DNA of 64,000 nt, from contig NC_083378.1 in the NCBI RefSeq assembly GCF_029542785.1, positions 124,001 to 188,000 on the forward strand, in the 5' to 3' direction. A program made the position numbers and the translations under genes. How positions within the stretch are numbered: position 1 is the first letter of the stretch; the number at the start of each line of letters is the position of its first letter. The stretch is from Malassezia japonica (Eukaryota > Basidiomycota > Malasseziomycetes > Malasseziales > Malasseziaceae). Below are positions 1 through 64,000 of the stretch, piece after piece. The notes beneath the pieces are model-generated. The model was not told the DNA's origin. It ran no database searches and was given only the letters and a program-made list of their open reading frames with translations.

Positions 1-3000
1 CGTTCAGCACCGTCGGGAGCGCGGCAATGTGCCCAACGATTTGCGTAATAATGATGCGAATGTCCGAATACGAAAAGCGGCGCAGGTAGGCCGTCGCGAC
101 CGAGAGCCGCGTCGAGTTGCTGCGCAGCAGCAGATCCTCGCTCGTGCACGACTCGATCTCCGTGCCAAGCAGGCTGCACACCAGCGCACACTCGTCGTCG
201 ACGACCCCCGCCAGCGCCTCTTCTAGCGCAGGCGCCTGGCTCGTGCATGCGCACACCAGCGCGTGTGCCACGTCGTGGGAAATGAGCGGTTCGTGCTTGC
301 CCGCTTCGGCGGGAATCACGGGCCAGATGGCCGCACATGCGTGCAGCAGCGCCGCACGCTCGGCGGGGTGGGCGCGCAGAACCAGCGCCGGCGCCTCGGT
401 CTGGATATAAGTGGGGTGCGTGCGCAGGATTTGCGTCAGTGCCTTGATCGCAGTCTCGGCATCCGTCGCGTCGTCCGAGCGGCGCACGGCACGCAGCAGG
501 CCGTGGACATAGAGGGCGATACGGCGGCGCAGGGCGTCCGCATGCGACTCGTCCATGGCGTCATTCACGACAATGGTGCCGTGCGTCAGAGGGACGAGCG
601 CCTGGACTGCGGCGCGGCGGACGCTTGCCTGCGGCGCATCGGTCCACGGCAGGATGCGCAAGGCGAGTGCGCCCCGCGCAGTCGCTGCTTCGTCCGCACA
701 GAGCACGAGCACGATGCGGCACACTGCTACGCGTGCCTCGGGGTGCGTCGCCGGTGCTGCGCGTTCTGCGCACTGTGCGAGCATATCCGCGAGCTCGGCG
801 CTGGCCGGGAGGTCAGAGCGTGCCGCGATCACTTCGAGCATCGCGAGCCACAAGCCTGCGGCTGCGCGTGTGTCCGGAATGCTAGTCTCGCGCACGCGCT
901 GCGCCGTGAGCAAGACGAGCTTCGAAGGGATTTTGGCGAGGAGGATCGCGGCCGTGTCGCGCGCTGCGGCGTCGCCACGCAAGACGAGCGTCGCAAGCGG
1001 CGGCACGATCGCCGTGCACTCCGCGTCGGCGGTCGTCGCGAGGAAGCGGGCATAGAGGCGCATTGCGCGTTCGTTGCCGCTCTGACGGACGAACGGCTGC
1101 CAGACGACCAGGACCGCATTCCATGCGACGCGCGCCGCAGGCGTGTGCCGTACCGATGCACAGACGTGCTCGGCGGTGACCTCGGGCGGCGCGAGCCGCG
1201 GCAGCGTGCGAAAGATCTGGACGAGCGGCAGATGCGGGGAGGGGTCGGCGATGTGCGTGCCGATTGCATGCGCGAGCTCGTGTGCGGCGCGATGGACCGG
1301 CATGTCGAGCATGCACAGTGCGTAGACCGTGGCCGCAAGACAGGTATGATGCATCAGCTCCGCATCGAGCGCGCCTGGACGTGTGCGGCGCACCAGGTAG
1401 GACATGGCGTGGACTTCGTGCCACAGCGAGGCGTACGAATCCGCTTGGAGGACGCGCGTGGCCGCGCTCTGAATCAGCGCGCCTTCGGACGGCCGCAGCG
1501 CGAGCGCCATCTCGCTGGTGGCGTGGGTATACAAGAAGCGTGCGGTGATGTGGTGCAGCGGCGCAAATGTCGCGCCGGGCGGGATGCGCAGGAGCACAGC
1601 AAGCAGGTCCTCGCCCTGCTCACCTTGCAGCAGGATCTGCGGCTCGAGCATCGCCAGCTGGAGCACCGCGTAAAAGAATGCCTGCTCCAGCGACGCGTCG
1701 AGGGGGTGCAGCGCGCTCACCCAAATGCGGCGCTCGCGGCCGTGCGCGGCCGTGCGGAGGTGCGCGCGAAAGATGGGCGCATAGGTCGACAGGCGATCGT
1801 CCCAGCGGCGGTGGCTTGCGATGGTGTAGAGTGCGTGGATAATGCAGAGGGCGCCTGCGCTGCACTGCACGGCCGGCTGCACGATCTGCATCGCGACCGT
1901 GTGGCAGTCCAAAAAGACGAGCGTCGCTACGAGCTCGCTCAGCAGGCGCGCCTCGCTCAGCGAAAGCAGCCGCGCGTTCCGTGCCCAGTCCATGGCGCGC
2001 GTCGCGACCGGCGACACGATCGACACGGCAAGAGCGCGCGTCTCTTTTCCGGGCCGGTACGAGAGGAGCCGCGCACAGACCACCAGCGAGTACGCGGCGA
2101 GTACGCCGAGCTTGGGCGAGGTGAGCTGGTTCTGCAGCGCCTCGAGGAACGATGCCTTCTTGGAGTGTACCTCGAGCCGCGTGCGCACATGCAGCAGTGC
2201 GCCGTGCGCCATCGGGCACAGCGACAAGAGTGCGGCGAGCATCGGCCACAAGAGGTAGCGCCTGCGCATCGAGTCTGCTGCACTGTACAGCGCGTCGAAC
2301 GTGGCGTATGCCTCGCTCTCGAGTGCCGGCGTTTCGTGCGGATGGTAGACCGTCGCCCTGACGATCGCGCGGCGGAGCGCGACGCAGACGACCGCGTACA
2401 AGGGGCGCTTCCCCAGCGCGTTTAAGCTCGTGCCGATCAACGGCAGGAGCTTGGTCAGGTCGTGGTGGTGCACGTTGGCGCATTCCAGCAGGCGGATCTC
2501 GGCGGCGGTGCGGCGCTCGTCGTGCGTCACGGGGGCCTGGGTGATGGCCGTGCGGATGCGCCCAAAGACCATGTCGTGGTTCGTGGTGCTCAAAAAGTAC
2601 ACCAGCCGGCTCAGCGAGCGGTAGAGGTAGGCGGCGACGACGAGCGGAGGCGCGTCGCTCGCGTCTGCTGGCGTCGGAAAAGCGATCGGCGCCGGCATCG
2701 GCGTGCTCTCCAGCACAAAAAAGGCGCGTGTGCTCGCAATGTCGCTCTGTACCGCCTCGCTCACGTCGAGCATGGCATATTCGCATTCACGTTCGCGCAG
2801 CGACTCTGTATCGCGCCATCCAAACGAGAACGCGCGCATGCGCTCGGCTTCCGGAGTAATCGGTGCGCTGTGCGGCGCGTCGATCGCGCCGAGCGGCAGC
2901 GCGCTTATTTCGTGGCGCAGCAGCGGCTGCATGAGCGCCAGGGCGGTCTCCAAGAGGCGCGCCGCGAGGCCGTCGGCGAGCGGCGCGATCTCTGCCGATG

Positions 3001-3410
3001 CCCAGTACCGCACCAGGCACGCATCGAGCACGCGCACCAGGCACAAGAGTCGATGCAGCTGGGCCACGGCGTGCTGCGCGTCCATCGAAGGCTGCATAAG
3101 TCGCGCCACGTACAATTTCAAAGAGCTCAATGACACAGAGGCACTCGTACACCACGATCGCAATTTCGTGATCGCTCTCTTCCAGCAGGATCTGCAGCGA
3201 GCGCTCCGCATCCTGGTCGGCGCGCCATGGGAAGGGCGAGGCGGTGATGCTTCCCAGCAGTTGGCGCACCGCGCGCCCGATCGTCACGCGCTGGCTGTTC
3301 TCGGGCGGCACATAGGCGCTGTGCGTCGAGCCCGGCGTTCCTGTCTGCTTCTCATGCAGCACGTAGCCGGGCGAGGGTGTGCGAGGTAGCTCAAACGGCC
3401 GCCGGCTCAT
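1..3410 (-). CDS. Neurofibromin/IRA-type Ras GTPase-activating protein, N-terminal part (cut by window edge)
   Basis: The start codon is at 3410 and the frame stays open to base 1 after one 22-nt intron (3092-3113) is removed, giving about 1,129 residues. The GAP domain would lie beyond the left edge. The assignment rests on an N-terminal helical region resembling neurofibromin: a block around residues 200-300 matching its RISTRLQEL / LLQYIN / VWPLQIILLILCP segments (here RIRTAITQA, LLECANV, LLWPMLAALLSLCP). Neurofibromin/IRA proteins switch Ras off by stimulating GTP hydrolysis, in yeast damping the cAMP-PKA pathway. The remainder is HEAT-like helical repeat sequence. The thioredoxin gene diverges 95 bp upstream. 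The family call depends on the N-terminal region only, because the catalytic domain is not visible. Confidence 0.78.
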
Positions 3411-3505
3411 TCCCCGACACCATGCAGCTGGGGAAGCTGGCGAGGGAGGTACAGGGGCATAATTCCCAATGCCCGTCTCCGGCCGACGACGCTAGGACCA
3501 CCATA

Positions 3506-3953
3506 ATGTTTGTCCGCCACGCAGTCCGTTTCGCGCGCGCGGCGCCCGTGCAGGGTGCGCGTATGCGCTTCTCGACCTCGGCTACGGCACGCTACATCGA
3601 AGAGGACGTCACGTCGGAGCGCCTTGCGCAGCTCCTCGAGTCGAGCAAGGAGAGTGGCAAGCCGGTGCTCGTCGACTTTTTTGCGGACTGGTGCCAGCCG
3701 TGCAAGATGCTGAGCCCGATCCTGCACCGTCTCGTGAACGACCCGAAGCTCGTGAGCGGCCGCGAAGTCGACTTGGTCACCGTCGACGTCGACAAGAACA
3801 TGGAGGCGGCGCAGCTGTTCAAGGTACGTCGATAAACTAACACAGGTTCGTGCCATGCCGACAGTGCTCGCGTTCAAGGACGGCAAGCCTGTCACCTCGT
3901 TTGTGGGCGTGCTCCCCGAGCCCAAGCTCAAGACCTTTATCGAGTCGCTCTAG
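3506..3953 (+). CDS. Mitochondrial thioredoxin
   Basis: Two exons encode 141 aa; the 22-nt intron is 3824-3845. The N-terminus (about 28 residues, Arg-rich, no acidic residues, ending RFSTSA) looks like a mitochondrial presequence. A thioredoxin fold follows, with VLVDFFADWCQPCK at the active site and the cis-proline segment AMPTVLAFKDG in exon 2. The redox pair is Cys-Gln-Pro-Cys rather than the usual Cys-Gly-Pro-Cys. Thioredoxins reduce protein disulfides using thioredoxin reductase and NADPH. An in-frame ORF reaches further upstream, but the ATG at 3506 gives the presequence. The gene converges with RPA43, 94 bp between stop codons. Confidence 0.92.
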
Positions 3954-4047
3954 CCGCGGCGCCGCTCGGTCTCGCTCGCTACTCCACATTCGAAAATAAG
4001 CCAGTTTCCGAGGTATCGGGGTGCATAGAGCTATAGTACACAAGAAG

Positions 4048-5117
4048 TTACTCGGAAGTGCGCTTCTTTTTTTTCGGCTTGTCCTCCTCCGACTTGGACC
4101 GCTTGGACGATGCGTCCTTTTTCGCCTTCTTTTCCTTCTTTTCTTTTTTCTCCTTCTTCTCCTTCTTCTCCTTCTTCTCCTTCTTGTCCTTGTCCTTCTT
4201 TTCCTTCTTCTTCTTCTCCTTGGGCTGCGCGACCGGCGCGGGCGCGTCCTCGTCGCTGACATCGCTCGGGTCCGAGTCCGAGCCCGCCTGCTCGTTATAG
4301 TCGTCCTGGTTCTCGTCGCTGTCCTCGCCATTGTCTTCGACTTCCATAGGCTCGCCGGTCTCTTCTGCGCGCTTGTCTTCCTCTTCGGCGCGGTCCGAGT
4401 CGTCGTCGTCCCAGCGGACCTTGCGCGGCTTGACCGGCTCCTCGTCCTGCGGCTCGTCTTCCTGCGGCTCGCTCGATTCCGTCGCAGCGAGCGCCTGGTC
4501 GAAGCTCAGCGAGCCCGGGCGCGGCGGCGCGACGCTGAACGGATCCTTGAGCAGGCTGCCGTGCAGCGACAGCATATGATTCGCGACCGTCATGCTAATC
4601 ACGGTGAACTTGAGCGTGTGCGACTCGCCGCCGAGGCGCGCGCCCGTCTTTTTGTGACGCCAGAACCCGACCGAGCGGTCCTTGGGATCGGTGCGCTGGA
4701 CATCGTCGTCGTCGTAGTGCACAAACTCGTACTTGGCGCTCGGCAGATGCTGCGCCGAGATGGCCGCGTTGAACGTGTCGTGCAAGAGCAGCGACACATG
4801 GCTCGGCGACGACAGGGTAATGGTTCCCTCTGTGGTTAGCCCAAGCACCTACCCAGCACCATGCCGATTTCCGGGCGCCATACCAGCGCCGAAAAAGCCA
4901 CCGGCGCCACGCCAAACGCCGAGTCGCCGTTGATCCCGCCGAGGGCACTAAGGAAGCGTGCGTCTTTGTGCGTTACCATTACGCCCTCGAGCTGGGGGAT
5001 GTAGCGCATGACGAGCGTGTCGAGCTGCTCCAGGATAGACGATTTCGGGTCCCTGCTCCAAACAGGAGGCACCGGAAGGTGCATCTTGCCGCTCACGTTC
5101 TTCAACGCCGTCGACAT
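4048..5117 (-). CDS. RPA43: RNA polymerase I subunit RPA43
   Basis: Two exons (23-nt intron 4830-4852) give 348 aa. Exon 1 has the family signature LEQLDTLVMRYIPQLEGVM. The spliced junction restores GMVLEGTITLSSPSHVSLL followed by HDTFNAAI, typical of the OB-fold of Rpa43. Rpa43 pairs with Rpa14 in the Pol I stalk and contacts the initiation factor Rrn3, whose gene lies 1 kb away. The last third is acidic and then a Lys/Glu tract (KEKK-type repeats, 4080-4220), probably disordered and nucleolar. The ATG at 5117 is the first usable one; the frame is open further upstream but has no ATG. The promoter region (132 bp, shared with Ran) holds a CACGTG box at 5177. Confidence 0.93.
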
Positions 5118-5249
5118 CGCGCCCGATCGCACCACTGGCAAGCCGCGAGCGCCAGAAAAATTTGGTCTGCCCGATGCACGTGACGGGGCGCGGAAGGGCA
5201 AAGAAGCTGTTTTTCGTGGTGCGCTGTCCCGCCACGACGTATAACGATT

Positions 5250-5966
5250 ATGTCTGACGCTCAGAACGTTCCCAACTTTAAGCTGGTGCTGGGTAGGTAG
5301 AGGATTTAGGCTAACATTCAGTCGGTGACGGTGGTACCGGCAAGACCACTTTCGTCAAGGTAGGTCGATCGGGCGCTTGGGCCTCGCTAACCGCAGCGTC
5401 ACCTTACGGGTGAGTTTGAGAAGAAGTACATTGCGACCCTCGGTGTCGAGGTGCACCCGCTGCAGTTCCACACGAACTTTGGTCCGATCGTCTTCAACGT
5501 CTGGGACACGGCGGGCCAGGAGAAGTTTGGTGGTCTGCGCGACGGCTACTACATCCAGGGCCAGTGCGGTATCATCATGTTCGACGTCACCTCGCGTATC
5601 ACGTACAAGAACGTGCCGAACTGGCACCGTGACCTCGAGCGCGTCTGCGAGAACATCCCGATCGTGCTCTGCGGCAACAAGGTCGACGTGAAGGAGCGGA
5701 AAGTCAAGACCGGCGCTGTGACCTTCCACCGCAAGAAGAACCTGCAGTACTTTGAGATCTCGGCCAAGTCCAACTACAACTTCGAAAAGCCGTTCCTGTG
5801 GCTCGCCAGGAAGCTCGTCGGCAACGCGGCCCTCGAGTTCGCCGCTGCCCCTGCCCTGGCTCCTCCGGAGGTCCAGATCGACCACAACCTCATGGAGCAG
5901 TACAACAAGGAGCTCGAGACGGCTGCTGCTGCGCCTCTGCCCGATGAGGACGACGGTGACCTCTAA
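5250..5966 (+). CDS. GSP1: Ran GTPase (Gsp1)
   Basis: Three exons with introns 5293-5321 (29 nt) and 5360-5396 (37 nt) encode 216 aa, the normal Ran length. Visible are the P-loop [10 protein letters not shown] (split by intron 1), effector region [14 protein letters not shown], switch [19 protein letters not shown], the guanine-specificity motifs GNKVD and EISAK, and the acidic C-terminal DEDDGDL switch. Ran-GTP/GDP drives nuclear transport and spindle assembly. Its introns are longer than most in this window. Near-perfect family conservation makes the splice sites secure. Confidence 0.98.
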
Positions 5967-6088
5967 ATGTAGCGTCTGTAGAGAATCACCCCCGGCGCCG
6001 CCCCAAGGCGCCACGCTCCTCGATCAATCACCACGTGGCGCTCCACCGGCGCACTTTTTTCTCTGGACGGTGGTGGCGAGGCGTTGCG

Positions 6089-8459
6089 ATGCCGGCGTCG
6101 CCCCAACGCACAGTCCGCGCGCCGAAACGGCAAGCGGAAAATGGAGCCTCGCTCCACGGGACCCGACAGGGTATGTATGTCACCTTTGTCAAGAATGCAA
6201 TGGTCCAAAAATCCAAGGTACGCCGCCGGACTGACCCAGGGCGAACTCGGGCCCTATCATGAGCTCCTTGCACAATTCCACTCGGGGCCGTCCGCGAGCA
6301 CCTCGGCATCCTCGACGTCGCAGCTGCGCTCGTGGCTCGGCGCACTGTCGCACGTCGCCCCGTCGCTCGACCGCTCCTGCGCAGAGCTCGTGGACGCCGT
6401 CGTCGAGTTTCCCTGGCTCGCGATGCCGGACGAAGTCGCAGAGGCGTGGGTACGCTTCGTGTGCGCGCTCGTCAGCGCGCGCAGCGAGTGGGTGAGCAAG
6501 GTCGCGACTCTCATCTTTCGCAACTTTGGGCTGAATCCAGAGTGGTACCGCGACGCAGAAGCGCTCGCACTCGCCGCAGACGCTGCGCGGCCGACGCGCC
6601 GCCAGCTGTACGACCGCCTCCACGGCCTGCTGCAGAATCTGCTGCGCCTGATCCCGACGCTCCCGTCGACGCTCCAGCCGAGGCTCGTCCAGCACTTTCC
6701 GCACAAGCGCGACCGCACCCTCAGCCAGGTGCTCTATATCCGAAACCTGTTGCGCGTCACCGAGTACTGCGAAGCACTCACCGAGCCGATCTGGAGCGCG
6801 GTCATCGACCATGCTCTGCAGGTCGACGTCGAGATCCAGGTGGAGCTCGACGACCTGGAAGAGCAGGGCGTCGAGCCGGCGAATGTCACGACGCTCGCCT
6901 CGGTGCTCGACCGCGGCGTCGAGGACATCGACGGCGAGTCCGCCCCGTCGTCACCCGTCGAAAAGGACGAGGACCTCGAGGCGCTAGAAGACCTCGACGA
7001 GGAAGACGGCTACGAGGCGTCCGACTCGCTCCTGCCTTCGCATCCCACGGAGCACGAGCCGCAGTGGAACGAGATTGCGGTGCTCGCAGGCAAGCTCGAC
7101 GCGATCATGAAGGCCATCTTTGACTTTCTCGCGCACTACGTTGGCCACGGCAGCTCGCTACGCGGCGGCGCCCCCACCCAGCCGGTGGACGTGCGCCGCT
7201 ACCAGCTGTACCAGACGCTGCTCGGCATCTTCACGCGCTCAGTCTTGACGACGTTCAAGTCGCGCCACGTCCAGTTTCTCCTGTTCTGGTATTCGTCACT
7301 GGACAGCGAGTTTGCCGACATGTTCCTCGGCACGCTGCTCAGCAAGAGCTTGTATGCCCCGGGCGCCCACGCCGACGCCCCGTTTGCGCCGACGAGCGAC
7401 TCGGCAGCGTTTCTGCGCATCGCGGCCGCAAGCTATGTAGCGAGCTACGTCGCACGCGCCAAGTACATTGACGGCTCGACGACACGCATGGTGCTGCTCA
7501 ATCTCTGCACCTATCTCGACGCGTGCCTCGAGTCCTTTGCGCAGCTCGGCTCCTCGGCGCCGCCGCCGGGCTCGCGCGAGCACGCAATGTTCTACGCCGT
7601 GGCCCAGGCCGTGTTCTACCTCTTCTGCTTCCGGTGGCGCGACCTCCGCCAGGGCGGCTCGACGCTCGAGAGCACCTCGCACGAGGACGCGTCGCTCGCG
7701 TCGACCTACCCGACCGCCTGCTCGCTCGAGCTCTCGCCACAGCTCCTGCCGACGCTCAACGGCACGTCCTACTCGTCCGCTTCGTCGAGCACCTCGGGAC
7801 CGCTCGGCACGAGCCTCGCGAGCGAGGCGGGGTGGGCGCCGGGCCTCGCGGTCGTGCAGCGCGCCATCACCTCTCCTTTGAATCCGCTGCGCTACTGCAA
7901 CGGCAACGTCGTACAGCAGTTTGCGTATGTCGCGCAGCACACTGGCTTCCTCTACTGCTACTCGGTGCTCGACGCGAACGCGCGCCGTGCCCAGAGCGAG
8001 GCGCCGCAGCCCGCGGCGTCGGCGCCGGGTACGCCGCAGCGCAAAGGATCGCGCGACGCGCGCGAATCGACGCCGCTCGCGGTGCCCAAGACGAGCGAGG
8101 CGCCGGCGCCGGTGCCTGCAAAAGCCCTCGATGTCTTCTTTCCTTTCGACCCCTATCGGCTGCGGGACTCGGGGCCAATGGTCCACCGCCTGTACCGCGA
8201 ATGGTCGGATGTTGCGCCGGAAGACGATGACGACGAGGACGAGGACGAGGACCATCCAGACGACCTCGACCTCGACCACCACGACGAAGACGAAGACGAC
8301 GAACTCGGCGGACTTCCGTCAGTACGCCGCACCAAGCTGAGCGCAATGATGCCACGCCGGCCTCGCGCCACGCTCTCGTCCATGGACCCGAGCAGCATCA
8401 CGCCCGAATCTGTGGCACAGAGTTTGGAGGCCATGAGCATCAGTCCCTATACAGGCTAA
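6089..8459 (+). CDS. RRN3: RNA polymerase I initiation factor RRN3 (TIF-IA)
   Basis: Two exons (22-nt intron 6218-6239) encode 782 aa. The junction rebuilds MYVTFVKNAMVQKSKGELG, matching the N-terminal helix of Rrn3 family members. Further signatures are YIRNLLRVTEYCEAL and IWSAVIDHALQVDVEIQVEL. A long acidic tract (DDDDEDEDEDHPDDLDLD, about residues 712-745) precedes the C-terminus. Rrn3 bridges Pol I (through Rpa43) to the rDNA promoter factor and is a target of growth signalling. The ATG at 6089 gives a 29-residue leader before the conserved segment; the inner Met of MYVTFV is a possible alternative start. A CACGTG box lies 52 bp upstream at 6032. Confidence 0.94.
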
Positions 8460-8473
8460 ACAGTGTACAGTAG

Positions 8474-11400
8474 CTATCCACCAAGCACGTCAGCCAAGAG
8501 CGCAAGCAGCGACTGCGAGACGCGCGCATTGGTCGTACGGATCGTGAGGCGCGCCAGGCGCACATCGCGGTTGGGCTCGTAGCGCAGCAGGCAGCCCACC
8601 GGGCCGTCCCCGGTGCTCTTCCACACCCCGGCACCGACAATGTTTTCTGGCTTGGGATCGACGCCATCAAGCACGGCCAGGCCTGCATCGCGCACCACCG
8701 ACACGGCCGCAGCATGCGGCAGCTCGCCGTGGGGGGTGAGCGCAATGCCAAACACGCGCTGCGCCTCGAGGCCGTGCTCGACTTGCACCGCCTTCCATCG
8801 CTGGAAAAAGTCGGCCGCGGCGAGCGCCACAGGGTGCACAAAGTGCGCGAGCGTCACGGGCAGTGGGAAGACCAGCGCGCGACTCTCGCGCATCATCAGC
8901 GTCACACGCACGCTCGGACACGCGACGAAGCACGACGCACAGGCCACATGGACCGTGCGCTCGACGTGCCCTCCGCTGGGGAGCGGCGCGGGCGACGTGT
9001 CCAGCTCGGCATGGATGTGCTCGGCATCCGCGCCGTCGGCGGGGACAATGTGCACCGCATGCAGCACGCCGCCGACCGGGCTCACATTCTTGAAATGCAG
9101 CGCAAGGACCGGCGCACGTGTAAAGGAGACCACCACGTCGCTGTCGCGATACAACACGCCTTTGGGGCTGAGCATCGTGCGTGGCAGAACGAGCACGTCA
9201 ATCTCGCGCGGCTCCTCGGGTGCAGCATGCAGCGGCCCGCCCAAATTGAGCTGGTGCATCATCGGGCGCACCGCGCTGTCGGAGCTCTGCGAGAGCATTT
9301 CGGTGTGGTCCGAGTTCAGCGACATTGGCTGCTCGGACCCGCGGCGCGAGGGGAGCGACGGCGAGCTCATTGCACGCTCCGTGTCCGACGAGGTACGTTT
9401 ATCGTGCACCGTCTGCAGCGAAAACGAGGTGGGGAGCGGCGACACAGCATCGAGGCCCAGCAGGCTCTCTTTTTCGCGTTTCGCATCGGGAAGGTCGGAA
9501 TCGTCGGGGAGCGCAAACGAGCTCCAGTCTTCGGCATGCACCGTCGGGACCCCTTGCTGTGCCACCGGGCTGCCGAACTCAAAGTCGCGCATATCCAACA
9601 AGTCGACCTCGGTCGCTGGCAGCTGGGTATTGGCCGTGACTGTATCGGACCGCGGCGTGGTAGGCGACACGAGGGGCTCGACGTGGGGCTGCCGGATGCT
9701 GGACGAGCGTGCAGCGCCTTTGCCGGTCGAGATCGCAATGGGCTGCACGCGCTTGCGCGGCATGAGCTTTCCGAGCGGCGTATCGGGGAGCACATAGGGC
9801 GGCATTTCCTCACACACGAGCCCGAGCATCTCGGGCGTGGCAACCTCGGCGAGCGCCACGTACTCACACGCCCGTTGTTGCACCTCGATATCAATGCACT
9901 GTTGGAACATGCGCAGGATGGACAGCAGCGGGTCGCGGATCGAGGGGTACAGGTTGAGCCACTTGAAATAGGTCGTGAGAAGCAGGACGCGTGTCGAGAT
10001 CGTGCACAGGTGCGAGCGGTCCTGCAGCATCTGCAGCTGGTCGATCGGCTGCGAGCCGGGGCGATCGGCAATCAGGTCGCCAAACTCGCCGAGGAGGTAG
10101 CCGCCGATCTTGATCAGCGTCTCGTGGCACGTCGGCTGCTCCAAGTAGCGGAATAGCGTCGCGACAGCGTAACGCTGCACCTTTGGGTTGTTTGTGACAA
10201 CCTGCACGACACGGTGCCACACTGCATCGCTGACGTGGTCGCCCGCGAGGTTCACCAGCGACAAGACCGTGTCGACGTACCAGGTATAGTCGTCGGCAAA
10301 GCGCTCTGACAGGATCGAGATCTTCATCACGAGGCTTTCGCGCAGCGAGGGCTCCGCACGCGGCAGATACTCGAGCAGATGCGCCACAATCTCGTGGGCA
10401 TTCGTCTCGTCGCACATGTAGTACACGAGCTCGAGCGCGCGGCGGCGCACACTAATGTCGCGGTCGTGCAGCGCTGCAAAGATGGTATTCTGGTGCATTT
10501 GGATCGGTGCGAGCGACGTGAGGCTGCGCGCGAACTGCGACATGGCCACTAGGCCCAAGTAGCGCACATTGGTCTCGCGCGACGTCAGAAAGCGGCCAAG
10601 GAGCACGGCCGAGCGCGCGACAACTACCGAGCCAGTGTCAAGATGCAGCGCGAGGCGGATTGCCTCAAAGAGAATGGCATTGTACGCATTGCTCTGCTGC
10701 ACGTCAACCTGGGACGTGGTAGTCCGCGCGCGCATAATCAGGTCCAAAACGCCGTGCAAAGTCGCGAGCATCCCCTTTTCCGTGGGTGGGGGATAGAGCT
10801 GCAGCAGGCGGAGCAGATTCACCTGCAGCCAAGGCACAGGAATGTCGTGGTACAAGTAGATCTCTTTGTAGTCTTCCTTGACCACGATGTCGTACAGCTG
10901 CTCGACCGCTGGCAAGTAGCAGCTGCGATAGGGCGCCGGTCTGTCCTTGACCAGGACGCGGAGCAAACTTGTGACGCTCTGCGAGACGCCCAAGTGCCTG
11001 TGCCGGATCATGCGTGTGATGTGGGCGCTCCATTCTGCAATGTCGACGCCCTCGGGGTATTTGCGATAGATCTGGACTAGAGTCAAGGCCGCCTTCTTCT
11101 GTACAGTCGATGGCGAGGTCCTGAGGTCAGCACATATACGTACGGTGACACCAAAAGCTTCAGCACTTCTTCTGCGAGCGCTTCGGCCATCTCCAGGCTT
11201 GCAATGTTGGCCACCGCATGGAGGGCGAGGCACGTATTCACCTCGTTCATGTCGGCCAGATCGCGCCGGATCATGGGAATGGCCTGTTTTGAAAAGTCTG
11301 CGTGCTGGTGCACATAGAGCGTGAGCGCAAGATAGCCCTAGGGTCAGCCACAACACCTACAATCTGTTTTTCCGAATACTTGTGGCTGGCCATCAGCGCG

Positions 11401-11636
11401 AGCGCTTCCGGGAAGCCCACATCCACCTTGTATCCTTGCAGATAGGTGAATATAATCTTTGCCACGTATTTCTTGCGCTGGTAGCCGTCCAGCTTGGGTG
11501 TTGACCGAAACTTGAGGCGGATGTGGGCCATTTCTTTATTGACACATTTTTCCTCTGCATCGCGAGCGCCCGTCGCACGAAGCTCCGAGATATAGTGCGT
11601 AAGACCACGCATGCCAGTGGTCTGAGAGTTGCTCAT
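8474..11636 (-). CDS. APL3: AP-2 adaptor complex subunit alpha
   Basis: Three exons (23-nt introns 11338-11360 and 11121-11143) encode 1,038 aa. The start MSNSQTTGMRGLTHYISELR and the joins YSEKQI/GYLAL and LLVSP/TSPSTVQKKAALTL follow AP-2 alpha closely. Residues 1 to about 600 form the helical trunk, followed by a Ser/Pro-rich hinge and a C-terminal appendage (ear) domain of about 250 residues. AP-2 recruits clathrin and cargo at the plasma membrane. The gene converges with RRN3, only 14 bp between stops. The upstream region holds a CACGTG box at 11748. Confidence 0.95.
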
Positions 11637-11971
11637 TTTGTGCACCGCGTCGCCGCACCGCCGTGCGCGCGCAAGGGTGCTCCCACAGAAGACCGTGCAC
11701 TAAACAAGCGGAGGACTCCACTCGATCCAATGCGCAAATTAATTCACCACGTGAGCAGCGACCGGGCAGTGCTGCTGAGCCGCAAAAATAGCGCCCATAT
11801 CCGCGTCCGGTCACGCTTTGCTTGGCGCGCGCAGCGGGCGCAAACGCCCATATTTGGCTCGGTGACTCGCGAGTGTGTAACGAATACGGCAGAAGGTGGA
11901 TGTAAATCTAATGCCGAGCAGCTATGTGCTAAACTGGCTGAACGAAATAAAAGGTCAAGGCAGGTGCGCTT
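11637..11971. promoter_or_regulatory. Intergenic region upstream of AP-2 alpha
   Basis: This 335-bp stretch separates the AP-2 alpha start codon from the 14-3-3 stop codon; both genes are on the minus strand. It holds a CACGTG box at 11748-11753, a plausible bHLH/Cbf1-type site. No ORF or RNA gene is supported. Confidence 0.5.
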
Positions 11972-12819
11972 TTAAGCGGCCTCCTCGCCCTTCGCCTCGG
12001 CGGCCGGCGCCGCAGGCGCGGCACCCTCGGCCTGAGGAGCAGCAGCGGCACCCTCGGCCGGCTTCTCGGTGTCCTGCATGTCACTCGTCCACTGTGGTTA
12101 GCAAAGTAGTAGTCCATAATACGCACCAGAGTGAGGTTGTCACGCAGGAGCTGCATGATAAGGGTCGAGTCCTTGTAGCTCTCCTCCGACAGGGTATCCA
12201 GCTCAGCGATCGCATCGTCAAAGGCCTGCTTCGCCAGGTGGCACGCGCGGTCGGGCGAGTTAAGGATCTCGTAGTAGAACACGGAAAAGTTGAGCGCAAG
12301 ACCCAGGCGGATGGGGTGGGTCGGGGGAAGCTCCGTCACGGCAACGTCCGAGGCGGCCTTGTACGACTCGAGCGACTTGTCAGCCGAGTCCTTGCGCTTG
12401 TCGCCCGTGGCGAACTCGGCGAGGTAGCGGTGGTAGTCACCCTTCATCTTGTGGTAGAACACCTTGCTCTCACCCGAGGCAGCCGAGGGGATGAGGTGGG
12501 TGTCGAGCACCTTGAGGATGTCCTCGCAGATCTGGGCCAGCTCCGACTCGATCTTCTCGCGGTAAACCTTGATCATGTTCACCTGGGACTCGTTGCCCTT
12601 CGACTCCTCCTTCTGCTCGATGGAGGAGACGATGCGCCACGACGCACGTCGCGCACCGATCACGTTCTTGTAAGCGACCGAGAGAAGGTTGCGCTCCTCA
12701 ACAGTGAGCTCCTGGTTGGACGAAGCAACACGCTTCATATTCTCAACCATCTCCTCGTAGCGCTCAGCCTGCTCAGCAAGCTTGGCGAGGTACACGGAAT
12801 CTTCGCGGGTCTGGGTCAT
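11972..12819 (-). CDS. BMH1: 14-3-3 protein
   Basis: Two exons (35-nt intron 12092-12126) encode 270 aa. Family hallmarks include [20 protein letters not shown], the phosphopeptide groove residues in [18 protein letters not shown], and DNLTLWTSD formed across the splice junction. The tail after [14 protein letters not shown] is Ala/Glu-rich. 14-3-3 dimers bind phosphoserine/threonine motifs and regulate signalling, including RAS-cAMP and TOR outputs. The ATG at 12819 gives [20 protein letters not shown], the usual start. The intron branch box is GCTAAC. Basidiomycetes often carry one or two copies, so the yeast symbol is only a family name. Confidence 0.97.
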
Positions 12820-13335
12820 GATGAACGATTTCAGAGTTCTGTGAAATAACAAGCACAAAGCGCAAAAGCGCGCGCGAATAGGTTAGCATCTGTTCGCGCG
12901 ATACGCACTTGCCCATGCTAGCATACATAGCAGGGGCAAGCAACCATTACGTACAAGCACGGACTCGTTCTACACTGAGAACCTAGGGGTGGTAGTCACG
13001 GACTGGTGAGCGCGGCAGATAGCCTGCCGGGGAGGCCACGGGCACCCATCAGTTTGCCCCGGCCACGTCTCAACCTGCCTGCGGTCGTCTGCGCCATCGA
13101 ATATCTAGCGGATTCTCATCCAATCACATTGCACCAAACACAATCGTACGGCACGCGAGGCCTGGGCGCGCGCCGCTCCAGTCGGGAACGGGCCGGCCCA
13201 GTAGGACACGGCAACATGTTAGGTTTTGCGTCCCAGTGTGCTGCGGCACAACCAACATGCGTGCACTGCCGCATGCACCAGCTGCATGCACAAAGATAAC
13301 GTAATTAGGGTTTAAGGATAGGACCTATGAGATCG
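12820..13335. promoter_or_regulatory. Long intergenic region upstream of the 14-3-3 gene
   Basis: This 516-bp stretch lies between the 14-3-3 start and the transporter stop, both on the minus strand, so it is the 14-3-3 promoter and leader plus the transporter 3' end. It has a CCAAT pentamer (13120-13124) and a run rich in GCATGC (about 13256-13292). I see no tRNA, no conserved ORF and no CACGTG. Confidence 0.45.
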
Positions 13336-15037
13336 TCACGTTACTTGCCGCCGGTCGTAGGCCCCCAGCCAGTGAAACGTGCGCATGGCGGCCACCAGCG
13401 TGCACAGACTCCCAACACGGAACAGGAGGCCCGTGCTGTCAAAGGCGGCCACCGTCGACTCGTCCCAGACCAGGGAGGGCATCATGAAAACTGGGTGAGC
13501 CAGGAAACGTACATAGGGAAGATAAGAGGGACGTAATTAGTTGGGGGAGCACAATACTCCAGTTATGCAGGCCCATCACCGCGCCAGCATGCGCGCGGAG
13601 GAGGCCCGCAGGCTCCGGCTCTGGCGCAGACGCCGCCTCGGCCTCTGGCGCCTCTGCAGGAGCGAGGGGGTTCAGCGCCACGGATTCAGGGGCGGTGGTT
13701 GATGTCGTATTCAGCAATATGCCAAGAAGCGCATAGGGCGCCCAGAGCGTCATAGACCAACACAGCCCCAGCGTGCCAATGAGCGCCACGGCGCCAGGCA
13801 CGGAATGGTGCGCATAGATGGGGCACGTAAAGAAGAGGAGGCCGACGACAAACATGACCTGCGAACAGAACCATGCCTCGGCCAACGTCGGCTTCCGAAA
13901 GTGCCGCGTCCATTGCGGCGCACGCGCGACGCGGACCTCGTGGGGCTTGGGTGCATGGAGCTCTTCGTCGGGGGGGTCGTCGGCGGACCACACCGTCGTG
14001 GCTGCGGGCGCATAGTCGTGCCGCGAGCGGCCGGGCATCACGCCGTGCAGGCACCACGGTAACGCGATGGATGCGGCAAACGACGTCAGCGAGTAGCACA
14101 ACAGGGCAAAGCTTCCCTTTCGTCGCGCCGCCTCGCTCATCGGGCCGGACGACGTGGGCGGTGTGCCGTGCGCCGCAAAGTAGATATCGGCCACCCAGGA
14201 CGAGCTAAAGTAGAGGATAGGGAACCATGCCAGCCACGAAAAGAACTGGATCTTGAACAGGTCCCAAATGGGCGGCGGCAGAGATTGGCCCGTACGGTAC
14301 AGGTGCCGCACCATGTCGCGTATCGCACGCCCTAAACTCTTGGGGGTATGATCATGAGCACGTACAAGCACTTGCTCATCGATAAGAAGGAACACGGTCA
14401 GGTGCGTCAGGACGAGCAGGACGGCCGCAGAGAGGGCCAGGATGCTCAGATGGTCCAAGTCTAGGCTCGACGACAAGTCCAGCTCGCCGACCAGGTAGCC
14501 AAGCACCGATCCCAGGTTTCCAAAGCGTGCCGCCCACGCATTCCCCAGATCCTGTTCGTCCACACGAAGAATGTCCAAGGCCAGCGCGCGGTGCGCAGCC
14601 GACAGGGTATTGACTGACACGTCGATCCCGATGATTCCGAGGACGCCCAGGAGCATGGCGAGCCACGAGACACCGTTTCCGGTCGTACGTGCGGCATTGC
14701 TTGCAATGGCCAGGCATACAAGGGCTGCCAGACAGAGGATCGCTCCACCGAGCATATACGGCCGCCGGCGCCCCCATTTCCGTGGGCACTCGTCCGACAA
14801 TATGCCAATGACAGGCTGGACTAGTAGTCCACTCAGCGGCCCACCCATCAGCACGATCGCTGTGGTACTCTTAGAAAAGCCGAGGCGCATGAGAAACGGC
14901 GCGGCGCGTGAGTTGAGGATCGACCATACGTAATGAGAGCCGAGGTGCCCGAGCATCACGACAGGCGAGCGCGACCATTCTGGCCCCCATATATACGCTT
15001 CGCCACGGATCTGCTCGTCTCCTCCGTCCGCTGCCAT
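13336..15037 (-). CDS. Major facilitator transporter of the SLC45/GPH (sucrose/alpha-glucoside) type
   Basis: Two exons (22-nt intron 13491-13512) encode 559 aa with about twelve predicted membrane spans. The loop after TM2 reads GILSDECPRKWGRRRPYML, the RWGRRRP-type signature shared by SLC45, plant SUT and Schizosaccharomyces Sut1 proton-sugar symporters. A long hydrophilic central loop and a cytoplasmic segment with SDE motifs are seen. Without the intron the frame would end early; splicing restores a C-terminal span and an extra 50 residues. The likely substrate is a disaccharide or glucoside with protons, inferred from family only. The SmF gene diverges 123 bp away. Confidence 0.85.
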
Positions 15038-15160
15038 GCGTAGTGGTCAAAGCGGTCGCGTCGCGATCCGCTCGCGTCTCCACAGACGAAGCCCCCGCGC
15101 GCTTTCACCCACGTGGCTCCACGTGAAAATTCCTCGTCGCAGCGTGCGGATCCTACGACG

Positions 15161-15449
15161 ATGCCGGTACGTGATGCGACGCTGACGCAGGACTTTCCTG
15201 TGAATCCCAAGCCATTCCTGCAACAGCAGATCGGAAAGAAGGTGCTGATTCGGCTCAAGTGGGGCTTAGAGTACAAGGGCTTCCTGGTCAGCACGGACAA
15301 CTACATGAACTTCCAGCTGGCGAATACCGAAGAGCTGCAGGACGGCAAATCGAACGGTACACTTGGCGAAGTGTTCATTCGGTATGTACATATACTAATC
15401 CAGTTGCAACAATGTACTCTATCTGCGCGAACTGTCGGACTCTGAGTAA
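15161..15449 (+). CDS. Small nuclear ribonucleoprotein F (SmF)
   Basis: The sequence [20 protein letters not shown] then [20 protein letters not shown] is the Sm1 motif of SmF. Splicing out 15382-15403 (22 nt) restores the Sm2 end [12 protein letters not shown]. SmF is one of seven Sm core proteins of U1, U2, U4 and U5 snRNPs. A second candidate intron of 24 nt at 15167-15190, right after codon 2, has a GTACGT donor, a CTGAC box and a CAG end. If spliced, the start becomes [11 protein letters not shown] (80 aa), closer to the family; if kept, eight extra residues are read in frame (88 aa). Two CACGTG boxes (15110, 15120) lie just upstream. Confidence 0.93.
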
Positions 15450-15524
15450 GAGCGCACGCAAAAAGCGTCTGCGCAGGTATCCATAGGGTGCCGAATACCC
15501 AGCAGGCGAGCTAATGTGATTCTG

Positions 15525-16430
15525 CTATGCATTATGAGCGAGTTGCTTGCGAGCCCACTCGACAAACTCGTCAATGACCGACGGCCACGCGGCGTCAAAG
15601 TCGTGGCTCTCAAAGCTCGGATCGATTTCTTGCGTGAACTCGAGGAACTGCGACCAAGTATCCTTGGAGACGATGCGCACGTTGGCCTCTTCTGTGAGGA
15701 AACGCTTCCATAGAGTGAACTGAGCAGGGGTGAAGGACGGGGGCTCTGTGCGCGTTCCCGCCGCGTCGTACGAAGGCGCATGCGGCAGCAAAAGGTCCCA
15801 AAAGGTGATGGCAACGTCCACGCCGATATTTTTCTGCCCTTCGCTGCGGGCAAACATGAATGTGTACTCGTACACGGTGGTATACAGCCCCTTCTTGGAC
15901 GGTGTTGCGCGAATCGGGCTGCGGGGGGGGATCACAGCGCCGTCCGTCGCAAAGGTATGCATCAGCGCAGGCACCACGCCTTGCTGCAGCTCAAGCACCT
16001 TTTCTTTAGACGGCGACCCGGTCAGACTCGCGCCAAGGCCGAGGCGTAGCCAGCCCTCGACGTAGCCGGCGCGCGTAAAGTGCCCCAACGACGGCGAATC
16101 GAGGTAGTAGGACAGCGGCAGCACCGCAACGCTTGCGACATCGACATTGATCTCGTTAAACATGGTCAGCGCGCCTTCGGCAGTGATGGTATCAGGCTCC
16201 GCATCGTCCTTGTACTCGTCAAAGAGCGCGTGGAGCGCGGCCGTAGCCTCCTTCTCCTGCTGCGGCGAGAGCCGTGGCGCGGCGCCTTGGTCCTTGCTAA
16301 AGTACGCATCGACCGCGGCCTCGAGGCGATAGTTATGATCACGAAGGAACTGCTGCGCATCCGCAGACGACGCGCCCGTCACCGCGACGAACCGCTGCGT
16401 CGTCGCACTCTTCGACACTTTGGTCACCAT
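15525..16430 (-). CDS. DCN1: DCN1-like cullin neddylation scaffold
   Basis: A single exon of 301 aa. An N-terminal UBA-like segment (about residues 8-45, FVAVTGASSADAQQFLRDHN) is followed by the PONY domain (about 50-295), with FARSEGQKNIGVDVAITFWD, the cullin-contact SYDAAGT region and FLEFTQEIDPSFESHDFDAA, a strong DCN1 match. Dcn1 acts as a co-E3 that positions Ubc12-Nedd8 on cullins and so activates SCF-type ligases. NOP14 lies just upstream on the same strand, its stop only 38 bp from this ATG. No intron is needed. Confidence 0.93.
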   Translation of the reverse strand: MVTKVSKSATTQRFVAVTGASSADAQQFLRDHNYRLEAAVDAYFSKDQGAAPRLSPQQEKEATAALHALFDEYKDDAEPDTITAEGALTMFNEINVDVASVAVLPLSYYLDSPSLGHFTRAGYVEGWLRLGLGASLTGSPSKEKVLELQQGVVPALMHTFATDGAVIPPRSPIRATPSKKGLYTTVYEYTFMFARSEGQKNIGVDVAITFWDLLLPHAPSYDAAGTRTEPPSFTPAQFTLWKRFLTEEANVRIVSKDTWSQFLEFTQEIDPSFESHDFDAAWPSVIDEFVEWARKQLAHNA

Positions 16431-16468
16431 GGGAGTGGAGGGAATCGAGGAAATAACTATGGTACAGG

Positions 16469-19358
16469 CTACTTTTTGCCGGCGCGCTTCTTGAGCACGG
16501 CCTTGGCGCGGTCGAGCTGCTTTTGCTCGGAGCGCTCCTCCTGGAGGCCACTGGTAATCTTGTCGATCTTGCGCTTGTAGGACACGTCCTCTTCGACGCG
16601 CGCCTGCTCGCGCGCCTCGGCCAGGAACTGCGCATCCTTGCGCAGCTCGCGGATCGCTCCCTTGCGCTCCTTCTTGAGCAGCGCACGCAGCTTGGCCGTC
16701 TGCGCACGCTCCGTGTCGGGGTCCGTCGCGCGCTTCGGGTCGAAGGCCTGCTGGTCGAACTTGGGCGCGTACGACGCAATGGACAGCGCACGGTGGGCCT
16801 GCAGACGCAGCGCACGGCGGTTCTCGACCGCACGCTCGAGCTGTGCACGGAGCTTGGCCGCAGTCGTGCTTACGAGACTGGCGAGCGTCGGCATCGAGCC
16901 CCGCAGGCGCGACGCACCGACCTCGAGCAAAAAGGCAAGCGGCGTAAAGAGCTCCACAAAGCCGGGGCTGCTCTGGTAGAGCGACGCAAGGCGCTCTTGC
17001 AACGCGAGCGCCAGGTGCAACAGGTCGGCGCGCGTCTGTGCATCGTTGTGCGAGCCAGAGAGGAGCGTCGCAAGGCGCAGCGGCGTGCTGGGCGTCGCAT
17101 CCTCGGTCACGGCGAGGTGCGCCGTGTGCGCCGCGCCGACATCCGGCGTTGGGATGCCGTACTCTTCCGCGAGCGCCTTGGCAGGCGACGTGCCACTCGT
17201 CTTTAAGGACGGAAGCAGAATGGCCGTGATCGAGTAGAGCGCATTGAGCGCCTCGGGCATCAGGCGCTTGCTCGCACGCTGGTTCGACGCAAGAAGCGTG
17301 CAGAGGTACAGGCTAGAGGCCATATCCTCCAGCGAACGGATGCGTGCATGAGCGAGGTACTGCGCCATGAGCAGCGACAGCGGCGTCGCGACGGGGTGCC
17401 AGCGGTCGCTCGTCGGCCACACGAGGCCGGCGGTGCGCAGCAGGCACAGCTCAGGCAGCGCAGGCCACGTCAGCGAGCTCAGCTCCAGGGGGCCACGGCC
17501 GAGGCCACGGGTAAGGTTGCGCTGCATCATGGCGAGCTTCGCCACAAAGTGCTCAGCGGCACGCGCAGGGTATGTCTTGGAAAGCTCGGCAATGTGCAGC
17601 ACGAGATCGTTGAGCACGCCAAAGTCGGCCGATGGCGAACCGTTGTCGTGCACACCGCGGGCGCCTTGGCTCGCACGGTAGAGCAGGTGGTCGACCAGGA
17701 CGCCAAGGAAGCGCTGCAGACGCTCGGGGTTCTTTTCGTCCAGGTTCGGCGCATGCAGCGTGCGGATGCGACTGATGACGGTGTTGAGTTGCGAGGGCTG
17801 CACTTGGTGCTCTTCTAAAATGTCCAGAAAGGCGTCATGCGACGTGGGGCAGGGGAAGGTAAATGGGAGCGTAGGGACCTCGTCGCGTTTGGGGAGCGAG
17901 CGGCCGTAGCCAGGCGCCGTGTCTTCGGCGGGGGTATCACGGAGGTGTTGACGCTCGAATTTGGAGAGACCGTCGTCTTCCTCGTCGTCTTCCTCATCCT
18001 CGTCCTCATCCTCGTCCTCCTCCTCGTCTTCCTCCCCATCCTCATCGTCTTCCTCATCATCCTCATCGTCTTCCTCCTCTTCCTCATCATCCATATCAAA
18101 GCGAGGCTCAAACTGCGCATCGAGACTCGCACCAAGACCCATCGCCGAGCGCACCGAGCGCTTCTCGCCGCTGGATCCCTCGACAAGTCGGCGCTTGGCC
18201 GGCGCCTCGTCGTCCTCTTCGCCCTCCTCGTCGTCCTCCTCCTCGACGACCTCTTCGCCGTGCATACGGCGCTGACGCGCAGCCTCCGCCTCGCGCAGGC
18301 GCTTTGCCTGCTCCTCGGCGAGCTCTTCTGCCGACTTGAGACGGTCCTGTGGCTTTGCGCGGCGCTCGAACGCCATTTCACGCACGAATGCATCGTACGC
18401 CTCGCTCTTTTCGTCGGCCGTCGACTTGGGCGGCTCCTCTGGCTCTTCGCCCTCCTCCTTCTGCGGGCGCTGGAAGAGGAGCGAGCGAATATCGCCGAGC
18501 TCCTCGTCGAGCTCCATGCGCATTTCGTCGTCCTGGTCCTTGGCCTTTTGGCGTTCGTACTTGGCGAGCTTGGACTTGGCGATGATATCCTTCATGACCT
18601 CGGCCTTGTTGCGGGTGCCATCGTTCGGCTCGTCAAAGCCCGCAAAGTGCCCCTGCTCGGTCTCGTGGGCGTCAATGTTGCCTGTGGTTAGTCTGTCCCA
18701 AAGCAAGTGAGCTCAGCAATCTCCAGTAGAACTTAATCCGGCATGGCCTATCGGCCCATACGGACAACACTTTTTGTGTCGAGTCATCCCAGATGTGCAT
18801 GGCTCGGTACGTACCTTGGTCGTCCTCGTCCTCGTCTGGATACACGTCTGGCATTTCTTCGAGGCCCGAGAGCGAGCGGCCGTAGTGCGTCAGGCCGGTG
18901 TCCTCGTCGTCGTTCAGGTCAAAGAGCGACGTCTTGCCTGTGCGGTTCTGGCGCTCGTGCGTGAAACGCTGCAGCATCTTGTCCTCGACGGACATGTGCG
19001 GATTGTACTCGCCAAAGCGGCGGTCGACGAACGACGACGAGCGGTGACGACCCGCGATTTCCGGCAGCAGCTGCTCGCGGCGCTGCTGGATTGCACCCGA
19101 CTTGGTTACGCCAGGGCGCCCGGTCGTGCCTTTGACCTTGCGGCCGAGCACGTCGTTCTTGCTCTTTGCCACGCGCTCGTCAAAGGCGTTCAGGTTGCCC
19201 ATCAGCGCGTCGAGACGCTTGCGGCGCTGCTGCGCGCGGTACTGGCCGACACGCCCCTCTTCATTCTGCCCCTTTTTCGGCTTGCTGCCCGTCACACCCG
19301 CGTCGCGGAGGCCAGTGCGGAGCTGCGCGAGCTGCGACCCGCCCTTCTTGGAGCCCAT
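16469..19358 (-). CDS. NOP14: Nucleolar complex protein 14 (small-subunit processome)
   Basis: Two exons encode 918 aa; the intron is unusually long here (133 nt, 18682-18814). The N-terminus (GSKKGGSQLAQLRTGLRDAG, NAFDERVAKSKNDVLGRKVK, FVDRRFGEYNPHMSVEDKML) and the post-splice GNIDAHETEQGHFAGFDEPN are classic Nop14. An acidic Asp/Glu block (about residues 370-410) is encoded by an imperfect GAG/GAC-type repeat at 17979-18095. Nop14 is needed for 18S rRNA processing and 40S assembly with Emg1 and Noc4. The ATG at 19358 is the first after an open but Met-free stretch. NDUFA13 diverges 92 bp away, with a CACGTG box at 19397 between them. Confidence 0.94.
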
Positions 19359-19450
19359 CGCGGCCAGTCGCAAGCCGCGCCAAAAAAAAGATAGGTCACG
19401 TGTAGCCCGGAGGAAGCGCCGGCGACCGAAACGGCTTACCACGATACGGC

Positions 19451-19920
19451 ATGAGTCAAGGCGGTACGTTGCACGACTAACAGTAGTGGGCTACAAGCAG
19501 TATGTGTTTCATCTTACATCAGGGATCTCCCGCCTCGCGGTGGTTTTGCGCCGATCCGGTACAAGCGCAACATCCCGACCAAGGGGCCGAGCGGTGTTGC
19601 GCTCCTCTCGGCGGTGGCCGGTCTGACGGCGTTCGGTTTCTACCGCGTGGGTCAGAACAACATTGAGAAGCGGTACGTGGGATGACTTATGTAGTGAGCT
19701 TGCGCGTGAGCGCGCGTGGAGCCGCATCCACCTGACGCCGCTGCTCCTCGCCGAGTCCGACCGCGACACGTTCCGCCGCGAAAAGGCGACGCTGCTGCGC
19801 GAAAAGGAGCTCATGAAGGACGTCAAAGGCTGGGAGGTGCGTTTTCTCTACTCACAGCAGGCTGGCAAGAGTGTGTACAACACCAAGCGCTACACCCCCA
19901 ACAGCTACGTAGTTATGTAG
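19451..19920 (+). CDS. NDUFA13: Complex I accessory subunit NDUFA13 (GRIM-19)
   Basis: Five short exons encode about 125 aa. Introns are 19464-19486 (23 nt), 19500-19522 (23), 19673-19694 (22) and 19837-19860 (24, or 21 using the earlier AG). Exons 1 and 2 are each only 13 nt. Splicing rebuilds MSQGVGYKQDLPPRGGFAPI then RYKRNIPTKG, the standard fungal start, then a membrane span (VALLSAVAGLTAFGFY) and LLLAESDRDTFRREKATLLR. The C-terminus NTKRYTPNSYVVM is shorter than the human one, as in other fungi. The protein belongs to the membrane arm of mitochondrial complex I, so this organism has a rotenone-sensitive-type enzyme. No other exon combination restored the frame. Confidence 0.93.
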
Positions 19921-20134
19921 GGTCTACTACATGCTCGACGGACTCGGAGAGGACGACGGGGAGGGAGGGCTGGGATTCGTAGTGCTGCGAAGCGTGCTTG
20001 GGGCACGGCCGCGCCTGCTGCTACGGCCGCTGCGCTTCGTACCAACCCCTCCTCGTCGGGGACCTGCTGCTGACAAACACTCGGGAGGCTTGCCAAGTGG
20101 AGGGTCAGTGCGGATCACCGCGGCATGCACGGGG

Positions 20135-23100
20135 ATGGTGCAACGCAAGCGGAGTAAGCGTGGGAAGAAGGGCACGGCCGCGCCGCGTGAGTCGACGCCG
20201 ATATGCGAGGCGCAGGCTCACGATGTGCCGTCGCCTGCGCCACGCCCTGCCGAGGCGGGTCAGGCGGCGAAGGCGGAGCCTACCGATGTGGCTCCGAACG
20301 AGGCCGATGCCGACGTTTCCGACGTCAACGAGCCTGCGGCCGAGGATGCGCCGCATGCTGCGGGTGCGCATAACCCCTCTTCGGACGAGCGGTCTTTATC
20401 ACAGGAGCACACAGCGTCCGACTCGCACCCTGCTTCTGATTCACACGATGCGCCCGACTCGTACCGAGCGGCGGACCCTATGCTCTCTGAAACGCATTCC
20501 GAATTGCGCGGCGCACCGTCCGATACGAACGACACACGCTCGGAATCGATACCGTCGGACCTCTCCGATTCCTTTGACGAGGAGCCCATGTACAACATCA
20601 CCTCGATTGGATGGAGTGCCAAGGATATCTTCTCGAAAGACTCGCTCAGCGCTGTCGCCGTGTCGCAGGACCATATTGCGATCGGGATGTATTCTGGCAT
20701 GATCTATGTCCTGAACAAGGACGGCCTTCTCCAAAAAGGCTTCCAGTTCCATACCGCCGCGGTCCACCGCCTGGTCTTTGACACGACCGGCACGTTTGTC
20801 GGCAGCGCCGGCATGGACGGCCTTGTGGCCATTGCGTCGCTGCAGACCTCTGAGCAGTACCGCTTTGACTTTAAGCGGCCCGTCCAGACGCTCGCACTCG
20901 AGCCGCAGTTCGGCCAGCGCTCCTCGCGTGCGTTCGTATGCGGCGGCATGAGCGGTGCGCTGATCCACCGCGAAAAGCGCTGGTTCGGCCACAAGGAGAC
21001 CGTGCTGCATTCAGGTGAAGGGCCGATCTGGGCCGTGGCGTGGCACGGCCGCTGGATTGCGTGGGCGAACGAGCGGGGCGTGCGTATTCTCGACGCACAG
21101 ACGCACGAGCTCATCACTTTTATTCCCGCGCCGGAGCCGAGCGTGCGCTGCGAACTGGCGCGGTGCACGCTCGTATGGCGCGCGAGCGCGACGCTGCTCA
21201 TTGCGCAAGGGCAGCGCATCACGGTGGCGCATGTAAATACGCGCGACGCGCCTGCAGAGATGATGCAGAACGTATCGGGCCTGTCGACGCTCGTGCCCGG
21301 CCTGAGCTCGACCTCGCCGTCGTTCTACGTCGAGATCACCGACATCTTTCAGCTCGACTCGCTCGTCGCCGGGCTTGCGCTGGACGGCGAGCACCTCGTG
21401 GCGCTTGCGTACCTCGCGCACGAGGACGATCTCGAGCGGCTGCACGATGAGAGCGTCGCGACCGCCATGCTGCATCCGCCTGACGTGCCCGAGCTGCGCA
21501 CGATCAACCGCCACGGCGAAGAGGTCGGCAGCGACGTGCTGAGCGTGCTGGACTCGGCGCGGCTGCGCTGCAACGACTACCACCTGTGCCCGGTCGTGGA
21601 AGAGCGGCAGAATCCGGTGCGCAGACGCAAAGAGCCGCACACGGTGCTTTACCTCGCGACGCCGTCGCAGCTGTTCGTCGCGCGCCCGCGCACCGAGCGC
21701 GATCATATCGACTGGCTCTTGGAGCGCCGCGAATACCGCGAGGCGCTCGAGAGGCTCGAGGCGCTCGGCAGCGAAGGCGCACACGCGCTCGGCTTTGATA
21801 CGAGCGCGATTGGGCGCGAGTACCTCTTGTACCTCGTTGACGAGTGCGACGACTACCGCGGCGCCGCGGCGCTCTTCCCACTGCTCCTGCGCACGGACGC
21901 GAATGCGTGGGAGGAAATGGTCTTTTTGTACCTCGAGCGCAACCAGCTTGCGGCGGTCCTTCCTGAAATTCCGACGCAGGACCCCGAGCTGAGCGAGGTC
22001 GCGTACGATATGGTGCTGGTGCACCTTCTGCATACCGACGAAGCCAAGCTGTTGGATACGCTGCGGAAGTGGCCTGCGCATTTGTACTCGCGCCAGGCGG
22101 TCGTTGCTGCGATCCACGACCGCCCGACGTCGTCTGCGACGCTGCTTGCGTGCCTGGCCGAGCTGTACCTCGCCGGCCGGCAGCCCGGCAAGGCACTGTC
22201 GTACCTTGTGCAGCTGCGCGATCCGGCGGTATTCGACCTGATCCGCGAGCACAATCTCTTTACCGACGTGCAGGACAAGCTCGGTTCGCTGGTCGAGCTG
22301 GACCAGGACCTTGCCGGGACGCCGCGCCCCGAGGCGAGTGTCGTCGCGCCGCTCCTTGTCGACCATCTGCACTCGATCCCCATCGACCGCGCAATGCCGC
22401 AGTTGAAGCCGTACCCGTGGTACCAGTACCTCTACCTGAACGCGCTCTTTGAGCGCGATCCCCAGCTGATCACGCACTATGCTAACCTCTTGGTGAGCCT
22501 GTACGCGGAATACCACTATGCCAAGCTCATGCCGTTCCTACGCACGATGAGCTACGTCTACTCGTTCGAGAAAGCGTACCGCATTTGTGAGAAGCACGAC
22601 TATGTCCCGGAAATGGTCTTTTTGCTGGGCCGTACCGGCGACGTGCGCGGCGCGCTGAACCTCATCATCGAGCGCCTGCACGACGTGACCATGGCCGTCG
22701 ACTTTGTAAAGCAGCAGGACGACGACGAGCTCTGGGACCGCCTGCTCCTCTACTCGCAGGACAAGCCCGCGTTTATCCGCGGCCTCCTCGAGCACGTCGG
22801 CGGCGAAATCGACCCGGTGCGCATCATCCGGCCCATCCGCGAGGGACTCGCGATCGAGGGACTGAAGCCCGCCGTGATCAAGATCCTGCACACGATCCAC
22901 CTGCAGCACTCGCTTTTGCAGGGATGCAGCCAAGTCCAAACACAGGCCGCGCGCGACCTCTCCGTGCAGCACCAGGATGCCCTGCGTGCTGCGCGGTACT
23001 GCGATGGTACGTGCTTCTACTTACCTAGCGAATACAAAATGCGTCGTGTGCGACGAACCGATGCTCCACGGCGCACAGCCCGTCGTGCTCTTCTTTTGCT

Positions 23101-23423
23101 GGCACTCGGCGCACCTCGCATGCGTTGCGCCGCAGGCCGTGCGCCGTGCGCCGGCCCTGCCATTTGCATCGGCGCTCGAGACGACCACCGCCGCGGACGC
23201 ACGCGAGAGCGAGGCGTGGCTCAGCGAGGACCCGTCCGAAGACGCCCCGCTGCAGCTCGCCGCAGGGCAACAACAGCCGTTCGCAGCGACGATCGCCGCA
23301 CAGAGCCGCGCACGCGCACAGCGCCACGCCATGTTCCGTGCAAAGCAGCTGTCTCTGCTGCCGTTTGCACGCACAGGGTGCCCAGTGTGTGCGGAAAATA
23401 GAGCGTACTGTTTAGAGGCGTAG
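20135..23423 (+). CDS. VPS41: Vacuolar sorting protein VPS41 (HOPS subunit)
   Basis: Two exons (22-nt intron 23007-23028) give 1,088 aa. Order: a disordered basic then acidic N-terminus (1-150), a WD40-like propeller (about 150-540, with HTAAVHRLVFDTTGTFVGSA), a clathrin heavy-chain repeat solenoid (about 570-950) and a C-terminal RING-H2 restored by splicing (CVVCDEP ... HSAHLACV ... GCPVCAENR). VPS41 is the Rab7/Ypt7-binding effector arm of HOPS and tethers vesicles at the vacuole. An earlier in-frame ATG at 19931, just 11 bp after the NDUFA13 stop, would add 68 residues of odd composition; the ATG at 20135 is preferred. The stop codon is 6 bp from that of convergent NUP42. Confidence 0.93.
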
Positions 23424-23429
23424 GGTATA

Positions 23430-25083
23430 CTATGTGCACAGCGGACGCGGCGGCTCAATCTGTGGAACGGCGCCCCATGTGAACGACTCGGCACGGAATG
23501 CATCGAGGACGTCGCTCGGCAGCTCGCTCTCGTCGGGGCGTGCGAAGACGTCGGGGGCGGCAGGCGCGGGCGTGCCCATGGCCGGCGGCGCAGCGGCGGG
23601 TGCTGCGCCAAAGGCCGACGGCGTGCTGGACGCCGGTGCGCCAAAGGCCGACGGAGCACCCGCGCCAAAGGCCGACGAAGCACCCGCACCAAAGGCCGAT
23701 GGCGTAGCCGCGCCAAAGGCCGATGGCGTAGCCGCGCCAAAGGCCGACGGCTGGGCTGTCGTCCCAAACGCCGACGGCTGCGACGGCTGCGACGGCTGCG
23801 ACGGCTGCGACGGCTGCGATGGCTGCGATGGCTGCGTCGTCGACGGGGCAGCTGGCTGCGCGGACGGCTGTGTGGGTGGCTGCCCCGCCGCGCCAAAGGC
23901 AGAAGGCGCCGATCCAGCCGAGCCAAATGCTGACGGAGCGCCAAACGCCGATGGCTGCGCGGCTGCGCCAAACGCCGGCGGCTGTGCGGCCGCGCCGAAC
24001 GACGACGGCTGCGCCGTGGATCCAAATGCCGACGGCTGAGCCGAGGCCCCAAACGCGGACGGAGCCGACCCAAAGGCCGAGGGCTTGGCTGTCGAACCAA
24101 AGGCCGAGGGCTGCGCAGCCGATCCAAATGCAGACGGCGCGCCAAATGCCGAGGGCTGTGCGGCCGCTCCAAACGCAGACGGCTTCCCAAACGCGCTCTG
24201 CGAGCCAAACGCCGGCTGGGCCTGCGAAGTGCCAAAGGCCGACGGAGCAGCCGTTGCGCCAAAGGCCGATGCACCGCTGGCAGCGTTAGGCTGCGCCCCA
24301 AACGCGGACGCGCCTGCCGTGCCTGGCTGCGTGCCAAATGCCGACGTGCCGGTCGTGCCCGGCTGTGATCCAAACGCAGACGGCGCGGCGGCCGCGCCAA
24401 ATGCCGACGGAGCGGCGGTCGTGCCGAACGCGGACGGTGCCGTACTGGCCGCTGGCGCGCCGAATGCCGACGGGGCCGACGCGCCGAACGCGGACGGGGC
24501 TGCCGTCGACCCAAACGCGCTCGGCTTGGCCGCTGCGCCAAAAGCCGACGGCTGTGCGGATCCAAACGCGCTCGGCTTGCTCTGCCCAAACGCTGGTGTC
24601 GCCGCCGGTGCCGGCTCCTTTTGCTTGCGGTTCGCGAGCGCCTGATTCAGTGCGCCCTGTGTGTTGCTCGCCATCTGCTGGTATGCCGCACTGGCCTGTG
24701 CCTCCATCTGCTGAGCATGTTGCGCCTGCGTCAGTCATAACACGTACGTAGGCGGCCTCTTGTCCCGACTGTCGTGCCTGGTACGCCAAGAGTCGGTCTT
24801 CTTCTGGGCTTGTATCCAGCCCAGCGATCAAATTGGGGTCGCAGCGTGCCGGCGCGTACACGGTGCGTTTCCAGAGCGGGCGTCCATGCGGCCCAAAATC
24901 CTGTGCGATGCCGTCCTTGGTGAGGGCGATTTCCGGCTCGGGCTTGGTGTTCTGGAACGCATTGCCGCCTCCAAACGCCGACGGCTGCTGCGCGAATCCG
25001 CCCCCCGTCTTGGGCGGGTGCTCGTTCCTGCAGTTCGCGCCAAAGCGGCAGCGGCCCTGCAGGTAGAATTGGCACACGGCCAT
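23430..25083 (-). CDS. NUP42: FG-nucleoporin NUP42/Rip1 (Amo1) type
   Basis: Two exons (22-nt intron 24726-24747) encode 543 aa. The N-terminus has a CCCH zinc finger, CQFYLQGRCRFGANCRNEH, as in Nup42. A short helical stretch follows and then more than 30 SAFG-type FG repeats. The C-terminus (LDAFRAESFTWGAVPQIEPP) resembles the Gle1-binding tail. Nup42 sits on the cytoplasmic face of the pore, where with Gle1 it activates Dbp5 for mRNA export. Within the repeats a Gln-Pro-Ser tract is encoded by a perfect-to-near-perfect 9-bp tandem array. The HSDL2-type gene diverges with only 38 bp between start codons. Confidence 0.9.
23773..23835 (+). repeat. 9-bp tandem array inside NUP42
   Basis: Seven copies of GACGGCTGC (last two GATGGCTGC) lie head to tail, coding for Ser-Gln-Pro units on the minus strand. 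The array is in frame with the gene, so copy-number changes would only alter linker length. Confidence 0.9.
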
Positions 25084-25121
25084 GGTGTGGAGCAAGATCG
25101 GCCGACGTTCGAGCCACCAAG

Positions 25122-26102
25122 ATGACCTCGCTCGCTGGCAAGACTGCGCTGATGTACGTCACGACGCTCACCCAGTACTGGCGCCTCTCGTGGAATTGGT
25201 GCTGAGATCGCCAAGGCCCTCGCGGCCCGGGGCGCCAATGTCGCGATTGCGGCCAAGAGCGCCGAGCCCCACAAGACGCTCCCCGGCACGATCCACTCGG
25301 TCGCCGACGAGCTGCATGCGATTGCCGAGCAGCACGGCAACCAGGCCAAGGCCCTGCCCGTGCAGCTCGACATCCGTGACGACAAGGCGGTCGAGGATGC
25401 GGTCGAGCGTGTCGCGTCGCACTTTGGTGCGCTCGACATTGTCGTGAATAATGTAGGTACCCCGCACTTACGCAGGCCTCGGCCATCAACCTCGGCCCCA
25501 CGGTCGATGCCAAGGCCAAGGTGTACGACCTGGTGAATGGCATCAATGCGCGCGGTACGTGGCTCGTGTCGCGCTTTGCGCTGCCGCACTTGTACAAGTC
25601 CGCGGCGGACGGCCGCGCACCCCGGCTCCTCACCATGTCCCCCCCCCTGGACAAGGGCCTGTTTGAGCTGGAGAACGGCGAGATTGAGCACTCGTTTAAG
25701 TTCTCCAAGTCGCTCTATGCTATGAGCAAGGTCGCGATGTCGACTGCCGCCTATGCGCTTGCTGCCGAGACCAAGGCGCGCGGCGTCGCGAGCAACACGC
25801 TGTGGCCGTACACGATGATCGGCACGTCGGCGATGCGCATCGTCAGCCCCGAGGCTGGCGCCGAGCGCGGCTGGCGGTCGCCCGGCATTGTCGCCGACGC
25901 CGCCGCGCGCATTCTCGAGGAGGACGCGTCGTTCACCGGCAAGTTCCTCATCGACGAGCTGTACCTGCGCGAGCGCCACCAGTTCACCACCGACCAGATC
26001 GCCGAGTACAGCCTCGGCGGCCGCGACACGCCGATCACCGAGCTGGAGGAGGACCTGTACATTACGCAGCAGGTCCGCAACGCGGTCCGTGCCTACTACT
26101 AG
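25122..26102 (+). CDS. Short-chain dehydrogenase of the HSDL2 type
   Basis: Three exons (introns 25154-25175, 22 nt; 25453-25475, 23 nt) encode 311 aa. The first splice rebuilds the Rossmann motif LITGASRGIG and the second VVNNASAINL. The catalytic Tyr-x3-Lys is in SLYAMSKVAMS, with the serine in LTMSPPLD. Sequence around the active site matches hydroxysteroid dehydrogenase-like 2. Human HSDL2 carries an extra SCP2 sterol-carrier domain that is absent here, as is common in fungi. The substrate is unknown; NADP(H)-dependent carbonyl or fatty-acyl metabolism is a family inference. The stop codon is 1 bp from that of the convergent MRPL7 gene. Confidence 0.9.
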
Positions 26103-26103
26103 T

Positions 26104-27102
26104 CTATAGCGCAATCGTACCGCGACGCACAAACGGCAGGCCGAGACCGCTGAGGAGCGTCCGCGCGCGCTCCGTCGCGCGGCGGCCACGCTGGTTCGTA
26201 ATGCAGTCCACCTGGAAGCCGTGCCGCCGGCCGGGGTATTGGTCCAGGTTCACTTCGACCTGGGGAAAGAGCGGCATCGCTTCGGGGCCCATGCCGAACG
26301 ACACCACACCGCTCACCGCCGCAGGGCTCAGCAGCGGCTGGCTCGCAGGAGGAAGCTGCAGACCGGCAAAGCCGCGCAGGCGGGGCAGCACAAAGGTGGT
26401 CAGCACCTCGATGAACTCGTACGCCGCGTCGCCCAGCAGCACGGCCTGGGCGCCGACCGGCATGTCGGGGCGCAGCTTGAAGGAAGCCACACCTTTTTTG
26501 GCGCGCAGCACCTGGACGTAGCCGTTGCGCGCGAGCTTGGCCATCTCGGGCGAGCTGCCCACCGTGGGGTCGGCGAGCGAGCCGAGGACCGGCAGGCCAG
26601 TCACCGCACGCAGCTGGCCGAGGAGGGGCAGGAGCGCCTGCTTGTTGGTGATCGCGTCGCGGCAGAACGCGGTCAGGACCACGCGGTCCAGACGGGGGAT
26701 ATCGTGCTCAATGTGGCGCGACTCGCTGAGCGGCGTGGCGAGAGGCAGCAGCGGACGGTTGCCGCGCTGCGGACGCGCCGAGCGGTGCTCAAAGTAGGGC
26801 GAGGCGCCATGCCAACGGCGCACGCGGTCGTCGTCACGGTCGTCCGTCAGCGACTCGGACGGCTGCGGCGCAGGCTCAGGCGTCGGCTCGTACATCATAT
26901 ACAACATGTCGGCCGCGAGCGTGCGCTCGTAGTGCTCGCGCAGACGGCTGCCTTGCACCGCGCCAATCTCGAGGGGGTGCTCGGGCAGCTGGTTGCGGGG
27001 AGGGACGTAGTCGTGCATGCGCACGGCGCTCGTGTGCACCGCACGCACATTCGCAAGGGAGAGCGCGTGTGCGCCACGCAGAAGCGGCGCAGCTCGCAGC
27101 AT
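26104..27102 (-). CDS. MRPL7: Mitochondrial large-subunit ribosomal protein uL5m
   Basis: One exon of 332 aa from the first ATG (27102). The N-terminus [20 protein letters not shown] is a clear mitochondrial targeting sequence. The core has the L5 features [20 protein letters not shown] and [20 protein letters not shown]. uL5m binds 5S-equivalent or central protuberance rRNA in the mitoribosome. An upstream in-frame GTG would add seven residues but is not credible as a eukaryotic start. The gene lies back to back with LSM3, 116 bp apart. Confidence 0.93.
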
Positions 27103-27218
27103 CGTCGACAGAGGGAAGCGCACGAAGAAAGGGCGCCCTCATAGGGCGTGTTTTGGAAATTAAAAACACGCCTGGTGGAGGCCGGCGGCACGGCCGCCGC
27201 GGCTTCGTCGCGAATACG

Positions 27219-27519
27219 ATGCCGGAGCTGGGTGTGCACGAGCCGTTTGACTTGATCCGGCTCTCGATTAGCGAGCGCGTGCTCGTGAAGCTGCGTGGCG
27301 ATCGCGAGCTGCGTGGCGTGCTCCACGCGTACGATGGCCACATGAACCTGATCATGGGCGACGTCGAAGAGACGATCTACGACGTCCAGGTCGCCGAAGA
27401 CACGGGCGCCGAGACGATCAAGATCACAAAACGCAACTCGGAGATGATGTTTGTGCGTGGCGATGGTGTGATTCTGGTAGGTGGTGCGACTGACGCAGGT
27501 GTCGCCGCCGCGTTTGTAA
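27219..27519 (+). CDS. LSM3: U6 snRNA-associated protein LSm3
   Basis: Two exons (22-nt intron 27477-27498) encode 92 aa. The Sm1 motif is [20 protein letters not shown] plus [18 protein letters not shown], and the Sm2 motif FVRGDGVIL is completed across the splice as VSPPRL then stop. LSm3 is in both the nuclear Lsm2-8 ring on U6 and the cytoplasmic Lsm1-7 decapping ring. The frame extends upstream of the ATG at 27219, but no earlier ATG exists. Confidence 0.95.
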
Positions 27520-27622
27520 CTGGAGCCGTGGGTGGCAGTGTATAGTAGTGGATACGGCGGCGTGGCAGGCATGCCGGTTACGCCGCCGAGCTATCGTCAC
27601 GACATTACTAGATTACAAACAT

Positions 27623-28965
<1,343 letters not shown>

Positions 28966-29201
28966 TGATGTACACGCCTTCTTGGATATCCTCGGCATGG
29001 GCGGCATCGGTGCTCCAGCCAACGAGCCCTCTGCTATGTATCTTCTTCCACACTTTGATTCCTCCTGGAATAGAAAAGGCTGGCTTCTAGACGTACCGTC
29101 CTATGCTTGCGTAGCGGTGCTGTTATATCACCACAATGCCATTTGTGCAAACCATTTGTGTGCTTTTTAGAATTGTCAGATGGGGAAGGATCCTATTGAA
29201 A

Positions 29202-31110
29202 CTACAGGTACATGTCCGACGGGTCGGCAAGCGCCATACTCTTCCAAACGCCTTCAATAAACATGTCTTCCATGTCGTCCGACTCGGTAATCGTCGGGCG
29301 CTTCGGCTTGCCGGGCAGCGACGCGTCAGGCTCAGGCGCGCCTTGCGTCACCACCTTGCCTCCGCCGATCGTCAGCTTAATCATGTCGGGGCCAGGCTGG
29401 AACTCTTGCATGGGCACCGACTCGCCTTCGGGCACCTCCGTCGCAGGGTCCGCCGAGTCGGCACGCCGGGTAATGTCGCGCAGAATGTTTTCGGCGGCAG
29501 TCTCGCCCATGAACCACGCCTGGTAGCCGGCATTCAGGGCGCCATAGGCGTCGGCCACGTCGCCGATCGCATAGATATGGGGGTAGCAGCCCGGCTTCAC
29601 CTGGGGCTCGTCGTGCTCGTGATTGTGCTCGGCTCCGGCCGCCTTGTGGTCCAGGAAACAGTCGCAGTCCTTGCAGGGGGGCACGACTTCGAACGGCTGC
29701 TGGACCGCGTCCGAGTCGTGGGGAATCATTACCTGCAACGTACGCAGCACACTCACCAAGCGCGACTGGGGGTTCACACTCGGCGGGGAAAATTGCGCCA
29801 TGATGGACGAGTTGGGCTGCTGCCCGGTACACAGCAGAAGCAAATCGCACTCGAGCTCCAAGCCCAGCGTCGTGCGGATGCGGTGGCGCATTTCCGGTGC
29901 ATCTTCACCATCAGGCACCTCGGGCTCGATGATGGTCGGCTGCGGCTTGCCGTTCGCGGGCGCAGGGTCGGGCTGCGCCTTCTTTTGGTCAAAGTGCTTC
30001 ACGTTGCTGCCCATGGGGCAGCCCTCTGCGAGCGCCAGGCGGTGGCCCAAAACAACATCCACACCCAGCTTTTGGAGCATGGCGTAGGCGACTTCGTGGA
30101 TGCGCATATCAAAGTTGGGGAGCAGCTGCTTGCGCGAATGGATCAGCGTGACCTTCTTTTCTTTGTACAAAGTCTTGATATCTGTAGCAAGCTCCACGCC
30201 AAGAGCGCCGCCACCCACCAGGATGATCTCGTTGCTGTCTTCGATGCGCTTGTGTGCCGTTTGCATCCACTCTATACCCTTCTCTTTCGAGTAAGACTCG
30301 TGGCGTAGCGGATCCGGCATGTGCGAACCCAGTGCGTAGATCAGATGGGAATAGGGGATATCGACAGTGTCAATCGACCACAGCTTTGCCTTCTTCACCT
30401 CGCCCTCCTTCACGCTGTGCTGGCGCACCGTCACATGCGAGTCGGTCATGCTCAGCACCTGGCCACAGACAATCAGATGGGGCTCGGCATTGGCAAAGCG
30501 GTCGTCTGTGTCGCTTGCCTCTCCGTTTACCTCGCCGTTTACCTTGCCATTTGCCTCGCCATTTGCCTTGCCATTTGCCTCGCCGTTCGCCTCGCCGTTC
30601 GCTTCGGGAAGCGGCTCACTGTGGCCCTGTGCGTCGTCGAGGTGCAACCTTTCGTTGATCATGTCACTAACTTGCGTGACTTTGCTAGCTTCGCGATCGT
30701 GGCTTTCGACGTGCGAATCGCGCATCTCCTTGCGCTCACCGAGAATCGCTTCCTCAATCCCTGTTGCGTCCATCGGCGCCTCGCTGGAAGCAGCCTCGTG
30801 CCTTGCAGCGTGCAAGCGCTCCGAGAGCCCACCGGCCTTGGGCGCTTTGCGCGCGGGCGACTCGGAAAAAATGGACGAGTATGGAACAAACGCCTTGTGC
30901 TCATGACCGGGGTACACCGTAAAGCGCGGGAAGACGTAGAGATGGTTAAAATGCGTGTTGCGTTCGACCAGAATCACGCGATGCGAAGGTGGCAACTTCT
31001 TTGCCAGAACCATGGCGGCGTGCATGCCTGTATAAGTAACGATACATACCACCATAACTTCCACCGAGGACTACCACATTTTTTGTGCCCTCCTTGCTAA
31101 TTCCAGCCAT
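29202..31110 (-). CDS. FSP1/AIF-like FAD-NAD(P) oxidoreductase
   Basis: Two exons (22-nt intron 31028-31049) give 628 aa. The first splice joins the FAD-binding turn VVVLGGSYGGMHAAMVLAKK. A second dinucleotide fold, IILVGGGALGVELATDI (about residue 290), binds NAD(P)H, and YAIGDVADAYG near 470 is the FAD-contact motif. This is the AIFM2/FSP1 (NADH:quinone-type) family. Compared with the usual length of about 370 residues it carries a large insertion (about 75-210) of low-complexity sequence, including a Asn-Gly-Glu-Ala repeat, and a shorter one rich in His and Glu near 440. The likely role is quinone reduction or membrane antioxidant defence; location is not evident. Confidence 0.85.
30517..30600 (-). 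repeat. 12-bp tandem array coding NGEA-type units
   Basis: Seven imperfect 12-bp units (consensus on the plus strand GCCTCGCCATTT) lie in frame in the FSP1-like gene and encode Asn-Gly-Glu/Lys-Ala/Val repeats in the insertion of the protein. Confidence 0.88.
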
Positions 31111-31258
31111 GCTTCGTCTTGGCAAGCCAGTCGTCCACGGTTGCCTCCGGCTAATCTGATAATTGGGAGGCGCTGCGGTGCCGGCGGAAAAAGGGCCTTA
31201 GCTTAGTCAGCAGATTACGGCCGCCGTTGGCCGTCACGGCGTCCAAGTAAGAAGGAGC

Positions 31259-31704
31259 ATGGCGGAGGACAATGCGTCGCGGCTGACAACCGGCGCGCGC
31301 GAGGCGGTACGTTGTAAAACTTATGCAGCCGAAATCGACTAGCTTTGCCTTGCTGGAGGCATTCCAAAATACCTCGTTTAGCGAGCTGGTGCAGCGGCTG
31401 CCGCACATTCCATGCGCACGGAGCAGTCTGCTCTTTGGCATGGCTTCCGGCGCAAGCGTCGGTGTGATCCAAGTGTTTGCTGGGCGTGGAATTTCCCGTG
31501 CGACCAACTGGGCCGTTGGCTCGTTCCTCTTTGTCTCGGTGGTCGGATGGTACGTTGCGATTCTCACGCAGGGAAACGTGCCGGCGGCAGCGTGCAGCCG
31601 AGCAGGCGCGCCTCAAGCATATCATGAGCGAGCATGCGCGCCGGCGCGAAGAGCGCGGCCAAGCGCCCGACCCGAGCCCGCCCCTGAGTGCTCGGCATGT
31701 CTAA
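31259..31704 (+). CDS. COX20: Cytochrome c oxidase assembly factor COX20
   Basis: Three exons (22-nt introns 31307-31328 and 31550-31571) encode 133 aa. The first intron ends in ATGCAG, so the ATG it contains (31323) is not the start; the ATG at 31259 gives MAEDNASRLTTGAREA before the conserved PKSTSFALLEAF. Two membrane segments follow (GMASGASVGVIQVFAG and NWAVGSFLFVSVVGW), then the charged WETCRRQRAAEQARLK tail. Cox20 chaperones the Cox2 subunit in the inner mitochondrial membrane. The stop is 20 bp from that of convergent EMC4. Confidence 0.92.
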
Positions 31705-31724
31705 TAGGCTACTCCTGTACAATA

Positions 31725-32333
31725 CTATGCCAACGTCGGCGTCCACTCGAGCGGCTGCGGGGCCTTGTACCACGCAAGCCAGTCGCTGCTCTCGGTCGGG
31801 AGCAGGCCCATGCTCCAGCACTTGTACAGGCCAATGGCCGTGCACGCAAGCTGGCATGCGACAAACAGCAGCATCTGCGGCAGGACCGAGTGCTTCTCGC
31901 TGCGGTACGGCGCAAAGACTGCATCAGTCACAGAACCTACCCGTATTCACCGTGGTAATGCCTTTGAGGGGATTGACAACGGTCATGTAGACGACCATCA
32001 TACTAAAGATCTGGACACCGTTGCCGCTCATGTACAGCATCATGAGATTCATCGGGATGCTCTTGGCAGGTGCCATTGCCGCCTCCCATGCCTTGGACAC
32101 CTGGATGGCACTCGCGTCGATGGGCTTGTTGGCCACCGGCGCGTTCTTGTCCTGCTTCACGAGGGTCTGGGTGAGGAACGCGACCTACCTTTGGGTCCGT
32201 GTAGCCGATCATGACATCCGGAACATTGGCGAGTTTTGTATGCCTGGGTCAGTCGCGCAACCTACTTGGGCGTAATCTTGTCGTAGCCGAGCGTCCACGC
32301 CGCAAGCGGCGACGCGCTGTCGCTCCGTGCCAT
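31725..32333 (-). CDS. EMC4: ER membrane protein complex subunit 4
   Basis: Four exons encode 180 aa; all three introns are 22 nt (32244-32265, 32167-32188, 31919-31940). The signature is the segment APAKSIPMNLMMLYMSGNGV followed by two hydrophobic spans. EMC4 belongs to the EMC insertase, which places tail-anchored and multipass proteins into the ER membrane. Exon 1 ends in phase 2 and joins to give TPKHTKLANVPDVMIGYTDP. The L1-domain gene diverges 108 bp away, with a CACGTG box at 32358 between. Confidence 0.92.
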
Positions 32334-32441
32334 GGTGGTCCCTAGAGCACGTTTCGCCACGTGGATGTGGAGGCGATAACACGCCCTGGTAGGGCCCCAA
32401 AACGCGGCACGAAAAAAAATTCCGCACCTTGTGCTACCAGG

Positions 32442-33446
32442 ATGCCGCCGGTGCGCAAGACAAGCACGAAGAAGGCTAGCACCAAGGGCGATGGTGCGGC
32501 TGCAAAGAGCAAGCCTGCTGCACCCCCTGCGGAGCTGATTGCAGGCAAGGTCGACGCGACGCAGGCGCTCAAGGCGTTCAAGGCGCTTACGGCCTACACC
32601 CAGGGCCGCACCTCGGCTGCCGGCAACGAGCTTCCGCTGGACGGCCCGGGCTCGCTGGGCGCTGGCAAGGACACGGACAACACAGTCTGGCTGCAGATCA
32701 CGATCAAGGAGCTGAACCCGGTGCGCAAGGTGAAGCCGGCGCGCATTCCTCTGGCGCACCCCCTGCTGGACGAGGAGGCGTCGGTGTGCCTGCTCACCAA
32801 GGACCCCCAGCGCGAGTACAAGGACCTGCTTATGGAGAAGAACATCCGCTCCGTGAACCGTGTCGTGGGCGTCGAGAAGCTCAAGGGCAAGTTTAAGCCG
32901 TTTGATGCGCGCCGCGAGCTCGTGCGCGACCACGACCTGTTTTTGGCGGACGAGCGTATCGTGCCGATGCTCCCGAAGCTGTGTGGCAGTGTATTCTACA
33001 AAGACCGCAAGTTCCCTGTGCCGGTCGATATTGTGAACAAGAAGCGTCTTCCGGAGGCAATCGCACAGGCCATTGCCTCGACCTATTTCCTGCAAAATAA
33101 GGGCTCGTGCTCCTCGATCAAGATTGGGTTCGTGAACCGCCACAGCCCCGAGGCGTTGGTCGAGAACCTGACGCTGGCCCTGCCGGCGATCGTCAGCAAG
33201 CTCCAGGGCAAGTGGGGCAACGTGCAAAATATCGAGGTCAAGACGGGCCGCAGCGCTGCGCTTCCCATCTGGAACTGCAAGCTGAGCGGCGACGGCGACG
33301 ACGTGCGGTGGACCCCGAAAGAGGAGATCGAGGAGGACGATGAAGACGATGAGGACGAGGACGAGGACGAGGAGCCCGTGCCTCCCCCAAAGAAGCGCAA
33401 GGCGCCTGCTGCGTCCGTCTCCAAGACAAAGAAAGTAGCAAAGTAA
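32442..33446 (+). CDS. Ribosomal L1-domain nucleolar protein (Cic1/Utp30/RSL1D1 family)
   Basis: One exon of 334 aa starting at the first ATG (MPPVRKTSTKKASTKGDG). A ribosomal L1-like domain spans about residues 90-275 (KLKGKFKPFDARRELVRDHD, FLADERIVPMLPKLCGSVFY, PVPVDIVNKK). The C-terminus is acidic, then basic (PPKKRKAP), suiting nucleolar location. Members help pre-60S (Cic1/Nsa3) or 90S (Utp30) assembly; which of these two it matches is not decided by inspection. It converges with the OGT gene, 41 bp between stops. Confidence 0.88.
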   Translation: MPPVRKTSTKKASTKGDGAAAKSKPAAPPAELIAGKVDATQALKAFKALTAYTQGRTSAAGNELPLDGPGSLGAGKDTDNTVWLQITIKELNPVRKVKPARIPLAHPLLDEEASVCLLTKDPQREYKDLLMEKNIRSVNRVVGVEKLKGKFKPFDARRELVRDHDLFLADERIVPMLPKLCGSVFYKDRKFPVPVDIVNKKRLPEAIAQAIASTYFLQNKGSCSSIKIGFVNRHSPEALVENLTLALPAIVSKLQGKWGNVQNIEVKTGRSAALPIWNCKLSGDGDDVRWTPKEEIEEDDEDDEDEDEDEEPVPPPKKRKAPAASVSKTKKVAK

Positions 33447-33487
33447 TGACATTGGTGGTATCTAGTCACACTGATACTATACAGCAA

Positions 33488-36400
33488 CTAATAGTCTCCG
33501 AGCCAGATGTGACCGCTGAGCTTCTCCGGAGCGGTCGGCGGAAGCGCCTCCCACTCAGGAGTGTCTTCGGTGTCGGTGCCCGCCTCCCAGCGGCGCCACG
33601 CCTCGTGATAGCCTGCCTCCAGCGCACGTGTCCATCCCCGAGTGTTGAAGAGAGGGCACTTGTCGCGCGAGAGGAAGAGGCGGCGGCGCAAGTCCATCAG
33701 CTCGCCGGAGCCGCGGCGGAAGATGGCGCGGCCTTCCGGCACACGCATCGCGCCCTTGACAGCGTCTTCGGTGCAGTTCACCGTGAGCATGTCCGGCGTG
33801 AGCTCGCTGGGCGACACGTCCTTGGTGGTGTGATTGATCGGCTTGAGCTCGTAGGAGCCGTCGCGGTGCACGGCTTGCTCGACGTACTCGTAATGAATCG
33901 AGTTGGCGAGCTCCACGACGCGATCGACATACTCCTTCTCCGAGTGCACCACAAGGCGGTCGTCGATGCCGGCCGCACGCAGAATACTCGCCGCGACGCG
34001 CGAGCACATCTTGTGGACGTGCTTGGGCCAGGTGAGCATCGGCGTGCCGGACCAGAGGATGTCGGCGGCCGTCGTGTGCGCGTTACACTCGTTGGTGTCG
34101 AGGAAGAGATCCGCAATGCGGCCACGGTAGATATGGATGTGCTTCGGCGCGACATCCGTGAAGATGACACGCTTCGCCACATCGGGGCCGGCCCACTCGG
34201 TGGCGAACTTGTGCAGGTGCGCCTGGCCCGAGGCCGGGAAACGCAGCAGCCACAAAATCGACTTGGGAACACGCTTCAGAATCAGGAGCCAGGCCTTGAA
34301 CAGCACAGGGTCCGTCTTGTACAGCTGGTTGAAGTCGGCAAAGATCACATAGTCGTCCGGCAGGTCGGGGAACACTTCCTTGCGCATGCGCCAGCGGCGC
34401 AGCTCTTCGCGCTCCCACACCTGCTTGTCGGGCAGCTGGTTCTGCACCGGGACGTCTTGCTCCTTCTGCTCCTTGCTCAGCTCGCCCTTCTCCTCTTCGA
34501 CCGACTGGATGCGCGTCTCTTCTGCGGGGTCGCGGAAGCCTTGCGCATGGTCGTTGACAAAGTAGGAATGGGGCATGTAGATGAAGCGCTCCGTGTACAC
34601 CCAGTCCTCGCGGGGGTCCTCGGGGTCGAGGTCCGCGGCGAGGTCCGTCGACTTCTCGAGGAAGCCGTCGTGGTGGGCATTGCTAGGGCCCTCGCGCCAG
34701 CGCGTGCCGGCGGTCATCGGCGGGGGGCAGACGATCGGGTCGACGACGAGCCAGTCGGTCCAGCCCGATGCCATGCCGCCCGCAAAGCCCATAAACTGCA
34801 TCTGCACCGGGCACGGGCGCGGCGCAAAGATGTCGTTGCGCGCGCCCTTCGTGTAACCGTTCAGGTTCACGAGGATGTGCACCTTGTCGTGCTGGATCTG
34901 CTGGATGATCTTCTCCGAGGACCACGAAGAGACGTCAAGGAAGTGCTGCGACTCCTTCTCGATCTTCTTGCGGTAGGGCGTGTCGTCCGACGCGGTTGTC
35001 GCGTAACAGAAGATGTTGAAGCGCGACAGGTCGTGGAAACCAAACACCGACTGCATCAAGTGTGCAAGGGGGTGGTTGTTAAAGTCCGACGACACATAGC
35101 CGATGTTCAGCTTGCCACCAGGCGGCGGCGGGGGGGGATAGACATGCTTCGGCAGCCACATCTGTGAGAGCGTACTGTGTGAAGTACGCAGCGCGTTGCG
35201 GTGGGAAATCAGGCGGACCTGCCGCGGTGACAGGGGGTAGGTGAAAGTGTGGAACGGAAGCACCGTCGGGATACTCGGGATCGGCAGGCACGTCGGCAGC
35301 AGAATGCGGCCGTACGCGTCGTTGTTCACCGTGCCGCTCTCGTTCTCGTTCGTGCACTCGCGCGTGTACAGGTCGTGGTACCAGCGGTGCTGCGTGCGGC
35401 GCATGAGACGCTCAATGATACGTAGCATGAAACCGCCCTCGTTCATCGTAGGCGTGTGCTTCGACGGGTCGTAGAAGGGCAGCAGTTTCTCCATCCAGCG
35501 GTCGCGCGTCTCAGGACGGCGATCGCCGAGGCACCGCATGATCTTGTCGACCCACTGCTCGATCGAGCCCTGCGCGTGGAACGCGCCGCGGCCGTAGGCA
35601 GTGCCCGCATCAAGCTGGCGAGCGACGATGTTGGTCACGTCGCGCATCCAGCCGGCCTCCTTCGGAGACTCGGGGTACACTTCGCCCCAGTCGCAAACCG
35701 CGAGCAGCGCATTAACGAGACCACAGAGCGCTTCAGGGAAGTTGGGGTTCGCTTGCACCGAGCGGCGGTAGTACTCGATCGAGTCCTGCGTCCGGCCCTG
35801 GTCCTTGATGGCGTTACCCAAGTTGGCCAGCGCCACGTCAAACGTAGGGTTGAACTCAATTGCCTTCTCGTACATCTTGATCGCCTCGTTCAGGCGGCCC
35901 ATGTCCTTGAAGAGCGAACCCAAATTGGTGAACAAGTGCGAGTGCGTCGGGTCAAGCTGCAGACCGTGCGCGTAGTAGCGCACAGCGAGCAGCTGGCCGG
36001 TAAGTTGAACGCGCTCGCCGCTCAGGCCGACGGTCGTCGTGGCGATAGGCAGCGACGAGAGCAGAATACCCAAGTTGTTGAACGTCGACGCACTGGGGTT
36101 CATGCTCAGAGACAGGTAGTAGAAGGGAAGCAGCAGCGAGATCGAGGGGGGAATACCGCGCAGCGTAAGACGCTTCGAGCCCGAGTCGGCCGCGTTCGTC
36201 GCCGCATCCTGGAAGAGCTTCGCGAGGGCCAGCAGGATCGTCGAGCCAATCTGGGACGACTGGCGATAGACGGCCTCCAGCGGCGAGCCCGGGGGAATCG
36301 GCGCCTTGCCCGCATGGGGGCTAAAGACCGGCAAGATGCCGTTCGTAGGCGCAAAGAGGATACGGTGCAGAAGCACGACCTGGTCGGGCAGCAGGAAGAC

Positions 36401-39400
36401 GACAGGCAGCTGGTTGCCGCCGATGCGCAGCATCGTCGCGACCGCCGCATCGCCGGCCTCGCGCACAAGGCCGAGCACACCCTCGGGGTGCAGGCGCGTG
36501 TACTGGCCCTGGGTCACCACCGCAGAGTACGCGGGGTTCGAGATGTCGATGCCAAACGCGGCACCGACCTCGGCAGCGGTCGACAGCGCATCGTGGCCAG
36601 GGACCACGGCGCCAAACGACAGGATGGCCACCACACAGATCGCGATGATCACGTCGCGCACCGAGTAGCCCGGGTGGCCAGGTACCGAGACGATAACCTC
36701 GACCGCGCGCTGGTACTCCTCAGCGGCCGACGCAACGCCGTGTCCCTCGATGACGTACTTGAGGTTACCCTTGGCGTAGAACAGGTTCTGCACACGCGGC
36801 AGCTGCGTAATCGGCAGCTGCTGGGGAAGCAGCTGCGATTCCATGGTGCCAGCGCTGTACTCACGCTGCACACGGAAGCGAGGATCGTCCTTCGGCTCGT
36901 TCAGCATGATCTTGCTGCGCACAGGGATAATGTGCGCCTCGACAAAGTCACACAGGCGCAGCGCCGTCTCAAACTGCGGCGGACGGCTCTCCGAGTCGGC
37001 ACCCGCAGCCGCCGGCGAGCAGAGCACACCGAGCAAATTCTCAAATGCGTCCCAATAGCCCGGCAGGAGCTGCAGTGCACGCCACCACCAGCTCTCGGCC
37101 TCTTTCCAGTAGCCAAGCGCACGGAGGGCAGTACCGATGTTCGACATCGCCTCGACGTAGTTCGAGTCGATACGCAAAATCAGGTTGTTGTACCACAACG
37201 AGCCCGCGAGGTTGCCTGACGTATAGTACGTGCACGAAAGCAGCAGGAGCGTCGGCAGGTGCTCGGGGTGCAGCTTGTGCAGCGCATGCAACAGCGGCAG
37301 CAGCGTGGGGTGCAGCTTCGTGCCACCGCGCGTCGAGCGGCGCGGCGCCTTTTGGTGCACGAGGTCCGTCTTTTCCAGCTCGCTCTTCTCTCCGACCGCG
37401 ACGCTGGTGGAGTAGAGGTGGTGCGCATATTGCAGCAGTTCGTCGCGCACCTGCGGCGACTTGATATCGAGACCCGAGGCGTACGCGGACGCAGACAAGA
37501 GGTGGATCGGGTCCTCGGCACCCGTGTCCGCCATAAGCGGCGAGACAGGCGCCTCGAGCTCCGAGCTCCAGCCCGAAATCGGGACCTGCGGCGGGCCCTG
37601 CGAAGGAAAAGCCATCGACCGCGTCTCGCTGTCGGTATAAGCCGGCGTGGAGATGGCCGGTGTCGATGCAGACGTCGCGCCCGAAGCGGTCGTCGGCACG
37701 TCCAGGTTGCTCTTGGACGGCGACGTCTCGCTGTAGGACCGGCGCGCCTTCTTGCCGCCCTCCATCGGCATGGGCTCCTCGTGAGAGCGGCGCATAGGCA
37801 GGTCGGACGAGACAAGTGGCATCGTCTCGTCTGGCGCGCTCACCGGTTCGGTCGCAGGCGGCCCGGCAATCGCCGTCGTCACTGCAGGCGTCGACATCGG
37901 CGCTGCGTTCGTCGTGGGCATGGCAAAGACCGGCGCGCTCCTCGACTGCTGTTCCTCGGGATGCGTGGTGTTGCTAAAGTGCGCCTGCAGCTGCTGCTCA
38001 TCCTGGACAAGCTGGCGGTTGTGCGCTTGCATGTCGGGCATGTCGACCGAAGTCACGAACGGCGTAGCGCGGTTCTGCGACTTTTCCTTCTGCATGCGCG
38101 CATGATAGTTGTCCGTGAGCGAGTGGAGCTGCGTCTGGTAGTGGCTCGCAATGTTGGGAGGGAACACTTCGCCGTCGCTGCGCGACTCCTCGCCCTCGTT
38201 CGACATCTTGACGCGGTACTTGTCATTGGTCTGCTGCAGGACACGACGCGCCTCGACTTGGCGCTTGGGACCATCGAGGCCGGCCCAAGCACGGAGCCGC
38301 GAGGCGACTTCCTCTTGCTGCTCGCGGTCGAGGGGCTCCCAGTCTTCCTTGTCGCCACCCGGGACCGATTGGTAGGTCATCGCAGCGGTGGCGTACGCGG
38401 CAGCCGAAGCAAGCACCGCGTATTCGTCATCGGCAATCGTGCAGTAGCGTGGCTCAAACTTGGTCTCGTCTTCTGGCGAGGCGGTACCCCACGAGCCGAC
38501 CGGGATCTGGTCACCCGGAATCAGGCCCGGCATCTCGACATTCTCCGAGATACCCAGCGAGGTCGAGGCCTCCTTTGTCTTGGGCGCCGCGCTCACTGCA
38601 TCTTCGCCGTCATGTGCAACGTCTTTGTTGTCCTTCGCCGCCTCGACGTTCGCCGAGGGCTCGGAGAAAATGGGCAGGACCGAGTGCACGTCGCCAAGCG
38701 TCTGCTCCCAGGCATTGGAGCCGACCGTGTTCCACGACTGTCTCCTGCGGTACTGCTCAAAGGACGGCGGCGACTTGCGGTGGCCGGTATTGCGCAGATC
38801 GTGCACACTCGGCGCCGCGGGCATCGCGCTCGACTCGGAAGACGTCACCGGCGCCGATGCGGTCGAGGTGGATACCGGCACCTCGTTGCTGGTGGTCGTC
38901 GGCGTATCTTTGTCCTCGGCCATGGCATCCTTGTGCGACGGCGCAAGTGCTTGGGACGAGTCCCACGGGCTGGGCAGCCGGGGCATCATGGGACGCTCCG
39001 GCACACGCTGAAGGACTTGCTCGACATTGCTGAGCCCCTGGCCATTCTCTGCAAGGTGTGCGGGTATATTGGCAGAGGAGACAGGAGGGAATGCCTCGTA
39101 GTGCATCCACGCAGGCATATTGACGCGCGGCCGATCCTCGGTGGGAATGCCCCGCGAGTTTTGCGAGGAGGAGACCGTGGCCGAAGTAAAGTCGTGTGCG
39201 CATTGCTCTTTCGGCGTCGTGTCGACGTCCATACCGCCGGTGTCGCCACTGTGCTTGCGCATCATCGAGCCAGCATGGTTCTGGCGCTGGCCCTCAGAGG
39301 CGGCGGCCTCGGCCGCAATGCGGTGGAGGACGTCTTCGGAAGCCTCGCCGCGCTTCGGCTGGACAAACGGGGTGACGGCAGCCGCGGCGGACTCCATGCC

Positions 39401-39682
39401 GGTGCCGTCGCTGGTCGGCGTCTCCTGCTCCGCTTCGCCGTGGCGCTTCTCGTGGCGGATGCGCGCCGCCTCGTTCTGTTGGCGATCTTCCTGCAAGGCG
39501 CCACTGCCGTTATTTACATTGCTGTTCTGTCCCTTCAACGAGTCGTTAAAGGTGGTTGTCATAGTGGCATGTTGCGACCCCATCTTTCCGCTGTTATGGG
39601 AGTCATCGTGTGCTTGGTAGCTCGAGCCGGCGGGCTCACCGTCCACCGGAACGAACTCCGCGCCATCCCTGGACGGGGTCAT
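33488..39682 (-). CDS. OGT: O-linked N-acetylglucosaminyltransferase (OGT), giant intronless form
   Basis: A single uninterrupted exon of 2,064 aa, about twice animal OGT. Residues 1 to about 770 are Ser/Pro/Ala-rich and probably disordered. TPR-type helices occur around 800-885 and 1235-1340 (FNPTFDVALANLGNAIKDQG). The GT41 catalytic half runs from about 1520 to the end: IGYVSSDFNNHPLAHLMQSV, CPVQMQFMGFAGGMASGWTD and DLFLDTNECNAHTTAADILW, which match the UDP-sugar and acceptor sites including the catalytic-His HP motif. OGT adds GlcNAc (or a related sugar) to Ser/Thr of nucleocytoplasmic proteins. Baker's yeast lacks it. The 672-bp upstream region with CRE-like boxes is the longest non-coding stretch in the window. 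Confidence 0.93.
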   Translation of the reverse strand: MTPSRDGAEFVPVDGEPAGSSYQAHDDSHNSGKMGSQHATMTTTFNDSLKGQNSNVNNGSGALQEDRQQNEAARIRHEKRHGEAEQETPTSDGTGMESAAAAVTPFVQPKRGEASEDVLHRIAAEAAASEGQRQNHAGSMMRKHSGDTGGMDVDTTPKEQCAHDFTSATVSSSQNSRGIPTEDRPRVNMPAWMHYEAFPPVSSANIPAHLAENGQGLSNVEQVLQRVPERPMMPRLPSPWDSSQALAPSHKDAMAEDKDTPTTTSNEVPVSTSTASAPVTSSESSAMPAAPSVHDLRNTGHRKSPPSFEQYRRRQSWNTVGSNAWEQTLGDVHSVLPIFSEPSANVEAAKDNKDVAHDGEDAVSAAPKTKEASTSLGISENVEMPGLIPGDQIPVGSWGTASPEDETKFEPRYCTIADDEYAVLASAAAYATAAMTYQSVPGGDKEDWEPLDREQQEEVASRLRAWAGLDGPKRQVEARRVLQQTNDKYRVKMSNEGEESRSDGEVFPPNIASHYQTQLHSLTDNYHARMQKEKSQNRATPFVTSVDMPDMQAHNRQLVQDEQQLQAHFSNTTHPEEQQSRSAPVFAMPTTNAAPMSTPAVTTAIAGPPATEPVSAPDETMPLVSSDLPMRRSHEEPMPMEGGKKARRSYSETSPSKSNLDVPTTASGATSASTPAISTPAYTDSETRSMAFPSQGPPQVPISGWSSELEAPVSPLMADTGAEDPIHLLSASAYASGLDIKSPQVRDELLQYAHHLYSTSVAVGEKSELEKTDLVHQKAPRRSTRGGTKLHPTLLPLLHALHKLHPEHLPTLLLLSCTYYTSGNLAGSLWYNNLILRIDSNYVEAMSNIGTALRALGYWKEAESWWWRALQLLPGYWDAFENLLGVLCSPAAAGADSESRPPQFETALRLCDFVEAHIIPVRSKIMLNEPKDDPRFRVQREYSAGTMESQLLPQQLPITQLPRVQNLFYAKGNLKYVIEGHGVASAAEEYQRAVEVIVSVPGHPGYSVRDVIIAICVVAILSFGAVVPGHDALSTAAEVGAAFGIDISNPAYSAVVTQGQYTRLHPEGVLGLVREAGDAAVATMLRIGGNQLPVVFLLPDQVVLLHRILFAPTNGILPVFSPHAGKAPIPPGSPLEAVYRQSSQIGSTILLALAKLFQDAATNAADSGSKRLTLRGIPPSISLLLPFYYLSLSMNPSASTFNNLGILLSSLPIATTTVGLSGERVQLTGQLLAVRYYAHGLQLDPTHSHLFTNLGSLFKDMGRLNEAIKMYEKAIEFNPTFDVALANLGNAIKDQGRTQDSIEYYRRSVQANPNFPEALCGLVNALLAVCDWGEVYPESPKEAGWMRDVTNIVARQLDAGTAYGRGAFHAQGSIEQWVDKIMRCLGDRRPETRDRWMEKLLPFYDPSKHTPTMNEGGFMLRIIERLMRRTQHRWYHDLYTRECTNENESGTVNNDAYGRILLPTCLPIPSIPTVLPFHTFTYPLSPRQVRLISHRNALRTSHSTLSQMWLPKHVYPPPPPPGGKLNIGYVSSDFNNHPLAHLMQSVFGFHDLSRFNIFCYATTASDDTPYRKKIEKESQHFLDVSSWSSEKIIQQIQHDKVHILVNLNGYTKGARNDIFAPRPCPVQMQFMGFAGGMASGWTDWLVVDPIVCPPPMTAGTRWREGPSNAHHDGFLEKSTDLAADLDPEDPREDWVYTERFIYMPHSYFVNDHAQGFRDPAEETRIQSVEEEKGELSKEQKEQDVPVQNQLPDKQVWEREELRRWRMRKEVFPDLPDDYVIFADFNQLYKTDPVLFKAWLLILKRVPKSILWLLRFPASGQAHLHKFATEWAGPDVAKRVIFTDVAPKHIHIYRGRIADLFLDTNECNAHTTAADILWSGTPMLTWPKHVHKMCSRVAASILRAAGIDDRLVVHSEKEYVDRVVELANSIHYEYVEQAVHRDGSYELKPINHTTKDVSPSELTPDMLTVNCTEDAVKGAMRVPEGRAIFRRGSGELMDLRRRLFLSRDKCPLFNTRGWTRALEAGYHEAWRRWEAGTDTEDTPEWEALPPTAPEKLSGHIWLGDY

Positions 39683-40354
39683 GATAGGCGAAACTGCTTG
39701 TGTTAGGGACGAGTCTGTGCTGATGGGTCAGAGGTAGCACAGAGTCCCAGTGGCAAAAGATAAGTGGCGTCTGGTGCGCTCAAGTTGTGTATATAGGCAC
39801 TTGCAAATTGAAACGCTTGTCCGCCCGCTGACGGTCATCGCTCAGGGTACACTATGACGGCCATCTATACGCACTCTCGGTCGATTCGCTGTGTTTCTGA
39901 CACTCATTCCAATAGGAAGAGCGCTTGCGCCCTGGCCAAGAACCGATTATGACGTCGTTGGCCTAAGTACCTGGACTGCGCCCCTGAATCTGCGTCAGAA
40001 TAGGAGTGAAAAGGCGACGTTTTCTGGGTCATGACGTCATAATAGACACAAGTCCTAGGTGTTCCGCCGTTTATGGGCCGCATTACGCCCTCGCTAGTCC
40101 CATTATGACGTCACGTTGGTCGCATGAAGTCAATTTTGGCCCCGCCGCCAAACGCCACATCTATTTCCGCCGATCGGGGGCCCGAGTCCATTAATGACTT
40201 GCATCGGGGGACTAATGCGATTCGGTGACGTTAACGATGCCCAGGGACCAAGCTGCACCCTGTACCCGAGTCCATTACGCCGCCACGCCCGCGACTCGCT
40301 TGGCAGACGGTGTGGCGTTTACCTCTCGCAAAGGCAAAATTACGTTCCTACATC
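39683..40354. promoter_or_regulatory. OGT promoter with a cluster of CRE-like (TGACGTCA) sites
   Basis: This 672-bp region lies upstream of OGT; the next gene ends into it. It holds TGACGTCG at 39950-39957, the palindrome ATGACGTCAT at 40031-40040, TGACGTCA at 40106-40113 and TGACGTTA at 40226-40233. A 13-bp direct repeat CCCGAGTCCATTA is at 40181-40193 and 40265-40277. TGACGTCA is the binding site of ATF/CREB bZIP factors. No ORF is supported in it. Confidence 0.65.
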
Positions 40355-42175
40355 CTATAGCTTGGAAAGCGCCATGCGGGGGCGCTCCATAGATACCGCC
40401 GCGGTCCCTGTACTGCTATCTTCGGCACTCGGCAACATACTCTCCGCATCAGGATCGGGAGGGAGGGGAATCGAACGGATGGGGGACAGGCGCCACTGCA
40501 AGTCGCGCAGTGGCTTGCTCGCGGGGTGCCAGTCGTGGTAGTCCTGGATCACCTCCACAATATCGTCGCCGAAAAAGTGCTGGATCGTGGTGTCTTCCAG
40601 CAAGCCACGCAGGCCCCACGGAAGCTCGTAGGGGTTCCAACGCTGCGCGGCAAACGACGTCGTGACAAGGGGTATGTGCGTCGCACCGGAACTGCGGGGG
40701 GAGTTGGTTTCAAATAGGTATCGCGTCGCAAGGTCATAGACATTTTCTTCGTCGTACACGAGCGAATGGCCCAGGCCGCCGTACAGCGAGCCCGCGACCG
40801 AAGCACTGAGCAGCGTAAGCAAATTGTGGTCGTGGAAACCGCAGTTGCGCACGGCCACACACAGGATAATCAGACTGATCAAAAAGTCGGTTTCGGGGAA
40901 GGCGACGCCGTCGATGTACACCGCGCGCAAAATCGACGGGTGCGCCGCGGACGAGTTGAGCGCAGAGTACAGCGGCACCACATTGTCGTCGATCGAGCCA
41001 ATATGCACAAACTTGATGCCGGCGGTGAGTAGGCGGCCGTACGCCTCGCGATGCCGCGCCGAAATGGCCGTGTCGGAAGACTGGAACTCGAACAGCTCGC
41101 GCGCGGCACCCGTCTCAAAGTAGTTTATGTAGGACGAAGCAAGGCTGCTCTTGAGGTGCACAAAGGGGCCCTGGTAGATGCCGCACATGCTCAGCACACA
41201 CGTGCGCGAGCGCTTGGGCGATACGAACCCCTCGTCGACGAGGCGCGCAAGGAGCAGCGTCGAGACGACCGCGCCTTGGCTGTGTGCGGCGACCATCACC
41301 GCGTCGGCCTCGCGCAGTGCGTCGACCCACTGCGCATTCTGCGCAATAGTGTCAAAGAAAAAGTCGGCGCGCTCCTCAACGCGCCCGTCGTACTGAGGCG
41401 CAATGACGGTGATCGCCTCGTCGGGCAGCGGATTCCCGGCCTCTTGAAAGTGCCGGCGCACCGACTCGGCCATCATTGTCGCAAAACGCGCCGACGTGCC
41501 GGTCGGCGTGCCCATCACATTCTTGAAAATGCTCTGCGCAAACCAGCCGTGCACGCCGATGACGACAACCTTGGAGACGCGCTCGTATCCACGTACGTGC
41601 CCGGTGCGTGCGTCGCCCAGGACCTTGTACGCACGCGGCATCGCCTGCTCGTGCTCGGCGTGCAGGTGCGGCGCTGTCGAGCCGCGCTGCGACTGCACCG
41701 GGAGCGACGTCGTGACCTTGGGCCGGTGGCCATGCCGCGCCGACCGCGGAAAAAGGTAGGCATTCACCGCGCCGACGGTGCGCTCCCAGAGGCCCGCACG
41801 CGGCGGCCACACACGAGGCGGGCGCGAGAATGTGTCGTCAAAATTAGGGAGCACAAGGCTCGGCACGCGTTTCGACGCGAGCGCGGGCGGCGCGTCGGTC
41901 GGCGCCGCGCCCCTGCTGCTCCTTGCGAGCGCCGGGAGGGGCACTGCGCGCATGCGTGCGCGAATGGCGCGCGGCTTGGTCGGCCCCGGCGGCGCCTCTG
42001 TGCCGCTCGGCACGTCCTCCGGCGCCGGCTCGGGATTTGGAATCGCCGCAGACGGAGGCTCACCCGTGTCCTCCGGTACGCGCTCGTTGCGCATGGCGTG
42101 CGCGTCCTTGTTCTTGGGCGTTGGCTCTTCGCGCTTCTCGCCCTGGCGCTTCTTGGGCGGCTTGGAATCGCTCAT
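40355..42175 (-). CDS. YML020W-like alpha/beta-hydrolase-fold protein, function unknown
   Basis: One exon of 606 aa from the first ATG (MSDSKPPKKRQGEKREEPTP). The first 200 residues are basic and Pro-rich. The conserved half begins with KVVVIGVHGWFAQSIFKNVM and has a nucleophile elbow AHSQGAVVS, then a hydrophobic region (about 475-530) that may associate with a membrane. The GVHGWF/AHSQG pattern is that of a conserved fungal family with the yeast member YML020W. Lipase or esterase activity is only an inference from the fold; no substrate is known. Confidence 0.82.
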   Translation of the reverse strand: MSDSKPPKKRQGEKREEPTPKNKDAHAMRNERVPEDTGEPPSAAIPNPEPAPEDVPSGTEAPPGPTKPRAIRARMRAVPLPALARSSRGAAPTDAPPALASKRVPSLVLPNFDDTFSRPPRVWPPRAGLWERTVGAVNAYLFPRSARHGHRPKVTTSLPVQSQRGSTAPHLHAEHEQAMPRAYKVLGDARTGHVRGYERVSKVVVIGVHGWFAQSIFKNVMGTPTGTSARFATMMAESVRRHFQEAGNPLPDEAITVIAPQYDGRVEERADFFFDTIAQNAQWVDALREADAVMVAAHSQGAVVSTLLLARLVDEGFVSPKRSRTCVLSMCGIYQGPFVHLKSSLASSYINYFETGAARELFEFQSSDTAISARHREAYGRLLTAGIKFVHIGSIDDNVVPLYSALNSSAAHPSILRAVYIDGVAFPETDFLISLIILCVAVRNCGFHDHNLLTLLSASVAGSLYGGLGHSLVYDEENVYDLATRYLFETNSPRSSGATHIPLVTTSFAAQRWNPYELPWGLRGLLEDTTIQHFFGDDIVEVIQDYHDWHPASKPLRDLQWRLSPIRSIPLPPDPDAESMLPSAEDSSTGTAAVSMERPRMALSKL

Positions 42176-42367
42176 CTCGCTCGATGTGCGCTTCCTACGC
42201 GTGTCCAGTAGTGTGTGTGGTTCGTGAGAAGGGGATACTATAAAGTCTGTGCGCTCTGTGCCTTTTCCTCCTGGCGAGGACGTGAAAGAACCCCACCACC
42301 CAAAACGCATCCAGCGGCGGTGGCAACCCCAGAAAGCCCGTGCGCTGACCACGTGGTGTTCTATGCA

Positions 42368-43858
42368 CTACACCCAGACATTGTCCTGCAGCTCGGGGCC
42401 GACGCCGACGGCGTGCACGCGGAAACCGATCTCGCGCAGCTTTGGCGCGTCGACGACGCGGCGGCCGTCAAAGACCACGGCAGGCTTGCGCATAATGTTG
42501 TGCACGAGCGACCAGTCGATCGTCGCAAATTCATCCCAGTCCGTCGCGATGACCACGGCCTCGGCCTCGTGGCACGCGTCGAGGACGCTCGGGCAGACCG
42601 AGACGCTCTCCTCGACCGCCTTGCGGTCGTCGACGACGCCCGGCTCGGTGAGGTCGAGCATGACCTGCTCGCGCTTGACCTTGGGGTCGTAGATGGCAAT
42701 GTAGGCGCCCTCCTGGCGGAAGTGCTTGCACAGGGTGATCGCAGGGGACTCGCGCTGGGTGAGCTAGAATATACGTACCGTGTCGCCCGTGTCCTTTTTG
42801 AAAGCAAAGCCCAGGATCGCCAGGCGCTTGGCGGTCACTGTGTTGAACAGGGTGCGGACCACATTTTTCGCGAAACGCGACTTGGAGAACTCGTTCATGA
42901 CGATCACTTGGTTCCAGTATTCGGCGACCTCGGGCAGGCCGAGGCTGCCGCTCAGGTAGACTAGGTTGAGGATATCTTTTTGGAAGCAGCTGCCGCCGAA
43001 GCCGACGCTTGCGCGCAAAAAGTGGGGACCGATGCGGCGGTCGACGCCGGCGGCGTGCGCGACTTCGTCGACGTTTGCGCCGGTCGCCTCGCAGATCGCA
43101 GCAATGGCGTTGATTGATGAGATGCGCTGGGCGAGCAGCGCATTTGCCGCGAGCTTTGTCAGCTCGCTACTCCAGAGGCCCGTGCGAATAACGCGTTCCT
43201 CCGGCACCCAGTGCTGGTACACCCCGCTGAGCAGCTCCGCGGCGCGGTTGCCTTGCGGCGTGTTGAGGCTGCCGATCAGCACGCGGTCGGGCTTGAGCAG
43301 GTCCTGCAGTGCAGTGCCTTCCGAGAGGAACTCGGGGTTCGACAGGATCTGGAAAGCGACGCCGGGCTTGCTGTTCGACTCGAGAATCGCCCGCATGGAT
43401 GCGGCCGTGCGGCACGGCACGGTCGACTTTTCGACGATGATCTTGGGCGACTTGGCGATGGACGCGATGCGGCGCGTAGACGCCTCGACGTACCGCAAGT
43501 CGGCCGCAAAGCCGCTGCCGATACCCGATGTCTTGGTCGGCGTGTTCACACTCACAAACACGATCTGCGCCTCGTCGATCGCGCGGTCAATGTCGGTCGT
43601 AAAGAAGAGGTTACGGCCGCGGCACTCGCCGACGACGTCCGCAAGACCAGGCTCAAAGACGGGGAGCTGGGACAGGTCATCCGAGTTCCACGCGGCGATC
43701 CGATGGGGGTTCACGTCCACGATCGTGACCGTAATGTCGGGGCACTGCTGCGCGAGCACAGAGCACGTAGGGCCACCCACATACCCGGCACCGATACAGC
43801 AGATCTTGGTGATTTTCTCGGGAACAAGCGAGGAGTCCACCTCCTCAGAGACCACCAT
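42368..43858 (-). CDS. UGD1: UDP-glucose 6-dehydrogenase
   Basis: Two exons (24-nt intron 42755-42778) encode 488 aa. Motifs: NAD-binding [13 protein letters not shown] at the start, the substrate loop [18 protein letters not shown], the catalytic cysteine in [13 protein letters not shown], and [19 protein letters not shown] restored by splicing. It oxidises UDP-glucose to UDP-glucuronate, the precursor of xylose- and glucuronate-containing wall and capsule glycans in basidiomycetes. The intron contains an in-frame TAG, so retention would truncate the protein. An upstream in-frame extension exists, but the ATG at 43858 fits the family. CACGTG boxes at 43952 and 43967 lie in the 170-bp promoter. 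Confidence 0.96.
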
Positions 43859-44028
43859 GGCGGCAGATACACACGCGAAGAACCGCGGACGTGGCCTTCT
43901 AATACGGCAACGCCCGCCGCGCGCCATGCGTGTCTCAACGCACGGGGCACCCACGTGTCGAACCGACACGTGCGCACCCACCCCAATGGCCAGCGCGCGC
44001 ACGGTGGAGGTGTACCGCGCGCCGGACG

Positions 44029-44639
44029 ATGGCGCGACTGGACGCGTCCTGGACGCGAGTCGATGCATGGAAGGACCCAGAGCCGGTGGCCGGCGCAAAA
44101 TGGGAGCTGGTCGAGGAGAGTGATGAGCTCGTCATCCTGGATATCGGCGAGGCAGAGCATGCCGCCAAGACAGAGGTGAATATAGCGCCAGGCACCGACG
44201 TCAGCCTCACGGTAGGTCGCATCGCTCACGCAGGGGCTCGAGACGGAAACGCCGATGCTCAAGGTCGATGGTACTGTGATGAAGGGGGTGTGGGACGAGC
44301 TGTTTGGCAGCGAAATCGTGCTGCGAGAGGGTAGGTTCCGAGACTGACACAGAGCACGGCGCAGAAGAGGAACGCATTAGCGAGTTGTCACCACTCGCAC
44401 CGTGCACGGATGCGAGTGCACGCGCGTCGGGCGCGAGTAGCGCGACGTCGCGGCGTATCGCATTTGTGCCGGTACGTGAAAGCGCCAAAGTCTCCGCTGC
44501 CGACCTCGAGGCGGTAGAAGAGGGGGGGGCGCGTGGCGCCACGGACGAACCTAGCATCGAGCCGACACATGCTAACGACCCGTCCCACGGCGGCGACGCG
44601 CCTCCAGGGGCGCCCACGGCACCCAGCGACATAGCCTAG
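44029..44639 (+). CDS. TFIIIC triple-barrel-domain protein (GTF3C6/Tfc7-type)
   Basis: Three exons (22-nt introns 44212-44233 and 44331-44352) encode 188 aa. The domain is recognisable from [18 protein letters not shown] and the spliced [20 protein letters not shown] then [10 protein letters not shown], as in human GTF3C6. The C-terminal 90 residues are Ser/Ala/Pro-rich. In TFIIIC this module pairs with the tau95-type subunit to recognise tRNA and 5S promoters for RNA polymerase III. The HCNGP gene follows on the same strand only 27 bp after the stop codon, too short for an ordinary promoter. Confidence 0.83.
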
Positions 44640-44666
44640 TGATACCCGATCTCCCGATCTACGTGC

Positions 44667-45327
44667 ATGAGCGATCGTACCGACGCGGCGAGCGCCGAGG
44701 GCGTCGCGGGCGACGCGCCCGAGGTCCAGATCCGCGGCGCCGCAGCGCGCGCACAGGCCGCGGCATCGCCGACGGATACATGCGCCGCTCCACCGCCCGC
44801 CGACGGCGCGCCCACGCCCGAGCCGTACACGCCAGAGGCCACGATACCCACCGCGTTCCGCCCCCCTGCGCGCGGCGCCGACGGCGACCCCGAGTGGGGC
44901 CTGGGCGAGGAGGTCGCTCATGGTGCCGACGAGACACTTACTTTAAAGCTCGCGCACTTTCACAAACTCAAAGAGCAGGGCACGCACTTTAACGCGACAC
45001 TCGCACGCAACCGCTCGTTTCACAATCCGCACATCTATGCCAAGCTCGTCAAGTGGGCTGACTTGGACGAAACCGGGAGCAACTACGTGCCGATGGCGCG
45101 CGCCGCCCACTCAGAGCCCTCGTGGGACGTCCAGTGCGCCGAGGTCGTGCGCGACGGCAATGCGGCCCAGCTAGGTACGTCGCCTCACTCACCCAGCCAA
45201 AACCCAAAAGCAGTACGTCGAGGGGCGCGAGAGAGCGCAGGCTTCCGGCCAGCGCTCGCACATCGACTTTGCAGGGTCGCGCGAGAGGAGCTCGCGGCGC
45301 GAGCATCCGTACCGTAGTCGTCGGTGA
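44667..45327 (+). CDS. HCNGP/SAP30BP-like protein
   Basis: Two exons (22-nt intron 45175-45196) encode 212 aa. An Ala/Pro-rich N-terminus (1-75) is followed by the family core KLKEQGTHFNATLARNRSFH then NPHIYAKLVKWADLDETGSN and, after the splice, AKTQKQYVEGRERAQASG. Human SAP30BP/HCNGP is a transcription corepressor and spliceosome-associated factor linked to short-intron splicing, which is of interest here given the very short introns. The tail is Arg/Ser-rich. The stop codon lies 7 bp from that of convergent EXO1. Confidence 0.88.
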
Positions 45328-45334
45328 TGTACAT

Positions 45335-47278
45335 CTATTTTTCCTTGTACCGGAACTGGAGGAGCTTGGCGCTCCCAGACGCCGGCGCAGGGGTATCGTG
45401 GAGATCGACGTGCACGCGCTTGACATGCACCGAGTCGGCCGGCGTCGCAGCACGCTTGCTCGCGAGCGGCAGGCGCGGCGTCGTCGGCGCCTGCGCCTGC
45501 ATTCGCGTCGGCGTCGCGTCGCTCACGGCGCGGCGCGGCGCGGCGGCCGTCCGCAGGCCAGGGTCGGTCGGCGGGCCGGCGCGTGCGCGTGGGCCCGAAA
45601 AGCTGAAGCGCTTGAACCACGCCGAGCGGCGCGCCGCGTCGTTCTCGTCCGCCCCGTCGTCCTCCATCTGGAGCGCAAGGCCGGGCGAGGTTGCTGGGCG
45701 CTTCGGCGGGGGCCGCAGCGCAGGCGTGTTGGGCAGGTGCGTCGGGGGAGCCACTGGCGAGTGCGTCGGCGACGACACCGGGCTCGACACGCCGTCCTTC
45801 CAGGTATTCTTGGGCGACGGCGGAGGCGAGGAGCACGGGCTGCCTTGCGAGGACGTCTGGGGCGTGTGGACGCCGTCGCTGCTTGCGCTGCGGTCAAAGA
45901 GCGACGAGGCGTCGGTCGACACGTCGGCTTTGGGCGTGAAGAACTTGCTCGCGGCGCATGCAAGCGGTGCAGGCGTCGCACAGGGTACTGGGGCAGGATG
46001 GGTGGGCGCGGACGCCATGGGAGTGCGGGCAGGCGCCGAGGCCACAGGCGTCCGTGCAGGCGTCGTCGCGCGTACCGGCGTTCCATGCGCCGGGGCGCCG
46101 CCCACTACATTCGTATCCAGCTCGCCCAGGACCTTGCGCGGCGTCGCGCGCTTCTCCTGCCCAAAGAAGGAGCGCAGCGACGGCTGGGCCGACTTGAGCG
46201 GCGGGGCGGCGAGCGGCGCGCCGCCCAGCGGCGTCTTGGCGATCGGGCATAGCTCGCCCTTGGCGATCGCGTGCGCCTCTTCCCATGCCATCGGGGCGCC
46301 GATAAACGCCAGCAGGTGCTCGTGTACGTCCTGCGGCAGCGGCGTGAGCGTCGCCAGGCATCCGTTTCCTCGGGGGTCCCACACGCGCTGGTGCATAAAG
46401 GTGAACTCGGCGCGGCGGAAGGCGTCTTCGTACCCCAGCGGGACGCTCATCTTGCCCTCGAGGCGCAGCGCCTGCACGACCTTTTCCGCCGACTCGTAGC
46501 GGCGGAGGAGTTTGTGTGCATTCTTGAGGCCCATCCCCATGATCGACGGGAGGTAGTCGCACCCCGAGAGGATCGCCATCTGCCGGAACTCGGCGGCCCC
46601 CCATCCCTCGAAAGACACCTGCTTTGCGTTGGCCAGCCGCGCCTGCTGCAGCTCGACGCAGTTGCCATAGGTATCCAGCTTAAAGAGCACGGTTTTGCAC
46701 CCAAACACGAGCAAGTCCGAGTCCTCGGTAATGATCCCGTCAATCATCCCCTCGCGCTCGAGGAATGCGAGCTGCGCGTCCGCCTCGTACGGCGCGACGA
46801 CGTATTCGATGCCTTCCGCACGAAGGACTTTGATCAGTTCGTACGCCATAGCAGGTGTCACGTCGACACACCGCACGAATGCATCGCGCGCGGCTGTGCC
46901 CTTGTTCTGCTGGTGCAGTGCGAGGCCTTTTGCACGGTTCTCGGCGCGTCGGCTGGGTCAGTTTGTGCAACGTACGCGGCGCGCTCGGCTTCCGTGCCGG
47001 CCTTGGACGGCAGAGGGCCACCATCAAACACTACATACGGCCGCACACCATAGTGCTTCAGCATGCGGATACGGTGCGCGGCATAGGCCACGTACCGCGT
47101 CGTCGGGCGGCCGAGCGCCAAGTCGGACGCGCACGCGTACGCGCCGCGGTGCAGCCAGACGTACGCGTCGATTCCGAGCGTCTTGCCGCGGTATTGTTCC
47201 ACATGCGTCTCGACCTGCGTCAGACGCACGACCTACCTGGATGTCTTTCAGCAGGGGAAGCAGTCCAGCAATCCCCAT
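45335..47278 (-). CDS. EXO1: Exonuclease 1
   Basis: Three exons (introns 47215-47236, 22 nt; 46953-46975, 23 nt) encode 632 aa. The start is MGIAGLLPLLKDIQ, with the N-domain FDGGPLPSK, the I-domain YVVAPYEADAQLAFLEREG, acidic residues in GIITEDSDLLVFGCK, and the helix-two-turn-helix SGCDYLPSIMGMGLKNAHKL. The second half is Pro/Thr/Ala-rich and disordered. Exo1 is a 5'-3' exonuclease in mismatch repair, double-strand-break resection and telomere metabolism. It is the FEN1/XPG superfamily member with the EXO1-specific spacing. SmD1 diverges 97 bp away, with a CACGTG box at 47323. Confidence 0.95.
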
Positions 47279-47375
47279 CGCGCTCCGCGACGCGTGAAGC
47301 AACCAACGCGTTGGCGGTGTGTCACGTGAGGTCGGGCAGAACCCGCGAGGAAACGATCGTTTCGCTGCGACCAAG

Positions 47376-47983
47376 ATGAAGTTGGTTCGGTAGGTGGAAG
47401 GTGTCTGACAGCAGCTTTTTGATGAAGCTCAACAATGAGAGCGTCACGATCGAATTGAAGAACGGGACGATTGTGCATGGAACAGTGACTGGTACGTCCA
47501 ACGTGGCTCGTGGATGCGCACAAGAGCGCAGAGGCGTCAGAGGTCGACGTGCGGCGGGCGTGCAGTGTGCGCCGCGTGTGCAGCGTTTGTGCGGGGCGTG
47601 GTAGCACGAAAAAAACATGCGATATGTACGCAGCTTGTGGTGTGGCGAGGCCGCCGCGTTTCCCCGCAGCTTCTATCGATGCGACTCCACGAGCCACTCG
47701 CGAGCAGGCTAATGCAGGTGTCGATGTACAGATGAACACGCATCTCAAGAACGTCAAGCTCACGGTGCGTGGCCGTGACCCGATTTCGTTGGATAGCCTG
47801 GCGATCCGCGGCAACAACACGCGGTACTGGATCCTGCCTGACGCGCTGCCGCTGGATACGCTGCTGGTCGACGATGCGCCGCGGCCCAAGTCGAAGCGCG
47901 ACCCCAATGCGCAGGCCGCACGGGGCCGTGGCGACCGTGGCCGCGGCCGCGGTATGCGTGGCCGCGGCCGTGGCCGGCCGTAA
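47376..47983 (+). CDS. SMD1: Small nuclear ribonucleoprotein Sm D1
   Basis: Three exons encode 118 aa. Exon 1 is 14 nt; intron 1 (47390-47414, 25 nt) ends in tandem CAGCAG, and use of the second AG gives the canonical [20 protein letters not shown]. Intron 2 (47492-47717) is 226 nt, the longest in the window, and interrupts [19 protein letters not shown]. The C-terminus is an Arg-Gly tail ([17 protein letters not shown]), normally methylated. SmD1 is a core protein of spliceosomal snRNPs and contacts the pre-mRNA near the 5' splice site in U1. Confidence 0.96.
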
Positions 47984-48278
47984 GGCCCCAAAATATGTCG
48001 ATGGGCATACATAGACCATCGCAGATGGTGATAGCTGTACTATGGCACTACGAGAGCGTGGATGCAACTGGGTCTCGGTGCGCCTTTTGCCAGAGCATGT
48101 CTATACTCTCGCGTGCGCTTTGCCCAGCGCCGCCCAGCGCCGCCCAGCGCACCGTGCTCCTGCGCGCCGATCCTGGGGCCGATCCTCTCCACGAGGAGGC
48201 TTACCGCTGTATAGGAAGTAAGCGAAAAATTTGTCATCCGGGCGCTGCCCATGCACTGTTCAGTGCTTGACGACGAGG
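47984..48278. promoter_or_regulatory. Intergenic region upstream of PRPP synthetase, with a 10-bp triplication
   Basis: The region (295 bp) holds three tandem copies of GCCCAGCGCC (48122-48151, the third ending in A). It is the promoter and leader of the PRPP synthetase gene plus the SmD1 3' end. No ORF or RNA gene is supported. Confidence 0.5.
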
Positions 48279-49540
48279 ATGGCGACGCTGGCGGATATCA
48301 AGGTGTTCAGTGGTACGTTTCTTGGCTCACGCAGGCTCGAGTCACCGGGTGCTCGCAGAGCAGATTTGCAAGCGGTATGTATATTTCCTAACGCAGCCTC
48401 GGCGTGCCACTTGGCAATGCAACCGTGACCAAGAACGAGGCCGGCGAGACGATCGTGCGCATGGGCGAGTCGGTGCGTGAGCACGACGTGTACATTATCA
48501 ACACGTCGTGTGTGTCCCACGGCGCGAGCGGCGAGCTCATCTCGCCCAATACCAGCTTGATGGAGCTGCTGATTATGATTAACGCGTGCAAGACGGCGAG
48601 TGCGCGGCGTGTCACGGCGGTGATCCCCCACTTTTTCTACGCGCGCCAGGACAAGAAGGACAAGAGCCGTGCGCCGATCACTGCGCGTCTCATTGCCAAT
48701 ATGCTGGAGCAGGCGGGCTGCGACCATGTGATTACCATGGATCTGCACGCCTCGCAGATCCAGGGCTTTTTCAACGTGCCGGTCGACAACCTGTACTCGG
48801 AGCCGGCGGCGCTGCAGTACGTGCGCGAGATGCTCGACACGGAGCGCGTGGTGATTGTCTCGCCGGACGCCGGCGGTGCAAAGCGCGCGACGGCGCTCGC
48901 CGACCAGCTCGGCGTGGACTTTGCCCTGTTCCACAAAGAGCGCAAGAAGGCGAACGAGGTGTCGCGCATGGTCCTTGTCGGCAACGCCAAGGACAAGATT
49001 GCCATCCTCGTCGACGACATGGCGGATACCTGCGGCACGCTCGACCTCGCCGCGAGCCGCCTGATGGAGAGCGGCGCGGAGCGCGTCCTGGCTATTGTCA
49101 CGCACGGTATTCTCTCGCCGCCCGCGCTGGAGCGTATCTCAAAGAGCAGCCTCGAGGCGCTGATCGTTACCAACACGCTCCCCCAGGAAGAAAACAGGCG
49201 GCGGTGCTCCAAGCTCGAGGAGATCGACATCAGCCACCTGCTCGCCGAGACGATCCGCCGCTCGCACTACGGCGAGAGTGTCTCGGTGCTCTTCTCGCAG
49301 ATCCCCTACGACACGATCCAGCCGTACCGCCACGGCGTCGACACGCCGCTGCAGAGCCCCCCCCGGTCCTCGACCTCGTCGCCGGTCCCGCCGTCGTCCG
49401 TGTCGGGCGCGGCGCTCGACAAGCGCCTCGCTTCGCTCGAGCTCGGCGCGGGCACGCCGCAGGCCGCGACGCCGCATGCCACGATTGCCCCGAGCCCGCT
49501 GCGCAACGTCTCGGGGGGTGCGCGTGATGAAGATCTGTAG
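48279..49540 (+). CDS. Ribose-phosphate pyrophosphokinase (PRPP synthetase)
   Basis: Three exons (22-nt introns 48313-48334 and 48375-48396; exon 2 only 40 nt) encode 405 aa. The reading frame [20 protein letters not shown] appears only after both splices. Catalytic features are [31 protein letters not shown] and the PRPP loop [13 protein letters not shown]. Bacterial and short eukaryotic forms are about 318 aa; here a Ser/Pro/Ala-rich tail of roughly 85 residues follows the conserved [12 protein letters not shown]. The enzyme makes PRPP for nucleotides, NAD, histidine and tryptophan. Which yeast PRS paralogue it matches is not clear. Confidence 0.93.
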
Positions 49541-49543
49541 TGT

Positions 49544-51253
49544 CTATGCGTGTTCCGTATGCCCTTCGTTCGAATGCGTGACTCCGTGGCGCAGGTAGTC
49601 CACAATGTCACGGAGCTGCGGAGTGTGGTGCCGTGTGTCGTGGCCCGACGAGCCGTGCGAATGGTTCGAGTCGCCACTGCTCTGGCGGAGGGGACGCGTC
49701 GGGTCGGCCTGCTGCGCAATCTGGCCGACGCTCCTGATAATCTTGTCCCACCGTAACCGCGCCGCGCGCGAGCGGCGCTGCGAGTCGTCGCTCATGGTCG
49801 ACGGCGAGGTCGGCTCTTCTTGGCGCCCGTCGGCCATCGGTCCAAAGTGCCCTTTGAATAGGTCGTCGATAAGCTCTTCTGTATTCGCGTCGCAGTACAT
49901 CATGCGCGGGGCAGACGCATTGCAGGTCATCAGGTGGCCACCAGGGCGCGTGTCGCATGTCGGCGGTGGCGCTTTGGACTCGCGCAGGTGCTCAGGGCTG
50001 ACGGCCGTCGCGCGAAAGAGCAACGACATGGGCAGTTTGTAGTGCCACTCGAGGCCGGGGCGCTCGGCATTCGCCGCGTACACCGGGCGCTGATCGGCCT
50101 CCGGCTCGGCCTTGGTCGGCGACGTGGGCATGTGCGGCAGATCGGTCGAGAGGTCGTTCGGCATCATGAAACTCGCCAGGTCCTCGATGCCGCCGCGGAT
50201 CGGCGGGACGCGGTACAGCGGCGTGCCGTCTAGGAAACGCATCTCGACCGAGAGGCGCAGCATCGCGTTCGAGCTGCACTTGGACAGCAGGTACTGCCGC
50301 ATCTCGGTGCGCGACGCGCTCGCTGGCGACGAGTGGCTCGAGGGCGTGGAGCTCGGCGTGCCCTGGCCCGCTTTGGGCGCATACTCGGCGAGGTTCACGT
50401 TGACAAAGCCGAGCTCAGAGAGCGACTCTTGCTGCTGCGTGCCGCTGGTATTGGTGCGCAGCAGCTGCTGCACATTGATGCGCAGGCGCGACTCGCCCAG
50501 CGCGCCGAACGCCTCCTTATTATCCTGCTCGTCCGACTTGGCGATCGGCACACGGACTACCGCGTCAAACTTGCGCTCAAACTTGACCGAATGCTGCTGC
50601 ACACGCTCAAACGGCGTGTGCCCTTTAGGCTCAATGTGCACGGACTGCAGCGCAAACGGGGCATGGCGCCCGGTAAACGAGCCCGAGCGGTGCCGCGTTC
50701 GCCGCCCCTCGTTCTCACGCAGCTGGCGCACGCGGTTGCGTGCGGGCTCGCCCGGTGACTTGGCCTGGTCGTCGACCAGGCTCTCGACCGAGCGGCTCGC
50801 GTCCGAGGCCGAGCGGTTGCGCGTCCAGATAAACGTCGACGGCGGGCTCGTGCCAGGCACGCCGTCCTCGGGCACCAGCGAGTTGTTCGAGCGTGAGGTG
50901 CTCATGCGCTCGGGACTCGCAGGGTGCAGCGAATCGGTGCTGCGCATCGCGCTCGACATGTCCGACGCCGGACTCTGTGCCGCGCGGTGCGAGTTGCTGC
51001 GCCGCAGCCCCATATCGTCGCGCGACGTCGATATGCGCAGTCTGTGCTTGCCCTCCCCGTCCGCCTCGAGATTCAGCTGGCCCAGCGCGGCATTTTGCTT
51101 GCGGTTCGAGGGCGAGACGGCATGGTGCACCTTCCACGACACGGCGAACTCGCCCGAGAGAAGCGGCACGTTCGTCACCTCATGCAGCGTAACCTGCACG
51201 TAGAACTGTGCATGCTTCGGGCCGATATGAAACGGGCTCAGTAGCGAGCTCAT
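49544..51253 (-). CDS. NT-type C2 domain protein (EEIG1/EHBP1-like), function unknown
   Basis: One exon of 569 aa. The start MSSLLSPFHIGPKHAQFYVQ and VTLHEVTNVPLLSGEFAVSW are typical of the N-terminal C2 domain of EEIG1/EHBP1 relatives. The C2 fold appears interrupted by a Ser-rich disordered insert (about 55-190) and resumes with FERKFDAVVRVPIAKSDEQD, LRINVQQLL and LGFVNVNLAEYA. The C-terminus is Ser/His-rich. Such proteins link membranes to actin or Rab pathways in animals; the fungal role is undefined. The stop codon is 3 bp from that of PRPP synthetase; the SOF1 stop is 76 bp upstream on the same strand. Confidence 0.8.
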   Translation of the reverse strand: MSSLLSPFHIGPKHAQFYVQVTLHEVTNVPLLSGEFAVSWKVHHAVSPSNRKQNAALGQLNLEADGEGKHRLRISTSRDDMGLRRSNSHRAAQSPASDMSSAMRSTDSLHPASPERMSTSRSNNSLVPEDGVPGTSPPSTFIWTRNRSASDASRSVESLVDDQAKSPGEPARNRVRQLRENEGRRTRHRSGSFTGRHAPFALQSVHIEPKGHTPFERVQQHSVKFERKFDAVVRVPIAKSDEQDNKEAFGALGESRLRINVQQLLRTNTSGTQQQESLSELGFVNVNLAEYAPKAGQGTPSSTPSSHSSPASASRTEMRQYLLSKCSSNAMLRLSVEMRFLDGTPLYRVPPIRGGIEDLASFMMPNDLSTDLPHMPTSPTKAEPEADQRPVYAANAERPGLEWHYKLPMSLLFRATAVSPEHLRESKAPPPTCDTRPGGHLMTCNASAPRMMYCDANTEELIDDLFKGHFGPMADGRQEEPTSPSTMSDDSQRRSRAARLRWDKIIRSVGQIAQQADPTRPLRQSSGDSNHSHGSSGHDTRHHTPQLRDIVDYLRHGVTHSNEGHTEHA

Positions 51254-51329
51254 ACCGGGAGCACAGTGGCCGCCGAGTCGGGAGTGGGCGTTTGTCTCGT
51301 CGTACGGCAAAGATCTATGTGGAGGTACG

Positions 51330-54905
<3,576 letters not shown>

Positions 54906-55037
54906 TGTCAAGGCAAGAGCTAAGGGTCTCGCAGGCACTTCTCCGCACCTGCATTGACCTCCTCGGTCCGGGCCGGCCCGGTCGGCCGAGAGAAGATTGC
55001 GCACGGACGGAGAGCGCGCCTCGTTGCTCTGCTACAT

Positions 55038-56699
55038 TTACACATTTACATTCCAGTGCCAGCGGTCTTCTTGGTATCCGTTGGCGGTGTCAGTCAAAAG
55101 GATCTCGCGGCGCTTTTGCACATAGGCGGTCACTGGGTAAGTAGAACACACGTACGATCCGTCACTTTCTGGCGCATCACGGGAATGGTGTCCCGATCGA
55201 TCGGCATCTCGAGCTGGCCCGAGAGCTCCTCCACAGCGCGCTCCAGATCGCGCTGATTGTCCTCAAAGAGCTCCGTCATGTTGTTGCGCTCCAGGTAGTA
55301 CACCATGCAGTACGTCCACTTGAGTGTCATGCGGCACTCGGTCAGCGTATCCGCCGCCTTCTTCAGGAACTGCACCTCGATCCAAGTGAGGTCCGACGTG
55401 GCTTGCATCTCGTCCATCTTCTTCTCGATACGCCGATACAGCTCGCGGTCGAGACGCGCCGACTGCTCGTGGTTTGCAAAGCGGTTAAAGTAGAAGAGGT
55501 ACCGCTCAAGCGACAAACGACTCTTCGTCTGCGAATCACGCGCATCGGAGCCGGCCTTTTCGTCGTAGCGGTTGCAGTGGTACCAGCTGTTGCCGTGCTC
55601 GGACCACGGGCCCGAGCACATCCAGCAGTATTCGTAGCGGCACTTGCGGCAGGTCATGTGGTTGCACCCGCCGTTCTTCTCGATCGTCGAGTTGCACTTG
55701 GGGCACTCTTTCGTGTTGGCACTGATCCAGTTGGCCGTCTCGCTGTCGTCCTCGCACTTTTTAAGCCACAGCTTGACGATCGCGCAGATCACGGGCTGGT
55801 GTGCAGCAAGGCCACAGCCAAAGCAGAACCAGTGGTGGCAGTCGCACCGCACCGACGGCACGACCGTCCGCAGCTGCTTCTGCGAGACATGGCACTCCAC
55901 CGCACGCTCGCAGTCGGGGGCGGGACACCACCGCAGGGTATTGTGGTCGTCGACGTACGTCCGGTCGAGCAGGACTCGGTAACGCTCGAGCACGGCAGCA
56001 GGAAGCAGCTTCGACATGGTATCTTCGTCCACCACCAGCTTGCACGCCCCGTTCATGCACTGGATCCGGCGGCTCTCGCCCTCTTCACGCACCTTTTGCT
56101 CCACGTACTGCGTGTAGCAAGGGATGCAGTACCGATGGCCGCAGGCAAGCGCCATCGTATCAATTTGGCCATCGTAGTCGTCTGCCGACATGAAGCACAC
56201 CTCACACGTAAAGTTGGACAGGGTCAAGAGTTTCTGGGACGCGGGGTTGTCCAGCACACCCGCCTCCCATTTGACCTGCTCGGGCGCGTCCATATAGCGC
56301 TCAATCAACCGCTCCTTGTTCCAATGAAAGTGGCGAAGCAGCACGGCCGCATCCGCATTCGACACCATAAACATGCCTGCAATGTGCTCGATCTGAACGC
56401 GCTGCGCGGCTTCAATGCCAGCAATGTCGAGGCACTTGAAATCGACCTCGTACGGCTTCTTGCGCACATCGGTGACCGACATCTCCTGCTCGACAAACAT
56501 CCCATCGTCCGACATGATGTCGATCTCACCGTCGTCGTCATCGTCGCTCGCCGCATTCATATAGTCGACCGCGTCGGCGCCAGGGTCGTTGTAGTCCGCG
56601 TCGCCCACGTCCGAATATTCGTCCATGGAGTCGTCCGCGTATGCATCATAGATCTGGGTAAGCCAAATTTCCACGTACTAAATCGTCAGCGTCCGCCAT
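55038..56699 (-). CDS. Ariadne-type RING-between-RING E3 ubiquitin ligase
   Basis: Three exons (introns 56654-56678, 25 nt; 55133-55155, 23 nt) encode 537 aa. After an acidic N-terminus and a UBA-like region (about 70-130), RING1 begins CEVCFMSADDYDG; the IBR has CDCHHWFCFGCG; RING2 has CPKCNSTIEKNGGCNHMTC, with the catalytic Cys in NGGCNHM. The Ariadne domain follows, ending (after splice) LTAYVQKRREILL. The family (HHARI/ARIH1) forms a thioester and is activated by neddylated cullins, a functional link with DCN1 in this window. Confidence 0.94.
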
Positions 56700-57064
56700 G
56701 GTATACGAAAAGGCCGCCTGTCCTACGCGTCTAACCGCGCTTGTGGCAAACGTGCTCCTAAAGTCCGACCCCGCGCGCCGTGCGCATCAACATGTGGAGG
56801 ATATATTTAGTCATCGATGCGGTCGTGGATTGATGGTCACGTGATATCATATAGTTTTGGGAAGTGCGCAGAACATTCAGTGCGCGCTGGGCAACAAGGA
56901 GATCCTCAGCGACCACGAACTTCGGTTACTCACCTCAAGGTATGTACGCTGTCGGACGATGGCAGTGTGCCATGTTCACTGCTGCGATGCACAGCAGCAT
57001 CGTGTAGTGACATGAATGTGCTTGCTGCGTCCTTCCTCTTGGCCGAACGATACTAACCGAACAG
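56700..57064. promoter_or_regulatory. RPL28 promoter and leader, with a CACGTG box and a 125-nt leader intron
   Basis: The region between the Ariadne start codon and RPL28 holds CACGTG at 56838-56843 and a candidate leader intron 56940-57064: donor GTATGT after CTCAAG, a perfect TACTAAC branch box and an AACAG end directly before the ATG. Promoter motifs serve one or both divergent genes. Confidence 0.65.
56971..57014 (+). ncRNA. Conserved-looking hairpin inside the RPL28 leader intron (candidate structured RNA)
   Basis: A 44-nt segment folds into a long stem: CATGT/ACATG, one bulged T, CACT/AGTG, an internal loop (GCTG opposite TGT), CGATGC/GCATCG and a 6-base loop ACAGCA, 15 base pairs in all. 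The internal loop resembles an H/ACA pseudouridylation pocket, but no clear H or ACA box pair is seen. It could also control splicing or translation of RPL28. This is pattern reading, not a confirmed gene. Confidence 0.4.
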
Positions 57065-57508
57065 ATGCCCACTCATCTCACCAAGACAAGGAAGCACCGC
57101 GGCAATGTCTCCGCCGGTCACGGTCGTATCGGTAAGCACCGCAAGCACCCCGGTGGTCGCGGTCTTGCCGGTGGTTTCCACCACCACCGTACCAACTTCG
57201 ACAAGTACCACCCTGGTTACTTCGGTAAGGTTGGTATGCGCCACTACCACCTGCTGCGCAACCCCCAGCACTGCCCTATCATCAACCTGGACAAGATCTG
57301 GACTCTTGTCCCGGCTGAGGCTCGCCAGGGTCTGACTGCCCAGTCGACCGAGGTTCCCGTCATTGACACCCTCGCTGCCGGCTACGGCAAGGTCCTCGGT
57401 AAGGGCCGTCTCCCTGAGCTGCCCGTGATCGTCAAGGCTCGCTGGGTCTCTGCTCTCGCCGAGAAGAAGATCAAGGCTGCCGGCGGTGTCGTGAAGCTCG
57501 TGGCGTAA
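57065..57508 (+). CDS. RPL28: 60S ribosomal protein uL15
   Basis: One coding exon of 147 aa: [20 protein letters not shown], then [13 protein letters not shown] and [20 protein letters not shown], an unmistakable uL15 (yeast Rpl28/Cyh2, human RPL27A). It sits in the 60S subunit near the tunnel and the E site. The known cycloheximide contact region includes the Gln/His at about 38 of yeast; here it reads [11 protein letters not shown]. The start codon follows the acceptor of the leader intron directly. Codon choice is strongly C-ending, as expected for high expression. Confidence 0.98.
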
Positions 57509-57936
57509 TATGCCTAGGATGGACCTTCATCTAACCCTGCGCACTGTCGCTGACATACACTTGTGGCTCCTACGAGTCTGTGTATTTATCATATGACCAA
57601 AAGGAAAATAGATGTCTGGAGTCTTTCAGGCCATTACATCCACTTGCTTGGAACTTGAACGTGTTGTGGTAGTGGAGCGTGTTAGAAGAGGGGTCTGGGT
57701 GATACGCAAGAAGTCGTCGGTACGACGGCCGACTCGGTGCCGCGTTCGTGTGTGCCGCACCGTTCGGTGATAGCTACGACACGCTACGCTATGCTTGCAG
57801 CCGCACCCTTTTTCTATTCAGATAGCGCACACAAACAAATCCAGCTGGAATGGGTATCATTGCAACCTAAACATGGGTTCCATACTATAGAATCGGGATA
57901 GGTCAGCAACGACCCCTTTTTGATCCATGCTGGCGT
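57509..57936. other. Convergent 3' region between RPL28 and RPS20
   Basis: These 428 bp contain the 3' ends of two convergent ribosomal protein genes, a large spacing for this window, where most convergent pairs are under 100 bp apart. Composition is more AT-rich than the coding DNA, with a small GC hairpin near 57710-57735. I see no ORF, tRNA or box C/D pair. Confidence 0.4.
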
Positions 57937-58302
57937 TTAGTTGGAGAGAATGGTAATCTCCACCTCAACACCAGGCTCAAGCGCAGTCGAGGTGATCTGC
58001 TTGACAACCTCGCTAGGGCTGTGCAGGTCGATCAGGCGCTTGTGGATGCGCAGCTCGTAGTGGTCCCAGGTCTTCGAACCCTCACCGCAAGGCGACTTGC
58101 GGGTGGTGTGCGCGAGCACCTTGGTGGGAAGACGGACGGGGCCCTTGACGTGGAGCTTCTTGTCCTTGGAGCGGTTGATGAGATCGCTGCTCATCTTCTC
58201 CAGGCTCTTCACGTTGCGCGACGTGAGAGTGATGCGGATCTTGTGGAGCTTCACGGGAGCCGCAGTGGCGTCAACATCCTTGTCCTTGGCGACGTAGCTC
58301 AT
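57937..58302 (-). CDS. RPS20: 40S ribosomal protein uS10
   Basis: One exon of 121 aa: [20 protein letters not shown], then [20 protein letters not shown] and [20 protein letters not shown], matching uS10 (yeast Rps20). It lies in the 40S head and is a target of stalled-ribosome ubiquitination. It has no intron in the coding region, unlike RPS24. A CACGTG box lies 85 bp upstream (58387-58392). Confidence 0.98.
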
Positions 58303-58860
58303 CTTGGTTCAGTAGACGGAAACCAGCGGTGACCAAGTTAAGAAGCAAAAACGAGGGCGACTCTGCCGCAAGGTCGAAGAAAAGTCACGTGCATACATAG
58401 TATTGGGCGGCGCGCTGCGCGTCCTTGGCGTGGGGTAAGAGGGCGTCGCGAAGGGGTGTGGAAGAGGTTGTCGAGCTTGTATGTGGTATAGATGCCATAT
58501 AGTACGCCATGGTCGACGTCTACAAGCCGGCGCTGGGGACGAAAAGAGGGAAATTTGGATAAAACCGGTCGCAAAATACGCATTTCTGCCTCATGTTTTT
58601 GGCTATGCACCACCTGCTATGTATCCAATCGTTCCTACCAGCGATGAAAACCCCATTCGGTAGCGTTTCTTTAGCTCCGCGAGCACCATGGCCCCTTCCT
58701 AGCCACTCACCCGCAGGCGCGCTGGAAATTTCCCAAAACGGCGACCCTTGTGGAGGCGGTTGGTCCACCCATCCCTGTTTTAGGCGTACGGTAGGATTGG
58801 ACCTACGCCAGAGTCGCTCGAGCTCACAGGGCACTTGTTTTATACGCCAATCCAACAGGA
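58303..58860. promoter_or_regulatory. Divergent promoter region between RPS20 and the golgin gene
   Basis: This is a 558-bp region with CACGTG at 58387-58392 nearest RPS20. A minus-strand ORF of 91 codons (58338-58613) starts at GTG, has no family features and is not called. Nothing else is supported. Confidence 0.5.
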
Positions 58861-60320
58861 ATGGCGGAGATGATGGAGGAGAAGCGCGTCGCCGGTGCGG
58901 ATGCTCGCCCCGCCGACGCTGCCACGCAGCCGGAGCATGTTGATGACCAAGACACCTCGACGTTGGCCCAAGATATGAACGAATTGGACGTGAATACGCA
59001 GTCAGCCGACCCATCCTATCTACGTGAAGAGCTCGCGCGTGTCCAAGAGGAGCGCGATGCCTTTGAATCTCAATACAATAACCTCCTGGAGAAGTTGGCG
59101 CACATGCGGACCACCGTCGGCGAGCGCCTGCGCCAGGACGCCGAGGAGCTCGATCGGAGAGAGCAGCAAATTGAGCGGCTTACCTCACAGGTCGGTGACT
59201 ACGAATCTGCGTCAGTCACGCTCAAAGATGAGCTGGTCGCCTCGAATGCCGAGAACGAGCGCATGACCGAGGAGCTCGACAAGCTGCGGGGCGAGATGTC
59301 CAAGTCGGTCACACTCAACGATCCCGCCGACTTTGATCGTCTCGAGGCGCGGTGCCGCGAGCTGCAAGAGATTGTGGATGGACAGCGTGTCGATCTGGAC
59401 CGCTGGGAGAGCGCCCTGATGGAGGAGCGGTCGTGGAAAGAAGGGCTCGAGGCCCAGGTCCAGCGCACGGAATCCGCGCTGCAGCATGCCAGAGAGCGCG
59501 AGATGGAGCTGCAGAGCACCGTTGAGCAAGAGAAGCGCGTCGCGCGCCAGCTGCAGCAGGCCCTCGAAGAGTTCCAGCTAGGTACGTGGCCCTACTCACC
59601 CAGCGCAAGAGCGCGATGTTCAGCGGACTGTCGGCGAGATGCAGAACCAAGTCGACAAGGCCGAGTCGGAGCTAGAGACCTACAAACTGCGTCTGCACGA
59701 TACCGAGGCCCAGCTTAATGCGGCGCAGGAAGCCACCAGCAAGTGCGAGGCGCTGGAGCGCGAGGTGAAAGAGAAAAACCTATTTATCGGCAAGCTGCGG
59801 CACGAAGCCGTGATCCTCAACGAGCATCTCACAGAGTCCCTGCGCCAGATCCGGCGAGAGTCGTCCGAGGCGCTCGTCGACCGCCGGCTGGTGACCAACC
59901 TCGTGCTGCAGTTCCTCTCCTTCCCTCGTGCAGATACCAAGCGCTTCGAGGTCCTGAAGCTCATGGCCTCCGTCCTCCAGTGGGACGACGAGCAGCGCGA
60001 AAAGGCGGGCCTTCAGCGCAACCAGGACCGCGGCGGCGGGTACCGCCTCTTTGGCTTTGGGTCGTCCCAAAAGGCGCCGCAGTCTCCGGCGCCCAGCGGC
60101 GGCGCAGGCGACGAGGTATGTACTGCTACTGACGCAGTCCGTCTCGAACCTATTTTTGGAATTCCTCCTCTCGGAAGTCGAACGTGGCGAACGTGGCGAG
60201 GAAGGCGCCAGAGGGCCAGCAGCACACGGCGACGCTGCATCAGCGCCGGCCTTTGACCTCCACCGACTCGCACAACTCGACCGAAACCCCGCAGGGGGGG
60301 GAAACGCACCGTCGTCGTAG
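58861..60320 (+). CDS. RUD3: Coiled-coil golgin with GRAB domain (Rud3/GMAP-210 type)
   Basis: Three exons (22-nt introns 59582-59603 and 60116-60137) encode 471 aa. Residues about 45-300 are a long heptad-rich coiled coil (EERDAFESQYNNLLEKLAHM and onward). The GRAB domain follows (VDRRLVTNLVLQFLSFPRAD, TKRFEVLKLMASVLQWDDEQ), which binds Arf1-GTP on cis-Golgi membranes. A Gly/Arg-rich segment and a short tail complete it. Rud3 tethers vesicles at the Golgi. A run of eight G (about 60293-60300) sits near the stop and could be a slippage-prone site. Confidence 0.88.
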
Positions 60321-60464
60321 ACACGCACGTGGGCAAATGGCGGCCAGGTGTTTGCTGCATTCTCGGCAGAATTCTGGCAGTGGAGCAGTGCGGACGGCGC
60401 CGGGGCCACCACCGTCTCCTGGAAATAGTTAAAGGCGCGCTCGCTCCATACTCTTCTTCACACC

Positions 60465-61022
60465 ATGCGTTTCTCTCTTGTTTCGTTCACTGCTACCGCC
60501 CTTGTGGCCCTTGCCGTCGGTGCCCAGGCCGCCGTTACCAAGCGCGACGGCAAGGACGTCAACGCCGAGGTCTACCTCATCCGTCACGGTGAGAAGATCG
60601 ACGACGACCACACCGGTCTCTCGCCCCGCGGTGAGGAGCGTGCCGACTGTGTCGCCGACCTCTTCTCGCAGGGTGACCTGAAGGTGGACGCCATCATCAC
60701 CCAGGACTACAAGTCGAACGGCAAGCGCATCCGCCCCTACGACACCGTCAAGGGCCTCGCCGACCGCCTCGGCCTCACCATCGACCACCACTGCGACCGT
60801 GACGATCAGGACTGCGCCGCGAAGACCATCTCGAAGGCCGCCGACAACGGTGCGCAGAAGATCCTTGTCTGCTGGGAGCACGACGCGCTCTCGGACATTG
60901 CCAAGGCCATCGGCGTCAAGGGCCTCGACTACCCCTCGGAGCGCTTCGACCTTGTCTGGGAGATTGACAACGGCAAGCTCACCAAGCAGTTCTCGGAGGA
61001 GTGCCCCAACCTCGACAACTAA
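60465..61022 (+). CDS. Secreted histidine-phosphatase-family protein
   Basis: One exon of 185 aa. A signal peptide (MRFSLVSFTATALVALAVGA) is followed by a Lys-Arg site at 26-27 suitable for Kex2. The catalytic EVYLIRHGEK and the second histidine in VCWEHDALSD place it in the phosphoglycerate mutase-like histidine phosphatase superfamily. The single domain is short, and five cysteines after the signal suggest disulfides. Codons are very biased to C-ending forms, like the ribosomal proteins, suggesting abundant product. The substrate is unknown; a secreted phosphomonoesterase is the simplest guess. It converges with CHL1, 40 bp between stops. Confidence 0.88.
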   Translation: MRFSLVSFTATALVALAVGAQAAVTKRDGKDVNAEVYLIRHGEKIDDDHTGLSPRGEERADCVADLFSQGDLKVDAIITQDYKSNGKRIRPYDTVKGLADRLGLTIDHHCDRDDQDCAAKTISKAADNGAQKILVCWEHDALSDIAKAIGVKGLDYPSERFDLVWEIDNGKLTKQFSEECPNLDN

Positions 61023-61062
61023 GTATTGTTTCTAGTTCACACGTCGTATTTGCATTGTACAT

Positions 61063-63701
61063 TTAGTTTCGCTTTGAACGGTAGAAGCCTGCAAGCGCAC
61101 TGATGCTGCTACCGAAGCGCTCGTGGGAGCTGGTTTGGCCGGCAATCCACTTGGGCATGCGCGACGCAATCTCGCTGCGCGCAAAGCGGCGGTCCAGCAG
61201 GAGGAACGTGGACTGCGTCAGCGTCAGTACGTACATAGTCGGCGCGATGGCGGATCGCGCGGCCCATCGACTGGTTCACGGCGCGCATGCACAGGTTGAG
61301 GTATAGTTCGCGGCCCAGGTCGGGCTTGGCGCGGGTATCGAGTTTGCGCATGTACTCCATTCGCTCCACCAGTTCGGGGCTTTTGGCGTTGGGGAAGGGG
61401 AGGCCGATCATCACGACGCAGCGCGCGAGGTCGTCCTGGAAATTGATACCTTCAGAAAGTTTGGCGTTGACCACAGCAAAGAGGATCGCACCTTTGGGAG
61501 AGTCCGGCTGGGTCAGCAGAGCGACGTACACTGGGCGAGGCAATCGCCGCCGCGTAGCCCTGCAGGACGCGGTCGACGTCCTGGGCATGCGTCGGCTCCT
61601 GAAACACGCGCTTTCGCTTGCCGATGCGTTCGAGGATGCCCGTCTTTTTCCAGTGGGCAAACGTGCTGTTGAGGCTGCCGTAGGATGGAAAGAAGACGAC
61701 CATGCCGTGGGGAATAATGTTGCTGTAGTTGCTGAGCGCGTTACCGAGCTCGTCGAGCAGCGCCGTATTCTCCCATGCCCCGTGCGTAAACTCGAACGGG
61801 AGGCCTTTGGGGCCGGCGTGCACGATCGCGCCGAGGATATTTTCTTTCGGCACAATGTGCCCGCACGAGTGCTTTACGAAGCGCTCCGGGGGTATTTGGC
61901 CAAAGAGCTGGCGCTGGAACTCGGAGATGGGCTCCATCGTGCCTCCGGCCAGCACGACGCAGCGCGCGGCATCGAGCAGCGGCTGGAATGCATCGGCAGG
62001 GTTCAGCAGGACGTACTTGAGGTGCACACGCACCGCCTCGCCCTCGCGCCGTGCGTGCACGAGAACTTTTCCGTTGCGCGCACGGTCGCCGAGAGCCAGG
62101 AGAAAGCTCTCGACGAGATGCATCGCATGGATCTTGCTGTGCCGCGACGGCGCCTCGCCGGCATGCTCACGCAGCCAGAGCTTGTCTGCATAGCCGCTAA
62201 TCTGAATAAGCCAGTCCACCTACCTTGCGTGCGATTCGCGTGTCTTTCAGCCAATGCTCGAGGCGCAGGAAATTGATTTGGTCGACCGTTCCTCCCAGCT
62301 TGGACACGAGCTGCGCGGTGGTCAGCGTCTCGCTGCCGGGCGAGCGCGACGCACAGAACGCCTGCAGCGCCGCAAGGAGGACCTGGAGCGTGCGCAGGTG
62401 CTCCTCGTTCGAGCCTTTGAGGCGCATCGAGAAGCGCGACAGGTACGCATTGACCTGAAAAGCAGCCTGTTCAATGTGCGCCTGCGACAGTTCGATCGAG
62501 TAGGTCGCGAGAATCGTGTCGATGAGGTTGTGCGCCTCGTCGATGATGACCACCGCGTCGTCGAGGTCGAGCGCGAGCGCGTCGCGCGCGTCCTGCTGGA
62601 GCAAGAGGTTGTATGGCAACGTCACGAGCTCGGCCTGTGCAAGGCTCTTGCGTGCGCCAAAGTACGGGCACGTATGCATCGCCTTGCCGAGCTGTACGAG
62701 GTCCTCGATATCGCGCACGTCCGCCTGGGTCAGTGGGACGACGTACCAAGGCGTGGTCGCGGAATGCATTCATTTTGGCCTCGCCGGCCGCGTCCTGTGC
62801 GGGAAGGTACGCACACCGCTTCTTGGACTTGCCCGACTCCATCAGCTCCAGGCACCGCTCGTTCATAGCCTCGGTGCCAAACGTGGCACCGACGCGCTGG
62901 ACATCGGCATTGATGCACATTTGCTTCCTGCTGCCGAGCGCGACGGTGCGCACGGGGTCGTCGGCGGCGCCCTGCCCAAACGCCGTGCGTTTCAGCTCGT
63001 GGATCAGCTGCGAGAGCTGGCTGTGTGTGCGGCTCGCGTAGTACACCTTTGGCGTCGTCGCCGGCTCTTCGTCCGGTGCCGTGTCCTTTTCCACGCTCGT
63101 CTCGAACGCGGCCATCATGGCACGCACCTCGTCCGAGACGAAAGGGACCTGCGGAGCCGCGTCCTTCGTGGTCCGTTTCTGCTCGTCATAGTCGCCCACG
63201 AGAAAGTCCGAGTCGGACTCGTCGCCGTCGGTGTCGAGCCGCTGTCGCTTCTTGTCCGTGCGCCCCTCGGGCCGTTTCTCGTCCTTGGCCCGCTGCCGGA
63301 TCGCACGGAGCTTTTCGCGAAACTCGGCGTGGCGTGCCTCGAGCGCCTCGCGCTGCTTGGCCTGGTCGTGCGCGACGACCCAGTCCGGCTCCGTGTCTTG
63401 GTCGTCGACCCCCTTTTCCACGACGCCGACTTGAGCGCGCTTGCGATGGAGTGCCATCCATGTAAACGCGCTGCACAAGAGGCTCAGCGTTTTACCCTGG
63501 GTGAGCCGTGCGACGTACGGTGCCGGTGGGGCTTTCAAAGACGCCTGCGCGCCCCTCTTCGATCGCGCGAAAGAGCTCCTCCATGAGCTGCAGCTGGATA
63601 TCATATGCGACCGGGTACGGAAAATGAAACGCGCGTGAGCGTCCCTCGGCATCCTCTCCCTCGCCCGGCACACGCAGCGCGAGCGACGTCGAGTGCTGCA
63701 T
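61063..63701 (-). CDS. CHL1: Chl1/DDX11-type 5'-3' DNA helicase
   Basis: Six exons encode 842 aa; all five introns are 22 nt (63497-63518, 62725-62746, 62202-62223, 61508-61529, 61213-61234). Intron 1 splits Walker A, restoring VFESPTGTGKTLSLL. The Fe-S cluster cysteines are around CINADVQ, ERCLEL, KKRCAYL and HTCPYFGARK. The DEAH box reads VVIIDEAHNLIDTI; downstream motifs include SEGINFQDDLARCVVMIGLP and NQSMGRAIRHRADY. Chl1 supports sister-chromatid cohesion and fork repair with Ctf4. Length and order fit Chl1 (yeast 861 aa) better than Rad3/XPD or FANCJ. Confidence 0.93.
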
Positions 63702-63900
63702 CGCGCGCCGAGAGTCCAGCTCCGAGTGGAGGTCAATTGGCGAAATTGGGCGGAATAGAGTTGGGCTACGGGGACGAAAACTACATCAATTGTGTCGTGA
63801 TGGTATGCAGGGCGAGTTGCTTGAGAGGTCCGGGGTAGCCGTATGGACGCATGACACTTGGCTGACTTGGTCTACAGTACAAGAGTGGTGCGCTCCAAGC

Positions 63901-64000
<100 letters not shown>

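Follow-up and report, generated by a model that had tools for sequence, protein, structure and literature searches.

A dominant class of 22-nucleotide introns with a sharp lower length edge in the yeast Malassezia japonica

How short can a spliceosomal intron become before its recognition sites collide? The question is raised by a stretch of 64,000 nucleotides of the genome of Malassezia japonica, a skin yeast (positions 124,001 to 188,000 of contig NC_083378.1, hereafter the window), in which an earlier note had read introns mostly of 22 nucleotides (nt) from the sequence. A gene finder whose intron model had been fitted to the sequence itself places 64 introns in the window, of which 33 have 22 nt, 12 have 23 nt, three have 24 nt, three have 25 nt and 13 are longer. 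These are exactly the numbers that the earlier note had given for the four short classes; its total was 61, and the excess lies among the longer introns. Two of the longer calls (14725-14868 and 63781-63904) have scores below zero, and four others (12839-12908, 14246-14365, 28413-28487 and 47585-47717) score only 0.1 to 1.2, the last being a portion of a 226-nt intron described below. Across 254 kb, 97 of the 184 introns scoring above zero are 22 nt long, which bears out the dominance claimed for this class; the median is 22 nt, and lengths of 22-25 nt make up 80% of the set. A motif-blind run over 254 kb, in which any GT..AG segment of 10-200 nt was allowed under a flat prior, likewise has its peak at 22 nt, the length of 51 of its 177 introns. 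M. japonica thus has a dominant, narrow class of intron lengths at the lower end of the size range. Neither Rfam at gathering thresholds nor a tRNA scan gave a match in the window.

All short introns located here and below are gene finder calls in window coordinates. The first and the last of the 22-nt class, 3092..3113 and 63497..63518, are both on the minus strand, as are 13491..13512, 24726..24747, 31028..31049, 47215..47236, 52556..52577, 52843..52864, 61213..61234, 61508..61529, 62202..62223 and 62725..62746; the plus strand carries 6218..6239, 23007..23028, 25154..25175, 31307..31328, 31550..31571, 44212..44233, 44331..44352, 45175..45196, 59582..59603 and 60116..60137. Introns of 23 nt are found at 4830..4852, 11121..11143, 11338..11360, 27829..27851, 28039..28061, 46953..46975 and 55133..55155 (minus) and at 25453..25475 (plus), while 42755..42778 (24 nt) and 56654..56678 (25 nt) are both on the minus strand. 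The remaining short introns are given with their genes.

Whether these segments leave the message can be read from the frame of the flanking codons. Among 73 sites of 22 nt (20 ambiguous, two not scorable), the frame shifts by one in 50 of 51 unambiguous cases; it shifts by two in 12 of 12 unambiguous cases among 20 sites of 23 nt, by zero in three of three among four sites of 24 nt, and by one in seven of seven among nine sites of 25 nt. In two control sets, of 131 and 219 sites, the frame is kept at 47 of 48 and at 67 of 74, respectively. The exceptions include the single wrong shift among the 51 and the seven shifted sites of the second control, and the sole unambiguous 28-nt site shows no shift. 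A codon table derived from sequence outside the window gives agreement for 18 of the 19 unambiguous cases among the window's 33 introns of 22 nt, the other being wrong, and for all eight unambiguous cases among its 12 introns of 23 nt. Because the shift follows length in this way (one for 22, two for 23, zero for 24, one for 25), retention and frameshift artefacts are both disfavored.

Protein continuity supplies further evidence. In seven proteins, 12 of 14 junctions fall within single unbroken Pfam matches, and seven of the 12 come from 22-nt introns. The plus-strand thioredoxin gene has a Pfam domain continuous over its 22-nt intron (3824..3845), and the Pfam junction set also covers LSm3 (22 nt, 27477..27498, plus) and 3-hydroxyacyl-CoA dehydrogenase (25 nt, 54263..54287, and 23 nt, 54735..54757, minus). 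Alignments to solved SmF, ribose-phosphate pyrophosphokinase and SmD1 run without a gap at the junctions. In the SmF gene (plus) this applies to the 22-nt intron at 15382..15403, which is also spanned by Pfam; the junction of the 24-nt intron (15167..15190), at codon 2, lies outside both the Pfam match and the solved-SmF match. The pyrophosphokinase gene (plus) has two 22-nt introns, 48313..48334 and 48375..48396, both in the Pfam junction set as well, and the SmD1 gene (plus) has a 25-nt intron at 47390..47414 and, as a long comparator, a 226-nt intron at 47492..47717 that is backed by the ungapped match to solved SmD1. Prp18 is matched in two pieces (69.6 and 37.6 bits) when the DNA is left unspliced, and in a single stretch of 195 bits over the whole domain once introns of 34, 22, 23 and 32 nt are taken out.

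Related sequences add to this picture and reveal where public gene models fall short. Orthologues align through the junctions in NDUFA13 and in dolichol-phosphate mannosyltransferase, and related species were also compared for EMC4 (three 22-nt introns, minus: 31919..31940, 32167..32188 and 32244..32265). The NDUFA13 (GRIM-19) gene, on the plus strand, contains introns of 23 nt (19464..19486 and 19500..19522), 22 nt (19673..19694) and 24 nt (19837..19860), and its model equals the public protein MJAP1_004165 except for one retained intron, the last, which appears there as VRFLYSQQ. The mannosyltransferase gene, also on the plus strand and in the Pfam junction set, has 22-nt introns at 53231..53252 and 53552..53573 and a 23-nt intron at 53329..53351; at the place of the latter, a 21-nt intron is seemingly retained in the M. 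obtusa protein. Gene calling therefore misses some ultrashort introns, in M. japonica and apparently in M. obtusa. At the same places, related species have apparent introns of 21, 30 and 33 nt. Judged from genomic sequence, the frame shift and the protein continuity together show that the 22-25-nt segments are removed before translation.

The segments share a rigid internal layout, which agrees with that first described for them: a donor, seven free bases, CTNAC or CTNAT, one base, and CAG. In the 22-nt form the branch A falls at base 17, and from there it is 5 nt to the final G. Among the 51 motif-blind 22-mers, 47 begin with GTACGT, GTAGGT or GTATGT (GT..AG itself being required by both searches), and 48 have CTNAC or CTNAT at base 14. 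The linker in 22-nt introns has a G+C content of 57%. Genome-wide, the strict 22-nt motif has 2,329 matches, against 0.66 expected from base composition and none for the reversed motif. The 22-nt intron is nearly self-defining by sequence: its information content of 25.1 bits, a value somewhat inflated because the motif model helped pick the 22-mers, is just over the 24.0 bits required to specify one place in the genome.

These regularities bear on two alternatives to splicing. One is that frameshifts introduced by sequencing or assembly were taken for introns; each unspliced 22-mer does shift the frame, as an error would, but the size of the shift tracks the length class, alignments to orthologues continue across the junctions, the spacing of donor, branch site and acceptor is constant even in the motif-blind run (48 of 51), and 2,329 repeats with zero reversed matches are unlike random errors, so that we consider this reading to have practically no chance of being right. 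Another is removal or skipping by a non-spliceosomal route, such as DNA elimination of the ciliate type, translational bypassing, or splicing of the tRNA or self-splicing type. A length of 22 nt is below the range of most textbook spliceosomes, which counts in its favor. Against it, the segments are present in the assembly DNA, they have GT..AG ends, and their CTNAC branch site is complementary to the GUAGUA of the genome's own U2; the 226-nt SmD1 intron ends in CTAAT-G-CAG, the same 3' module as in the short introns, and known spliceosomal parts are present. We regard such a route as extremely improbable. At the DNA level, frame, motif and homology support the original reading as spliceosomal introns with almost no space between recognition sites, and the two findings named in the earlier note as fatal to it, retention and assembly frameshifts, are answered by a shift that tracks length and by the conserved branch site.

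The length distribution has a sharp lower edge at 22 nt, with almost nothing shorter despite thousands of matches at that length. A donor-branch linker of seven bases gives the 2,329 strict matches, against three at 21 nt; shorter linkers (0-6 pooled) give 14 genome-wide, these three included, against nine in the control. A relaxed motif applied to 264 kb matches 97 times at 22 nt and 10 times in total at 15-19 nt but never at 20 or 21 nt, against two at 22 nt and eight in total at 14-21 nt in the reversed control. Translational selection could in principle produce such an edge from real introns, if lengths of 21 and 24 nt were purged because their retention triggers no decay and lengths of 20 nt or less were merely rare. 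Consistent with this, 21 is divisible by three, and introns of 24 nt are rarer than both neighbors, although the numbers are small (six, against 29 of 23 nt and 11 of 25 nt). However, 20 and 19 nt, which are not divisible by three, are missing as well (zero, and two against one in the control), and 24 nt is down only a few-fold, whereas 21 nt is down several hundred-fold (2,329 to 3). As the main cause of the edge, this selection is unlikely.

The earlier note had called for U2AF, SF1 and the U1 and U2 proteins to be inspected for changes. The U2 snRNA, with its GUAGUA, is ordinary. U2AF65 is kept, and its first RNA recognition motif (RRM), in which D replaces a human Y, differs from the human protein at two positions of RNA contact. 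All six splicing proteins looked for (U2AF65, Slu7, Prp18, SmF, SmD1 and LSm3) are present. The U2AF65 six-frame match of 224 bits is below the curated cut-off of 310, and Pfam at default finds only RRM2; loss of U2AF65 was nonetheless rejected, as solved U2AF65 is the best relative of the candidate across RRM1 and RRM2 and into part of RRM3. The short distance from branch to acceptor might have gone with a loss of Slu7 or Prp18, which was rejected with both present. Compensation in U6 for the unusual C at donor position +4 was likewise rejected, since U6 carries the standard ACAGAGA. That the +4 A is absent through loss of METTL16 is not supported: a METTL16-family gene is present, although among solved proteins a fungal psilocybin synthase is nearest to it (172 bits) and METTL16 comes next (110 bits), and the end of the model is doubtful. 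For U1 snRNA, neither a pattern search nor the Rfam model, which matched no control genome either, returned a candidate.

We conclude that the segments are very probably U2-type spliceosomal introns of M. japonica that have been shortened by deletions down to a floor; the apparent introns of 21, 30 and 33 nt in related species speak for such shrinkage. Deletions would shrink introns until they are stopped at a form with nothing to spare: a 6-base donor, bound by U1 and then U6, seven free bases, a 5-base branch site bound by U2, one base, and CAG. The floor may be steric: between the donor bound by U6 and the branch helix bound by U2, no fewer than 7 nt of linker would be needed, and the acceptor would have to lie about 5 nt past the branch A. 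An additional, weaker selection could act against lengths divisible by three, as a retained copy would leave the frame unshifted. Branch and acceptor lie too close together for a pyrimidine tract to fit between them, and the retained U2AF65 therefore cannot bind these introns in textbook style; its altered first RRM fits the missing tract. The splicing machinery of M. japonica seems to be running at its physical minimum. On balance, though by no great measure, we favor a hard, species-specific minimum (16 nt from donor G to branch A, and 5 nt from branch A to acceptor) in a fungal spliceosome that has retained U2AF65, Slu7 and Prp18 but whose U2AF65 RRM1 has drifted, with thousands of introns sitting exactly there, so that the 22-mer would serve as a natural ruler of how far the U6-bound donor is from the U2 branch helix. 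The ruler may be one nucleotide shorter in relatives such as M. obtusa, where the apparent 21-nt intron suggests that the floor differs among species. With a few thousand introns sharing a single exact length, and a several-hundred-fold drop one base below, the minimum substrate of a spliceosome would become measurable and testable, and the question arises of what U2AF does where a pyrimidine tract cannot exist.

Short introns as such have precedents, and the novelty first claimed for the fungal case has to be narrowed accordingly. In the cited passages, Malassezia introns are described in a review as 'very short' (PMC7426719); for M. restricta, an RNA-seq annotation with a minimum of 15 gives a median of 30 and a mean of 37.2 nt (PMC6473144, PMC9241646), and M. 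globosa introns average 76-79 nt (PMC4634964). M. japonica differs in its median of 22 nt, and neither a single exact length nor an abrupt drop below it is reported for other Malassezia in those passages. Encephalitozoon cuniculi has 37 introns of 22-76 nt, confirmed by RNA-seq, with strict donor and branch motifs (PMC3629993, as cited in part); the E. cuniculi type goes with a reduced spliceosome lacking many core factors, whereas M. japonica has thousands of introns, and keeps the few protein factors looked for. What stands of the claim is the exact 22-nt length and its edge: among the open-licence papers listed for Malassezia, for the shortest fungal introns and for METTL16, microsporidia and nucleomorphs, no title concerned 22-nt Malassezia introns.

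The ultrashort introns in the cited passages come from ciliates, nucleomorphs and parasites; M. japonica is a dikaryotic yeast. In chlorarachniophyte nucleomorphs (Bigelowiella natans, Lotharella and Amorphochlora), the cited part of PMC4494063 gives totals of 793-1,028 introns for each genome, tightly confined to 18-23 nt and with a single most frequent length in every species, which for B. natans is 19 nt (70.3%). Those are relict endosymbiont nuclei, whereas M. japonica presents a fungal nucleus whose strict 22-nt matches exceed twice any nucleomorph intron total given there. In Stentor coeruleus, 8,173 of 8,806 introns are 15 nt long, with the branch A fixed at base 10, a 5-nt tail, 75.6% A+U and no strong branch consensus (PMC9505925, in the part cited); M. 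japonica shares the 5-nt tail but has 22 nt, a branch A at base 17 and a linker with 57% G+C. At the 3' end it resembles Yarrowia lipolytica, in which branch site and acceptor are fused with about one base between the motifs (PMC2911113); PMC2483917 gives the distance as 2 nt, and the two sources, in their cited parts, must therefore define it differently. Yarrowia introns are long on the 5' side (median 204, mean 269, from a table in PMC2483917 with unlabelled columns), whereas M. japonica combines a Yarrowia-like 3' module, CTNAC-N-CAG, with a 5' side that is minimal as well.

A gene finder blind to splice motifs was applied to 254 kb, made up of the window and 19 of 20 other stretches of the same genome, one half-masked stretch being left out. 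Working from codon usage, it admitted any GT..AG intron of 10-200 nt and gave all lengths equal prior weight. It returned 177 introns with one sharp peak at 22 nt (n = 51), in which 47 of the 51 sequences carry a GTACGT, GTAGGT or GTATGT donor and 48 carry CTNAC or CTNAT at base 14; outside the peak, lengths from 10 to 200 nt are sparse and scattered, and many are probably false. In a second gene finder, with a motif model trained on these motif-blind data, 184 of 208 introns in the 254 kb score above zero. Among these 184, 22-nt introns account for 97 (53%; bootstrap over stretches 42-65%) and lengths of 22-25 nt for 80%, with a median of 22; the only two introns below 22 nt (18 and 20) both score below zero. 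The window holds 64 introns by this model, 33 of 22 nt, 12 of 23, 3 of 24, 3 of 25 and 13 longer, which reproduces the counts for 22-25 nt from which the earlier note had claimed a dominant 22-nt class. Scaled up to the genome (8.43 Mb in nine contigs, the window being bases 124001-188000 of contig 9), the 184 introns give an estimate of about 6,000. In the window and 19 stretches, at least one intron occurs in 80 of 109 complete gene models, and intron position is skewed toward the 5' end (58, 31, 31 and 39 per successive quarter of the coding sequence).

The anatomy of the class was read from the 97 sequences of 22 nt. The donor has GT in 100%, A at +3 in 97%, G at +5 in 100% and T at +6 in 95%, while +4 is C in 74%, G in 18%, T in 7% and A in 1%. 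Bases 7-13 show slight preferences for G at 8, C at 9 and a purine at 13, bases 14-18 read C, T, any, A, then C or T, base 19 is mostly C or G, base 20 is C (93%) or T, and AG closes the intron. The branch A, at base 17, thus lies 16 nt past the first G and 5 nt ahead of the last. The 226-nt intron of SmD1 (47492-47717) likewise ends CTAAT-G-CAG, so the 3' module is independent of shortness. A branch site that close is missing from some of the other long predictions, though several of these are doubtful. Against genome base composition the 22-mer holds 25.1 bits, a value somewhat inflated because the sequences were picked with the motif model, and singling out one place on both strands of the genome takes 24.0 bits. 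Donors were surveyed in 208 introns from the window and 18 other stretches. High G+C may be a simple cause of the preference for C at +4; in Saccharomycotina, according to an excerpt of PMC10581693, this position switches almost solely between A and U. A METTL16-family gene is present (on stretch L029) despite the scarcity of A at +4. Its closest solved relative is a fungal psilocybin synthase (172 bits, against 110 bits for METTL16), a ranking that weakens the METTL16 label but may reflect nothing beyond fungal kinship, both proteins belonging to one family.

The strict pattern GTANGTN7CTNACNCAG has 2,329 matches genome-wide, where base composition expects 0.66 and the reversed pattern gives 0; scaling this count by 97/72 puts the 22-nt introns at an estimated 3,100 or so. 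The 23-nt form, with an extra base before CAG, has 143 matches vs 0 in the control, and linkers of 0-6 nt pooled have 14 vs 9, three of the 14 being 21 nt long. A relaxed motif in 264 kb gives a total of 10 matches at 15-19 nt, 0 at 20, 0 at 21, 97 at 22, 29 at 23, 6 at 24, 11 at 25 and 3 at 26 (reversed control 0-5 per length, 8 in total at 14-21 nt). The scarcity of 24 nt relative to 23 and 25 nt is what one would expect if multiples of three were avoided, and selection of this kind is the main rival explanation for the cliff, the near-absence of introns shorter than 22 nt. Such selection leaves its trace at 24 nt, but can account neither for the missing 20-nt introns nor for the drop from 2,329 matches to 3 at 21 nt. 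We infer instead that the cliff would be steric: U6 holds the donor, U2 holds the branch helix, and the linker joining the two would set the minimum.

Excision should shift the downstream reading frame by the intron length modulo three, and this was scored over 75 bases on either side. Of 73 sites of 22 nt, 20 were ambiguous and 2 could not be scored; among the remaining 51, the frame moves by 1 in 50; at 23 nt, all 12 unambiguous sites out of 20 shift by 2, the other 8 being ambiguous; three of three show no shift at 24 nt (4 sites) and seven of seven a shift by 1 at 25 nt (9 sites). The expected shift was found in 1 of 1 at 26 nt and 0 of 1 at 28 nt, and all three sites of 27 and 29 nt were ambiguous. 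Of two controls, GT..CAG pairs at 22-nt spacing that lack a branch site (131 sites) show no shift in 47 of 48 unambiguous cases, and GTANGT without a branch site downstream (219 sites) none in 67 of 74. With a codon table trained solely on sequence outside the window, the frame agrees in 18 of 19 unambiguous 22-nt introns of the window (33 in all) and in 8 of 8 of 23 nt (12 in all). Judged from the reading frames and the motif counts, the introns are removed, their geometry is fixed and the cliff stands at 22.

Protein continuity bears on removal as well. Seven spliced proteins contain 14 junctions, of which 12 lie within single unbroken Pfam matches (7 of 22-nt introns, 2 of 23-nt and 1 each of 25, 29 and 37 nt); ribose-phosphate pyrophosphokinase and SmD1 are gapless at their junctions against solved proteins, and SmF at its second junction only. 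Prp18, which lies outside the window, is found in two pieces (69.6 and 37.6 bits) by six-frame search of the unspliced DNA, and as one match of 195 bits covering positions 3-142 of 143 and spanning all four junctions, once introns of 34, 22, 23 and 32 nt are removed. NDUFA13 as spliced from the window (19451-19920) is identical to the public M. japonica protein MJAP1_004165, except that the latter contains eight extra residues, VRFLYSQQ, encoded by the 24-nt intron 19837-19860 and absent from the other ten aligned sequences (eight Malassezia species, one twice, and Tilletiaria). Since this is the single difference, the public annotation must have spliced the 23, 23 and 22-nt introns while overlooking that of 24 nt. 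M. vespertilionis has two public NDUFA13 models, and they disagree with each other. For EMC4 (31725-32333; three 22-nt introns), no match labelled M. japonica appears among 120 listed of 150, some of them nameless, so the public model may be broken or beyond the length limits of the search.

In the dolichol-phosphate mannosyltransferase alignment, M. caprae, M. vespertilionis, Tilletiopsis and two further proteins are gapless across all three junctions, and M. obtusa is not continuous across them. Introns of relatives were deduced from their proteins rather than from DNA. The M. obtusa protein lacks 18 residues beside the place of the window gene's first intron, and has seven extra residues, VRARLTQ, where the window has the 23-nt intron 53329-53351; the codons fit GTNCGN-6 bases-CTNAC-N-CAG, pointing to a 21-nt intron left in the protein, and the floor in M. 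obtusa may lie one base lower. A 71%-identical EMC4 protein has VRPPSPRALTQ in place of the 22-nt intron 32167-32188, which would fit a 33-nt intron, and M. vespertilionis NDUFA13 has YGDERRAHNS in place of the 22-nt intron 19673-19694, which would fit, less neatly, one of 30 nt. These cases suggest introns that are common to relatives but vary in length by species, and with that shrinkage in place. EST-supported introns of Ustilago maydis, of the same subphylum, measure 24-1,899 nt with a mean of about 170 (excerpt of PMC2219887).

The splicing machinery includes a U2 snRNA that is canonical across the branch-binding stretch GUAGUA and a U6 snRNA carrying ACAGAGA; U1 was found neither by pattern nor by the Rfam model, a negative of little weight since the model matched in no control genome either. 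In budding yeast, Slu7 and Prp18 are dispensable where the acceptor is close to the branch; loss of both here is ruled out, as both genes were found. The 22-nt introns leave no room for a pyrimidine tract past the branch site, making the textbook U2AF65 contact impossible there. U2AF65 is nonetheless present (L026:1504-2940, modelled without introns). U2AF65 chains are its best solved relatives, both across RRM1-RRM2 at residues 142-330 and across a portion of RRM3 at 346-394; Pfam at its default threshold detects only RRM2. Relative to human chains, the only ones compared, RRM1 has RRLDVSGI for RRLYVGNI and NYAMVEF for NFAFLEF (Y to D, F to M), and RRM2 has KLYVGSI for KLFIGGL and GIAFCEF for GYAFCEY (Y to I). 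The two RRM1 stretches correspond to RNP2 and RNP1, motifs that contact RNA by stacking of their aromatic side chains. The earlier note had pointed to U2AF as a protein in which to look for changes, and RRM1 is indeed altered at two RNP places; the changes would fit a protein no longer reading a pyrimidine tract. Spliceosomal genes of the window are interrupted too: SmF (24 and 22 nt), LSm3 (22 nt) and SmD1 (25 and 226 nt). The 226-nt intron, far longer than most and sitting in a splicing gene, has no Rfam match at gathering thresholds and could regulate the gene through retention.

The earlier note knew of no dedicated description in fungi, which is too broad, since short Malassezia introns are already published; for the 22-nt class, its geometry or its cliff, no account was found among the top matches in open-licence literature. 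As far as the available passages of the sources go, Malassezia has 'very short introns' (PMC7426719), with a median of 30 in M. restricta (PMC9241646), annotated with an intron minimum set to 15 (PMC6473144), and a mean of 76-79 in M. globosa (PMC4634964). A table in the last of these papers (Wu et al. 2015) lists M. japonica strain CBS 9431. Elsewhere, nucleomorphs have 793-1,028 introns, mostly of 18-23 nt (PMC4494063), Stentor has 8,806 of 15-16 nt (PMC9505925), Encephalitozoon cuniculi has 37 of 22-76 nt (PMC3629993), and a Trichomonas intron of 23 nt was in 2025 termed among the shortest known (PMC12316389). Anchoring of the acceptor to the branch is reported in several lineages (PMC2483917), and in Yarrowia branch and acceptor are fused in one module (PMC2911113).
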